A DNA stretch of 64,000 nt from Tigriopus japonicus (taxonomy: Eukaryota; Arthropoda; Copepoda; Harpacticoida; Harpacticidae), in assembly GCA_010645155.1 (NCBI GenBank), contig CM021315.1, positions 9,228,819 through 9,292,818 of the forward strand. The letters are read 5' to 3'. Within the stretch, counting starts at the first letter, position 1; every line of letters begins with the position of its first letter. Below the pieces are notes generated by a model. The model was not told the origin of the DNA and did not search any database. It saw only the letters and a program-made list of their open reading frames with translations. Of this stretch, positions 1-64,000 are shown piece by piece. The translations under genes were made by a program, and so were the position numbers.

Positions 1-3000
1 GAGAAATATTTGCTTTCATTTGAAATCAACTAGTAGCTTCAACAAAAGAGTGTTCAAGAGTGTTGCTATCTTATATGTAATATAGATGGTCTTTGAATCA
101 GGAACATATGGGTAATGGCCCAAATGATATCAATTCGAAGGCCCCGGTCATAATTATGGTAGGAACAAATCCCATTCGAGTGACCGTGTACTATACAACT
201 ATTCCTCACGCCTTCATCAGCGTTCGAGAAAAAAGAAACCCAGTTGTTGGGGGTTGGATACCCATTCGTTCTCTTTCGCCTCGAAAGTATTGACTGACCC
301 AAAATCTTAGGTTACTTATTGCCGTACTTTCTGATTGTCCAACTCAAAACACCTTGAAGCATGGACCACCACATTGAGGGTTAGTCATAAAAGTTGTTAA
401 ATGCATTCACAATTTATGCACTTCCTAAGGATTGTAAACAAATAATCAATGAGAACTTCCGCTTGTTTGTCTTTCTTGCATGTATGGCATATTCGTGACT
501 CCTTTTTGGACTCATTCAATTAAAGTATGCATCTGCATTTCTATCTACTCGATCCTGTCGAATGGTTGATTGGTACTCTGATAGGACATAGATTCCACGC
601 TCTAGATCTTGTCTGATACTTCGAAGTTTCCAGTGGATCGATGTAGAAGCTGTTCCTGATTGCACGTGGAAACGACCTTGGTCTTCTCTAGCGTGGATAA
701 GAACAAGGAACTGTGCCGAAATCTGTCGTGGTCCAACATCCTTCGTATGTCATAAAAAGTGACTACCATACCATTTGCCCAACTGTCCGTCATAGGCTCT
801 AAGCTCTCGTGGCAAGGGGTCCCAAAAACCTTGTGAAAAGGTTCATGTGTCTGCTCCCTTTTTCTTCGACTGAAAATGAATGGCAAAGCAGTTGGAGAAA
901 GTCATTCCAAACCAACTTGCAACGACGACATTATGGACCTTGAGGGCCTCGCGAGTCTCTCTTGAAAGATATTTTGGTATTCCCTGTTTTCCTTCCTCAC
1001 GTCAGGTTTCTTTACTTGAAGTGTCTGAAGCTGTTTTAGTAAACAATCAGCAATTGGGATTCTCGTAGCTTGCAATGTTGTTCCATCCATAGGACGAAGA
1101 AAGTCAAGGGAAGAGAAGAGAGGCCTTGAGCCAGCGAGGAAGTCCAACTCATTGAGAGCCATTCCAATTCTTGTGTAGCGAACGTTCTTCGAGTTTGCTT
1201 CTACATTCAATTCAAATTCTGTTCAAACAAATTAGGCAAAGATTCGCGCCTCATTTCCCTCTGATGAATAGCGTGCTCGTGTATAGACAGAATAGACCTT
1301 TTTGACTTGATAGAATCAAGTGATTAATCTCTCGTGAGGACTTTTTGTTTAAGTGTTCTCTGTGGGAACGTCAGCCTCATTTGTTCCCATTTACCACCTT
1401 TTTGACAGCTAATGATGCATCAGTGGGAGGCTAAAGCACACACATACAACTCAGATCAACCCCAAGCTCTGCTTTCCCTCTATATAACTTGGTGGTAGGC
1501 CTACCTATCTCATTTCCTGAAGTAACTTTTTGGCTCAAAAGTCCCTTAGAAAGTAAAGGGAAAGATTGAGAACCAAGAAACTCTACTTGCTCATTCTTGA
1601 AGGCATCTATGGAAATACATTTTTGGGGGACAATAACGTTACTTTTACTTTCTTTTGCTCATCATTTCAAAGCAGGTTTCGAAACATCATTCCATGTAAG
1701 TATGTTCCATCGTAGTTGAAATTGAGTGGAACAATCTTTGGATGTTCCCAGCACTCTTTTGTTTCTTCTCTGGGTTTCCTCGTTATTGACCCCTTCACTT
1801 TGCGAAATGGGATTTTCTTTTTCCTGTAGATGATGCATCGATATTGCCAAAAAATTGAAGAACACCGTTCTTTTTTGTTGGCCCTCAGAAGGAAAGACCT
1901 CTTTTCCGAGAATGGAAACTCGTCATGTTGCCAGAATGAATCATTTGTGGAAGCGAATCTACTCTATCTAATACCACAAGCCTGGTGTGGTCTTCTACGA
2001 ATACAGTCTAAGCTAGGAGATCAAATTCCTGTCATTTCGGAATTTTCTCCCTCCTTGAAGCTTTCTTTCTCTCTGCGTAGTCGTTGGGTTGAAGGAGCCT
2101 CTCGATTGAAAGAAGAATAAGGAACCACTAACTAATATCTTCTTCTTATTGGAACAAACAGTTTCGTTTGAAAATGGAAATCTCGATTCAAACCTCCGCG
2201 TGTTCTTGCCCCCATAATTGGCAGCTCTAATATACAATTTGTTGGTTGTCTTCAAAGGGGAATGATAAAGAGGATTGGAAGATTAATAGATCGTTCTAGG
2301 ACTCTGCATTTCTGCATGGAACAAGGTCTGTTTGGAGGGAACCAAAGAAGGCTCCCACATATTCATGAACCCTGAATAAACTTGATGAGAAGGGCCATTT
2401 GGAGACGCTTTTGTCCACTTTATCAGCTGTTCCCTTGCCCCTGTATTTTGACACTCGATTGTTGCCAAGCACTTGACAAACTTGAAGCAAGTCGAGTCAG
2501 TGTTTTTCGTTGGGAAGCTGTTGATATCAATGAAGAAGTCTATCGATCGCGTGACAATTCATTTCATTGAATCTCTCTCACCTCAGTTTTCAGTGAAGAT
2601 ATTGAGCATGTTTGGACGAAAGTAAAAATACAATGTCTATCATGGCATGTCTCGATATGGCAGACTGAAATTGCCGGCTCAGCAAGAGACGCACTCACCC
2701 GGATCGACGACCAATTGAGAACATTCCATGGGAGAGCTCGCTTGAGGGCTGTTAGTGGTTTTTGCCTGGTTATTAAGGCCCAAACGAGCATGCACCTTGA
2801 ACTTGTTTAAGGGTGAACTAGTGAAAGACTGAAGAGGGTATCGTTATGTCAAAGTTAGTAAACGACCCGGCCGAGAAAGGTCAAGCAAGTCCCTTGGGAA
2901 GTAATAACGGTGGATCATATGAATAAGTTGGTGCTTCACCATCCTCCATCCACTGCAGTTTATTCAATGTCTCAGATAAGGTCGAATTTGTACGATTGGA

Positions 3001-4910
3001 GTCAATTCAAAGAAATACTATTTTGTGAGAAGTCTTATCCTTTACTTTCACGCTAACCTTTCTTATTTTTCAAAGATAACTTTCGCGATATTAGTGAAAC
3101 AATCAAAAATATTTAAAGGTCCCTAATGACAGTGGTTGCTGGTCCCTTTCAACAATTGATCCACTTTGGATTTCTAAACGCACAATCAGTTTTGTTCAAT
3201 AGTCCTTGAAATGAAGCTAATTATTTTGTTTGAGGTCAAGGACAATCAACATTCCTGGGCCATATGAAGGTGTAGTGAAGACTGAAGGTTCTCTATGAAG
3301 TGCCAAAAGGACAAGCGAAGGTACAAATACTTCAATTTTAAATTTTAGAGATTTTTAAGTAACTCAATTTTCTAACAATGTTCACAAATGAAACGTTCAA
3401 CAACATTCTATTTGAGACTCCTGCTGTTGGGCGGCAACAAAAATCAAAGACTTTTACTGACAATCCAATAAGTCCAATGAGCAATGACTGCGAATTCAAA
3501 AAGTCCCTAAGTTTCCGTCTTGTTTAGCTTCATTTAGGAAATTTAAGGCCTCTCTGTTACTCTCGATCAGGTTGGCTAAGGTCCAAATTCGTGGTAAGAT
3601 GGTTCATGTTGGGTTAGGAACCACGTGTGTGGATTTGGTTTCTTGAGAGAGACATTTCTCATGATTCTCGGGAAAAATCGGAAAGGGTTGAGAGAGTTCA
3701 TTGAAGTCACAAACCCCAGTCTACCTATAGTATGCCATTCTTAAAGGTGTTGGTCTTTGATTGAGCTACGGGTCATTGCAAATAAGGCTGAAAACGTGTG
3801 TCCTTGAGATTGAATATATGTAATTTCTTCATTTAAATAAGCATATATGGTATATCATAGAAGTTTTTTTCTTATCAGATGGCACTTTTCTATTTGGAGT
3901 AAAATAATTAATTACGGAACATATTTATTAGTGTTAAAATGATTTATTCGTGTGTCGTCAACCTGGATTTCTTCTTTGTTCGATGGATGGAAGGAAGGGA
4001 TCATCATATTTTCTTCTTATCGATTTGAAGGAGATTGATTTTTTTGTCAAATAATATAGATGTATTGTGGCGGAGTCAAGGGCGTTTTTCATGTTTATCA
4101 CTACAATTTATGCCTAACAGAGAGATAGTTGTCTTTGGTGGAGTTCAAGTTCATTACGTTCTTCATATCAATTATCAACTCGCGTGGATGATCTCGATCC
4201 TGACCTTCAGAGATCATCATTTCTAGCACCAAATTGCGTTCACAAAACTGGGACAGAGAAAATAGTCAGTTGACGTCGTTCCACTCAAACAAAGGTTGTT
4301 GTAGTTGGAATGCTCTTTGTGTAATGATGGTTGTTATAATAATAGTGGTAGAAGCAGTAGGAATAGTAGGATGGCAAGAGGAGGAGGAGGAAGAAGAAGA
4401 AGTGACGGACGCAAGTGCCTAAGGGTGAAAGTACAAAAAACTCATTCATAGATTAATGGATCCTCCACCGATTGATTCATTGTCATTCTTAAGAGGATAA
4501 TGGTGTCATGGAATGGCACAGGAAAGGATTCGACATTATCTCACCGGTGGCGAACGGATGTACTCCTTTCCATTGCTAAGCTGTGCTTGTTGCCTTGTGA
4601 GGCCAAATCTTGATTTTGAGAGAAAAATCCTTAACAAGGAACCCCAATGACTATGAAGGTGAAAGGAAGAACCGATTTCGAAGTCTCATGCAAAACTTCA
4701 ACGCCAAAGAGAGGAGGAGTTCCTTCAATCAGATGAAAGGAAAGCCTGCCGTGTAGGTAGTATATAGAGTTTATAATGTTTTGAGCTAGAGTTTCTTTGC
4801 TCCTAAATCCGTGGGAAAAGACGAAGAAGGCCCCATTCATGGCTCTGAAGAGTGATAAAATGCCTCGTGACAGACCGTGAATGCCTCCAAGCGAGGAGGC
4901 AGGTAACAGC
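1..4910. other. Non-coding stretch, no gene supported
   Basis: I see no open frame with recognisable protein character and no convincing exon on either strand. The open frames here are short (about 100 residues or fewer), of mixed composition and without good splice borders. The DNA is moderately AT-rich, with some homopolymer runs around 3780-4030. The right end (about 4600-4910) probably contains the 3' untranslated region of the chloride-channel gene, which ends at 4911 on the minus strand. A minus-strand frame of 95 codons at 4631-4918 follows that stop directly and has no family features, so I read it as 3' UTR. Confidence 0.6.
4377..4402. repeat. GAG/GAA microsatellite
   Basis: Short run of GAG units that changes to GAA units. 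It lies in non-coding DNA downstream of the chloride-channel gene. Confidence 0.8.
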
Positions 4911-7900
4911 TTAGACATGGTTCCTAGGATTCATGTAGTTTTCTCCTAAGCTGCTTCCTTGTGATGACCGTTTCCTTCTTGAGCTGTAGTTATTGAGCTT
5001 GGCTGTTTCTGAGGCCGTACTGTTGACCTCGCCATTTTCGGCATCTTGTAGGCTGTCCCCCGACGATGCGTTGTTGCCCTCCCCTGCAGTGGGTGTGCCG
5101 TTGAAGCCTCCATTTCCATTCGAAGTGGTATTGTTGCCGTTTTCATTTTCACCACCGGCGGCAAAGGCTTCACCAAAACCACCCCCAGGACCGCTAGGAG
5201 CCCCAGTCCCAGTAATGCCTCCTCCAATCCCAGGGAAGGTGGGCTTCTGTTTCAATTTTTGGCCATAGTTCTTCCGGAGGGCTAGGACCACCGAGCGACT
5301 CAGCTTTCGATGAGGATGACGCAAGAGTCTCTCGAGCCTTTCTTCGATGGCAAATCCCATGAGATCTTTGCGAGTCAAGATGCCTTCCACTTGATTTGTG
5401 TGTGACACCACTGTCATGTGCCTGAGACCCAACGTCCTAAAGAGAATGTAGGCCCTATGGAGGGAGAAGTGCAGAGGTACCGACACTCCGGAGTCATTAA
5501 TATACGGCGAGAGGTTCACGAAGTAATCACTGTAAGTCTCCTCGTTGATGTATTGTTGGAGCAATTCATCAGTGGCAAGGTGCGGAGACTTCTTGCTCAC
5601 CCGGAAGTGTGGGTGCATGATGTCGGAAACGTGTGGCATTCGTACTGTGGTGTTGAAGTCGGTTTTCCGTATGAATAGCTCTGGGCGTGTCATGAGGTTG
5701 CGGAGCTCGAGTCGGGTAATCTCACCGCAAAATGTGTTCTCGAGCTTCTCGCCCAACGATTTGACCACAGGAAAGCCACAATGGGTGCAACCTAAGAGCA
5801 CCTTGCAAATACTATGAACCGACGCAAACATATTAACCGTCTTGACGGGCTTCGTCATCGAGTCTTGAGCGGTGAAGAGATCCAGGTTAAGAACGCTCCC
5901 GTCATTCTTGATGAGCATGGGCTCGTGTCCAAGGAAAGGGATGCATTTAAACTCGAGCAGAGCGTGGTAGAGCGGATGAGAAAGGAAGTCCCCAGTCCAC
6001 TTAGCTACCATGATGGTTATCATTATGAGCAGAAGTTGGTGGATGTCGTTGGTAATCTCGACCATAATAACCGTCAACGACATAGTCAGTCTTGTCACAC
6101 CGCCAAAAAATGAGACAGAGCCCAGGAGTGCGAAGGCACCGGGATCCATCCAGGCCCAATATTTATGAGTTTGAATGCCGAAGGCATCCACGAACAAACA
6201 TCCGACCATGCGTCCATAGAGCCCTCCAATGAGTAACATGGGAACCACGAGTCCACTGGACATGTGCGTTCCCGCAGACCAACAAGCCATGACAAAATAG
6301 ATCACAAGCATGGAGCTCATTGCTGCGTAGCTGAATTGGTTATGAGTGTGTTTGGAAAACAAATGATACACGGCCTGCTCCCCAGTGCCGAAAAATAGCG
6401 TGGCAGACTCACTGTAGCTGCCTTGACGGTGAAATGTGTTATTGCCCGTGGGTGTGTCGGTGAATTTGCAAGTGTACTCCACCAAATCAATTTCCATGCG
6501 CGAGTCGTTGGCGTGAGTCGGGAAGCACTCATTGGGACCATCAGTGTAGACGGAATGATTGGGCTTGGGATTATAGATGCAATCCACTTTACTGCAACCC
6601 AAGTAACTTGGAAGATACACATGAATGGTGGTCATAATGGCTAGAATAAGAATGGGTTCCAGCACTCGAACGAGGTTAGCTTTCGTGCCGCCTTTCACCT
6701 TCTCCATAAAGGATCTCCTCCAGTTGGCGATGGCAAGATTGGTTTTGGTAAACAGAGAGCCCATTATGCCGCCAGCAATGCCCATCACAATCGAGGGAAG
6801 CACAGCAATCACATTAACGGCCACCAAGTCTCTGGATGTAAATTTGGTGCGGAATAAACCAAAATCATTTCGGTACTTAAAACCATGAAAGGAAGAGTTG
6901 AGGAGATCGGTGGTAAATGTGGCTGTCATGCAACAGAAGAACACTTGCCACGAGAGTTTGTTCTTCCAAAACGAGGATACCTCCTCCATGGCAAAGAGAA
7001 GTCCACCCACGGGAGCACCAAAAGCCGATGCAATTCCAGCGGCTGCACCGGCAGAGATAAAGTTTCTCCGATCTTCGGAGTTGCGAAAGCGAGCAAAGCA
7101 AGGCAGGCTGCATTCGAACGTGGCGGACTTAAACTGACTCATCCCGGCGGCCACGAGGCTCCCCAAATGGATCATGGGTCCTTCATAGCCCACTGGCATG
7201 CCACATCCAACCGCAAAAGCACACGAGAGGAATTTCACTATGAGAGTTTGCACCTTGAAGATGTCCTTGATTCGGGTGCCATTGAGAAACCCAATGATCT
7301 CCGGGATACCCGAGCCTGCTGCTGCTGGCTGGTAGACAACCAGGAGCGTGCTAACTACTAGAAACACGAGCGAATACGAAAATGTCCACAGCCAAGCTGA
7401 ACTGAAATCACCTTTCTGAATGAATTCTCTTGTAGTCTCCCATTTCGCTTCCGAAATGAGATCAATTATCTGATGGAGGAGGAAGCCCAATATACCCACC
7501 GAGAAACCAATCAGACCCATCATAAGCCATCGATCCCAGTCCAATCTGGCGGGTTGTTGCTGCAACCAGTTCCGATAGACCTTGGAATGAGGTGGAAGGT
7601 ACTCAAGGCTTTGGTACGAGTTCAGAACTTGGCGCTCTTTCTCGGAATACTGATGGTTCACTGAAGCCAAGCCAAAGGTCGACTTCAGCATATTCCGAGC
7701 AGACTTCCTCCCCATCCCTCCCCGAGAGAACATGGAACCCTCAGGAGGAGGGGTTCCTCTCACTCCAGACGCCAGATTGAGGGTGGAGTGTTGGCCAAGA
7801 ACGGGGTGTTGATGATTGATCAGGATGCTGTTGTTATTTCTCTCCTGCTGTCGTTCCAAGGATTCTGGCAGCAATGGTAGACAACGTAAAAGATGTTGTT

Positions 7901-7958
7901 GTTGTTCTGACTCATCAGGATTGTTCTTACATTTAGGCTTGTTATCGAAAGGAAACAT
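4911..7958 (-). CDS. CLC-6/7-type chloride channel or Cl-/H+ exchanger
   Basis: Membrane protein of the CLC family, expected to move Cl- (by family, probably exchanging it for H+) across endosomal or lysosomal membranes. It is 1015 residues from the first ATG (7958). In order: a basic and polar N-terminus; first membrane helix near 145 (DWDRWLMMGLIGF); selectivity motif GSGIPE near 214; GYEGPMIH near 256 with the gating Glu; GAAAGIASAFGAPVGG near 305; internal proton-pathway Glu in FAMEEVSSFW; the third filter motif SGLVVP near 567; Tyr in HPLYHALL; two CBS domains near 697-745 and 808-876; and a Gly/Asn-rich tail of about 130 residues. The luminal loop near 450-510 has N-glycosylation sequons (NHS, NDS, NNT), as in CLC-6. 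GSGIPE and MVAKWTGDF also favour CLC-6 over CLC-7. No intron interrupts the frame. Two filter positions are unusual (see findings). Family is certain; exact subfamily is not. Confidence 0.95.
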   Translation of the reverse strand: MFPFDNKPKCKNNPDESEQQQHLLRCLPLLPESLERQQERNNNSILINHQHPVLGQHSTLNLASGVRGTPPPEGSMFSRGGMGRKSARNMLKSTFGLASVNHQYSEKERQVLNSYQSLEYLPPHSKVYRNWLQQQPARLDWDRWLMMGLIGFSVGILGFLLHQIIDLISEAKWETTREFIQKGDFSSAWLWTFSYSLVFLVVSTLLVVYQPAAAGSGIPEIIGFLNGTRIKDIFKVQTLIVKFLSCAFAVGCGMPVGYEGPMIHLGSLVAAGMSQFKSATFECSLPCFARFRNSEDRRNFISAGAAAGIASAFGAPVGGLLFAMEEVSSFWKNKLSWQVFFCCMTATFTTDLLNSSFHGFKYRNDFGLFRTKFTSRDLVAVNVIAVLPSIVMGIAGGIMGSLFTKTNLAIANWRRSFMEKVKGGTKANLVRVLEPILILAIMTTIHVYLPSYLGCSKVDCIYNPKPNHSVYTDGPNECFPTHANDSRMEIDLVEYTCKFTDTPTGNNTFHRQGSYSESATLFFGTGEQAVYHLFSKHTHNQFSYAAMSSMLVIYFVMACWSAGTHMSSGLVVPMLLIGGLYGRMVGCLFVDAFGIQTHKYWAWMDPGAFALLGSVSFFGGVTRLTMSLTVIMVEITNDIHQLLLIMITIMVAKWTGDFLSHPLYHALLEFKCIPFLGHEPMLIKNDGSVLNLDLFTAQDSMTKPVKTVNMFASVHSICKVLLGCTHCGFPVVKSLGEKLENTFCGEITRLELRNLMTRPELFIRKTDFNTTVRMPHVSDIMHPHFRVSKKSPHLATDELLQQYINEETYSDYFVNLSPYINDSGVSVPLHFSLHRAYILFRTLGLRHMTVVSHTNQVEGILTRKDLMGFAIEERLERLLRHPHRKLSRSVVLALRKNYGQKLKQKPTFPGIGGGITGTGAPSGPGGGFGEAFAAGGENENGNNTTSNGNGGFNGTPTAGEGNNASSGDSLQDAENGEVNSTASETAKLNNYSSRRKRSSQGSSLGENYMNPRNHV

Positions 7959-8018
7959 GCAAATCGGAGAAACGGAAAGGGCTTTTTGGGGAGGCAACTT
8001 GAGCAGAGGCGAGTCACT
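7959..8018 (-). CDS. Probable 5' extension of the CLC coding exon
   Basis: The frame stays open upstream of the first ATG until a TAA at 8055-8057. A good minus-strand acceptor (pyrimidine-rich tract ending TCGCAG) places a possible exon start at 8018. This would add the in-frame residues SDSPLLKLPPQKALSVSPIC in front of the Met at 7958. That Met has a poor start context (TGCATGT), so the true start may lie in an upstream exon. One candidate donor is GATCGAG before GTGAGG near 8285, in matching phase 0. Its encoded peptide is not recognisable, so I do not annotate that exon. Confidence 0.4.
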
Positions 8019-11000
8019 CTGCGATTGAAGTAGGGGAAGACTGATTAGAGCGCTTTAAGGTTTGTTATCGTTAATCAAAGAAACTTTGACTGTATTCACT
8101 TCATCTGTGCTTTTTCTTCACTCCACGAATCGGCGTGTAAACGGAGTAGAAGAGCTTCTTAAGTGCAACAGTTTTCCCTAGAGAAACCTAGACGCAAAGC
8201 TCTAACAATTCTTCTTCTGCTCCAATTGATGATCTCCACGTCATTGTGAACTTGCCATTTGGGTAGTTTGTTGTTCTTCATTTCCCTCACCTCGATCCTG
8301 AGAAAATAGGTGCTGCTTTGAGAAAAAGGATCACAAGCAGACCAAAGGCAAACACAAACGGTTAAGCAAAATCCAGCTGACAAAAGAGAGACGGAACGTG
8401 TTCTTGAAGCCTTTGGGGAAGAGCAAAAGACTGCTTCAGGCCAACGAATAAAGCTAGAACAACTTAATACGAATGTGGGTGGTTTACGTTCCTTTCTCTC
8501 CTGGAATGGCCTTACTAGATGGACCAAGGAGCGTAGAGAGGCACAACTTGAAGCAACTCGAGAGCCTTTGAAACAGTGGTTGGAAAATGACCTCACTGCA
8601 GATTAAGCGGAGGATAGAGATCAAGGTGTTTGAAGCGTATGGAAACCGATGGTACACGTTATTCATGCCGAGAAGTCACTCACTAGAGTCCCTATAATCT
8701 CAGGTATTCTTGATCTCAACCAAGTAACAACGCCAACGAAGTTCGTTGAGCTTGTGTTGAACATGGAGTAGCTGCAGTGGATCCCGAGATTTTAACACGA
8801 AATTGCACTCGTTTCTTTTTCTTTTCAAATCAATTCTTGTAAACCACTCACTCTAACCAACTTTAAATGTTGTCCGAGACCTCGAAAAAGAAAGTTGCTT
8901 CTGACACTAACACAATTCAGACTGGTTTGGAACTCCCTTTTTTCACAAGTCGCGGAATCGAGGGGTTTCCTCGAGTTATGTTGAATTGTTCCCTGCCTCA
9001 GTCCAAAGGTGAACTATTTCTGTTACTCTTCAGACAGTGCGACACCAAGAACAGAAACAGTGGGCGCTCAAGGCAAAGGCCAAGGTTCAACTACTGTCAC
9101 GAGGACAACAACGCTTGATTTCCGAACCATTCTTGCATTCGCGTTGAGCTCAAAGCGTTGGGCCAACCACGACGCCAAAGGCAGCCGACCTTCTCTATCA
9201 AGGCCAGCCAACCATCATCATCCCTCTGAGCCTTCTCGAGTCGGCGGCCTTTTCAGTCTTCAACGTTAGACAGTTCCAAGCCTTGTGATTACGGCCCGCC
9301 GAAGACTGTTTCGTCGCTTCCCCGACTCACATCGCAGAGGAAATTTGTAGCATAACTCGTACCAACGCCACGGCCACAACCACCGCCACCTTCACCGTCT
9401 CCGTCACCAAGTCCTTGCCCGATTGTGTGCGTATGCACCAACATTGGGAGCCAATGCTTTGTAGCCCGGCGGAATTGAGCAAAATGAACTGTTATTCCAG
9501 AAACTGCGGGCTCTGATCAAGTCCATTTGTTGGCATTAAGGGTGGATTAAAGCAACATAAATTGACAAAGCCCGCTCATCTAAAGCCAAGTTGCTTGATT
9601 TGTTGGCTATGTGTTGCTTTTGCGATTGTCACACCAAAAGGCTTAATAACATACGATTCTTATGCCAAGTCATTTTTAGATTACAAAGAAGCTGAAAAGA
9701 AAACATTTGAAATCCATCAATTTCTCTTGAAAGCCGTCTCCAACCACCAAGGAGGAATTGTTTAGCTGATTATGAAGATGATGAAGATAGTAATAATAGT
9801 AAAAATGATGATGATAACAGAGCTACCACAACATGGTTTGTGCAAGCTTTGCCCAATTTCTCGAGGATCCTCTCACTCCCGAAACCAGTGTTTCAACTCG
9901 ACTTTGGCTTCCTCTCAGCCTTCTTTTTCGGTTAAGGATGAGCCGCAAGTGAACGAGTATGGGAAATACGAGCAAAGAAGAAGCCACTTGTGACTTGCAC
10001 TTCGATGAGCGCCCAACGGCCTTTTGCCTTGGCCTTTGCCGTGACTTTGAATTCGCGTCGAAGAGGCTCTTTGCCCTTCGGTTTTCCCTTCCTGTGGATG
10101 TGGCCTTGTTTTGCTACGGGCTGGTGGTGAAGCCACTTGGGGATCCTGGATACAGGCAGTACATATATGTACACACAGAAGGATGTTTCTCCTATTAGAC
10201 TTCGTATGCGCTTGAAATCCCTTGAAACGACGTGGGGCTGCGTGCACCAAATTGCTTCAAGTAGAGTCGTCCACGTTGCTAGTTTGGCGGAGTTGAAAGG
10301 ACGAAGAATGGTCCAAAATGGCAACGTTTCTTTCTGTTACTCTAACGAAGGGCTCGAGGCTTGTTGTAGCAACGTATTGGTTCAGACGTTGACGAACGTT
10401 GGAAGCTTGGACGTGACAAATGTGCGAGATTATCGCACGAATCTCTTAGGAGGTATTATATCAAGATGAGGAGAAGAAAGATATGACGCTTTGCCGTTCA
10501 GTTTTTTTCACTTCTCCGGAATATGTGGCCTTCCATCGTTAGCATGAAGATGAGGTCTCATTTTGAGTCGTGGTTGTTCAGACAACCGTGCTTGCCAACC
10601 TTGACAAAATCGCGATTGGACACCCCGGAGAACTTTCGGGATTTCTTTCCCTCGTCCTCGGTTCAAAGGAAGATTCCATTCATCGCAGAATGAATCGATA
10701 TTTGGGCCCTAGTGGATCCAAGGGAACAATGAAATTTCTCAAAGATTTTTTTGTCCCTGGAGTCTGAAGCTGCCCAAAAAATATTTCAAATTGGACAACT
10801 CTGAAATTACTTTTTATTTACAATCCTTAAAACGTGGTGTAACTATTAATCTTTCAAAATGAGCTTTGCTTGAATTCAGCTGATAAGACAAGGCCAAAAT
10901 GAAAGACTGGGCCAACTCCTGACACCATAGGGGAAAGTCCGGACCTCGGAAAGCCTATAATTTGAATGACTTTTTCTTCTTTTCCAATTGATACGCTCGG

Positions 11001-12654
11001 TTTGACGCCTTGGGGATCGATTTTCGATATCTGCCCAATTCTTCAAATAAAAACTTCTTCTGCCACATTGTTTTCTACCTTTTAATGACAGGTGAAAGAG
11101 CCTCAAGTTGAAGAAGTAGGTATTCTAAGCTTTGAGCATTAATCATCGTTGTTTATATTTTCCAATTTCGAAACAAGGAATGATTTGGTTCATCCTACAT
11201 ACTTAGCGTACACTCTAACCCAATATGACCTTTTTGTCATTCTTTGAAGTAAAAAAGCCGAGCCCAAATTAGCCCTTGTCGCCATGGAATGTGGTACCAC
11301 AATGTGGGTCTGTGGCCTTGTGCGTTATTGTTGGGATCAAATGAGGGAAAGAAACTTTCATGTATAGGACAAGTTTTTTTCAGCTCATTTCACCATCCCT
11401 TTCTAGGATAATCTGTAGCATTTGAAGACTTGACCAACCAAGGGAGATTTATGTTGGAGAACAAGTCGTATGAGAGATATGGGCATCCTTATGGGGTTTT
11501 AGGCTCTTTCTCTTCAAATTGAAGACACTTAATCTCAAGCTCTCTTCGCTCTTTGCGATTTCTTTGACTATACGTAGAACTACTGTTCTGATAATGGGTC
11601 CAAAACTTGAAACAAAAAATATCAATGTGTTGGGGTTGCTCTCCATTGCATTTGTACCATAATCCTGGTACCTCGTTGTTTGCAAATTGACTCCATACTT
11701 TCAGCTAGCATAATCGTCCTTAGAATAGACTGAACCACAATTATTTTCCCCCTTTGGAACATCGGTGTACAAGGCTTTACCATTGCCTCCTAGCTTTTGC
11801 ATTCTCTCTAGTTGCTAGTGAGAGTGCCGACCAATCGACTCGAGTGAAGGTCCCATTGTGTGGGGAATTGGAAGGCAAGTTATATTTGGCCTCTCCTCCC
11901 TTGTAATCAGACTATCAATCATTGGAATGAGATCACCAACTTGGTGAGAATCGAGACGAAACGTTGCTTGGCCTGACTCCTTTCGGTATGGATTGGTTCT
12001 TATTAGTTATGACTGACTTATCAACAGAGGAATTTGAAGCTTCAAAGCTTGACCTTCTTCCCCCATGTTACGAACCTTTGAACGGACTTAGTTTAGCTTC
12101 AGGCTATTTTTCCGGAAATTTAATCACGTTGTGAAACCTGAAGTCTCCTCAGCTTTGAAAAAGTAGTGATCTTCTTTTGTTGCCGAATGAAATGAGTTTG
12201 ACTCAGATTCTGGATTGCCTTGCCTTAGAGGAACGAATACCTGTCCCAAGAGATTCTATGAATATTTACCTATCCCAGTTTTCCCATCATCCCTGACAAA
12301 GTGAGCGACATAATCTCAATATTTTCGATATGGTCGACGACAACGGCTGCACACAGAGTCCCTTTATACATGAATGTAGTTCACAGACAGTCTTTGGTTG
12401 TCAAAACCACCTTCCAAATGGTTGAGGGGGGAGAATAAAACGAAAATTATGGCCACCTCTTATGTTATGGCCATAAATCAAACCTCAGCGAACGGAAGAG
12501 GACCCCATTGAGAGAGAGAGGCTGAAGTGGGCATTTCAAATGTCGTTTGGTTTCCCTTTGGCCGCTATTTTTCCAGAGAGAGAAAAAAATGTCGGTCCGC
12601 GACCGAGCGTTTGAAACTAAACTAACATTGGGATTTATTTATCCGACTTTTCAG
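8019..12654. other. Intergenic or intronic DNA between CLC and RhoGEF exons
   Basis: No exon is supported here. The stretch should hold the CLC promoter or 5' exons and either the promoter or an upstream intron of the RhoGEF gene. I looked for a PDZ-type exon (G-x-G-[LF]-x-[VL] followed by GDNPV), as expected at the N-terminus of RhoGEF2/PDZ-RhoGEF proteins, and did not find one. Around 9350-9420 the DNA is GC-richer with GCC/ACC triplets (Gly-rich on the minus strand). It has no splice support. A GAT/AAT-rich microsatellite lies at 9772-9817. Confidence 0.5.
9772..9817. repeat. Imperfect GAT/AAT microsatellite
   Basis: Run of ATGAAG, GATAGTAATAATAGT and ATGATGATGATAA units in non-coding DNA. 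Confidence 0.75.
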
Positions 12655-12966
12655 GTGGGTCTCAACTCAACAAACAATGCAGCCAGTCTTGGATCAGCCA
12701 ACAACACGCCTTCCAATTCTGCTTCCTCACCAAAGACACCTCATCACGAACGAACCAAGTCAAGTCCGACGAGTCTAATTGACTTCAGTGAAAGCAATGG
12801 AGCGTCCTCCTCCAGTTTCAATTTGGACTCATCTCGAGCCTGGTTTGGCTTTGGCCGAAGAGATGGTCGAGTCAGTCCCAGATATGAAACCCCACCGGGA
12901 ACGCCCCCTCCCCCTTATCGGGATCGGGTTGAAAGCCCTATGGTCATTGGATCGCCAACGAATGAG
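12655..12966 (+). CDS. RhoGEF2: RhoGEF exon 1 seen: disordered Ser/Pro linker
   Basis: Acceptor CTTTTCAG before GTGGGTCTC and donor AATGAG before GTAGGT; phase 0 at both ends; 104 codons. It encodes a polar linker with SP and TP sites (SSPKTPHHERTKSSP) and a proline cluster (YETPPGTPPPPYRDR) that could bind SH3 or WW domains. In the family this is the region between the N-terminal PDZ and the RGS-like domain. The frame also stays open upstream through the acceptor to an ATG at 12592 (MSVRDRAF), so this could be a first exon instead of an internal one. The upstream stretch looks intron-like (TTTATTTATCCGACTTTTCAG ends it), so I prefer the internal reading. Confidence 0.7.
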
Positions 12967-15900
12967 GTAGGTTGAATAGTCATCACGTGCCCTTGGCCTA
13001 TCAACAAAGTGTGAGTTGAAGTACGCCCCATTCAGATTAGGAGTGTTCTCAAAGAGTCTCTGATTTTCAAGACTCTTTGTTTAGAGTAATAAAATTGTGT
13101 ACAAACAATACAAAATGTAGTAGTATCTCTTGTATGTAATTATGGGGCAGAGTGGCTTCATTCCAATCTGGACATGGAATTCGCAATCATTGCCACCGAT
13201 CCTTGTGGACAAGCATGACACATCTTACTGATAACCAAAGAAGAAGAAGATGAAGCAATATAAATGCAAATGTTTACGGCGCTGATAGCATAGGACATCT
13301 GTGTTGGTTCCTGTCGTCTCTTAATCAAGTGATTTAATATGGTTTCATTCAGTAAGCTGTTCCACGTTTGCGCCAAAAAAAATAGCCGTTTGTCTCCAAG
13401 AAGTGACCCGGGTTTGGTTATTTACATTTGCTGACATTTCTGATTTAGCGGTTACTATTGATCAGAGGGCTCTTCCTCGTGTACAGAATAAGTAATCGGA
13501 GTTCTAATCCTGGTAATATGCACGCACACACACACTCACACGTACGAACGAGCAGCTAGCCATTACCTAGAAGTGATAACAAGAATTAGACTGGCAAAGA
13601 TAAGTCAAGTTACGGGCTATGTTCAGACTCGCAAGCTAGTGCTTCTCGATTGCTTTCAATTTCATTGTGTTAATGTGGAAGTTCTCAAGATGAATCCTGA
13701 GGAGGAAATCCACTCCATAGTGAAGCGACACAGCATGGCTGAAGAACGAGTTCGCAGAATGAGTCTTGAAGGTGCAAGCCAAATGACAGGTCTCACCAGA
13801 ACACCCAGTAAAGGCTTGTCTCGAAGTAATGGCACCCGAAGATCAAGTGGTGTGAGAAGAAGAACATCCAACACGGAAAGGAAATCTGATCGAACGGATC
13901 CAGTGGTAGTTCCCACTTCCACAAGCAAGACTAGCTCATTGCAAGGACATCAACGCTCCCAATCCACTTCTGGCGTGCCGCAGCCGACTGCAAATTTCAC
14001 ACTTCCCAGAAATGGTCAAGACTCCTTTAGACTGGTTCTCTCTTCTCTCTACGAGACTTTTATAGATCCTTGTAGCCCGATGTACTTACCCTTTAATCAT
14101 GAATCACAAAAGTCATTCCTTCAATCATTGGGCCCCACCCATTTCAAGGTTCATGAAGGGACAGCTCAATTTCTTTGCCGGGCTAAAGTCGAGTCTTGAC
14201 CATTTTGTTTCCTTGTATGAAGTGTCCGATGAGGATTTCAAAACCCCGGACGAGATGGCGGCTGCCGCTGTGTTGAATACGATTTCTATGGCCTCAGACT
14301 TTCTGAAGTCCCTTCATAACCGCAAGAGCAACGTGAAATTGAAAAACAATATCAACGCCAAGTCCAAGAAGTGCACGCCAATTGAAATCCAAGTTGTAAA
14401 AGACGATCCAGAGCCAGCACCAGTACGTAAAATAAGATGCCTTTCACTCGGCAGGCTTGATATGAAGGAATTTGCAACCTTAAGTCGACTTGCTCAAGCC
14501 TAATCTAACGATTCAATGGGCATTCCTTAGTGCCACCCAATTGGGAAAACTCAAATCGAGAAGGATTCGAAGGCCGCAAATTGGCCTTCCCTTACGGAGA
14601 AATGGATTCCGGAAGCGATCGCTCTTCTATTCTGTTTTGTAGCGTTCGCTCGTTCCATGGAGTTCTAATACAGAATGGCGAATTCGGCCATAAATCCAGA
14701 TTTGCTTAGACCTAGGTCCAACTGACGACTAAACGAGCTTAACTTTGGGTCCTAGACGATATGGGCCCACCTTGATCCAATTGGACTTGATTCCAGTCGA
14801 AGGCCGGAAGGAACACTCGTTGCTCGAAGTTCATGTGTGTTTGAGAGGCCTTTGGGAACCGCGATTACTTTCTTTGGTGTCGCACCTAAGTAGTTGACTG
14901 TAATAATAGGGACACGCTTTCCTCAGGCACCGAAAGTACTTCAGATGAAGACCACATCCTGTAGTTAGTCATTGTGCATGCTTTCATGTCCTTCTGCTCT
15001 AATCTGGTGGCCTTGCGTCATGAACTTTTGAATATGAGTTTGCTTGATATGCGTTGTTTGACCTCATTCATGAGCATGATGAATTCAAGTTCAACAAAGT
15101 GTCAACTTTGTATCTCTAAGTACCTCTTGCCTTTTTAGATTTCTTTTTCTCCGCTAATGGAGAGACATTAATGTTGTCACGCAATGGCGATTTTGTCCAA
15201 TCAGATCATTTGAGTCGAAACATAACATTGTGAGGTCGTTAGAATTGGATAGTTAGTCTCCAGGGCTTGAAGTTAACTCGTGTTGCCATGTTTAACTTTC
15301 TTTAATGACCTCACTTGAGGCCGTAGAAAAGCCTGAAACTGTGGAATGCCACCACTTTAGTGAGCTTTCTGCCTCCAAGTAATTGCTTTATCCCCGTAAC
15401 CTACGTTTTGGATCCTGATTAGTCAATTTTGAAGTAAAACTCCGTAATTTTTTTTTGCACAAGATATCATCTGTTATTCGATTGCCCATATTTGGATAAA
15501 AGGAGGTTCCTCCAGTACGTTTGAACCTTAAGATGTATGTCCATTAACTTGAGCAGAATTCGGGGTTCCAATAGGACTATCATGTGGTCCAAGATCTTTG
15601 GGAAGCGAAATGGATGGCATGGCAGCCTCAAAAAGCGAATGGTCAAGGAGCTAGCTAGCTAACTTAAGGTTTTTGCCCCAGACACCCTTTTAGCAAACCG
15701 AGAGGCTGGTGAATCCTTGATTGATTGTTGGCACAGCTTGAGAAAAACAACATACTAGCTTATCTGTGGTGCCAAAGCGTTGTTTAACAACAAGTCTTCT
15801 TGACCTTCTTTCCCAGGTTCCCGCTGGTGGACGAACCCCGAATTCTTTGCCCCAACCTTTCAATTCAGCCCCTTCGAGGCTTCTAGACATGGGAAACCTT

Positions 15901-18900
15901 GACAATTTGAACCTGGATCGATTCATGAACATGGAAGAAGACGATGATTGTGATGACCAAGGAGATGAAAGCGCGCCCGACGTAATCAAACACGTCTGGG
16001 ACCTCATCGCTCATAATGCACATTTGGCCGTGTTTATTGTCTTCGTCATGGAAACTGAGCGTGATCCCGCTGCTCTGGTAAGTGTCGTTATTTTCCTTGA
16101 ACTTATTGAGCAAGTCCTGTGGAGGTTCCAACTTTCTTGGTCTTGGACCAAAGTCCCAACGTCTGGGCTCAGGCTTTTCTTGCTTCATGATGGATTGGCT
16201 GAGCCCTCATTTAGGAACCGGAAATGCCCGGTACTTTAAGAGTATTGCCAACTCTTGTAACTATTATTGTTCCATGTCCTCAAGTAGCGAGCTGGTTTGT
16301 TTTGTCCGTGCTCGACTAACACGGTTTCTCAACGACCTCAAATCTTGATTTCTCTAGCAGGCTTATGGAACTTGGACCACTGGTTTTGGAGTCATTATGC
16401 TGAGAAAGAATTAATTTTACTGTCGTTTTTAACAGTTATGGCTTCAGTATGCTAGTCTAAAATGGTTTCAGAATGGTTCCAAACGGGAGGAATCACGAAA
16501 TGGCCTTTTTATGCTGTAACAGATGCATTTCTGACATCCAAGGAATATTCAATGATCTTGAATTCTAACCCAACTGAAACTTGTGCACTTGTGGTCTCTC
16601 AAAGAGAATCTGTTTCTCCTCTCTACCTTCTGAAAAATTGAAAATTGGATAAGGCCCAAAGACCAAAAGGGTGAAAGGAACTCCAGCCATGAGTTTATCC
16701 CTTCAATCAAAATTCAAAATATAATAAACACCTCTTTTGAGCCCCTTGGAACTCGCTTGGAATTGCATGTTGCCTTGAATGGGTTCATGTCAATTTTTCA
16801 TTCATATTTCCATTGAGTGCACGGCAAAGATGGCGTAGATAGCCATTTTTCATGCTTGAAAAGAGTCTTTAATAAGGAGGAGGAAAATGTAGGAGATAAA
16901 AAGGACGACATTCAAATGATGGGATTGGGTTTACTATTCCCTCGGGATTCAAAGCTTTCAGTGGACATAATTTCTTTCTGTTGAATCAAATTTGGGACTT
17001 TTTTCGCTTCCAAGAGAGGGATTATTTCTTTTTTTCAAAATGAAGTGTTAATTTTTTTCGTCATCTTTCAGTTCTTCTATCTCCTAACGGACCCGGATCA
17101 CTATCACAAAAGCCTGAAAGACATGCAGAAATGGGCGTACGAAATCCATTCCACATTTCTTGTCCCAGATGCTCCTCTAAAGATCCCCAACATTACCGAG
17201 CAAATCGTGAACGAAATCAACTCGTAAGTGTCCGATCCATGGAAGGTTCATTTTATTGAAGGCACATTTTTCCCGTTCCTGACTAGACGACAAAGAGTTG
17301 CAGAAACCGATATTTGGGCGGGATTTTCATCCAATGTGACTCGTTCCTTCAGGCCCTCAGACTTGTTTGGCCTTGCCCAAGGAGGAAGGCTGGCGTGTGA
17401 TAAATTTTGGCGGAATGTCATCTGATAACAAATCATTTCCCAGAGATCAGACAAGCCCGATGTGAAAGAAGGAAAGCGTGCAAAAGAGGGAATGAATTTG
17501 TAGACGACCCCTTGAGATTAGAAGGCTCTTTTTTGGCTCGAAACGAGTCCCGCAAACTCTCCCAAAAATCCCAAGTGCCCTCAATCCTGATATGACTACT
17601 CATTATTGTTTCACTTTCGCAGAACCCTTGAGGAACGCTTCGATCAAGAAGAAGCGCATAAGACGCTGTTTGTGAAAGCTCGTTCTGTGGCTAGAAAGGG
17701 CCTTCGTCTTCAATTGGAGGATTTCACCTCGGAGCGATTGGCAGGTTTAAGCCGATTCTCCGGACCTTCTGAGTCCAACTTGAAGGCCTGTGCGGATAAT
17801 GCAGCCAAGGAAAATCAGGTCATCAATGATCAACTCATCCCTGTGATTGACACTTTAAGGTATGTTGTCCGTTTGATGAATATATTATCGATTAATTTCT
17901 GGATAATGACAGGGATCTGTCCTTGCAAAGGCCAGTTCACTGGCCCGATAATCTGTTTTTGTGAAAAATATCTGCTTGTTTACTTCTTTCTTGAGTCAGA
18001 GAAAAGGTTTTGAGGGGAAGAGGACCCTAGATTTCTCGTGTTTCCAAATACCTTTCTTCCTCCCCAGACAGTTAGTACCCAAGTAGTTTGGCTTTTACAA
18101 GGTCATTGCAGAAGGAGAAATGAGACAGGGGAAGGAAAACTCGGCCTTTTTCTTCTCGCGCTCCAACCAACAACAATGAGAGATGATGAACGCTCCTCCT
18201 GCTGATCTTTGGCCTTGCTTAGCCTCAACTGTCTTTTTTTTGCAGAAACAAAGGCAAAACCTTCCCTAGAAGCAAAAATATAATTGATGAACTCCTGTGC
18301 AACTCTTGTAATGGGATGCATAAAAAGTTTCGCTACTCCAAATCATAAGCATGCATTGCAAACAAACCCCGGTGTTGTTGATCTTGCCAGTCTCTTGCAG
18401 GTTCAACATTGCTTTTCTATATGTTCCATTGTTGCACTTTGTTTCAGCAACGATATCGAGCACTGCACAAACCGCACTCTGGCAATCGCCTCAAGTTTGG
18501 CCACGATCATGTCCAAAATATTCAACGTCAAAAGCTCGCGGAATGCGAATTTCTTGGACCGCTGTCCGATGTTTCTGTCGGACAAGAAGTCCAAGTTGTT
18601 TGGCAAAAACATCAAGAAAATCCCGTTGAAAGGCCATAATTTCGAGCTCAAGCAATTCACACACCTTACTATGTGCAATTTCACCAAAGGAACGATTTGG
18701 GGCATTGGTCCCCAAGGATACGCTTGTCAAAGTGAGTAGTTGTAGTACACCCTTTTAACCACGACAAATCGACCGTCAAGTCTTAGAAGAGGCCACCAAG
18801 AGAAAAGCCTTCTTCTCGTGATGGTCGAGAGAGAAAGGTTGTCGTATGATGGCACCTCTCTGGTGCAAGTCCTTTTCATGTCAGGTTTCAATCCTCGTTC

Positions 18901-21900
18901 CAGACTGTGATTTTAATGTGCTCAAAAAGTTCGTGCACAGGGTCGAAGAGCCTTGCACGGAGAAGAACCGCAAGGTCACCAAGGCCACGCAACTCTCCAA
19001 GTTTGCTTCGGATTTGGGTCTGCCTCTGAGGAAACCATCGACACCTCTCCCAGGTCAGTGGCAAAAGCTATTTCGTGTAGATCGATTTCTTCAAATGAGA
19101 CAGGAGATGGTTAAGTAACTTGTGAGTGTTACTCAGAGTGAGAAAAATTCTAATTAAATTTTATGGCATCCGACTGCCATCTATCTTCTCAAGCGATTCT
19201 TCATTGCCAAGGCTGAGGCAATTAATTTTGTGGAAGGAGAAATAATCTCTCCAGTCCTTAATGTTCCATGTACTAACTGCTCCAAGCAAGGCTGCAAGGC
19301 TGTCTAGCTGAGCCACAAGAAAGTGGCTGGCGTGTTGGCGAGAAGAAATGCGCCATTTCGGGGTCCTTATTATTATTTTTGCTTGTCCCTGGTGCATTTC
19401 TCGCTACCTTAGATGACGTTTTTGTAATGTTGATCTACGCAGAACCAAGTCCTAATAAAGGCCCTGTCACCGAATTTGCATGCTATGAAGAACCTTTTAA
19501 TCACGGGAGCTTTTCCTTTTTTTCTCATTCCAGGACGAGAAAGTTTGAGGATCTTTAACACAGACCAAGACGAGTTTGACATCGGTAAGAACAACCGCTT
19601 TTCTCTCCTGCACTTTCTTGTTACATAGTATGTACATGTACAAATTTTAGTTTATGAGACCGCAAAGTTCTCAGCTCTTGATAAAAGTTTTGTGGTTGAA
19701 GAAAGGCCTAAGGGATTAATTTAGTTGAACATGCTTTATTATTTTGCTCAAGTTCTGCAACATGGTATTCGACAGCGCAGCAAGAAAAGTAAAGAAAGAG
19801 CCATCTGAATTTTCTTATTTTTTTAACTTGACAGTGGTCCTCATTAGCACCAAAACATTTTTCTGGACTGAGAAGGTCACGAATTTGGTTGGAAGAAATG
19901 TGTTGATGACCATAGTTGTACTATTGAGTAAACCTTTGATGTTACTTGAACTGTTGAGTGCCTTTGACTGCCATTTCTTAACTAACTTATTACCATAAAA
20001 TGATCGAGAAATATTGTAACAGTTTCAAAGGCTTGCATGTGGCAAAGGTTTACGGTCACAATGTTTTCCTATTGCAAAGCCTGGTGAATCATATTTCGAG
20101 TGATGCTAGTTTCTGAGTTTGACGCCAGGGACGAGTGTAGGACACTAATAATAAATGGCAACGAGCCTTGCTGGAAAGGTCATGTGCATCCCAAGGGAGG
20201 AAAAGAGGCCTCTTTTTCAATATTGCTGTCCATATGCCAAGAGGAAACCCCTATATTATCAATGGGATCAATCGGGCGGGATCTCCAATTACTCTAGTAA
20301 GGCTCCCTTCTCTTCTCTTTTTTTCTGTCTGGTTTGTCAAATGTCAAGATCGACCTTGGCCTACGGCCTATGATAAAAATCGTGTCTTCTTCGTCAAAAG
20401 CAAGCATAGTTTTGGGCCCCAAGATAAGCGGCTCTGATCGTGTTTCCCTCTCCATCTTACTCCTTCTTTTTCCCTTTGAAAAAGGTTATCTTGCCAGATT
20501 CGCCAATAAAAGGAGCTCAAATTTGTAATCTATCTTACCGACAAGAACATCTATTCCATATCCCTTGACATGCTATTGGAGCCAGGAAAAGCACTGAGTA
20601 GAAAAGTAGATACTAGTTGACGTAGAAAGAGGTGGTCCAATTTCTTCGACGATTTCTGAGCCACCCGTTGAGCCCTACTTCTGATTGGAATCCTGGTAGA
20701 CATTAATAGTTTGGTTTCCAATGTCATTCGACGACATAAGGCAGGTGCAGGCAGACTTTCTCTCTCAGTGGATTAGGAAAGCAACCTTCGTGAACCACAA
20801 TCTTCTTTTAAGGAGCTTTATAGGTTACTTTGATGGTGGATGCATGTGTTGTCTGGTATGTTGAATTATGGGCCTCGGACATGCAAACATAGTCAAAAAT
20901 AGACGAGTGTCCACACTGGGCTAGAAAATCCATCAATTTTCCCCTCGACCTTCTGTCCCATGTCAGTTGGGCTTTGATGAAAACGAGTAGGCCAATACCC
21001 ACACCCCGCTGCCCACATCCACTCAATAGCCTTTTGACTTGCCATTCTGCCTTGTTGGTACTACAAGTTTAACTTGGAAATGATCATAAAGTGGGCAGAT
21101 GACACATCTCGAATCTTGGATGGTCGTGCAATGAAAAATGAATGATCTTTCCGAGAATGACGGAGTAGATTTTTGTCTCTCCCTTCGATCTGCGTATCGC
21201 TACTCTTCTATACCCAAAAGGGCATTCAAACACGTGGCTTGGAGTTTGGTGATATGGATGGGCAATCCTCTTTAAGCTTTTCATATCAGCTTTATTGAGC
21301 GAAAATAACTCGTATAATTCCATGTCTTCCTCTTCCTTCATTGTTTGGACTCGTTGCGGAGCTTTGTCACCTACCTGTACTCGAAAGTGATTTGAGATTT
21401 GTTGGGGATTCAATTCGGCAATCAAGACAGGACACGGTCGGGTTCTATTCAGAGGTCTTAGCTGTAGATTTGCAACCCAGTAGGATGACTTTAAACGAGG
21501 ACGCACGAGCCAACGAAGACCAAACGTAATCCATCCGTACTTTCAAGAGACGCAAAGATGTACTGTACCCATTTTTACCTGGCCCAACTCCGGTGGAAAG
21601 GCATTTACCGGAGATCAACCAGTCAGGGAAGGATGCTGGGTAATGCTGAGATGTGCCCTCACACCATCATCCACACGTTCCTTACAAGAACATGTACGTA
21701 CACTAAAATGACTATGACGCCTACTCGACGCTCCTCTGGATTTTCAATGGAGTATTCTACGTATGTACCTTATATGTACGCTTTTCGCTTCTCTGTTTGC
21801 CTTTAGCTTCAAAAATGTCGTTAGGGAACCCAAAGTTGAGAGTGATCGAATAGCCTTTACATCTAGAAGGAAGATACATCAATGATGCATGAGAAAGCCA

Positions 21901-24900
21901 TACCCTGGAAGCGTATGGAGTGAGCCCAGTTATCGGCTAAAGTAATGGTTCCAAGAACCCTTCGAACATTGGCGCAATTTTAGAAAAGACTGATGTGGAA
22001 GGGGCGAAACCTGTGCATAACGCAAATCATCTCCACTCTTTAAGGCGAAGTGCTCAGGTTGGCATTTGTAAATGGCAAGAGGACGAATCGCCCACACTTC
22101 ATCTTCGAAATCAAACCCATTTAATTGGCTTCCCAAGCTGTACATCAGTCATCACGATTCCATGTTAAACGTTTTGTTATTTTCAAGCGCTTTTGAAACT
22201 ATTGCGAATCTTCTACATTCCATTGGCAGTACACTTTGACATAATTCCGCTTCAACCAGCCAAATGGTCAAAGGGCAAAGCATATAGACCCAATTCCTCA
22301 ATCAAAATTCAAGGTCTTCTTGTATGTAGATAATATTTAGCCATGAGTTGACTGGCGTTAAATGGGGGATCGGACGTTTAGGACATCAATCCTCAAACGG
22401 GCTTTAGCCGGCCGATTCGCCGTTTCACTTTGCCTGTATCCGCAGGTTTGCTCGTGAACGCCGCTTCAGTCTCAGTTTGGAGTTGGTCGGGTTAAGAGTG
22501 AGTGAATGCAAAACTGCCAACCAGTCCATCTCGACTAGGATGACCTCAGTAATGTTTTCTCTCGACCAAATTTGAAAAGAAAACAAAGTGGAAGTTCTGC
22601 GTGGGTTAAGTGATTCAGTGTAGTAGTGACTTGGTGTCCTAAAATCCACCCATAAGCCTCTTTCCATTTGCCTTTGTGATTGTGCACTGTTGTGTGTAGT
22701 AGTGTGGTGACTCATCTCGGCTAAGTTGGTGCTCAGTGAGAGGTTTGGGTCATTTTCACGATCGATAACGTGTATGAACGCAGCTTCAACATTGTGTTTG
22801 ACATGGCTCAAAGACATTCAAAGTTGTATGTTCTCCTGAGCGCAATTTGAGGGGGAAAGTTCGACCATAATGGCCATTGAAATGGAACCTTGAGGCCTTT
22901 GTTGAAACAAATTTTGAAAGTTTGTGCAATATGAAAAAGTGTTCTCATGTAATGGGGCATGCATGTATTACGATTGTCTTTCTCGCCTGTACGATTGTGG
23001 AGGAAAACAAGAGACAATGAAATTTAAGTGTTGGATTCGCTGCAGGTTCCATTGACTTTCAAGGCCACTAAGAGGTCATTTTCTGACCAATCCCAGTTAT
23101 TTCACTTTCATCATGACACATAGTTAGATTAGCGGAGAGATGATGAGACAGCGAGACCCAGGTCCGTAAATTGATCCAATTTGGGCTCGAGTTTCTTGTT
23201 TACTTTGGGTACACAACAACAATGACAACGTTCCACTCTTCATTCCCGACCAACACATGGTCTTCTTAGAAATTTCATAATTCTAAATCACTTGCAACAG
23301 TTGTTGTGCGTCTTGTACAAATTGGGGAAGAGACATTGTGCTTTTGTGTTTTATCCCTTCAAATCTGAGCATGAACCGCCAATCGATGTTTCCTTTGAGA
23401 AGCATTTTTTGGTCGGTGAGCAGGAAGTAGTTTGTGTTGGAACAGTCCAGGTGGTTCAACAGGCTGCTGCTTTCACCACTGTTCCAGCTTTGAAACAACA
23501 CGAGAGTCTTTGTGCAGGATAGTAAAAGTATAAAATGTATCTCGTCCATCCCGGGATCCTCGTCAAAGTTGGATCCGGAACGATTTGAAATGGCATTTTT
23601 TTTTACTTGCTTTGGACCAAGTGGAACATAGGCCGTGGATCATTCCTTTGACTCGCTGGTAGTTCTAAGTAAACATCGTGACACGTTTTATTCTGAAGGA
23701 AATACCTCCATGTTAGCTACATGTCATGCTTATTGGTTGATTGTCGTATCAGTCCTCTCCTTGTTCCGGGAGAGTTTGGCACAAGGGCCTCAAGAGTGGA
23801 ACAACTCACTCATTCGCCGTGAAAATGACCTCCATCCTCTCTCCTTGAGATTGTGATTCTTGTGATTAGTTCCACCAAAATGAGCACGGATCTGGAACGT
23901 TCCCGATCGGCTGCGGCCGATTTGACCTCTTCAAGTGCCAGACCAAGGGTGAAGGAGTCGGAAGGCCCTTCATCACCTGTGAATAGTGTCAGTGCTTTGA
24001 GACGGAAACAAAGGCCGCTAACGACGGCCTTGTCCATTGATTCCTCATCCTCGCCCACAAATCCTGGAAGTGGGAATCAGAATCATAATAACAACAATAA
24101 TAATAACGACACGCACACGAACAATAACATTGAGAATAAGTTCTCGGTGAGCGCCAAAGAGGCTGCCGAGGCCAGAAATCAGATCCTGAATGAAATTAAG
24201 GCTCTTCAGATTAAGAGACACAGCAGCTTCAAGAGGATCTTGCGGGGGAAATTAAGAGGAAATCCTGACGGTAAGATGATGCTTAAAGGTTCAATCCCCA
24301 CTCGTTGACATCCGTTTTGAATGTCTTTGAGATACGTAATAGGGATTTTTTTCATTGTTTCATTTGTTTGTAACTTTATCGGCCTCTTTAGAGTGCTTGA
24401 ATTGGAATGCACTTAAAGCGAATCCTGATAAACCCTCCTTATTCGCTTTAAGTCATGATCCGTTCAAAATTAAAGTAATGTAGAGATCCTAAAAATAAAA
24501 ACAATACAAAGAAAAACCACATGCGCAACAGTTGCTTTGTTAGGAAAATGAATGACAATTGAGAGAATGGCCTGATCGGTCAATCAGGGTGTACTTCAAA
24601 ATTTAGCGTTATTGCCCAAAGTGATTTTTAGTACCACTTTAAATTATTAATGTTCACAACCCACAGCCATTAAGCTCCTTTTTCCTCAATATGAGTTGCA
24701 TTTTTGACTTAACGATTGGTAGAGGAATGAGTTCAAAATATATTCGTGAGATGGCGTAAGTGTTGTTCTCCGTCAATGCAACTCCGATTCAAAGCGACAT
24801 CATGCGGAGGTGAAGTTAAGGTTGAGCTTTTTTCCATAGTCAGGGAATGACAATGATCGACTAAAAACATAACAAAGGCAAGCCTCTCCATCACTTTTAC

Positions 24901-27900
24901 ATTAACCCACTATTTTAGGTGGTACTCAAAAAATGAAAGGCAAATTATTTCCCCAAACACCCGAAATAGAAAAAAACATCTTTTTCATGCCGTAACTCTT
25001 AAATTCCTTGTCGACTTGATACTTATTTCATTATTTCATGCACTTATGCCGACATTTGCCGTAATGTCTGATCAGAATTTTTTTTTTAACAAAAGCGTTT
25101 GTTGGAGTATCAGTATTACTTGAATAAAAAATAACTGTGCGAACAGCATGTTGTCAGCTGCGATAGAAGCACCACAATACACCGTACATTCTAGCGTTGA
25201 AAACCAACAGAACAATACTGACTGACTCTTGATTCGACTTCTTTAAATGCATTAGATACATACTCAACCAAAAACTTCTAAGAATTGTTCATCTTGTCAC
25301 ACAAAAAATGTGATTTTATTGCATAAATGCCATTGTTTGATGAGATCGTAGATAGGAAGATAGCCTGAAGTGTGTATTTCGGTGTTTACTTGATGCAAGA
25401 GGAGGAGGAGGCGTCTGTGTTTGTCAGTCTCCCATTGATACAAGTACCCCCTCTACATATGTCGAATGTCGATTGTGTTGTTCACCTAATGGATGGCCTT
25501 GTTTGTTTTTCCCGTGATGAATTAATCTCTTAATTACTGACACACAACCGCAAAAACACATCCATTCACTTTGGGTAGGTTGCCAAGTTGTCAAGTTTGG
25601 TTGTACCGGTTTTGAGGTGACGTTCCTGTCTATTGTACCCAATCAAAAGACGCTCGGATGATTGAGTTTATTGGTCATTTTGGGTGGAACCAATTAGTTC
25701 TTGTTTGCTATGCTCCCAACACTGACTCGCTTCCCACCAATATTTGAACAATGCCAGAAGGAAATGCCGGTTCCGTTGTTCCTTGGGACCAAGTGACCAG
25801 GAAACTTCTGTGTGTGTGGCCAAAAAAAGACGACATTGCCATCATACGTTCTGTGTGACCTACTTGGAACCTTCTTGTTAAAGTATTTTCTTTACATTTC
25901 TGTCTCATCCTCCCAATCCATGTTGAGAACATATGCTAATGAGCTGCATTGGTCACATCGTCTCGATTTTCCACATTCTCATATCGATTTTCCCATTGTT
26001 CTGGCTTTCCTTCCCAAAAGAGCCTTTTCAGGGTTCCCATTCCACATAAGTAAATGTGGATTCAACACCCTTTCTCGTTAACACCAATAGTATTGCCATA
26101 TCTCTTAATGTTTCCAAACAATATTAAGACAAATCAAAGAAGATATAAAGCACTCCCATGGGAATGGCTTTAAATTGGCAAACCTGGTGAAATTCGAGCT
26201 CGGAGTACACAAGATTGCACAGATCCTTTTGGAAAGTCCCCCTCCCCTTGATTCCACCTTCTGTAGTGAACCCAAAAGAGAAGATAGACAGAAAGGACTA
26301 CAGAGAGGATGATTTGTTTTGAACTCCCATCCATATCCAAAAAGCAGCTGATCCATTCCCTTGGTGTCAATCTGTGAAGGAGTCAATTGTGCCTCGTGAG
26401 AGCCCTCTCATTCATAAAGAGGCTTGGCTACAGTGTTGAAGAAAACCCTCACACTTGTGTGATTGCTCAGAGGACTTCGAACTGGAGCAGGAAATAAGCA
26501 CAGTAGAGCGCTAAGGCTCAGGTGTGTATCCGGGGCTTTAGGCTTCATCATCCGTTGAATCCAATTCAGAACCGGCTTCCACGGGCTCATTCATCGCACG
26601 CGCTTCCCAACAACCCATAACCATAACCATCGCCATCGTCCGTCAACATCCTCACATCTTCTTCCCATGTACTATGTGTTTGACTACTACCTCGATACTT
26701 ATGTAATGTGTATCAGAGGTGCTTGAGTGGTCCCAGGCTTTCGGCTTGCCCTGCTGCCATTATCATCAGTTCGTATACGAGAGGGTGAATGATGGGAATT
26801 TCGGTGGTTGAGGGAGGAAACTTGCCGTTTTTGTGATCATCATCATCATCACTACCACCACATTCTGATTCAGTGTTGATTCTGAAACCGAACAAACCAT
26901 TGTGAATCGGGTGTTCTGTGTCTGTGTGAATTCTCAGAGTGAAGTGTTGTTCGAGGTATTTTGGGTGCGATCCTTGGGCTAAATGGAGCTCGTGAGCCCA
27001 ATGAATAATTGAATGTTGATGATGGTTGGCTCTTGCTCTGAATATGATGGTTGCAGTAGGAGTAGGTATTATTGACAATTGGCCGGAGGGCCAGGAAAGG
27101 GACCAACCTCTGTTGGTCCGTATGTTGCCTTTCCTCTCAAAGGTCTCTCTAATGATGATTCGCTTGACCAGATTTGGCTTCCGTCCTGAAATAATGCTCG
27201 TGTGCATGAAGGTTTTGGGAACGAACCATTAGCCGGCAGTTCTATGTGTTTGCCCTTGAACTGTTCCGAAGGGACTTTTATTAGGCTAAGATCTTGGCCC
27301 AAGCTAGTACTGTAGATCTTATGAACAAATTAGTTGTAGGCTTCTATCGTGTCTGTCAACGATAAGGGATGAATTATCTAGCACAAACATCAGTTTGAGT
27401 GTGCTCCACGTATGTGTGTGTTCCCAAAGGTTCCACTTGTTCCCGGTGTTCTTTTCGCTTGGCCCATTTTTTGGGTGAGGAGAACAAGGACAACTCGACC
27501 AGAGAACGAGAGAGAAGGGACGATGGAATCAAGGAGCAGTCAGAAACAGGCCTCCAAATGGAGAGTAAGTCCAATGTGGAATCCATTCAGTGTTCGTTAT
27601 CTTCCCTTTGTCCTTGTTTTATGCTGCTTGAAATCCGTTATTATGCCGTGTGTAGGCAGGTGTTGTTAAGTGTGTGTGGTTTCCTGTTCAATTAATCCGG
27701 ATAATTGGTAAGAGTGCAATTCATTGTTATTCCACACAATTTGGAAAGTTACCGATGAACTAAAACAACAGATTGAGACATTTCCTCTCATTTGTTTTCG
27801 GAGTGGAGTTTGTGCTTCTATCAGATCTGTCCAGAGAGTTTATCTGATCCATCACTTTATTGACTCTCGTAAACTTGGTCTTTACTATTATTATGATGAT

Positions 27901-30900
27901 GATGTGGAATCTAGTTTAATCAAGAGCTCGGTCCTCAAAATAGCTCGGTCGACAGATGGATATCTTGAAGAGTGGAGACCAAGAAGAGCGGTCGGTCTCT
28001 TCGATAGCTTTTTCTCCGGCGGATTCATAAATCAAATTGTGACATTTTAAAATCAGTCTGAAATTGAGTCCAATGCATGTTCGTCCACCTAGGCACATCA
28101 TACATTGAAGTCAATCATTTCCAAAGAGGAACTGTACACTTAACTTCCAATTAGGTTAGTGCTGTTCTCAAACGTTTACGGTAAGCCAAGAAAGTCTGGC
28201 TTTGTTTCCTTCAACTAAAACCAACGAATGAAATACTTTGGACAAACAGTTTATAATGAGCCACCCTTGGTGTTGTCTGAACCTACTTACATGCGTGACG
28301 GCATAAATAACGTGATGTACGAAATGTTTGTTACAATTTTTGGCCTTATTCTTCCCACGATTGAATGAGCTTTGGTATCAGAAACAACAAAATCTCCAAG
28401 AGTGTCAACCGATTGTTTAAGATGTCTTCTTGATCGTTAGTGAGTAGGAATTGTATCAGTTTTTGCTTGTAAGATATTCAGGCACCCATCCAATCAAGAT
28501 TTTGCCGTTGTTTGGGGATGCTCTTTCTCTCATCCCCAATGGTCTCGCAATGACCAACTTTCGGTTGATGAGTATGTTGATGAGTTTCCTCAGGCTTGAA
28601 TATCAATTGGCCGGGTGGCATTCATCAGATGACATTTTGATGCCAAAATGTACTTAAGCGCACCCTCCTTCAACATGACTTGATATTGAAAGAGAATTAC
28701 GAGGTTCAAACTACAAGAAACCCAGTCCCTTTAGATGACAGGAAATGACTGAAATTGAAGCCAAATGACTCGACTAGTTGCCCTCTCATTCTCGTGATTC
28801 TGAACTTTAGAAATGGTTCACCACCACTCCTACCATTTATAGTAACCTTGATTTAGCAAGGAGACTCTCTTCGTTTAAGTCGAATGTTCTGGCACCTCTT
28901 GCCCCCCGTCAATTTTCAAAATGAACATGTTCAGATTGAAATTCAATTTTTCATACATTTTCAACGCTCCGTCGATCGCGTGCTTTGTTTGTAGAGGAAT
29001 ACTTTTTGAGGTCGCAAGAAATATCCATTTGGATTTAGGCCACGAAATGGGCATATCGGTTTGTTAATTGAGAGCTATGAGATTGCTTGTTGGTCCATAA
29101 TTGGACATCATTTCGATGACCCTCACGAACCATCCATAAAAAAGAGCTCAAAGGAAACACAAAATACCTCGTCCGTGCATGTGCTAAACAGCTGTGATGG
29201 TTTTACTGCGGACAAATCGAGAAGATCGTTGTCAGGTTGGGACTTCTGTTTTCCATCATGGTGGTGAGCAATCCCGCTTCGCCAAGCAGACCATCCTCAT
29301 CATCCAATGTGGTTCGTTTGGCCAGTGTGTGGCCCCTTGATGCGAACGTTACTGGTCATTCATTGTCTGGTCTTGGAGAAGGTTCGAGCGTTCTGGCCAA
29401 GATGAACAATCTCAAGACAAAGATTCGACGGAAGTCTTCCAAATATTCATTTGCCTCTCGTCGTGATGCCGGATCCGAGCGCGTGGATTGGGAATTCGTT
29501 GGATTTCCCTCGTCCAATAATGCGGGATCATCAGGTGTCCCCTCGTTTACTCTGGAAGGAGGCGTGGGCGTACCTCAACAACCCGGGGTTGTGAATCGGG
29601 GACTTCACTTTCAACGGGACCAAATCCAGAGACGTTCCATGCACGACCCTCCGATTAGCTTCAACCTCGATGAACCGGTGAACAATAACATGATGTCTGT
29701 GAACAATAACATAAATCCTAGTCGTCGATTAGGCGAAGAACCACCTCCAGTTCCTCCACGCCAGTCTCATATGAACTCGAGAAATATTAATATTCAGCCA
29801 TCTGGTCATGGAGCTCCCGTAACACGTCCCACTTCACTGTACGCTAAACTAGACGTGCCATCTAGCGAAGTTAACAACAAAAATGAGTTGTCCCGCAAAC
29901 GACCTCGGTCCAACGTCCCTTCACCACTTTCCGAAGAGGCTGGTACGCCCCCTTCAATACCGCCACATCAGCATAAATTCAAGCAAATTCAAGAAATGCC
30001 CCGGTCTCCTCCACCTATTCCACCTCATTTACATGGATCAGGGGTTCCACATCCTTTGCCACTTAGTCCACCAGCTCCCCCGCCTCCTCCACATGCTTCT
30101 CCAATTCCACCTTCCATGCATAATCAAATCCCAATTCGGGGTGAATCGCCCACCTACTTCGAACCTGTCTCTCAATCGGGCTCCCCTCCTTATGACCGAC
30201 CAATGTCCTTGATGCTCAGGCAACCAAAGCCCACTCCTACGATTGAAGTTGAGAACAAGCCCACATCACCCTTGTATAGAAAACCGGTGTCACTGAGGAA
30301 CAATAAAGCCAAGGCTAGGCAAGCTCAAGCAGAGGCTCGTGCCAAGGCTGCTGCTGAGGCTGCATCAAGACGGAAGTCGTTCCAAGCTTTCGAAGGTGGC
30401 AATGGAGGAATAATAAATGAAGGCTCCCTTCCCACCCGCAATCGTCAAAGGCGAATGTCCTGGGCTCCCTATCAGGAGATGGTAATCGAGGAGCGAAATG
30501 CTTACGACACGGTCCCTGAGCCGAAGCGATTGGGAGGCAAAACAAAACTTCAACTGAAAAAGAATCGGGAACAAATTCCAAGACAAACTGTCGACCCTCA
30601 CAAACTAACGAATCGCTCAAATGACATATCCTCTCAAGAGAGCCTCATTGATCAGGAGAGGGCTGGTGCCAAACCAAAACGATCTAAACCCAAGCACAAG
30701 AAGAGCTCAAAATCCGTCGAGAAAAAAGAAATCACAACAGGTAGATTATCTAATTAAATCTCCGAACCCCATCAATCTAACCCACGCACCATTCGCATAT
30801 TCCCTTTTCAATCTAATGACGCAACGTTAATCGTTACTCAGTAAGGTGGTGGTGTGATTAAACATGAATCCTCCACCCACATTTTGTTCATAGATTTTAA

Positions 30901-33900
30901 ACTGCTTGAAAGATAAGTTTGATTCCTTCGGCCTTTTTTTATTCCTTCTCAAATCTCATCTCCGTCCATCAGACGTACCTTCAAGTGAGGTCAAATCAGA
31001 CTTCAGTTGCCCAAAACTTGAGATTTTTTAATCGCGGTTGAAAGATTCTATTCATAATCGTTATATTGACTCATAGTCAACACCTAATTTAAATGGTATT
31101 TCTTTGTTACTAAATATATTCATGGGCGAAATCGTTCCATTATATATGCCCAATTTATAGCTCCGATTGAATGATTGATGACAACAATTGGACGTCCGAA
31201 TCAAATGAAATGTAAATCAAGCGTTTTCTGTCATGTCAAAAGAATGCACGAATAATTTCCATGTGAGTCAAAAAGATTTGTTGGCAGCTTCTGAATGCTT
31301 TTTGTAGGTTGATAATGACTTTCCAGATTTTTTTAATGAAATAAGTGGCTCTATGGAATCGGGTGTAACATCTTATCGTTGATCTCACCGCTCAATTTGG
31401 ATGTCAATACAGACGTGCAGCTTTGAGATTAGCTTCGGTACTCCTAGTGTTTAGGCGAATCTGAACTCGAGCTTTTTGCTCGATGAAAAGGAAATCGTTC
31501 AAATTCGAATCTGATTTTTGAGCCGTCTATTTATATATTTTGCGTTGCGTCACGTGCAAATATTGCATTTCTGAGGGTATCTTTTCTACACATAGGTATA
31601 AGATCATATTACAATAACAATTCGATCCCTGAACTATTTCACATTGAAATTCATGTCCTTAAAATTTGGCACACTTTGTTCCATAATTAAGTCGTCAGTT
31701 CTTTATGTTAGGAATTCTAATTAGATTTGAAGGGCGAGGGTTATCTCAGGGAGGCAGAATTGGTTAGTTGGTTGTTTGATTGATTGATCATTACAGACAC
31801 CAGAAAATACTCACCTATTTCGAATACCGCCAATTCCGTTAGTTATGGAAAAAAATGAAAGATTCGTTCGAGTCAGAGCCTGTGAGACTCAGCCCAACAC
31901 TAAGCAGAACTCCCTATTCCCCCAAAAAATATCTGGACATGTACGTTTCAATTCTCAAATCAAGTTGTGTCGAGACACAAAAGCATTTTTTTTATCAGAG
32001 TATTTTCTTCATTTTTCTTGTTGCCTTACGAACCACTAATCTTGGCCTTGACTTAACCAAGGCCGTCATTTTGATCCTTAAGACGGCAATGGACACGATT
32101 ATAGTTCACGCCGCAGTGAGTCAATGTGTCTGATTCGATCTTGCTTCCATGAGATCTGGGACATGGAAGTGATTGCGTTGGCCGTCTGTTGAAGGAATTG
32201 AATCAAGGTTGATTGGACTTTTCGGAAACATCCAGAAGAGTAGCAAGGAAGAATAAAACGTAAACAGAGGCTGCTTTCCTTGTCCTCATCACTTCCATAC
32301 ACTCGCTAACTGATGTTTCAACATTGCCCAAAAAACGGAAATGCAGGGCTTTCCTCATTGACGTTGAGGTTTTTTTTTACTCTCGAAGTTTTTTTTGCGA
32401 ATTCAAAGTGCTAAGCAAAACTTCGGTGTCTTTGGCAGTGTTTGGAATGAAAACTTTGGAACAAAATTGCGGAACCCCTGTTCCATAACACATGCGAATC
32501 ATTTCCAATGAAACTCCACATAACGAATGTGTATCCAGATCCATCACTTCGCTGGAATTGAAGACATGTCTTTGAAAGCCCTTATTAGTGAGGAACACGT
32601 AGACGAACGAGAATGACACCGTGAATTGTCATTTTGAGAGTGCTGTGTCAAATTATAGGCCATGAAGAATCTACGAATTGAATCTGAACGAGTGCTGGCC
32701 TCATTCACAATCGAATTTGTTCATATTACCTTGGGTAAAAGCATTTTGCAACTTTTCGGACCTTTTTCGCTTTCCACTTCAACATCTCTCATTTCCAACA
32801 CTATTTTTCAAATTTGACGTACGTTTTTTTTTCTCTCATTCTAGGAGAAGTTCAACATCCGCAAACTCGGGTGTCCCTCCCTCCGGTGCCTCTCTCTAGT
32901 TCTCAAGTGCAACCCCCCGGTGACAACCCCGACCATTCGATGCCCACTTCCAGTTCAGCTATTAGTTTGAATTCAACTCCAGATACAAGTGGTCCCTCAT
33001 CGTCAGTGCCTCTTGGATCCAATGAGAAGTTGCACAAATCGCCCGCTAGAGGGCATTTCAGGTAAGGTTTTGTGTGGGTCTTTTGCTTTCCAATCATGTT
33101 AGCGTGGTCGTCTGCTGCTCTCTATGGGTAGAATCGCGAGTTAAGGTTGAATTTGCAGAGACGCATTTCTTCTCTAGAGCATCGTAGTAAATTGAGGCTT
33201 AATTGCATTGAGACAAATCTGGTGTCGTTTTTGTCGCTCAATGTTATGAATGTTTCTTTTTCCTGGAATGGAGTCATTGGGATAGGCGCCTATTCGAGAA
33301 TATCGGCGGAAGCTTCGAAGTTTTGCCTCACCTCAGTCACGATCAAATTCCTAATGGACTCCTTGAAAGTTGATAAAGACAACGATGGGGCTAAAACGCC
33401 CACTAGGGTGTGCTATGATTCATTGGACTCAGAAAGGGTTTGTTTGGTTTCAAAGGGACACTGTTTACCAACATAAAAATCCTGCTCAAAGTAGACATGT
33501 TTGTTAAAGAGATCAAGAAGTCCACGTTCTGTTGTTGTTATGCGTTGTCCCAGAGGGGTCTCGATAAAAAATATCTCACCTAGAAATTCTTTCATGAAAG
33601 CAATTGCTGTCATTTCTATTGGTGCCATATTTCGGACTTCTTAATTGAGCAAAGCAATCTGGAGACAAATTGGATCGGTTTACTGCTGTCAAGAATTGTA
33701 CAACTTGCATCTGACTTGAATTCGGTTTACCTGAAGTGTTCCAAAGGTGCAAATATACCCCAGATTTAGCCAAATTAGCATAGCTATAATGTATTATCCT
33801 GTTATGGAGTTAAAGAATCGAATGTCATTGTGATTGTGTATCTTAAAGCCTACCTTTTGATTTTTCAAGGAGTTAGGATATTTCTCAAAGCATTGCAAAA

Positions 33901-36900
33901 GGGTGCAAATAGTTTATGGCTCCAAGCATTACAAATGTTACCAATATTTCAATATTTATCGCATGTACCGGTTCGTTCGTCTTGGCCAAAGCGATTACGC
34001 TTTGTTAGGAACATGTTGCCCGATCATTTTTCAAGAAAACCAAGATAAAATCGTCTTTCTACCTCTTGGAACTAATTCTTTCTCTACACATTGGAAACTC
34101 GGGGGGGAAACCCGAATTCCATGCTTGCTACCTCATGCGCAAATATTGCCCCCAAGAAGTCCATTTGCATTCCAGCTCGCTCCCATACATAACAGGAGTC
34201 GCCATTGAATAAGAACTGCACCCGAGCGTTCCATTGCTTCATTTAGTATCAAGCCCGATATGAAATTGAAGGCTGCTCAGGTCTCGCTTCAGAATTTCAC
34301 CGACAAGTACGCAGAGGTTGAAGTGGGTGAAGCTGATGTATCTGATATTTAAAGTCAAATATTTTTGTTCGGAATGATAATATCATTAGTCTACCGAGAT
34401 GGCGCCAAGAATATCAATTTTTGCTCTCGCAAGATTTCCGTGAAGTCATTCATTTTCAATGACTGTTAACTGCCCACTCGTCTTCTCTAAAAAAATGCTG
34501 TCCCAACTCACGGGGAATCGTGGATCAGAGAGGTGAATGTACGATTTTTTCCTTCTGACCTGCGTGTTCGAGAGGGTTTCTTATTTTGATTTCGTTACCG
34601 AGAGAAATGAAAAACAATCATATTGCCTCTTGCCACATTCAGAATAATCTCGACAGCCTTTTCCTCCGTGTCAAGATTTCAATATCAGTTGTATGGCGGA
34701 AGGAGTACGGCACTTTTGTCCTTGTTCCACTGCGTACGCCTCAAAACTTGGTGAGATGGAAAAGTTCCGCTCCATTCAGATTGGACAGAGAGGCAAAGTC
34801 TGAGTTCGTTCAATCTATTTTTCGGTCCTTTTATACAGTCTTCCTCCTCTCCTTCTGCTTCTTCTTACCCTGGTTGGGATTGTGTGGAGCTGAAGAGATT
34901 TGGAGGGCTGGATTCGTTATTTTCCAGTTGCATCCTCTCTTTACTGGTCGAGCTCCCCGGAGATTTGTTCCCTAATAGATTTCCTCTTTTTCCCGTTCCA
35001 AATTCGCTTTGAAAACGCTTTTGTTCCATGTTCTCAGATCCAAATCGAGGTTTGCGAACCAGAAAAAGGATCGACAGGGAAAGTACTGTAGTTGGCTCAT
35101 TGGGGGTTCAAACATGAAAAAATCTTGCAGAGTTTCAAAAGTGAATTTAGCCAGTCATTTGGCCACATTTGAACCGGAATTGAGATCAAGGTTGACACGC
35201 ATTGGTGTTTGTTTGATCTCCATGACATTTTTCCCGATGAGTTATGGGCTCGAACCGTTTGTTTTGATCTAAAGATGCATCCGTCGAGATAAACGAGTTA
35301 AATCCTTTCAATGCACCATATCTTTTTGCCTTTGTTGAAAGACATTCCATAGTGCATGATGACATTTCTCGATCTCAGACGGAGAATAACTTCGCCTGGC
35401 CTTCAATGGTGTAACAAACTTGTTTTTGAATTACCGAGGGTAGTGTGCCATTTTACCATACACGGTGATCAGAACTTTGGTCGTGAGCCGCCTTTTACCC
35501 CTTCACCACTTTTTTCTCGATCCACCAAAGAGGGCTGATTTATGAGCTCACTATATTTATGTCCGATTCAGAAGGTTAGAGAGCTTCTTTTGGGAAAAGG
35601 GCCGTCTGGGCACGGCCTTATGGGCCAACTTTTCTTTTTCCACGACCGATGCCTGCAGATTGGTCCCAATGGGAAATTGGATTCAACTTTCAGACTCGTT
35701 GGAGGATCGATTGTTCCCAATCAAAATGATCTGTTTCCGCCCACAACTCAAGTGAAGGGCGTATTTCGAGACAACCTGAACTGAAGGTAAAGTCGTTGGT
35801 TGTTCCCCCATTCTTTGGTTGTGACAGACTTGATGGAAGACTTCTCTTCAGATGCAAATGAAAGTTCATTTTCTCAAAGATTTGCAACTCAGAAACTTGA
35901 CTTCAAAACAAGGAACAAAGGTGCACCATCAAGGCTGACTTTGTTTATTGTCAGGGAACATTTCCATTCTTTGTTGAATTGAATCAAGAGGCGAGTCAGC
36001 AATGTTCTTTTCTTATAACTCGTACTTAAGGAGAAGGAACGAAACAATTTATGATTATCCCATTACAATTCAAAGATAGAACTCGCTGACATGGAAGTTC
36101 GAACAAGGCTGTCAGTTGTAAGATACCTGTGTGTTTCATGTTGATACGTACACACAGTTGGTTCCTCGATCCAAAATATTTGCCTCATGAGTCAATGTAA
36201 AAGCAAAGCAACTTCACCATCAGCCACAAAATGGTCCCATAGCCCTGGCTGAGTGCTTCAGTTGCCGAGAATTCCTAGGAGTCCAATGGCTCGAACACTC
36301 TCGTTCAATCACATGTGCTGTCTCCAAATAGTTAGGACGAAAAACTAACTTAGTGCGTAGGTAAGTCCCGGCTCGAATTGGTGAGATAGGATATTCCTGC
36401 ACCGGACGAAGACTTTTCCCCTCCTGTTCCCGGTGAATGTATGCTCTTGTACAAGGTCAGCCTGCCAGAGTTTGGAGTTTTCCACCTCTCTTTGTGCTAT
36501 CTAAGCACCCATGGACCGATCAGCCCCTAGGTGTCTCTTGTGAGAATTACCAAGCCACGGTTGGCTTTTTTTTGTATCGGATGGTGCGAGTGTGTGTTTG
36601 TGTGCTTTAGCTTGGCATTGAAGAGGCTGGAGTGGCAAATGGCGAGATCATCTCCTCCAAAGCCTCTGCCCCCTCTTCAACTGTATATGTATAGAAAGAG
36701 CGAGAGTGAACATGCATGCCTTGAATTTGAAACTCTTTTTAGCTGTTCGAGTGTAACATTAACAAAGCTGGCTGCTCGTTTTTGTTCAGCCAAGAGAGTT
36801 TTTAAACTTGATCATGGAGGGTGTCAAGAGGACTCAGAAGGACGCAATGTAGTTCATCTTCCTCCTCCTCCTCCTCCACCTACTTCTTTTACTACTAGAC

Positions 36901-39900
36901 CTCCTTACTAGTTAGTAGGGCCGTTCCTTCAACGGCGTGGCTAAGCTCATGGACAGAGATTATAGCGAGAGATTCAATTTCTTAAGAACTTCCCGACTGT
37001 TATCAACAATTCCACATCCTCCCGCCCTACATTGGTCCGACAATGAAATAATCCATACGTGAGTGAGGGAATGTCAGTGTCAAAGGCAGAAGAAGTGTGC
37101 CAAAGTGACCGTTGAGGTGTGCCATGGACGAGAACGTAATGACCAGGTCCCAAACCTATCGGGAGCCTATTATCCCGGAAATTGACTCGTTTTACGAATT
37201 CCACGCCACCGAACTTGAGCCCGTTGAAGACGAGGAGGATGAGCTAAATCACCAAACGGAGGACAACGAGATAGTTTTCACCATAAATCATGGGCAAGAT
37301 AATGGAAAGAAGAGCAACTCACATCAGGTGGCATTCTCGTCCGATCACCTTTACTTATCGAACCGTTTCTTTTCGTAACTCTTCGTTATCTTCAACGAAA
37401 AAATAGTACCCTTTCTTTGATATTTGTCCGTTTTTTTCTGAAACTTTTACGTAAAGGTGACGGCCAAGAATGTTACTTTCCAATTTCCAATAGACGGCCA
37501 CCAGAATCGAGCCATCATTGCCCAACTCAATTTCCAAGAGGCAATTCATGCGTCGAAGGTCCATTTCGCTCACCAATGTCGACACTGGAGCCGAAGGAGG
37601 ATCAGGAGATGGAAATGGAAATTCAGACTCCTCTTCGATCCTTCAACTCAGAGGAGCTGCCACCTTTGAGAACTTATTGGAAAAAGGAGAGGAATGTGAT
37701 ATCCTCGGCCGCGTGCCTTTGAGAAAATCCAAGAACTTTAGCCAAACGAGCCTGTGTCGAATGCGAAGAAGTGGAAGCTCTTCATTGGACCTCGATGACG
37801 AGGAGGGCTTCAAAGGTAGACGGCCTAATTCCGTCTTGGTCCATGACAACGAAGAACTTTTGAAACTGGCCGAGGAGTTGGAAATCATGAACATGGTGGG
37901 CCATGATATTCAAGATATGCTCGATCGATGCCCCAAATCACCTTCGCCGCATCGAAAGCTCTCGAGTAATTGTAAACCAACTGCTAGAACGACTTTGGTC
38001 CGTCGAAACAGTAGCGGCTACCACAGTGGTGGTAGTGGAACCTTTGCTAAATGTGGAAAGCCCAATGATAAAGATGATGTCCAATCTCACCCGCATCCTG
38101 AGAGTGCGAGCCAAATGGCTCCGCTCACCCAATTAAATGTGAGATCACATGCTACACCTAAGATTGGACACTATGCGTCAAAGTTTGAGGACTCGCCAAA
38201 GCAAAATAATATTCAGTCGAGTGCTGAAAATCATTCCAAAACTTCACGACTGTCGACAATCTCCAGCTTATTTGGGGCCTCCAAAAGGTCTTCAATGCAG
38301 AGTTTGAGCACTAATCCTTCCAAGCCCGTGAGAAAATATGATAGGCAATCCTCATCCTCAAGTAGAAGCAGCAATAAGATAACGGGAAAGTCAAGTCAAA
38401 ATGGAGAATCCAACTACTCGGACGACAAAAGAAGTAACTTTATCCAAAGCAGATCTTCAACGGCTCTTCAACTTCTGAGCACAAGACGAAAGTCTTTAGC
38501 TGTCACCGAGAATGACGCCTACGCTGCCATGCGAAGTGCCAAAAGTCAAACGGACTTGACCAAATCCAACGTCAAACCTTCGCCTCTTGTTGTGCGCAAG
38601 AAAGCAACTCCTGGACCAGGAATTACTGACCTCAAGGAAGCCAAAACACCAAAGCCGAAGCGATCCAGCTTTTTAAATCCAAATTTCGACTCTAAATCTC
38701 GATTAAGTTTCAAGGAGCGATCTTGGACTGAAATTGAGCGGTTGTGGAAAGGAAAGGTCAAGGAACCGCCCAATATTGAACACGTGTTCATAAAGAATGA
38801 GAAGGCAAGAGCTAAAAATCGCTCAGAGCGGTCCAAAACAATTCCATTGAGTAACACGTTACCACCCAAGACATCTCCTGCCTTAGCTCGAGTGGCTTCG
38901 CATCATGGATCCCCCGGAGTGTATCGAGTGTGTCCGTCCTCACCGCAATCAAGGTCAACCTCCACCCTTTCACCACGAGTCGTTAACAAGTCGGTAGATT
39001 TGTTGAGTCCGCAGGTCATGGAAGCCTGGCAAATATCTCATGGATACCTATCAGAAAGACATCATCGAAACCGGTCCATGCCATTTTTGAGCGGCATGAC
39101 CAAGAGTCCTTCGATTGAATCCACTCCCGAAATGGATGCTCATTTTGAAAACTTGCTCCTTGTGTGGTAAGAATCCTCTTCACTGAATTTTCCACCTCTT
39201 GAGACAGATTTCAGCTCACAATTGCGACTAGATAGTGGCACAGTCTCTTCACGATTTAGATCCTTGTTCCATTCGGAATGGGTTTCGGAGTCTCAGGTCT
39301 CATTTGCAAAGTTCAGTGGTGTTTTGCTACAGGGACTTGGGGAATAGGAAAAGTTAATTTATGGTAGACCACAAAGAACAGAGTGAAGAGGAAGAGAAGG
39401 CGAGTTCAGGGAGGGTGAGAAGAACAGGATGAAGAGGGAACTACTACGACGATGACGACGACGCACAGAATATGGCAAGAGTTGGAACTAACGACGTTGC
39501 TAGCTAGCTAGCTCAAAAAGGGAACTTTTCGCGCGGTCGAGGTTTTGATGGACGTCCTTTCTACCTCCTAATTTGAGAAATTGAAATTAATTGAAATTCC
39601 TACGTATGACGTGTTTACGAAAGTTTCTCTTCTCCTGGTAATATTGCGCTCAAACTTGATTGTGCCAATATGGCAAAAGCTTCGCAATAAGGAGGTTTCG
39701 AACATTCACACGCTTTGAGCGGAAAAGATGGATTGATGACTCCATACTCGTATGCCTTGTTGAGTTGCTCTCGCTTTTCTACATACTGAGCCGACTTTTA
39801 GTGGGAAACTTTAATGTCACTTACTTGAATAGACAAAACCCGTTCTTAAAAGATAACCCTCACCTAATATATTTCTGAACAGTTGCGTTTTTGATTTTAA

Positions 39901-42900
39901 GTACAGGTAGAGCATTCAACTTACTTATTCAGCCTCGGTGTTTCAAATATCATTATGAAAACACCGAGATGAAGATCGTGTTAGACGTCATCTATGAGCC
40001 TTTGTAGTAATGACTGCCATGTTATACGGAATCAAGATTTGGAACAACAGAGAATGAACTGTGTTTCAAGTTCAGAAGATTCAATAGCACACCTGGGCGA
40101 GCTCACCTATGCTTGCGTTTCCAGAAGATTTGCCTCATTGAAGAGAAATGAGTGAAGTCAAACCGGTGCACGGGTGTACGAACATTCAATAGCAATACGA
40201 GTCTCTGGGAGGAGAGTTGTGGGAAGGAGGAGCGAACATGATGCATTCAGAGAAAAATTTCTGAGCTAATACAACACGGCCAGCTTGCCAACAACATCCA
40301 TGACTGACACCTAGACCCCATTCAGTGCCTAGAAAGTTGTGTAGTTCCCCATGCTCGCAGCAGCTCTCTAATATCCTTCTGAGGCCGGACAAGCCTGGAC
40401 AAGGCTGCCTCGTTTGGAGTTAGTGTTCTAGACCCTGAAAAAAATCGACTCTCACGCTACTTCTTGAGGCCATTAGCACCTAAGTTATTTACAAATTTAC
40501 CGACTCCTTGTTAAGAAACTTCATCCCAAAAGGTCTGCCAAGAAATAAGAGTGTTGTGTTTAAAGTTCTTAAAGTGACCTCCTATAAGAGGATTTGGTAT
40601 TGGCCTTTCCGCGGTGTGCATTTGTGCCCAATATTTACATTGGCAGCTTCCCCAAGGTCCACACTCTTCTCAAGAGCCGTGCTTTTAAGCATTTCTTGTT
40701 GATCTTTGGCGTTTTCTAGTCCCCCAGTGACCACAAAAGACCTCATTATGAACATCCATAGTGGCAGTCATGCAAACATCGCTCACTTACCTCCTACCAG
40801 TCATAAGAGATGCTCATCCTTGGACCAGACATTCCCTCTTCCCCCAGCCAGGACCCGTCGACGAAGGCCAAGTTCAGATGCCTCTGATGAGCACCAAGTC
40901 CAAAAGCATAAGCGTGAAGTCCTTCAGAAACAAAGATCAGGATCAGTTCCACCGCCCGGGGACAAGTCTGACGAAGAGACCTCTTCTCAGTCATCACAAA
41001 GTGGAATCAAGGCCAATCGTCCATTGTTTCGTCAAAGGACTCTATTTACCCCGCCTCCGTTTCGTACGAGTAACTCGGACAGCACCACGCCTAAGATCTC
41101 TCGAGGCTCCTCAGATGTCGATTTGTCGTTTAGCAACACGCCCTTTGGATCTTCCGGACAAGCTAAGCACCACAAAGGTAACTGGAAAAGCCGTGCCAAT
41201 CGATGGTTGTGGGGAGGCTCGAAGAAGGAGAAAGAATCCGAGGATGGCGGAAGTAGAGACTCAAGTACATCGAGCAACAAGTCCGTGACCTTGAGGCACA
41301 AAAAGAGAAGGTCGCCACACACATCCTGTCCTGACATATCGAGTGCATCTTCGGATTCATCAAGAAGTAATAGCCCGACCGGGTTAAGAGCATCCTTCAA
41401 TTCCTTGTTCCACAAGCCTCGACATCGTACTAACTCGTTCTCGTTGGAGGATAATAATAAAGTATTGGAACGATGCTCGCCTGTCGAGGCAAGACGATTC
41501 CGGAATCTCCATTCCACGCCACCCAATGATCGATTTTGCTTCATCCCTGACCACGGGGACAATTGTGGTTTCGATTGTGCTGACCACAAATATGTCTCCA
41601 AGAATTCCAATATGAACCCCGGTTCTGCTTCCATTGATATTCCTCTCGAAGAAGACAGTCCATTTGTGTCCGGAGAGTACATTCGATATTCGCCGCCGTC
41701 TCTACCCCCTAATTTAGATGTGTGCAATTACCCAAATTGCCATGAGTGTTCGCAACATGCTTACATTTCCAGGTAGGGCAAACACAAAGATTTCTTCTTA
41801 CCTGCTCCATGGTAAGACAGAAGAACAATGAACCTTAATACAACCATAACAGCAGAGTTTGATTCCTCAGGTGAAATCAATGCGTAAAATGAAAGGAAAG
41901 TAAGAGGCCTTCATCACTTGTACATCCCTAGATCTAGAGCATAGTTAATGAAATAAAGCAAGACAACTTTCTTCAACCTAAGGGTCTACTTACTCACCTG
42001 CAGACTCAAATCTTTTTTGATGTTGGTGCTAAAAATACTCAGAAGAGTTGTGCTGTACTGCGTCGTCTTTCTTTCCTACTTTAAATTACTTCAGATCTGA
42101 GGTAGTTCCAAGTGCCAAATGCCAACTAGTAACGCCTTTCGTCCCATTGTTGGAGTTGGTGTGGCTGTCGCTTTAGATGATTAAGGAGCGTGGAAGAGGA
42201 TGGCGGGCCACAGGCTCTTTTGAAGGACAAACTTCGGTAGCAAAATGCAATCTCAGTGTGTGACTTGAATGATGATGCAAGTTTATCCTCAGATATCTTG
42301 TTCCTTGGATTCTTTAAAGCATGTTCTTGAACTCTTCTTGCTTGCAGTACATTGAAGTCCTGCAACATTTTGTAGTCTGGTTCGATATCCCCCATCTCAA
42401 CTATTTAGGACAGGAAGAAAGCTTTCGTTCATGGTTAACACCTGTTGTCAACTTTCAAGGATGGAATAAAAAGGTCCTTTGGGTCATGGACTTGCTTCAC
42501 CCATTCTCTGTTAATGGCTCTTGCATGTTCCCTCAATGTTAACCACAGCTAGAGCTTGGCGTTCATATGCGTTGGGTAATGACACGTTTGGTCCGTGTTC
42601 CATGTAGGTCTTCAGGATAGGGATTGTGTAGATGAATGTGACTCTGGATTACTGAATGAGCAACTAAGTCGTTTCGTTTGAAAAGGGGCAAATAACACTA
42701 ATTTCGACAATTTCCTTCGAAAGGTTGGCTACCGTCTGGCTTCTAGGAATTAGTTTTGTTACGGAATGAGCATAATTATCTTCCTCGGTATTCAGTGGTA
42801 GAAAGGTATTAATCCTACGTTCTGGTTTATAATTCTCAACTAAAAGTCCCTCGTACATTGCCCAAATATCCAATGGTTATATTTGGAAAGACGATAGGTT

Positions 42901-45900
42901 TCTGAAACAAAGAATCTGTGGCCATCGGAAGCTAATTAATCATGGCAGTTTCGTGGTGTTCTGAATAAGCCTCTAAATCCATGGGGACCAATCTCATTGC
43001 ATTTGTTATTCTGTCCATCAAAATGTCGGCCCACTCCTATTCATCTTAGCGAGTGCCCACAGCCATAATGTACTCGTACTAGGAATAGGCACACACATTG
43101 AAGTAACCATCAAATATACGATATTCTCATTCATTTCATCTTTGTTTTGTTTCCTTACTGTTTCAGGGATGCGGCGGCGGCCGCCAATTCCTCTCCAAAA
43201 ACTGGGAACCGAGTGGACCGCTCCCAGAGTTTAAGAGACCAGGAAGCGGTAAGTCGAGGACAAAAGGTACAGCATCTTTTCTTTACAATGTTAAAAGCCT
43301 CATCAAGCAAGTCAGTTTGTTCAAGCATTTTAAACTCGGAGACGTTCATATTCGCATAAGGCGAGGCTTGAGAACGTGTGTCTGTCAAACATCTAGAGAG
43401 AACTGAAGATGAGGACGAGACTCTGATTGGAATTGGCCATTGTTTGCCTTTCATTTTCCTTTTTGTTGGAATTCTTCTTTGAGACCGGGGAACCCGAAGC
43501 TGTGTAAGCTATAGTAGCTGCAGTTCCTTCTAGAAATCCTTTCAAACTTTTTGGCAAAACACTCTCTGATCGTTTCTTTCCCTTATAATGGCTGGAGGTC
43601 CTTCTCGTAGACACGAATGAAAAAGTAGTGATAAGTTCAAGCTTTGGCTTGAGCTCGTGCGAGCTCATCTCATAAGTAGTATACAAGGTAAAAGCTTGGA
43701 CTTGGATCGAGACTGTTTTGAATGGGCTCCAAAATCGAAGGAGGATGCGATCTTCCTCGCGAACTTTCTTTTAGTCGAACGGACAGACTGATTCGTCGTG
43801 GTTGCTACTTTGCAAACCGTCACGTCTAAATAATTACTCATAAAATAGTTGGCATCCAATTTACGTCACTCAAGATCCACCCAATAGTTTGAAAAAAGCG
43901 TGGGCTCGGATTGGAACCTCAACGCATTTCCTTGATTGATGTATTGTGAAGGGAAAAGCTTGTAGCGAAGGTTTGGAAAGAACCATCGCCCCAAAGAATT
44001 GAAAGCTAGCTGAAGTCGAAATGCAATGAAAAAAAATCGGTCTCGGGGGGGAAAAACTCGACATAAAAAGGGCTGGCCCATCACTAATATGTAGCCCAAT
44101 TTTGGCACAGATTTTGATATCATGGCCCATAAATGTAGAACGAGGTTCCGTTGATGAGGAGACACTTTAGGAGCCCCACCCTGCTATGTGTGTCAAACCA
44201 ATAGTGTTCCAGATCCTTCATTGAGCAAATACAAACAGGTTTGGACAAAGTCCACGTTCACTAGTGGTTACTTCACAAAAGACCGTAATTGTGGAGCCGA
44301 ATACCATTTCCCTCTAGTCAACAATGGTGTTGAAAGTTGCTTTCGTGGGCAAAAGCTGAGTCACGTTTTTTTAAAGAAACAAAAAGCGTTTCCATTAATC
44401 ACCGGAATCAGAGAGTTTGTAGCAGTGCACAACAAATCAAACGGATATCCAAGATAGATTTATTCTGCGTAGCCCTGAAAGATGGACCAGACCCAAAAAA
44501 GGCTCCATTTTTCATCGTCAAAGTGGAAATAACTTTAGATTCAGTGCCCATGTTGGCTGTTTCATTGTTTCGTTCCAAGCACTTTTTGCTGTTCAATGGG
44601 CAGATACGTCAAATCAATTTCTCACCTGGCGGGCATTTTTTCTCATCGATGTCCCTTGACTATCAACTTTTCAGGTTGAAGTATGCCTAGATTAGATTAT
44701 CGAATTTCATAATCATAATATTGGTATCAGAATAGGTGTTGTTGTTGTTGTTGTTCTTATTGTTGTTGTTTATGATGATGATGATGCTGATGATGGTGCA
44801 AGGCAGAGAACCGACTTTCTTTTGAGTCGAGTGACTCCAAGCAGAACTAAAAGTTGGCCTTTGGAGTGAGCAACCTGCGAAGAGCTCTCAAGTCGCACAT
44901 CTTCCTCGGCCTAGAGACTTTGGTGAATGTGTGTGAGAGAGTACGTGCATGTGTGCCTACTGTTTGTAGTTAGAAGATGCTCACCCTTGGGCAAGAGTGT
45001 TCCAAGCTTGCTGGCCTTTGTTCCACTTCGTAACTGAGACAAAGTTTTTGACACAATTTTGAAAATCAATTTTCCCTTCATGATCATCTCGGAGCGAGCG
45101 AGACGAAGCTACTACGTCGTAATCCTCGACTCAGTACTCGACTAGAAGGAAGGAAACTGAATGGAACCCTGCGAATTCTTCTATATGTTTTTCTTGTCAA
45201 TTGCTACGCATAAGCTTTAGGTGTGTATTTTATGGGAGGATGTCTTTGGCTTCTTCACCCACGGGTTTACCCAAGGAGAGATTGAAACGAAGTTCGGTTA
45301 TCCTTGTTGCCTTGTTCTCCATCTCCCTCCTCCCATGTTGTACTCCTCAAACTTAAGTGACTTTTAATGAGACCACAAGATCTGCTTCAACTTTCCTGAG
45401 GTCCTCAAATTTCAATAGAGCTAGTAGCTCGGAGTGTTTCGTCTTGTTTACTTCTTTGACTTGCTTGTGCCTCGGGCCCAAGTTCAGACCTCATTGGCGT
45501 TTTTTACACTATTTGAGTTGAAGGCACGTCATTTTCTCTCGGGTAACAGCCTCGAAGGATCACGGTTTCATTCCTCCAAAGTGGTTCTTTCACGTTGGAA
45601 TTGTGATCCTTCTTTGTCTTAGAGCAGATACCTTCAGTGCGTGCGTAGTACATGTACGTAGTTCTCGCTGAATTGCTGAGAAGTGGAAAGAAAAAGAGTT
45701 TCGCTCTTGTTCATTCAGTCTTGGCCATCAACTTTTCGAACAGATTGCCCCATTTGAATTTTTCTGGCTTCATAAAAGGCGTCTTATATTGTCCTTACAC
45801 GCTTAGTCAAACTTTATTTATGAATGAATATTTCTGAACACTTTCTCAGGTTTGGCGTTGGATCGGGAAGTCGGAGAGTGTTTTTGTCACAACAAATAAA

Positions 45901-48900
45901 AAAAGCTTTGTTAAAAAATATGAACAAAATATCAATATTAATAAAAACTTATTCCCTTAAAGTTCCATTTGGGAATCATTGAAGTGTTCCAAAGGTGCCT
46001 TCAAAATTCACTATTGAAGCTGTTAAAATCAGTGTGAAGATTTGTTAAATGAATATAAAAGGAATCAAATCATTTTTAAAATTATCCTAGACATGTGTGC
46101 GTTCGTCATGCCTACCCAATTCTGGGCTCTATGGACTGCTTCTCATTCGATCCACGCTCTTTCCCATCTATCTGATGAGCGGTAAAACCTGGGGAAGTGA
46201 AGAGGGGTAGTGAAGGACAACTACTCCATGCATGATAGTAAACTAACTGGCTTTCTCTCTATGCACGGGGGAAAAGCACCTAAAACTGGAAGAGACATCA
46301 AAAATCACAGCTCTGCCCCTCTGCCTAATGTGAGCAGGACTGTCGGCCAATCGGCCGAGACTGACTTTTGCGAGCCTGTTCGTAGGTAGGTTCGTTTGCA
46401 CGTACGTTTGTGGTGTTTTAATCTTCCTTGGTGCTTGGGATACGATATCTATCTGAAATGTATCTATCCTATTGGGTGCTCGCGAGCGAACGAACTTCAC
46501 AGTTGGAGTGAGTGTTGGCCTATGGAGTGAGTGGATGATTCTTATTTTGCCATTTCTCATCTGTAATCAAGTGAACTTTCCAAAGAGATATTCAAAAGAT
46601 TCCTGATTCTATCGTGAAAGGAAGACCGAAGTGAACACTGTTCCACTTTGATCGAAGAGCGATCATGGTCCTGTTTTTGTTCAAGTGAGGTTTGGAGAAA
46701 CATGGTCTTACTCATTCTACACATCAAGAGCCCTTGGCACCCAACAAGTGTTGTACTTTCAAGCTGTGTTGAAAGTTGAACCTTGGTTGTCCCCGATTTA
46801 GATGGCTTAAAATATCTCGATCCACGAGAGCTTAATGGTTGGAAGTGAAACGATGGGTGTGTCACTTGGCTTGGACCAAGTCCCGTAGAAATAGGAACGT
46901 GTGACTTGAAGGCGGATATGAGTGTAGTCCACTTGAGATAATGCCCTTGCCTTTGAGTAATAGTGTGCTAGATCCAGCAGGGATAGTGCTGGAACTTCGT
47001 CGTCCACTCTCTTCTCTTGATTACATGGAAGAACCAGATTCCTTTCCCTTGGTCCCTCCAAAAAGCATAGAACACAGAGTGGGAACCCTGATTCTAATGT
47101 GAAACTCTACTGGCCTCCTTGCATCACACAATAATCTCAATCTCGCTTCTTAAGACACTGCGAGGGGATGTCAACTTCTTCCCAGGAAGTTAATTGTTGT
47201 TACCTTGTCGTAGTTTCAGTGACTTTCAAATTCCGTTGTATTTTATGACATCCCACAACGGCATTGTTGCATGCAGTTGTCAGGCGATTACATTGAGGCA
47301 AAAGTGTAACTTTTCAGATTTCCCCTCCTCAAGGGTCTAAGTATGATCCTCAAGTTAGATGAACGTTCTTCACTCCATTCTATTACTTGCCACTTGGCTC
47401 GGAATTCATTAGCGAGAACCCGAATATTTAGGTTACGACGTGTTTTCCACCGATCCCTCGCCATGAGAAAGAAGGTGGCAACCCTGGGCTTGACTTTTTA
47501 TCAGTTTGAGTCTTTGACGGTGGGCAGTGTGGTGGTGATGTCCTCTTCAAGCCACCAGGCCAAGTTGAAATGATTCAAGGAGCCTTGGTAATTCAATGGA
47601 AGCCCGCTAATGCCCTTCCTTCACCCAAAGTACTTGGTTTGTGAGTGTGTGCGTGTGTAGTGTCGCCCACTCTCCGAAGTTGGGGTGGTAACTACCGTCC
47701 TTGGCTATCCTCTTTTTTTTTCCTCGTATTGGCAGTGAATGGGTTAGTTTGTGGGTGACAGGGTTCCCTCTGCTCACTGATGGAGTGACATAATCATTGG
47801 TGGAACCTTCGGAGTTCTGTAGTTCGAGAACCCAAAGTGACTTTTCCCCCTTGCTCAAACCAGTCATAAAGTGTAGTGGTCCATCAACGTCAGCATTGAG
47901 AGGTTTGGGTTTGTGGAGTGAGAATCGAAACGGTCCTCCGAGACTAGGTTCTTTTTTGAATGTCTAAAGCCAAAATTTGCAAGTGTCTTGACCGTAGAAT
48001 TGAGTAAGACCAATTTAATGTTTATTGTTGTCGTGAGATTGAGTCCCCAGTGACTCCTTTTTGTGTCGTGAAGGAGCATTGTCTGGAACATGGTAAAATG
48101 GAACGATAGTGATATTCAGTGATAGTGAGTAGCAACCTTCCCAACCTGAATGGAGCCAATGATAGACACAACTATGGTCGCCATTGAAGATGCATCGTCT
48201 GTGGCTAAATCTCCACCAGGGCCTTCAATACCCTCAAACAGGTCATCTCTACCGCAAGCTTTGTCAGATTTGGCCACCAACATCAGTCTTCATGTTCGAG
48301 AGCCCACTCCTGCTCGGAATGAGGATGATTCGGATGACGATGCTGATGATGAATCGTCGTTGTCTCAACCTCGAAAACACTACCCGTACATCCCTCGTCG
48401 GGAACGCTCTCACTCAACCGTGACTAACCCGATCATCCTCGCCTCTCAATTGGAAAGCATTTCGGAGCCAAAGATCAAGCGTCGATCGGTCAGTACTTGC
48501 GGACCCCTGTCAATCAGTCCACCCACCAAAACTTTACGAAGCGATGACGATAGTATGAATGTGGCTCACGCTGATTTGACTCCACCGATTTCAACCCCAC
48601 CACCTACCTCGATCACGCCAACGTCATCGGCGACCAAACCGCCAATAATTGGCGGAGTGCGACTCCGAGAATCGCGCCAACATCCAAGACTGAGTCCCCA
48701 CGTCCGTTTCAGTAACATTGAGGATCGTGCCGGTCAATTTCGTTATCCATATCTGGAGGCGGGCCTTCACTCCACGAACGCGTCCCCTTTGCTATTGGGC
48801 TCGGGTGTCACGGGGTACAAACGTGGAAGTGGGCGATGTCATCATCTCAGTGTGGATGTGGACGATGCTAAGAATTTGAATACTGTGACTGTACGTCCGA

Positions 48901-51900
48901 GTGCTTCTCGAGTCGGGGACAAAGCCCCTCCTCACATTGTGCAAAGAACACAATCAAACCCAGAAATGGATAGTTGTCCAGTGTGTTTGGCTCGAAAGGA
49001 GTGTGAGATCCTCTTGAAGCGAACATATAGCAAGGTATGACGTCACACGTCTCTGACAAGTTTCGTTCTCATCCCCTTGTCCTTGTTCACGCATTGGAAA
49101 AGTGCTGGGGAAAAATCCCCTTCACTTACTTACTCTGTATTCATTATCGGTCCATCGACCGAGTCTCACTTGAACTCGATTCATTCGAGACAGTACAAGA
49201 ACTGATTACGTCGTATATATATATATGTGTAGTTGTGAACTACAGTGGTACAAGAGTCTGATAGTCGGTCATGTTGAACAGGACATTTCTGTTTGAATGA
49301 AATCTTCACCTTTGATCTTAGCTTGGCCAGCTCAGTAGAGACGGTATTTGAGAGGCCCTGGCTTGGCTTTCCTTCTTTTACCCTTCTCAAATTTGAGATT
49401 CTAATCTCGGGGGCCATAAGCCCCCCAACTTCGTATTATGGTCTGTCAATGCTCTCATCCATCACATTTTTTGAAAACAAAACCTCTATTGATCACATTT
49501 GATGAGTTTCTCGATTTCTTCGTTCCATGTGGAACTGGAGTCTCTTGTTCCAAATGAGCTTGTAAGGACAACTGTGGCCTCCTGCCGTTCTAGTAAACTC
49601 ACTTTGAGCATAAACAAAGCAAAAGGAGACCTTGCCCGAAGGCAGAAGCACATTTTAAACATCCCCACGATGAATGCCACCAGAGTTCTCGACATTCGGC
49701 AAAAAGAGTTGTTCCCACCTTCCTTCATGCCTGTCGAGAGTTTGAAGTGCTTGAACGTCTTCTTTTTCATCCAGAGCTTAGACGAGGTAATGAAAAAACT
49801 ATTGATTGCTATAACTTTGTTTTCCAGCGTGGAACCCCTGGACGTGAGAGGAGAAAAAACTCGGATCCCAACCTTCCACGGGGTAGAACCAGGCAAAGGT
49901 AAGAGGATATCTTTCTTTCTTTCTTTCTTTCTTTCATCCTTGCCTTCTCCGGTTATTTGAAAAGCTCTATAATGACTGTACTTTTATAAGGTTAGGTATG
50001 ACCCCCTTTGCGAAGCAAGGAAGCAAGTGTAAAGAATTTGAGTTTTAAATTTGATGTTTTGTGGAGCCTGAAAGATTTTCAAAATATTTAGATTTTTTCA
50101 CTAAACTTACATAGAGCTGTGGATCTCGTTAAAAATTGTTGATTAACACATTAATCAGAGACGAGCGCATAACATCTGTGCCTTTCCAAATATGAATTGT
50201 TTTGGCTGCTGTGGCAAATTTTGAGGGACATTTAGATTGGGGTCGAATGTCCTCCTGTTTTAACGACGTCGTCCACGTCTTGAACTTACCAACATCATCT
50301 CCAAAAATTAATCTAGCTTTCTCCCATGCTGACTAAGCTAATGTCCTTCTCTCGTTCATTCGCTGTTTCTCAGGTTCTCGCAAACAGAGACTTCGTAATA
50401 GCTTCCATCAAATTTGTCAAGAGGTAACGACGACCAAGACGCTTTGGAGCACCATTACTTTTAGACAAATTCCTCTCACACTTCCATTCATTGTGGTCTT
50501 CGTGTTGTCGCATTTCCGATATTTGATGGAATATCTTTGGAAAGAGGTTCAAAACGGGAAAAAAGTTCGCTTTCACAGACTTTTTGGCAAAGTCCGAATT
50601 TTCTGTTCAAGTCTGAAAAAAAGAGGCGAGCGAGTTGGAGAGAAAAAAGTTATGAAGGCTGTAGAAACATGAGTTGATATGCATTTGAAATGTATTCCTC
50701 GCCAATCCGACTTCTACCTCAGATACTTGGCATCTAGATCTCTCGTCGGGGTTGCCAAGGTGCCACAGAAAATGTCCAATTTTGAAGGAACTTTGTTTCA
50801 AAGGACATTCAAGAGATTAGAACGACTGGCTTTCCAAAGAGTCGGAAACTAAAAGTTGCTCTCGTAGAGATCCCAATGAAGATAACAATGGACATTCGAT
50901 TTCCTCCTGTCTCTTCGGACCAACTTTTTAATTTCGCTGTTCATTCAAGCGGATTGAGTGGCCCCAAATTGGCTTTCTTCGTACTTTCCCTGGAACTGAA
51001 AGGTACAGCTCAGCTCATCGGTCGAATGCATGCCAGTTGTCCTACTCGCTAGTAGTGAGGAACTGATAAAGGATCGCCAATAGCTGTACTAATATTGAAT
51101 CAGGCCTTCGTCCCGATGGAACACGACCACACTTTATGACCTCTTAACGTCAGAGCCAACTGGCGCAATGGTAAATGGACGTCTCGTCGTGATCAAGTTT
51201 TTTAGGACGGAGACATTGGTAAAGTGATTGGGTTGATTTGATTACTTTAACCGAGACTGTCTGCTGTTAGTGACATACGTACGTGCGAGGCCGTAGTTTT
51301 TCGAATGAAATTCTCGAGGATGTCCATATTGTGAACGCCGGTGGAGAGCGTTTGCCTCAAATATTCAAGTCTAATGACGGGCTTGTGCACTCATGCATGC
51401 TAACGAAAGTCTTCATTTTTCTCCAGTTTTGAAACGGTCAGCCTTGCCAACAATATTTGACAGTTTTTCTGAATGAGTTCTTTAAGTTGTCGTGGTGTGA
51501 TTCTCCACCTCTTTTTGGCCTGCCTGAGTGCCTACTTCTCTCATTTCATATTCTCTTTCTCGGCTGATCTCAACATTAACAAGGCAGACTTGAACTTGAC
51601 GGGTATTGAAGAGCTTAAGAGAAGGTTTCCTACTATTGGAACAACTGGATAGGACCAGATCGATATCATAATGGATCAACTATATCAAATACCTTGTTCT
51701 TCAACCGATTTACTAAAAATCGTGCTTGAGCTCAAGGCTAATCCGAGTCCAAGTGGTATGTGTGACCGACTATGTTTTATAAACATTGACGTCATCAGCT
51801 CTGCTGCACCTTATTCGTCGAGATTGGTCCTATTAGGAGATAGTGAATCGAAATTTTGGCAAATATACCTCATCTTTTTTCTTGATGGCAAACAGAGAGA

Positions 51901-54900
51901 AGTTGGTTGTACTTGGATTGGTCGATTTTCGATATCCGTGGAATGAACCTGTCAATTTGAGAAGCTTGTCCTCTCCACGTAATGTAGTACATGTAGTGCT
52001 GAGGAGGAGCTCTTTGATCTGAGTTTGTCAAGTCAGAGCAAGAAGGAGAGAGACTTATGATGAAGAGAGATGACGATGATGATGGTGATGATGATGCCTT
52101 TCAATGAGTCTCTGTGTGAGGGCCAGGAAGAAGAAGTAGTAGTTAATGTATTTCAGTGTTGGGCAGAAAGTCAAGGCGAGTCGGAATCGGTCGACGCTCG
52201 AGTTTGTTTGTTGTATGTACGTTCTTTGTTCCTTGGTAGGACCTTTAGGTGCTTTCCTCTGCATATGCCTCGTCCTTTCATCCGTCTTTCCAACTCCTCT
52301 GAGGATATTATTGCTGCTGCTGCAACTTCTACCTACGGGTGTTACTTAAACTAATACCACTACTACTGCTACTACTGCAGCTTTTCTGCAACAACTACTA
52401 CAATTCTTCTTGTCCTCGGTCAAAGCGAGCAAGGCGTTGAAAATTCATAACAAATGATTTACTTGTGTTGACGTTGCCTGAAAATCGAAGTCTCACTCCA
52501 TTGTTGAGGATCATGTTGGACCTCGGGGTTGCAAATATCTCTTGTGGGCAACACTTTGAAGTACATCAGTCAGAGCTGCATCCAGTGCAACAACGTAAAA
52601 GTTCTTAGTGTTACTTAAATGCTAGCTGACGAACTTGGAAGGGATTTCCCGGGCACCACAAAAGGAATTGGTGCAGCAACTGGTGCCAGCGTTCCATAAT
52701 GTGCAAATAGGCAGTGTGTTGTGTTTGAGTGAAGGATCATGAGCTTCCCAATTGATCGTGGTCGAACCATGACCACGGCCTTGTCAACCTTCCTACCAGA
52801 TGACGACCAGTCTTCGCGACCCTCCGAAACCCTTCGATTTGTCCTGGCTCAACCCACGGGGTCTCTGCGAGTGGCTCATCCTCGCAGAAGCTCGAGTGAA
52901 AAGAGACTGGGTACCTTCAGCCCAACTCCGAACTCATTAATGGACATGATCTCGAAGGCTAGAAGGTCGCCAACAGACCAACGGAGAGATCGCTCCAAAT
53001 CACCTTTTCCTTTTCGGAAAAGGACGCGAAGTTGTTCCGAGTGGTAGGTTTGCATGATAATTATGAATTTCATGATTCGAAATTGAACGGGTTTTTTTTG
53101 ATTACTTGAATGATCCAAGGTCGAAAAAAAGGGGTTCAGGTTATTCATATGTATGGCAAAGACTGGGTCTGTTCACAATATAACGTTAGCTGTTTTGGGC
53201 TTCCCCTTCAAGATCAGTTCGTTTCAAGGACGCCTGAAAAGGGAGTTCCTTTCCCAAAACCCTTAGCCCTTAGGTTCTCCTGTTCTTTTCTTCTCGCATT
53301 TCCTTTGGGCTGGTGTCCCTCTATTTCAGGACAAATTTATTATCACCACTCTGGCTCCTTTTGAATTCTCCCAGATTGCACTTTCGGCGCCGTCTGTGGG
53401 GTCCATTTTTTGGCAAGACGCATTGAATGTGATGATCAGCGTCATACTCGTAAATACGCTGAGCAATGGAATTGAACAAATTGACTCACAGGCGTGTTCC
53501 CCAACATTAACCTGATGTTGTTAAGTCACATTGTTTTAAAACTTGATCCGTGATTATGATCGGTGGAGAAAAGGTGCGGACTGCATTCCCCTTTATGCTC
53601 TTATTAAATTTATGGAGAAGGGATCATGGCCGTATTTCCTGAAGGTGCTTGGCTTATTATTCAAGAAATAATCGGCCAAAGCAGTTGTAGTAACAGCCAT
53701 AACGGAGAGTCGACATTCAGAATAGGCAGGGATGTACTCTAACTAGAGAGCGTTAGGGTGCAGTGGGCCGCAGGTGTGCACCCACCACCCACTGCCACCT
53801 CCTGCGGTTCTTTGTGTTCTGTCCCTGGTCCGCCTTTAAGCTCTTGGTGAAACGCAAATGCGAGCACGTGTGTCTTGGGATGGAAAAGGAGAAGCTCCAA
53901 GGCCAAGCCAACCATCAATGGGAAGAAGAGAGGGCTTTTGCGCTGAAAAGACCAGGCAATTTTGGTCGAGGAAAGACGGCTTCTGTATGGAACTTGTGCG
54001 AGAGAAAAATGAACACGAAACCTTAGGGAAGAAGAAAAGGAAGAGGCGGACGGGAAGAAAGAGAAAAGAAGGAACTAGCTTGTATAAGGGAGGCGGACCA
54101 ACGAGCAATGAGTTCGGGAACATATCGGTTCGAGCCGGACTAGTCTGTAGGGGACCGCCTAATCAGGTGGGTCAAAATTGTGAACAGAATGCCACTAGAC
54201 AATGTGATACCATCATGGTCGGATGTGTTGGAAGTGGCTCAAAGCCTGGAGCTTTGGGTCGAATGCGCTCAAGTTGGCCAGGATGATCTCGTGAATGATT
54301 TCGATTTTATAAGTGGGAACATCGGGTCGCTGTGTAGAGCCATTGATGGGCTCTCGGTTGGTGTTTGTGAACTGACAAGTGGCGGATTGACATGCCTCCG
54401 AGTCTAATCAGTACATACAGAGAAAAGAGCCAAGAAGTGATCCTCCTTAGAACAGATGCACTCATGATTAACATGGTGGAGTATCATCAGAGGGTGCTAA
54501 AGCCAGAGCAAAATGAAGTTGAACTACATGAAGCCAAGCCATTGCCAATGACTTCGTCACTTTGCTACTGCATCCAAGATGGTCAAAACTCGCCCAACGA
54601 CGAGGAGGAGGAAGAGATGTTGGGTCACGCCACGAGGCAGGCCGCCTCGGCTTTTGCAGCCTCCCTCATCCACGAAGAACAAGGGAAAACGTCCCATTTT
54701 TCCGACAAGGAGCCTCCTGCTCCTGCTCCCCCTCCTCCACCTTCACAGCGACCTCGATCGGCCTCCCCATTCCCGCACCGACATCAACAGAAGAAACTCT
54801 TGCACAATATGTCAATGCCAACGGTGATTGTGCAAACAATTGACTGCTCACCAAGTACACACAGAAAACATGCAGGCAAAAAGAAATCGCGAAAAAAGAC

Positions 54901-57900
54901 TGCACGGTCGCAAAGCCTCTGTGTTTCACGTGACCAAGGACCTCTGTTGCCTCAGCCTCGGATTCAAGTAACGCAGTTCATTAGCACGGGGCCACCTTCG
55001 CTCCCAATCGTTGGTCCACCTCCCCTAATAGTGCAACAGCCTCCCACGCCCACTACCCCAGTAAGAGATATTGGTTCTCGTTTGGACCACATCACTCCAA
55101 GCCCGGCTCAATCACCTTCGAAACCAAAACCAAGTCGACTTCATCTACCCACCATTCATTTACCAGCCAGTGACGATGATGAAGAAGAGGAGGTCACCAA
55201 TGGTAATAACGAAGACTATGGGCTTCATTTTGAAGTACCTGAGCGAGCCTCAGCGACCAAGGACCCAAACCATTCCACATGTGAAATCAGAATAGAGTGT
55301 GACGGGTCGGCAAGTGGGGGTGGTTCAGAAACTCCTCCGATCGAAACTCCCAAACGAGGGCGCAACCGACGAAAATCACTCGTGAATCTGCTATTTCCCA
55401 AGCAGGGTACAAACTCTACTGCCACCACCCCAACGTTAGAAGCTCCCCAAGGGCAGCGACTCCATTTCCGTCGAGTTTCTGAGATTTTTTCTCGAATGGG
55501 AAACATGGGCAAGGACGAAGCCCAAGACAGTGATGGCAAAAGAAAGCAGCCGTATGATGACATGGACACTCCTCAATCCCCACCTGAAAGTTGTGGATTG
55601 TCCATCCGCCACCTCTTTCCATATCGACGTCGACGGAGTTCCGTGTCTCACTTGGACAATACAGATCAATTCAAGGAGTCCAGAGAGGAGATCATACAAA
55701 GTGCTAGACGAAGAATGTCCAGTTTCCCTCCTATGGATGGGGACGAGGCGGCTATTATGCTGGAGAAGGCTCAAGTTATTCGTTTGGAGCAGGCTCATCA
55801 GGAAGCCTTGGCTTTACAATCTTCCAATGCTGTGACCAACGCCTTTCGCAAACTAAGGAGGGGCTCACGATCTCCCTCCCCAATGAGCCTTCTTATGCCC
55901 GGACTAAGCAAAAACAAGAAATCCAAGTGGAAAAGCTCCACGGACATTCCCACCTCCAACACGGATTCCCCTGGCTTGAAATTGGGCGAGTTCACGTTCA
56001 ACAATAGTCAAAGCAATAAGTCTCCCAACCTAACCCTTCCAGGTTTCTCAAACGCTCAATCAGATGATTTTCCCTCCGGCACCAGTGTTGTCAGTAGTGT
56101 TGGTGATTCACAAGCATTCTCAGCGGTCAGTGCCACGTCGCCATCAATATGCGATGATACTGATTCGCCCAGGCGGCCTTTGTTTGTGTTTCCAAAACGT
56201 AAAATTGAAGACGTCCCGGGGATTTACATCCCAAGCGGGAAACCTAGTAAAACAAAAACAACCGAAGATGCAGACATCAAGAGCCTGTCCAGCAACCTCT
56301 TGGCCGTAATGCAAAACAAACCCAGGCGGCATTCCATGTCCGATCCAATTTTTCTTCAGAACTACGCAGCTAATAATCCGCGTCCAATTCTCCTCCCCAG
56401 ATCACCGTACTCGACAGACTCTCCGTGCGCCAGGTACAAACCATCTGGTCGTCATTGTATTTATATCCGATCTCCCAACTCCCTTGGGTGGTTAATTACG
56501 AGGCTCTTTGTGTCAGATCCAATGAGTTGAAATGTCCTCTTAGTACGGCGACGTCCTCGTTGTTGTCGTCCTCGTCGTCGTACTAGTAATGTTAGTGTGA
56601 GCCTTCATCGCGAGGACTATCAAACTTTTGTTCCACAATGTAGACAGAGTTCTCGGTTTCTCCGTTGAAGAAAAAACGTTACAGAGACGGTCGTGGCGTG
56701 GTTGAATTGCCATGAATGTGACCACAAGGCCTTTTTTCTCTCTGAATACTTCCGAAAGTGCATGCTTTGTACCAGACTTGACATAAAAGGATTACATGCC
56801 ATAACTTGCACTTCATCAAGCCGAACTCGTGGCTTGGCATGAGTAGCCAGATATGATGGGGCGGGTTATTTTTGGAGCAGAAGAGAGCTCGAAACTTTGC
56901 TTAGGCCCTCATCATGGTCCAATCAAGTTTTCTTTCCTTCTTTAAGACCTTCGCTAATGTTTTCGAAGACCTTTACTTGTAATTGTGTCAGATGCATTCA
57001 TTTCGTAATTACCTCACTCACTCATCGTCCTCTGGTCTCAGGTGGCCCTTTAATGCACTAGTGATGCTTGCTTCCTTGCTGGCTTGCATGGTCCATAATC
57101 CATTCAAGCAAAGGAAAGAACCACATTTCAGGAGATTTTTCCCCTCCTCACCCGCTCGCACTGACGTTACCAGCAATCCTTGAAAGGCTGTAATTACCAA
57201 CTCCTGTTGTCATGGGCCTTGTTTGTCCTTTAGCAACGTCAATGTGTCGGTCGGTCGTAGGTCCAGTCTTTTTGTTCCATGTCCCACGAAAGACATCGAA
57301 GTGAGAGGTCCATCTACGAGGTCGCATGTCATAGAGTGGTTCCTCCCGATTGTTATAGTTGTCGCTCCACGCTGAAGGTAAAACCTTAGTAGAAACAGCG
57401 ACAGGGAAACTGAAAGCCCAAACGCTTGGGAATTGAAGAGTACGTCGACCGTACTCTCGAGGCTTCCATATTATTATGCCATTCATGGTCGCTTTGACTT
57501 GACTGTCGGATGCCTTTGAACTTACTCTTATGAAGTTGACCGGTTCCCAACGGCAAAGGTCACGGAATGGCACGTTGGAGATGAGCGAAAATTTCAGTGA
57601 TTGATAGAGAGAATTTGAGCGAGCGGAAATACTTTCTTTTTCACCAGAGCCCAAAGAAAAATTCGATTTGATTACAGGGTGGCTAACAATTACTCGAACA
57701 TTAACTAAGGTGAAGAGAAAGATATCTAGCCATCTTAAATTAACTAACATACGATGGTTTTTTAGCAACTTACATATTTCAAACGGCAAATCACGTACTC
57801 GTATATGAGAAATAAAACCTCCGTCAGTTATTTGCAAGCAAGAAATTTGAGCATAGTATTTTGCAATTAAGGTTTCTATCATGTCAAGGAGGTAGCATGC

Positions 57901-58787
57901 TCGAATAACAATTAGTCACCCTGTACAGAGTGTGTTTCAAATTGCCCAGGGCGAAATACGGGTTGCAAACATGGAGTGGAACCACCATATTCGAACCTCG
58001 CTGGTCTCGAGATCTTTTTTGCACTGTCTATTGGTTCTTGGTAGCTTTTTCATCCATGCCACTCACGGTGGACGTGAAAGGCCTGTTTTCATGGTGTGAC
58101 CTCATGTATTTATTCCCCACCAGTTGAGTGAGCCTTCTTCCCTCGTTCATTATTAAACGGAGGCTCTCGTCTTGAGATATATCAGCCTTGTGGGTGGGTT
58201 GTTGGGTTGCTCGGTCGTCAATCACCCGTAATGAGCTTACTGCTGATCCAACTTGGATGTCCGCCAATGTTCCAAACCACTCACTTAGATTTGTGGAACA
58301 CGATGAGCCGTGAGAGTTCGATTGGATCGAGATATCTTTAAGCGCAACAGTTTCCACCAATCGGGCAAAGAAGTAGTAGTAGGATTTAACGCACTTGCCA
58401 ACGTTTTGACAAGATTATGTGAACGACGTTCCCCATCTTTTCCTTTCTTGTTTTTGAAAGCTATCTGCTCTTTTTTGCTTCATTACATCTGAATTTGGAT
58501 GCTCAATCTGAGTCGCCGCTTCATTGAGATCCCTCAGCTGACTTGAGAAAAAGCACTCACGCAGCTATCCATTATTCTCAGAACTCGAGTACTACTCGTT
58601 CACTACGTTGTTAATGATATGTTCCATAATTCGCTCCTCCCATAAAGGGACTAGCTTTTTGAGGTCCAAATGAGACATAATCATGACATTTTCCGCACTT
58701 TTTCTGTTCCAGTGACGTCGAAGTCGAGATTCCAACTCATCAACAAACAACCAGCTCAGGGAGCTCAACATCCAGTCTGTCAGCCAG
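12655..58787 (+). CDS. RhoGEF2: RhoGEF2/PDZ-RhoGEF-like gene, gene-level entry (partial at 3' end)
   Basis: Rho guanine-nucleotide exchange factor of the RGS-RhoGEF class. By family, Galpha12/13 binds the RGS-like domain and the DH-PH module activates Rho1/RhoA at the cortex for actomyosin contraction. The inferred chain is 12655-12966, 13690-14081, 14149-14422, 15817-16077, 17072-17223, 17623-17859, 18448-18731, 18904-19053, 19534-19584, 32845-33061, 43167-43248, 49828-49898, 58713-58787. All introns are GT-AG and all junction phases match (0,2,0,0,2,2,1,1,1,2,0,2). Domains seen are RGS-like and C1, plus a pre-DH Ser-rich motif. The DH and PH exons must lie beyond 64000. A PDZ exon is not seen and may lie left of the window or be absent. 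Six or more alternative first exons lie inside the long introns. Identity from RGS to C1 is secure. The links across the 13-kb and 10-kb introns rest on phase and on the pre-DH motif. Confidence 0.8.
13690..14081 (+). CDS. RhoGEF2: RhoGEF exon 2: basic, Ser/Arg-rich region
   Basis: The acceptor is TTCTCAAG before ATGAATCCTGAGG, phase 0, matching the previous exon. The donor is CCGAT before GTACTT, phase 2. It begins MNPEEEIHSIVKRHSMAEER and continues with many basic phosphosite-like motifs (RRMS, RRSS, RRRTS). It ends in a more ordered stretch (SFRLVLSSLYETFIDPCSP). I recognise no domain. Without the short intron that follows, the frame would stop at a TGA at 14194-14196. Confidence 0.65.
14149..14422 (+). 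CDS. RhoGEF2: RhoGEF exon 3: helical region before the RGS-like domain
   Basis: Starts after CCCACCCATTTCAAG (one base, completing an ATG codon with the previous exon) and ends CCA before GTACGT, phase 0. The peptide looks ordered and partly helical (DHFVSLYEVSDEDF, MAAAAVLNTISMASDFLKSL) and then turns basic (RKSNVKLKNNINAKSKK). I do not recognise a domain, but the composition is clearly coding. The 67-nt intron before it (14082-14148) is inferred, because the two frames on either side differ by one base. Confidence 0.6.
15817..16077 (+). CDS. RhoGEF2: RhoGEF exon 4: acidic segment and start of RGS-like domain
   Basis: Acceptor TTCTTTCCCAG, donor GCTCTG before GTAAGT, phase 0 at both ends, 87 codons. 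A short Pro/Ser linker leads to an acidic segment (NMEEDDDCDDQGDES). The first RGS-like helices follow: KHVWDLIAHNAHLAVFIVFV, then DPAAL. In p115-RhoGEF and PDZ-RhoGEF an acidic stretch sits at the same place before the rgRGS core and contacts Galpha12/13. The pattern HLxxFxxxVxxxxDPxxL matches the start of those domains. This exon therefore probably carries part of the Galpha-binding surface. Confidence 0.88.
17072..17223 (+). CDS. RhoGEF2: RhoGEF exon 5: RGS-like domain, central part
   Basis: Acceptor TCATCTTTCAG, donor AACTC before GTAAGT, phase 0 in and phase 2 out. It continues the RGS-like fold: FFYLLTDPDHYHKSLKDM, KWAYEIHSTFLVPDAPL, then KIPNITEQIVNEINS. In PDZ-RhoGEF/LARG the matching segment reads LLFYL, then an alpha-helix, then FLEKNAPLRVKIP, as I recall it. 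This alignment is the clearest evidence for the family. Confidence 0.92.
17623..17859 (+). CDS. RhoGEF2: RhoGEF exon 6: RGS-like domain, C-terminal helices
   Basis: Acceptor TCACTTTCGCAG, donor CTTTAAG before GTATGT, with phase 2 entering and leaving. It encodes LEERFDQEEAHKTLFVKARS, then LQLEDFTSERLAGLSRFSG, a small charged loop, and KENQVINDQLIPVIDTL. This covers the distal helices of the RGS-homology domain, where the human proteins read I-x-x-Q-I-x-D-Y-R-x-x-R-x-x-G-L. Confidence 0.92.
18448..18731 (+). CDS. RhoGEF2: RhoGEF exon 7: linker and first half of C1 domain
   Basis: Acceptor TTTGTTTCAG before CAACGAT, donor TGTCAA-A before GTGAGT, phase 2 in and 1 out. A linker (MFLSDKKSKLFGKNIKKIP) leads into a C1 domain: H, twelve residues, then C (HNFELKQFTHLTMC), then NFTKGTIWGIGPQGYAC. 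IWGIGPQGYxC is the classic C1 core. By family, C1 domains bind diacylglycerol or phospholipid, or serve as protein docks. The second Cys of the first pair is replaced by Thr (CNFT instead of CxxC). A start of the same exon in another frame gives no C1, so the frame is certain. Confidence 0.92.
18904..19053 (+). CDS. RhoGEF2: RhoGEF exon 8: second half of C1 domain and tail
   Basis: Acceptor ATCCTCGTTCCAG before ACTGTGAT, donor TCCCAG before GTCAGT, phase 1 in and out. Joined to the previous exon it reads CQNCDFNVLKKFVHRVEEPC, which completes the C1 domain. The positions normally held by His and Cys (CDFNV-H-KK-C) are Leu and Phe. After the domain comes RKVTKATQLSKFASDLGLPL. This resembles the Lys-Ile-Ser-Lys-Phe stretch after the insect RhoGEF2 C1 domain, as I recall it. 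Confidence 0.9.
19534..19584 (+). CDS. RhoGEF2: RhoGEF exon 9: short post-C1 exon
   Basis: A 51-nt exon with a strong acceptor (CTTTTTTTCTCATTCCAG) and donor ATCG before GTAAGA, phase 1 in and out. It encodes RESLRIFNTDQDEFDI plus split Gly codons. The next phase-compatible exon I can find is 32845-33061, 13 kb away. Confidence 0.8.
19585..23879. other. Intron; no further exon seen
   Basis: Open frames here have no recognisable protein features on either strand. The minus-strand frame at 21084-21506 (140 codons) has no start context, splice partner or family motif that I can see. The right end should hold the promoter and 5' UTR of the alternative first exon at 23880. Confidence 0.5.
23880..24270 (+). 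CDS. RhoGEF2: Alternative first exon A (Asn-repeat head)
   Basis: Starts at ATG 23880 in the context CCACCAAAATG. The last in-frame stop is the TGA at 23826-23828. It ends CCTGACG before GTAAGA, phase 1, with 130 codons. The protein starts MSTDLERSRS and is Ser-rich. It has a run of seven Asn after NQNH (residues about 69-78), then a charged, probably helical end (EAAEARNQILNEIKALQIKR) and a basic tail (SSFKRILRGKLRG). A possible acceptor at 23868-23869 has the wrong phase for the upstream chain, which supports a first exon. The phase-1 end fits exon 32845-33061, giving a Gly at the joint. I infer a RhoGEF isoform without RGS and C1 domains; nested-gene use is the alternative. Confidence 0.6.
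24411..24453. repeat. Perfect 13-bp inverted repeat with 17-bp loop
   Basis: Left arm ACTTAAAGCGAAT at 24411-24423, right arm ATTCGCTTTAAGT at 24441-24453. It lies in the intron about 140 nt after the donor of first exon A. It could be a stem-loop in the transcript or the remains of a small inverted-repeat transposon. Confidence 0.85.
26837..26860. repeat. CAT/ATC microsatellite
   Basis: Short run of CATCATCATCATC followed by ACTACCACCA, in intronic DNA. Confidence 0.75.
29258..30740 (+). CDS. RhoGEF2: Alternative first exon B (494-codon proline-rich head)
   Basis: First ATG at 29258 (ATCATGG context). The frame is open back to a TGA at 29195-29197. It ends ACAACAG before GTAGATT, phase 1, a weaker donor. 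The 494 residues are disordered. A basic patch near 48-70 (LKTKIRRKSSKYSFASRR) comes first. Proline-rich SH3/WW-type motifs follow near 150-165 (EEPPPVPPR) and 227-290 (PPSIPPH, SPPPIPPHLHG, PLSPPAPPPPPH). An Ala/Arg/Lys-rich probable helix spans about 350-373 (KARQAQAEARAKAAAEAASR), then RRKSF and RRMSW phosphosite motifs and a Lys/Ser-rich end. The phase fits the Gly-Glu joint to exon 32845-33061. I recognise no known protein. Coding status is very likely; membership in the RhoGEF gene is inferred. Confidence 0.7.
30741..32844. other. AT-rich intron with one weak candidate first exon
   Basis: Mostly AT-rich and non-coding. One short possible first exon (31855-31940) is described in the findings. 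The end of the stretch is a clear pyrimidine tract and acceptor at 32844. Confidence 0.5.
32845..33061 (+). CDS. RhoGEF2: Shared RhoGEF exon 10: Ser/Pro linker
   Basis: Acceptor TTTTTTTTCTCTCATTCTAG, donor CATTTCAG before GTAAGG; phase 1 in, phase 2 out. It encodes EVQHPQTRVSLPPVPLSSSQ, then a Ser/Thr-rich stretch (SAISLNSTPDTSGPSSSVP) and a basic end (EKLHKSPARGHF). It is the only exon found that accepts phase-1 donors, so it can join exon 9 of the long form or first exons A and B. Similar Ser/Thr linkers lie between the C1 and DH domains of insect RhoGEF2. Confidence 0.8.
33062..37123. other. Intron; no exon seen
   Basis: No coding exon supported on either strand. The sequence TGAAGTGTTCCAAAGGTGC at about 33732-33750 recurs near 45980, a hint of a dispersed repeat. 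A CTC/TCC microsatellite lies at 36858-36878, before the promoter region of the next alternative first exon. Confidence 0.5.
36858..36878. repeat. CTC microsatellite
   Basis: TTCCTCCTCCTCCTCCTCCACC run, about 250 nt upstream of the first ATG of alternative exon C. Confidence 0.75.
37124..37327 (+). CDS. RhoGEF2: Alternative first exon C1 (acidic head)
   Basis: ATG at 37124 in an excellent start context (GTGCCATGG). The exon ends CACATCAG before GTGGCA, phase 0, after 68 codons. The peptide is acidic (FHATELEPVEDEEDELNH). The next exon (37494) starts in phase 0, 166 nt away, behind a usable acceptor (CAATTTCCAATAG). Together they give one continuous reading frame. The protein is not recognised. 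Confidence 0.6.
37494..39166 (+). CDS. RhoGEF2: Alternative exon C2 (557-codon Ser-rich head)
   Basis: Follows exon C1 in phase 0 and ends CTTGTG-TG before GTAAGA, phase 2. It encodes 557 disordered residues rich in Ser, Arg and Lys, with repeated basophilic phosphosites (RRRSIS, RRNSSGYHS, RRKSLAV, KRSSMQS). A probable amphipathic helix (EELLKLAEELEIMNMVGHDI) lies about 120 residues into this exon. Near 425 comes a more ordered basic-aromatic patch (LSFKERSWTEIERLWKGKVK), and the C-terminus has TKSPSIESTPEMDAHFENLL. The TG end pairs with the G of exon 43167 to make Trp. If unspliced, the frame would stop one codon later. I recognise no family. Confidence 0.7.
39167..40719. other. Intron; no exon seen
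   Basis: No coding exon is supported. Near 39440-39475 there is a GAC/GAT-rich patch, and GCTAGCTAGCTAGCT follows near 39500. The last 40 bases form a good pyrimidine tract before the acceptor at 40719. Confidence 0.55.
40720..41772 (+). CDS. RhoGEF2: Alternative exon D (cassette or first exon, Cys/His patch)
   Basis: Can be read two ways. It has a good acceptor (TTTGGCGTTTTCTAG) giving a phase-2 entry, so it can follow exons ending in phase 2 (33061 or 39166). It also has an internal ATG at 40748 that could start a first exon (341 codons). It ends TTTCCAG before GTAGGG, phase 2. Features from that Met: a basic Arg/Pro start (PPARTRRRRPSSDASDEH), a proline patch (LFTPPPFRTS), an aromatic-basic patch near 140 (NWKSRANRWLWGGSKKEK), KPRHRTNSFS near 225, and a Cys/His patch near 274-281 and 325-337 (CGFDCADH; CNYPNCHECSQH). 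No family recognised. Confidence 0.65.
41773..43166. other. Intron; no exon seen
   Basis: Ordinary intronic sequence without supported exons. It ends in the pyrimidine-rich acceptor TTCCTTACTGTTTCAG. Confidence 0.6.
43167..43248 (+). CDS. RhoGEF2: Shared RhoGEF exon 11: Ala run and basic segment
   Basis: An 82-nt exon with acceptor TTACTGTTTCAG and donor GAAGCG before GTAAGT; phase 2 in, phase 0 out. It encodes DAAAAANSSPKTGNRVDRSQ and SLRDQEA. With AG donors the joint codon is Arg; with the TG donor of exon C2 it is Trp. It converts phase-2 transcripts to phase 0 and so allows splicing to exon 49828. Confidence 0.75.
43249..48149. other. Long intron with microsatellites, no exon seen
   Basis: No coding exon supported. 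It holds a GTT then GAT microsatellite (44734-44797) and an AT-rich patch (about 45885-46085). The last kilobase should contain the promoter and 5' UTR of alternative first exon E. Confidence 0.55.
44734..44797. repeat. GTT and GAT microsatellites in tandem
   Basis: A GTT run (GTTGTTGTTGTTGTTGTTC), a second GTT run, then ATGATGATGATGATGCTGATGATGG. The whole stretch is non-coding. Confidence 0.85.
48150..49034 (+). CDS. RhoGEF2: Alternative first exon E (295-codon head ending in a CPVC motif)
   Basis: Clear first exon: the start ATG at 48150 directly follows an in-frame TGA, so no coding exon can precede it. It ends AGCAAG before GTATGA, phase 0. The 295 residues are mostly disordered: an acidic stretch near 56-70 (ARNEDDSDDDADDESSLS), basic phosphosites (RRERSHS, KRRSVS), a Pro/Thr block (LTPPISTPPPTSITPTSS) and a more ordered SPHVRFSNIEDRAGQFRYPY. 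Near the end comes DSCPVCLARKECEILLKRTY, a CxxC-x5-C cluster. The phase fits exon 49828. A RhoGEF isoform head is inferred; the family of the head is unknown. Confidence 0.72.
49035..49827. other. Intron between exon E and shared exon 12
   Basis: Contains a short TA repeat (49213-49228) and ordinary intronic sequence. It ends in the acceptor AACTTTGTTTTCCAG. Confidence 0.6.
49828..49898 (+). CDS. RhoGEF2: Shared RhoGEF exon 12: basic 14-3-3-like motif
   Basis: A 71-nt exon with a strong acceptor (ACTTTGTTTTCCAG) and donor GCAAAG before GTAAGA; phase 0 in, phase 2 out. It encodes RGTPGRERRKNSDPNLPRGR and TRQ. RRKNSDP resembles basophilic kinase and 14-3-3 sites. It accepts both phase-0 donors found (43248 and 49034) and returns the frame to phase 2, as needed by exon 58713. 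A (CTTT)n tract starts 13 nt after the donor. Confidence 0.78.
49911..49935. repeat. CTTT microsatellite just inside the intron
   Basis: CTTT repeated about six times, starting 13 nt downstream of the exon 12 donor. Pyrimidine tracts at this place can bind splicing factors and affect use of the upstream 5' splice site (general knowledge). Confidence 0.85.
52067..52096. repeat. GAT/GGT microsatellite
   Basis: GATGACGATGATGATGGTGATGATGATGCC run in non-coding DNA. Confidence 0.8.
52306..52375. repeat. Tandem GCT then ACT microsatellites
   Basis: TTGCTGCTGCTGCAAC followed about 30 nt later by ACCACTACTACTGCTACTACTGC. Non-coding, about 370 nt upstream of the exon F start. Confidence 0.75.
52739..53043 (+). 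CDS. RhoGEF2: Alternative first exon F (101-codon basic head)
   Basis: The ATG at 52739 follows an in-frame TGA nine bases upstream, so this is a first coding exon. It ends TCCGAG-TG before GTAGGT, phase 2. The peptide starts MSFPIDRGRTMTTALSTFLP, continues with HPRRSSSEKRLGTFSPTPNS and a possible helix (SLMDMISKARRS), and ends in a strongly basic tail (RRDRSKSPFPFRKRTRSC). Because it lies 3' of exon 49828, its phase-2 end must go directly to 58713, giving a Cys codon at the joint. Not recognised as a known protein. Confidence 0.68.
53044..54391. other. Intron and 5' region of exon G
   Basis: I see no firm exon. An open frame near 53858-54170 ends at a good donor (CTAATCAG before GTGGGT) and is very rich in Lys/Arg. 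It could be a 5' UTR or upstream exon for exon G, but no coding link is evident. Confidence 0.45.
54392..56433 (+). CDS. RhoGEF2: Alternative first exon G (680-codon head, largest)
   Basis: Starts at ATG 54392 or a later in-frame Met (54464, 54473). It ends GCGCCAG before GTACAA, phase 2, fitting exon 58713. The head is disordered overall. From N to C: an acidic run (NDEEEEEML), a proline cluster near 110 (PPAPAPPPPPSQRPRSASP), a Lys-rich patch (HAGKKKSRKKTARSQS), a second proline block, an acidic run near 263 (DDDEEEEE), several RRKS/RRRSS sites, a probable helix near 450-485 (AIMLEKAQVIRLEQAHQEAL), then SPMSLLMPGLSKNKKSKWKS. The end has RRPLFVFPKRKIEDVPGIYI and RRHSMSDPIFL. Unspliced, the frame runs on to a TGA at 56528. 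Coding is near certain; the family is unknown. Confidence 0.75.
56434..58712. other. Intron with a MITE
   Basis: No coding exon supported. It contains the mariner-like MITE at 57673-57925. A 244-codon minus-strand frame (57148-57882) begins inside that element and has no recognisable features. The intron ends in the acceptor CTTTTTCTGTTCCAG. Confidence 0.6.
57673..57925. mobile_element. Mariner-like MITE, 253 bp
   Basis: The left end is TACAGGGTGGCTAACAATTA. The right end, read on the minus strand, is TACAGGGTGACTAATTGTTA. The match continues through CTCGAACAT and TTCGAGCAT, so the terminal inverted repeats are about 29 bp with roughly seven mismatches. Ends starting TA-CAGGGTG are typical of Tc1/mariner-family elements, which insert at TA. 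There is no transposase frame, so this is a non-autonomous copy. Confidence 0.8.
58713..58787 (+). CDS. RhoGEF2: Shared RhoGEF exon 13: pre-DH Ser-rich motif
   Basis: A 75-nt exon with acceptor TTTTTCTGTTCCAG and donor GCCAG before GTAAGA; phase 2 in and out. It encodes DVEVEIPTHQQTTSSGSSTS then SLSA, with the joint codon usually Ser (AG+T). Read after exon 12 it gives TRQ-S-DVEVEIP and later SSTSSLSA. Human PDZ-RhoGEF/LARG, as I recall it, has SRSDVDMD and then SASSSTSSLSTRS in the linker just before the DH domain. This match ties all upstream exons to a RhoGEF and predicts the DH domain soon after. The next exon should start in phase 2. Confidence 0.78.
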
Positions 58788-61700
58788 GTAAGAACTCTAA
58801 TCATTCCTAAATTGAACCACGTTTTGGACTGAAAACTAAGTTTTGAGTAACTTGACTCTTGCAAATCTGCGACTGGGAACATTGGCAAAAAATGAAATAC
58901 TTTTATTTCGAGCCTTCAAAATCGAGATATACACTACACATACTGTACAAGGAGTGACTTATGAATGTTTCAAACGTGTGACAGCAAGTGACAGGTTTTC
59001 TATACTTAGTTGCCTTCCTCAAAACCAATGTCGAGGACCAGTATTTTGTGCTGAGTTCTTCCATGTCTTTTCATTTCCGCACAAATACAAGATGTCTTTT
59101 GGACAAAAGAAACGGAACCGATTCGATTGAGTTCAATTTTAAAACCGTTCAAATAGAAGAGAAAATGGTAATCATTGCATGTCCTCCGGCGTTTTTCGGT
59201 TGCACTGGCCTCAAAAATTGGAGTTCTTTGCTGTGAGCGCAAATTATGAATGAGTCTCCCAGGGGTCATTAAATGTTAGGAGGAAGCAAGCTGTGCCAAT
59301 TCTGTAAGTTGGAACAATAACCTCAGCCCCTGAAGAACATCTTAAATCTTCTCCCGCCGTTATTGAAGTTTACCCCCTAAAACGTCCTCAGTTAATCATT
59401 TCAAAGTGAGATCCAAAGTGCTTGTGTGCAGTTGGAACAATCTCAATTCTCGAACCGTATGGGAGAACCTTTTGATGGAGCTGCCTTCGTTTCAAACGAG
59501 TCATAGCATGGTTCGCAAACGAAGTTCTAAGAAGTACTCGAAGTGTCTTCTTCATTTCTTGCCTTTTCACGTCAGTTTTTCTAATTAATACGTCAATCTT
59601 TGGGGGACCAGAGAGCCCATCAGAGATGGAAAGGGAGAAAATTCCATTCGAACGTAGCAAAAAGTTTGTTTTTTCTCAAGAGAAGGACGAAGTCACGTCA
59701 AATTTTCAAACCAGCCAGCCAACAAACCTCTCGAGTGAACAACCATACGACTCTACGACTCTCATGAGTGAAGGATGTGCTCGTTCGTTGGTTCGTTCCA
59801 AGGGTTCTCGTGATCCATCCAATATTCTTTGGAAGCATGAAAGGCCACCAGGAAGAGAGGAAAACGTGGACACTCTCACAAGGATGTGATAGTCCACATC
59901 CGCGTGCATATATTTATTCCGGACAATGGTGTCTTTCTTATCGGCTCCTTCTAATTAGAGGTGAATGGGATACGAGAAGCGGTTGCTATCGAGATCCTGA
60001 ATCTTGTGTTCCAAGAACGCAGCCAAGTGTCCTGAATCTTGCACCTTCTTTTTTTCCTCTTTGTGATGTAGAGATGGACAGGAAAAAGATGTCTGACCAG
60101 TCTATCAATATCCACATAGCTTGGCGTGTGAGCCGAATAAGAATAAGATCAACGAAGTCCGATAGTCTTGATGAGTCCTTCATTCATTGGCACCACAAGG
60201 GAAAGCATTTAAAAATCTCAAACACTGATCTGATAGCAACGTATCTAGGGTCGGTTTATAACATCGTTGAGTGGAAATGTCAGTTATGTGTGTGTAGAGA
60301 TGTCTTGCTTTGAGTTTCCAAAAGTAAGGAACAGAAACGAACTCCGTGACCAAGTTGAGTCGATGCCTTTTGGACACGACTCACATTCGGCGGGATTGTA
60401 TGACAAGTTCAGGTTTTTCTCTCCTTTAGCACGGACGGACCCACCTTGCTTTTTGATTACAGGGTGGCTGGAAAAGGTATTTATTTGCCCTTTTAGACGG
60501 TTTGGTGCTTGAGAGAGATTCTGGAACAACAATTGGATCACCTGAGATCTTGAGTCGACATTTCGCTGGACCTGAGTAATCGATCGTGAAACACCTGGTA
60601 CTCATCCGCCAGTTACAAATGTCAAGACCGAAAACTTTGGCGGAAATGTCAGAAATGGTTTGGTTCTTATTTTATTTACACTCGAGTTCGTCTTGGCGTG
60701 AGTGATCGAGAAAAAAGAATTTCATTGTTTTCGGACAGTCGACTCCAAAGGCGAACAAATAAAGGGCAACACAATTCTGGAGAATCCAGGACAATTTGTT
60801 TTCCAGTAAAGGAAGGCAGCTGTTTTGTACTTTATCTTTGAATGCGGTTATTGGCATTCCCGTCACGAGACCTAGTCATAAGTTTCCTTGCAAATGAATC
60901 TGGGCCTGGATTGCTTTGTCGAGAGAACTACGAGGGGTATCCAGACTAGAGGTAGACTGGGCCAATAACTCGTCAGCAAGTGCGATTTTGGGATGCTTGA
61001 TAAAAAATCGAAATCAAGATTTATTTCTTATGAGCAGATGTTAATACATGATTTGTTGTAAGGCAATCATGTTCGAACTTATGATTTAATTAGACAAGGT
61101 ATGTTGGGCGACCCCTGTATACATAGAAAATAAGCCTCAAAAGCGAGCAACAAGTCAAAAATCAAGTACACTGTAAAGCCAAGACGTTTCACATCAAAAG
61201 TTACCACTTTTTTACCTCAAATATTCATCAAATATTGGTATGGGTGGTTGAACAACGTCTTAACTTTCCAACATAATGCATTTTAACGTGTTTTTTGCTC
61301 TTGACATAGATGTTCAAAAACGTGCAGGGGTCGCACAACATACCTTTTCTAAATAAATCATCACCTGATTACCTGACAACAAATCATGTGAAATATCATC
61401 TCCTCAAAAGAGATATATCTTGATTTTGATTTTTTATCAAACATCTAAAAATCGCACTTGTTAACGAGTTACAGGTCCAGTCTACCTCTAGTCTGGATAC
61501 CCCACGTAGATTTGTATTCCAACCAGGCAGGTGGTAGATAAGCACCAAAACTGTTGGTCTCCTGTCTAATCCATTGTAGTAGGGCTTCCATCATAGAAAC
61601 TGGTCATTTTCCACCCTTGGTCTCCTAGGATTCTTTTCAATGAGGGATTTCTTCCTTCTCGCGCTCTCTTTGGTCCTCTTGCTTTCACGGGGCCACCGTT

Positions 61701-64000
61701 TTGGGATAGGGAGTTCCAAGAATGGAGCCTTGTGCTTACAGGTTGGTTCAGGAGAAGCCCCTTCAAGAGACATTTTGAAAATCTCGACAACGTCGAGCTC
61801 CGGAAACACTCGGTGAAGGTGATTTTAGGTTGGTTTCTATTCAAAGGCGTGGAAACGACGCCTCGTTTTTCAAGGTGGTCCTCATTTGTTGTGTTAAAGC
61901 GACGACGGATTGAAAGCTTCGCACAATGGCGAGCTGTGGAACGTGGCCTTCCATGCAATGGCACACTTTTTCCCCGAGCTCGTTGGCAGATGAAACATGG
62001 TCTCTGACGTCAGCGGCATATCTAGATTCGGCTTTATCTCCTTATCAGTTGAATTATACTCGACTTAGCGGAAACATGACTTGTTTGCCGAGACCCTTTT
62101 GAACCCATTCCTTAATTATTACTCCATGAGCGTTTAAAGCCTCGGAGTCAAACTGTCCACAAGGATTAAATTGGCTGCCTTTCCAGGAAGCCTCAAGTGT
62201 CTTTTGTCAAAATGTCGAGAAGGGACATGAGACAGCATGAATTTGGTAGCACAGTAATCTCCGGCCCAAAGACACACTGATCAAACACTTCATGTATCAA
62301 TATTGGCTAATGTGTGCGGTACCGAGACCCGAGACAAGCGAACAGTCCTCTTTCCGAACTTCAATCAAGAAGCCTCTCGGTCTCGAAAAGCAAGAACTAA
62401 CTTGAGGCTTAGCGATCGAAGACAATGCGCATATATATCATTATTTCCATTGGGTGGCTGCTGTCTTGTTGTTATTGTTGGTGGTAGGCTCGTCTTCCAC
62501 CGTCTGTCATTGGTTTCTCCTTGTCAAGACACAGCAAACCAAAACCAGAAGAAATAGAAACACGACGAGGCAAAACCATTTCATCTATCATCGCTTGTAG
62601 TTTCGTCGCCATATTCTCCGGAGAATCCGTGAGAACTGTTCGAATGGAATGGTTGATGCAAGATCCATTTCTGTATCTGTTTCCATCCAGCTGGCTGCAT
62701 TGTCCAGAAATGCGAGGGTTTTTGAGAAACAATGAAGAAGCGAGTAGTTGTTGAATGTGTTTGCATACATGATGATAATGATTGCTGGAATGGTAGTGGT
62801 AGTGGTTCTCAATTCACTTGAACAAACCAATTTATTTAGTTTGTGTGGGAGTGGCTGAATGGCCTTGAAGTGGATTAGATGTCATTTGTACAATTTCCCT
62901 AATTTTTCAACCACCTCCAAGTGTGTCGAAACGAATGGCATTTGGTCATTCACTTCAAACGCCTGACCCTGATTTCAATGTGTCTCGCAATCGAGGTGGT
63001 GGATATGTCTTCCTTGTGAAGCTTGTTATCCTGTTGTATCTTGACTGCTTATAAAAGGATCCCCTTGTTCACATGTGCTCAAAAGACTCGCTCGAAACAC
63101 TGGTTTTGGGCAGGCTTTGAAATCGCATAGAACTTTGCTTTTGAGCGCTGGCGAGGAATTGACTTTTTTTATGATCACACATGTGGGTTTCTTGGCCTCA
63201 GCAGACAAGCCGACTTCCAATTCTCCCAGCCGAGTCAAAAGGAAGATCATTTTTTATTACAGCCCATTCGAATCAAAAACTAATCTTCATAGCGACCTCC
63301 ATGCAGTCTCGAGATCCCGAAATGGGCAGTCCGCTTGGCGTAACTCATTCAGTCCTTGTCAAAAGGATGCATGATGGCGTTTATTTTCGTATCCGGTTAA
63401 ATTGAATTGAGATATTGGCATTTCCTCGAGGTCCAATGAGGCCTCGTTGTTCTCGACAGCTGTCTTCCACCACCTTTCTTTCTACCTACGTACGTACATT
63501 GTCCATGTATCCATACGCACGTTCGGCAAACGTCCGTCCGTACATACGGGCCCGAATGGGATTCCTGTACAATCTCGTAGACTGCTCCTCCTTCATAAAT
63601 GAGCTCGTGAGGAGATCGTGGTAGTGGTGGTGGTCGAAGAACTGAGGTAGTAGTTTTGATGGTGGTGGTAGTGAAGGTAGAGGCCGAACGAAGTACACTC
63701 GCCGCCAAAACGAGTCCAGCTATGAAATATCAGCAGTGAATCCCGTGTACGAATAGTGTGGTGTGTTTTGATGCTGGCCAAAGTTTGACTAAAATTAACT
63801 TGAGGGTGTTGCAAATAAAGTCTTGGAAGGGCTCAGGGAAACGCGAAGGGCCGTGTGGACTTGACAACAAAAAGCAAACTCCTTCCGACAACACCTTTTG
63901 ACGAGGCAGCAGCTGATTATGCGCACCCGCTGGTACGAAAAATTGGTGTGAAATGTATTCAGAGACGAAAAATCTTCAAAGAATCCACTCATAAGGAGCC
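58788..64000. other. Intronic DNA with a foldback element; next exon not identified
   Basis: I see no DH or PH sequence. Three stretches have splice-like borders in a compatible phase (60430-60476, 61710 or 61742 to 61818, 62519 onward), but their peptides are not RhoGEF-like. A foldback element occupies 60934-61503. Microsatellite-like GTG/GTA and TACGTACGTA sequences occur near 63480-63680. The DH-PH exons are expected beyond the window. Confidence 0.5.
60934..61503. mobile_element. Near-palindromic foldback transposon, about 570 bp
   Basis: The left end GGGGTATCCAGACTAGAGGT is matched by the right end ACCTCTAGTCTGGATACCCC in inverse orientation. The match continues inward for most of each arm: CAAGTGCGATTTT, then TTGATAAAAAATC, ACATGATTTGTTGT, and AGGTATGTTGGGCGACCCCT against the inverse of AGGGGTCGCACAACATACCT. 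Each arm is therefore about 190 bp or longer, with a unique centre. There is no coding capacity. An ACG on each side (CTACGA on the left, ACGTAG on the right) may be a 3-bp target duplication. Class unknown; a MITE-like DNA transposon is most likely. Confidence 0.8.

Follow-up and report, generated by a model that had tools for sequence, protein, structure and literature searches.

The window analysed here, a stretch of 64,000 nucleotides from the Tigriopus japonicus genome, holds only part of one gene, probably about 120 kb long and of the PDZ/RGS-RhoGEF type (ARHGEF11/12, fly RhoGEF2). A search of the genome for RhoGEF domains located two DH exons (C12:9296867 and C12:9299098) on the plus strand, 4-6 kb beyond the window end. 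The domain-bearing exons are listed below in window coordinates; those past 64000 were obtained by reading the sequence beyond the window.

12655..12966, plus strand: upstream exon of the long RGS/C1 form (acceptor 6.5, donor 5.5, phase 0-0)
15817-16077, 17072-17223 and 17623-17859, plus strand: exons of the RGS-like domain, which continues into 18448-18731
18448-18731 and 18904-19053, plus strand: exons of the C1 domain
19534-19584, plus strand: exon after C1, leaving in phase 1
67665-74302, plus strand: pre-DH, DH and PH exons
between 74302 and 95866, plus strand: intron of 21.6 kb that splits the second PH domain
from 95866, plus strand: last PH exon, followed by tail exons to at least 97488

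The joined exons 15817-18731 matched the RGS-like domain (PF09128, E = 2.4e-25, 89.8 bits against a cut-off of 27), and the C1 exons matched PF00130 (E = 7.1e-7, 29.4 bits against a cut-off of 26.5). The RGS-like domain is N-terminal to DH, and C1 lies between the two, which is the arthropod arrangement known from fly RhoGEF2. The exons from 12655 to 19584 splice through to the tail without a stop. A PDZ match 21 kb before the window start, also on the plus strand (C12:9207387-9207572, E = 6.6e-10), may belong to the gene. The exon after C1 leaves in phase 1, the phase taken by the linker exon at 32845, and the long form therefore probably consists of PDZ, RGS-like, C1, linker, DH-PH and tail, in that order. 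When the linker-DH-PH part was compared with PDB sequences by phmmer, ARHGEF11 (E = 7.9e-79), ARHGEF12 (1.4e-73) and ARHGEF1 (4.8e-73) were the nearest, and AKAP13 came next, far behind (1.4e-27). The Tigriopus gene resembles ARHGEF11 (PDZ-RhoGEF), ARHGEF12 (LARG), ARHGEF1 (p115) and Drosophila RhoGEF2 in its RGS-like domain, DH-PH and C-terminal tail.

The window also contains a chloride channel gene (4911-8054, minus strand), a single open frame of 1047 codons with a Voltage_CLC match (E = 6.3e-79) and a CBS match. It sits antisense within the RhoGEF gene, if the upstream PDZ exon belongs to the latter.

The initial annotation of this DNA had proposed that an array of large plus-strand exons serves as alternative first exons, which give one RhoGEF different N-terminal heads through shared downstream exons. 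The shared exons proved to be the linker between the RGS-like domain and DH of the RhoGEF gene. What lies beyond 64000, where another complete gene might have owned these exons, is the DH-PH core of the RhoGEF. The seven heads were found as placed, except that 37124-39166 is two exons separated by a short intron (37327/37494); the T. californicus protein P0002 reads across both parts. Heads (h1-h7) and linker exons (L1-L4) are interleaved as follows.

23880..24270, plus strand: head h1, 130 aa, donor 4.9, phase 1 into 32845
29258..30740, plus strand: head h2, 494 aa, phase 1 into 32845
32845..33061, plus strand: linker exon L1, phase 1 in and phase 2 out, acceptor 9.7, donor 7.6
37124..37327, plus strand: first part of head h3, which opens T. 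californicus isoform X9
37494..39166, plus strand: second part of head h3, phase 2 into 43167
40748..41772, plus strand: head h4, 341 aa, phase 2 into 43167; alternatively an internal exon at 40720-41772
43167..43248, plus strand: linker exon L2, phase 2 in and phase 0 out
48150..49034, plus strand: head h5, 295 aa, phase 0 into 49828
49828..49898, plus strand: linker exon L3, phase 0 in and phase 2 out
52739..53043, plus strand: head h6, 101 aa, phase 2 into 58713, the weakest by length
54392..56433, plus strand: head h7, 680 aa, phase 2 into 58713, terminal donor weak (0.5)
58713..58787, plus strand: linker exon L4, phase 2 in and out, acceptor 5.1, donor 7.1

L4 continues to the pre-DH exon 3.7 kb beyond the window end. 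In the T. californicus proteins P0001 and P0002, L2 carries six extra residues, as if its donor lay 18 nt further on. Pfam placed the RGS-like and C1 domains on exons up to 19584, upstream of all seven heads, so that isoforms opening with these heads would lack both domains, as had been predicted. A Pfam scan of eight heads (h1-h7, with h3 represented by its second part, and h9) gave no match over the cut-off. h4 and h5 each match the genome once, at their own locus only.

The array extends past the window, where the initial annotation had missed one head with a PH domain of its own and three heads 3' of the DH exons; a possible further head lies upstream.

13690..14422, plus strand: possible head h0, phase 0 into 15817, frame change near 14170, weak donor, no Pfam match
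64666-66042 and an exon from 66389, plus strand: head h8, before DH, its second exon completing a PH domain
starting at 79452, 90431 and 93759, plus strand: heads h9, h10 and h12, downstream of the DH exons within the 21.6 kb intron

Across 13690-14500 a head-like ATG frame shifts near 14170 and then reaches a donor that suits the phase of the following exon; h0 may be an additional head interrupted by a tiny intron, may reflect a base error or may be a decayed exon. The joined exons of h8 scored as a PH domain (E = 3.1e-7, 31.3 bits against a cut-off of 25.1). Just before the join, our model of h8 departs from P0003 of T. californicus, and the modelled donor may be wrong. In h9 an internal donor of a different phase scores higher than the terminal one. 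One more candidate, h11 (92644-92991, past the window), has no donor in its final 100 nt and was therefore not accepted as a head, although it is counted among the candidates. Altogether, about ten starting exons appear to lie in introns of one RhoGEF gene, each encoding a different protein front end, and the heads range from 101 to 709 aa.

We compared the lengths and phases of the heads with chance. Six plus-strand open frames of at least 290 codons occur between 19.7 and 95.8 kb, and all of them are heads or parts of heads (h2, h3, h4, h5, h7 and h8). No frame of this length arose in 60 dinucleotide shuffles, the longest having 249 codons. The lengths of h1 and h6 are within chance, as evidenced by the shuffles, which contained on average 5.9 frames of at least 130 codons and 25.8 of at least 100. 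For the phases, each open frame was assigned the highest-scoring donor (score above 0) among its final 100 nt, irrespective of phase. Thirteen candidates were examined, and all 12 with a donor carried the phase of the next gene exon, h11 having none. At one chance in three each, this agreement corresponds to about 2 in a million, a figure from a test that was not blind, since the rule was set after the donors were seen and the initial annotation may have chosen its heads by phase. Six of the candidates were added from lists of open frames, and the five of these with a donor all fit. The phases of the exons at 32845, 43167, 49828 and 58713 were confirmed as 1, 2, 0 and 2, and each of the seven window heads has a terminal donor that matches the linker exon following it in phase. 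The earlier statement that no exon breaks the rule thus holds within the window, whereas h11, beyond it, lacks a suitable donor. Each of the 11 isoforms modelled reads without a stop from the head ATG to the last tail exon traced. Several exons with their own ATG, each in phase to a common downstream part, are what is expected of genes with multiple first exons.

Counts of core promoter motifs upstream of 11 heads (h0 and h11 left out) were near chance: TCAGT was found at 8 against 5.6 expected, TCAKTY at 9 against 9.1, and TATAAA at 1 against 0.5. Codon-usage tests did not set the heads apart from other frames: the heads scored near zero, between the chloride channel gene and unlikely frames, and scores were also weak for most of the established RhoGEF exons.

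Searching with the shared tail returned 115 proteins among the 7989 candidates sharing most words; 16 of 116 homologues were mapped onto the exons and 19 of the 116 sequences were inspected. The orthologue in T. californicus, LOC131884098, is named an uncharacterized protein, and two of its isoforms were compared. Isoform X14 opens with h2 and passes into L1, and isoform X9 opens with h3 and passes into L2, the same joins as predicted here; X14 then goes from L1 to L2 without h4. A third T. californicus protein, TCAL_16215, consists of h8 with its PH domain followed by the pre-DH part. Three heads are thus joined to the shared RhoGEF part at the predicted exon edges in a second species. X14 and X9 are NCBI isoforms and may be models without full transcript proof. 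Identity to T. californicus is 86.0% for h2, 86.4% for h3 and 84.3% for h8, compared with 88.8% for the linker, 88.4% for DH-PH and 86.9% for the tail. Long heads that diverge about as slowly as the enzyme suggest selection, and h2, h3 and h8 are likely under selection and unlikely to be noise, as judged from protein identities and not from synonymous rates.

Homologues of other heads were found in part. An open frame, P0116, matched h7 (52% over 224 aa and 49% over 109 aa), and two Lepeophtheirus models, P0008 and P0010, open with sequence resembling h8 (28% over 100 aa), with a PH domain scored in P0010. Pooling h7, h5, h4, h1, h6 and part of h0 as queries yielded a single hit, which matched h7. 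This search scored only the 7981 candidates sharing most words, among which low-complexity words may crowd others out, and the lack of a homologue for h1, h4, h5 and h6 in this search does not imply that none exists. A pooled search with h9, h10 and h12, similarly limited to the top candidates, gave one hit, to h10. BLAST at 1e-4 against the 116 proteins had hits for h2, h3, h7, h8, h10 and h12 (28 residues), and none for h0, h1, h4, h5, h6, h9 and h11; phmmer (E 1) matched h2, h3, h7, h8 and h10 in the same set. Orthologue isoforms annotated in Penaeus, Cherax and Schistocerca lack the RGS-like domain (P0022 and P0024 were checked by Pfam). Short RGS-less starts therefore extend beyond copepods, whether or not their heads are related to those of Tigriopus.

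The phases and the T. californicus joins support the main proposal of the initial annotation, and we are largely confident that transcripts of one PDZ/RGS-RhoGEF gene begin at many starting exons within its introns. Each head, with its own ATG, would be spliced to the next ordinary exon downstream, presumably from a separate promoter. Starts at h1-h8, between the C1 and DH exons, would produce DH-PH proteins without PDZ, RGS-like and C1 domains. The loss of the RGS-like domain means that these forms should escape Galpha12/13 control, and their location in the cell would then be set by the heads; h8 would supply its isoform with an N-terminal PH domain.

Starts at h9, h10 and h12, after the DH exons, would instead yield proteins without DH that keep the C-terminal tail. 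By analogy with the mammalian C-terminal coiled coil, these DH-less proteins might bind the GEF forms and steer them or hold them back. LARG is described as oligomerising via its C-terminal coiled coil (PMC12799961), and removal of the ARHGEF11 C-terminus is described as increasing RhoA activation (PMC3158048). The former source also describes GEF activity as unaffected when LARG oligomerisation was disrupted, which argues against restraint by binding. A structure model of P0058, a DH-less protein, places helices in the tail at residues 360-451 and 499-555 (57 residues), parts of which reach pLDDT of about 75-92 although the model as a whole is poor (mean 47, pTM 0.27). On this analogy, a DH-less protein could plausibly bind the GEF forms. 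The wider idea is tentative: one gene, with starts on both sides of its catalytic exons, would make Galpha12/13-independent GEFs with various addressing heads as well as DH-less decoys or tethers that have heads of a similar kind and share an oligomerising tail, and would have been kept so across copepods. We hold it to be rather unlikely; the weak transcript match of h12 and the LARG result count against it.

One rival reading is that long PDZ/RGS transcripts contain most heads as internal cassettes. h4 could be such an exon, following 32845-33061, since a weak acceptor at 40720 is in frame with it and has phase 2, the phase left by that exon. The Lepeophtheirus model P0010 also contains an internal h12-like block of 28 residues and, by eye, an h9-like block. 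Against this, an in-frame stop lies 0-20 codons before the ATG in h1-h10 and h12, bearing out what had been noted for most of the window heads, and between stop and ATG none of the window heads except h4 has a phase-compatible acceptor (acceptors scoring above -3 were listed, and above 0 for h3). X14 and X9 moreover begin at h2 and h3, and X14 bypasses h4. Internal cassettes are accordingly an improbable account of most heads. It is less probable still, to the point of being very remote, that the heads are parts of another gene, or of several, interspersed with the RhoGEF. The eight scanned heads are without a Pfam match above cut-off, and nothing in them indicates a RhoGEF. However, the required phase differs from intron to intron (1, 2, 0, 2) and each head obeys the one set by the intron it lies in, a pattern that a single alternative partner exon would not produce; the T. 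californicus proteins, which link three heads to DH-PH, largely refute separate genes for h2, h3 and h8.

The DH-less heads h9, h10 and h12 call for a weighing of their own, as they might be prediction artefacts or noise transcripts without a protein role. Their support consists of the maker model Tk06815 (P0058), which is probably from T. kingsejongensis, a Trinity ORF (P0111) that is weakly h12-like, and part of one Lepeophtheirus model; the neighbouring candidate h11 violates the pattern. In Tk06815 an h10-like sequence is joined directly to the last PH exon, and h10 is 57% identical to it over 189 aligned residues (49% over 203 columns in BLAST), which speaks against an artefact. P0111 likewise joins another head to the last PH exon, with 38% identity to h12 over 106 aligned residues and no BLAST hit. 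Its likeness to h12 leans mainly on a by-eye likeness to a block of P0010, and the 28 residues shared with P0010 are the sole BLAST hit of h12. Neither Tk06815 nor P0111 had a Pfam match, hence no DH domain was detected in them. Also against an artefact, h9, h10 and h12 are all in phase 2 into the last PH exon, with the frame open into the tail. We regard artefact or noise as rather unlikely for these three heads, though the weak transcript match of h12 and the LARG result raise its odds. Genuine starts in the introns of one RhoGEF gene remain our preferred reading of the array.

Such an arrangement is already known in kind, since plectin is described as having a dozen alternative first exons (PMC8468861). 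In that source the plectin heads are short and all pass into one exon 2, whereas the Tigriopus heads are 101-709 aa long, lie in several introns, pass into several acceptor exons and omit differing numbers of domains. Kalirin, for which alternative promoters and splicing are described as giving functionally distinct isoforms (PMC5385350), is a RhoGEF of a different subfamily. In the open-licence literature searched on the RGS-RhoGEF family, no member was described with a comparable array of N-terminal heads, and the open-licence literature searched for exchange factors of Tigriopus, which brought up a study of shrimp RhoA, did not describe the arrangement. Databases already contain part of it, entered under the isoforms of an uncharacterized protein. 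The unusual features are how many heads there are, how long and how well conserved they are, their distribution across several introns, and the DH-less forms. Cells must choose where Rho is switched on, and this locus suggests an evolutionary answer in which starting exons added in introns give one catalytic core many addresses and possibly supply catalytically empty partners too. The three conserved heads h2, h3 and h8 are each a ready tag for asking what positions a RhoGEF.

Two features within the heads were observed in addition. An AlphaFold model of h7, the one head considered for disorder, was built from two sequences; it was mostly unconfident (579 of 680 residues below pLDDT 50) and had helices at residues 425-489. 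This segment (55664-55858) is the best conserved in P0116 and is modelled in blocks with pLDDT of about 60-84, and h7 may hold a small structured module there. Heads 3, 4 and 7 contain recurring short Leu-Phe runs after serines and before basic residues, as noted by eye. About 36-64 kb past the window end, several look-alike single-exon open frames lie in both orientations. One of them was tested and was Kelch-like, under the Pfam cut-offs. Open frames labelled by eye as reverse-transcriptase-like are interspersed with them.
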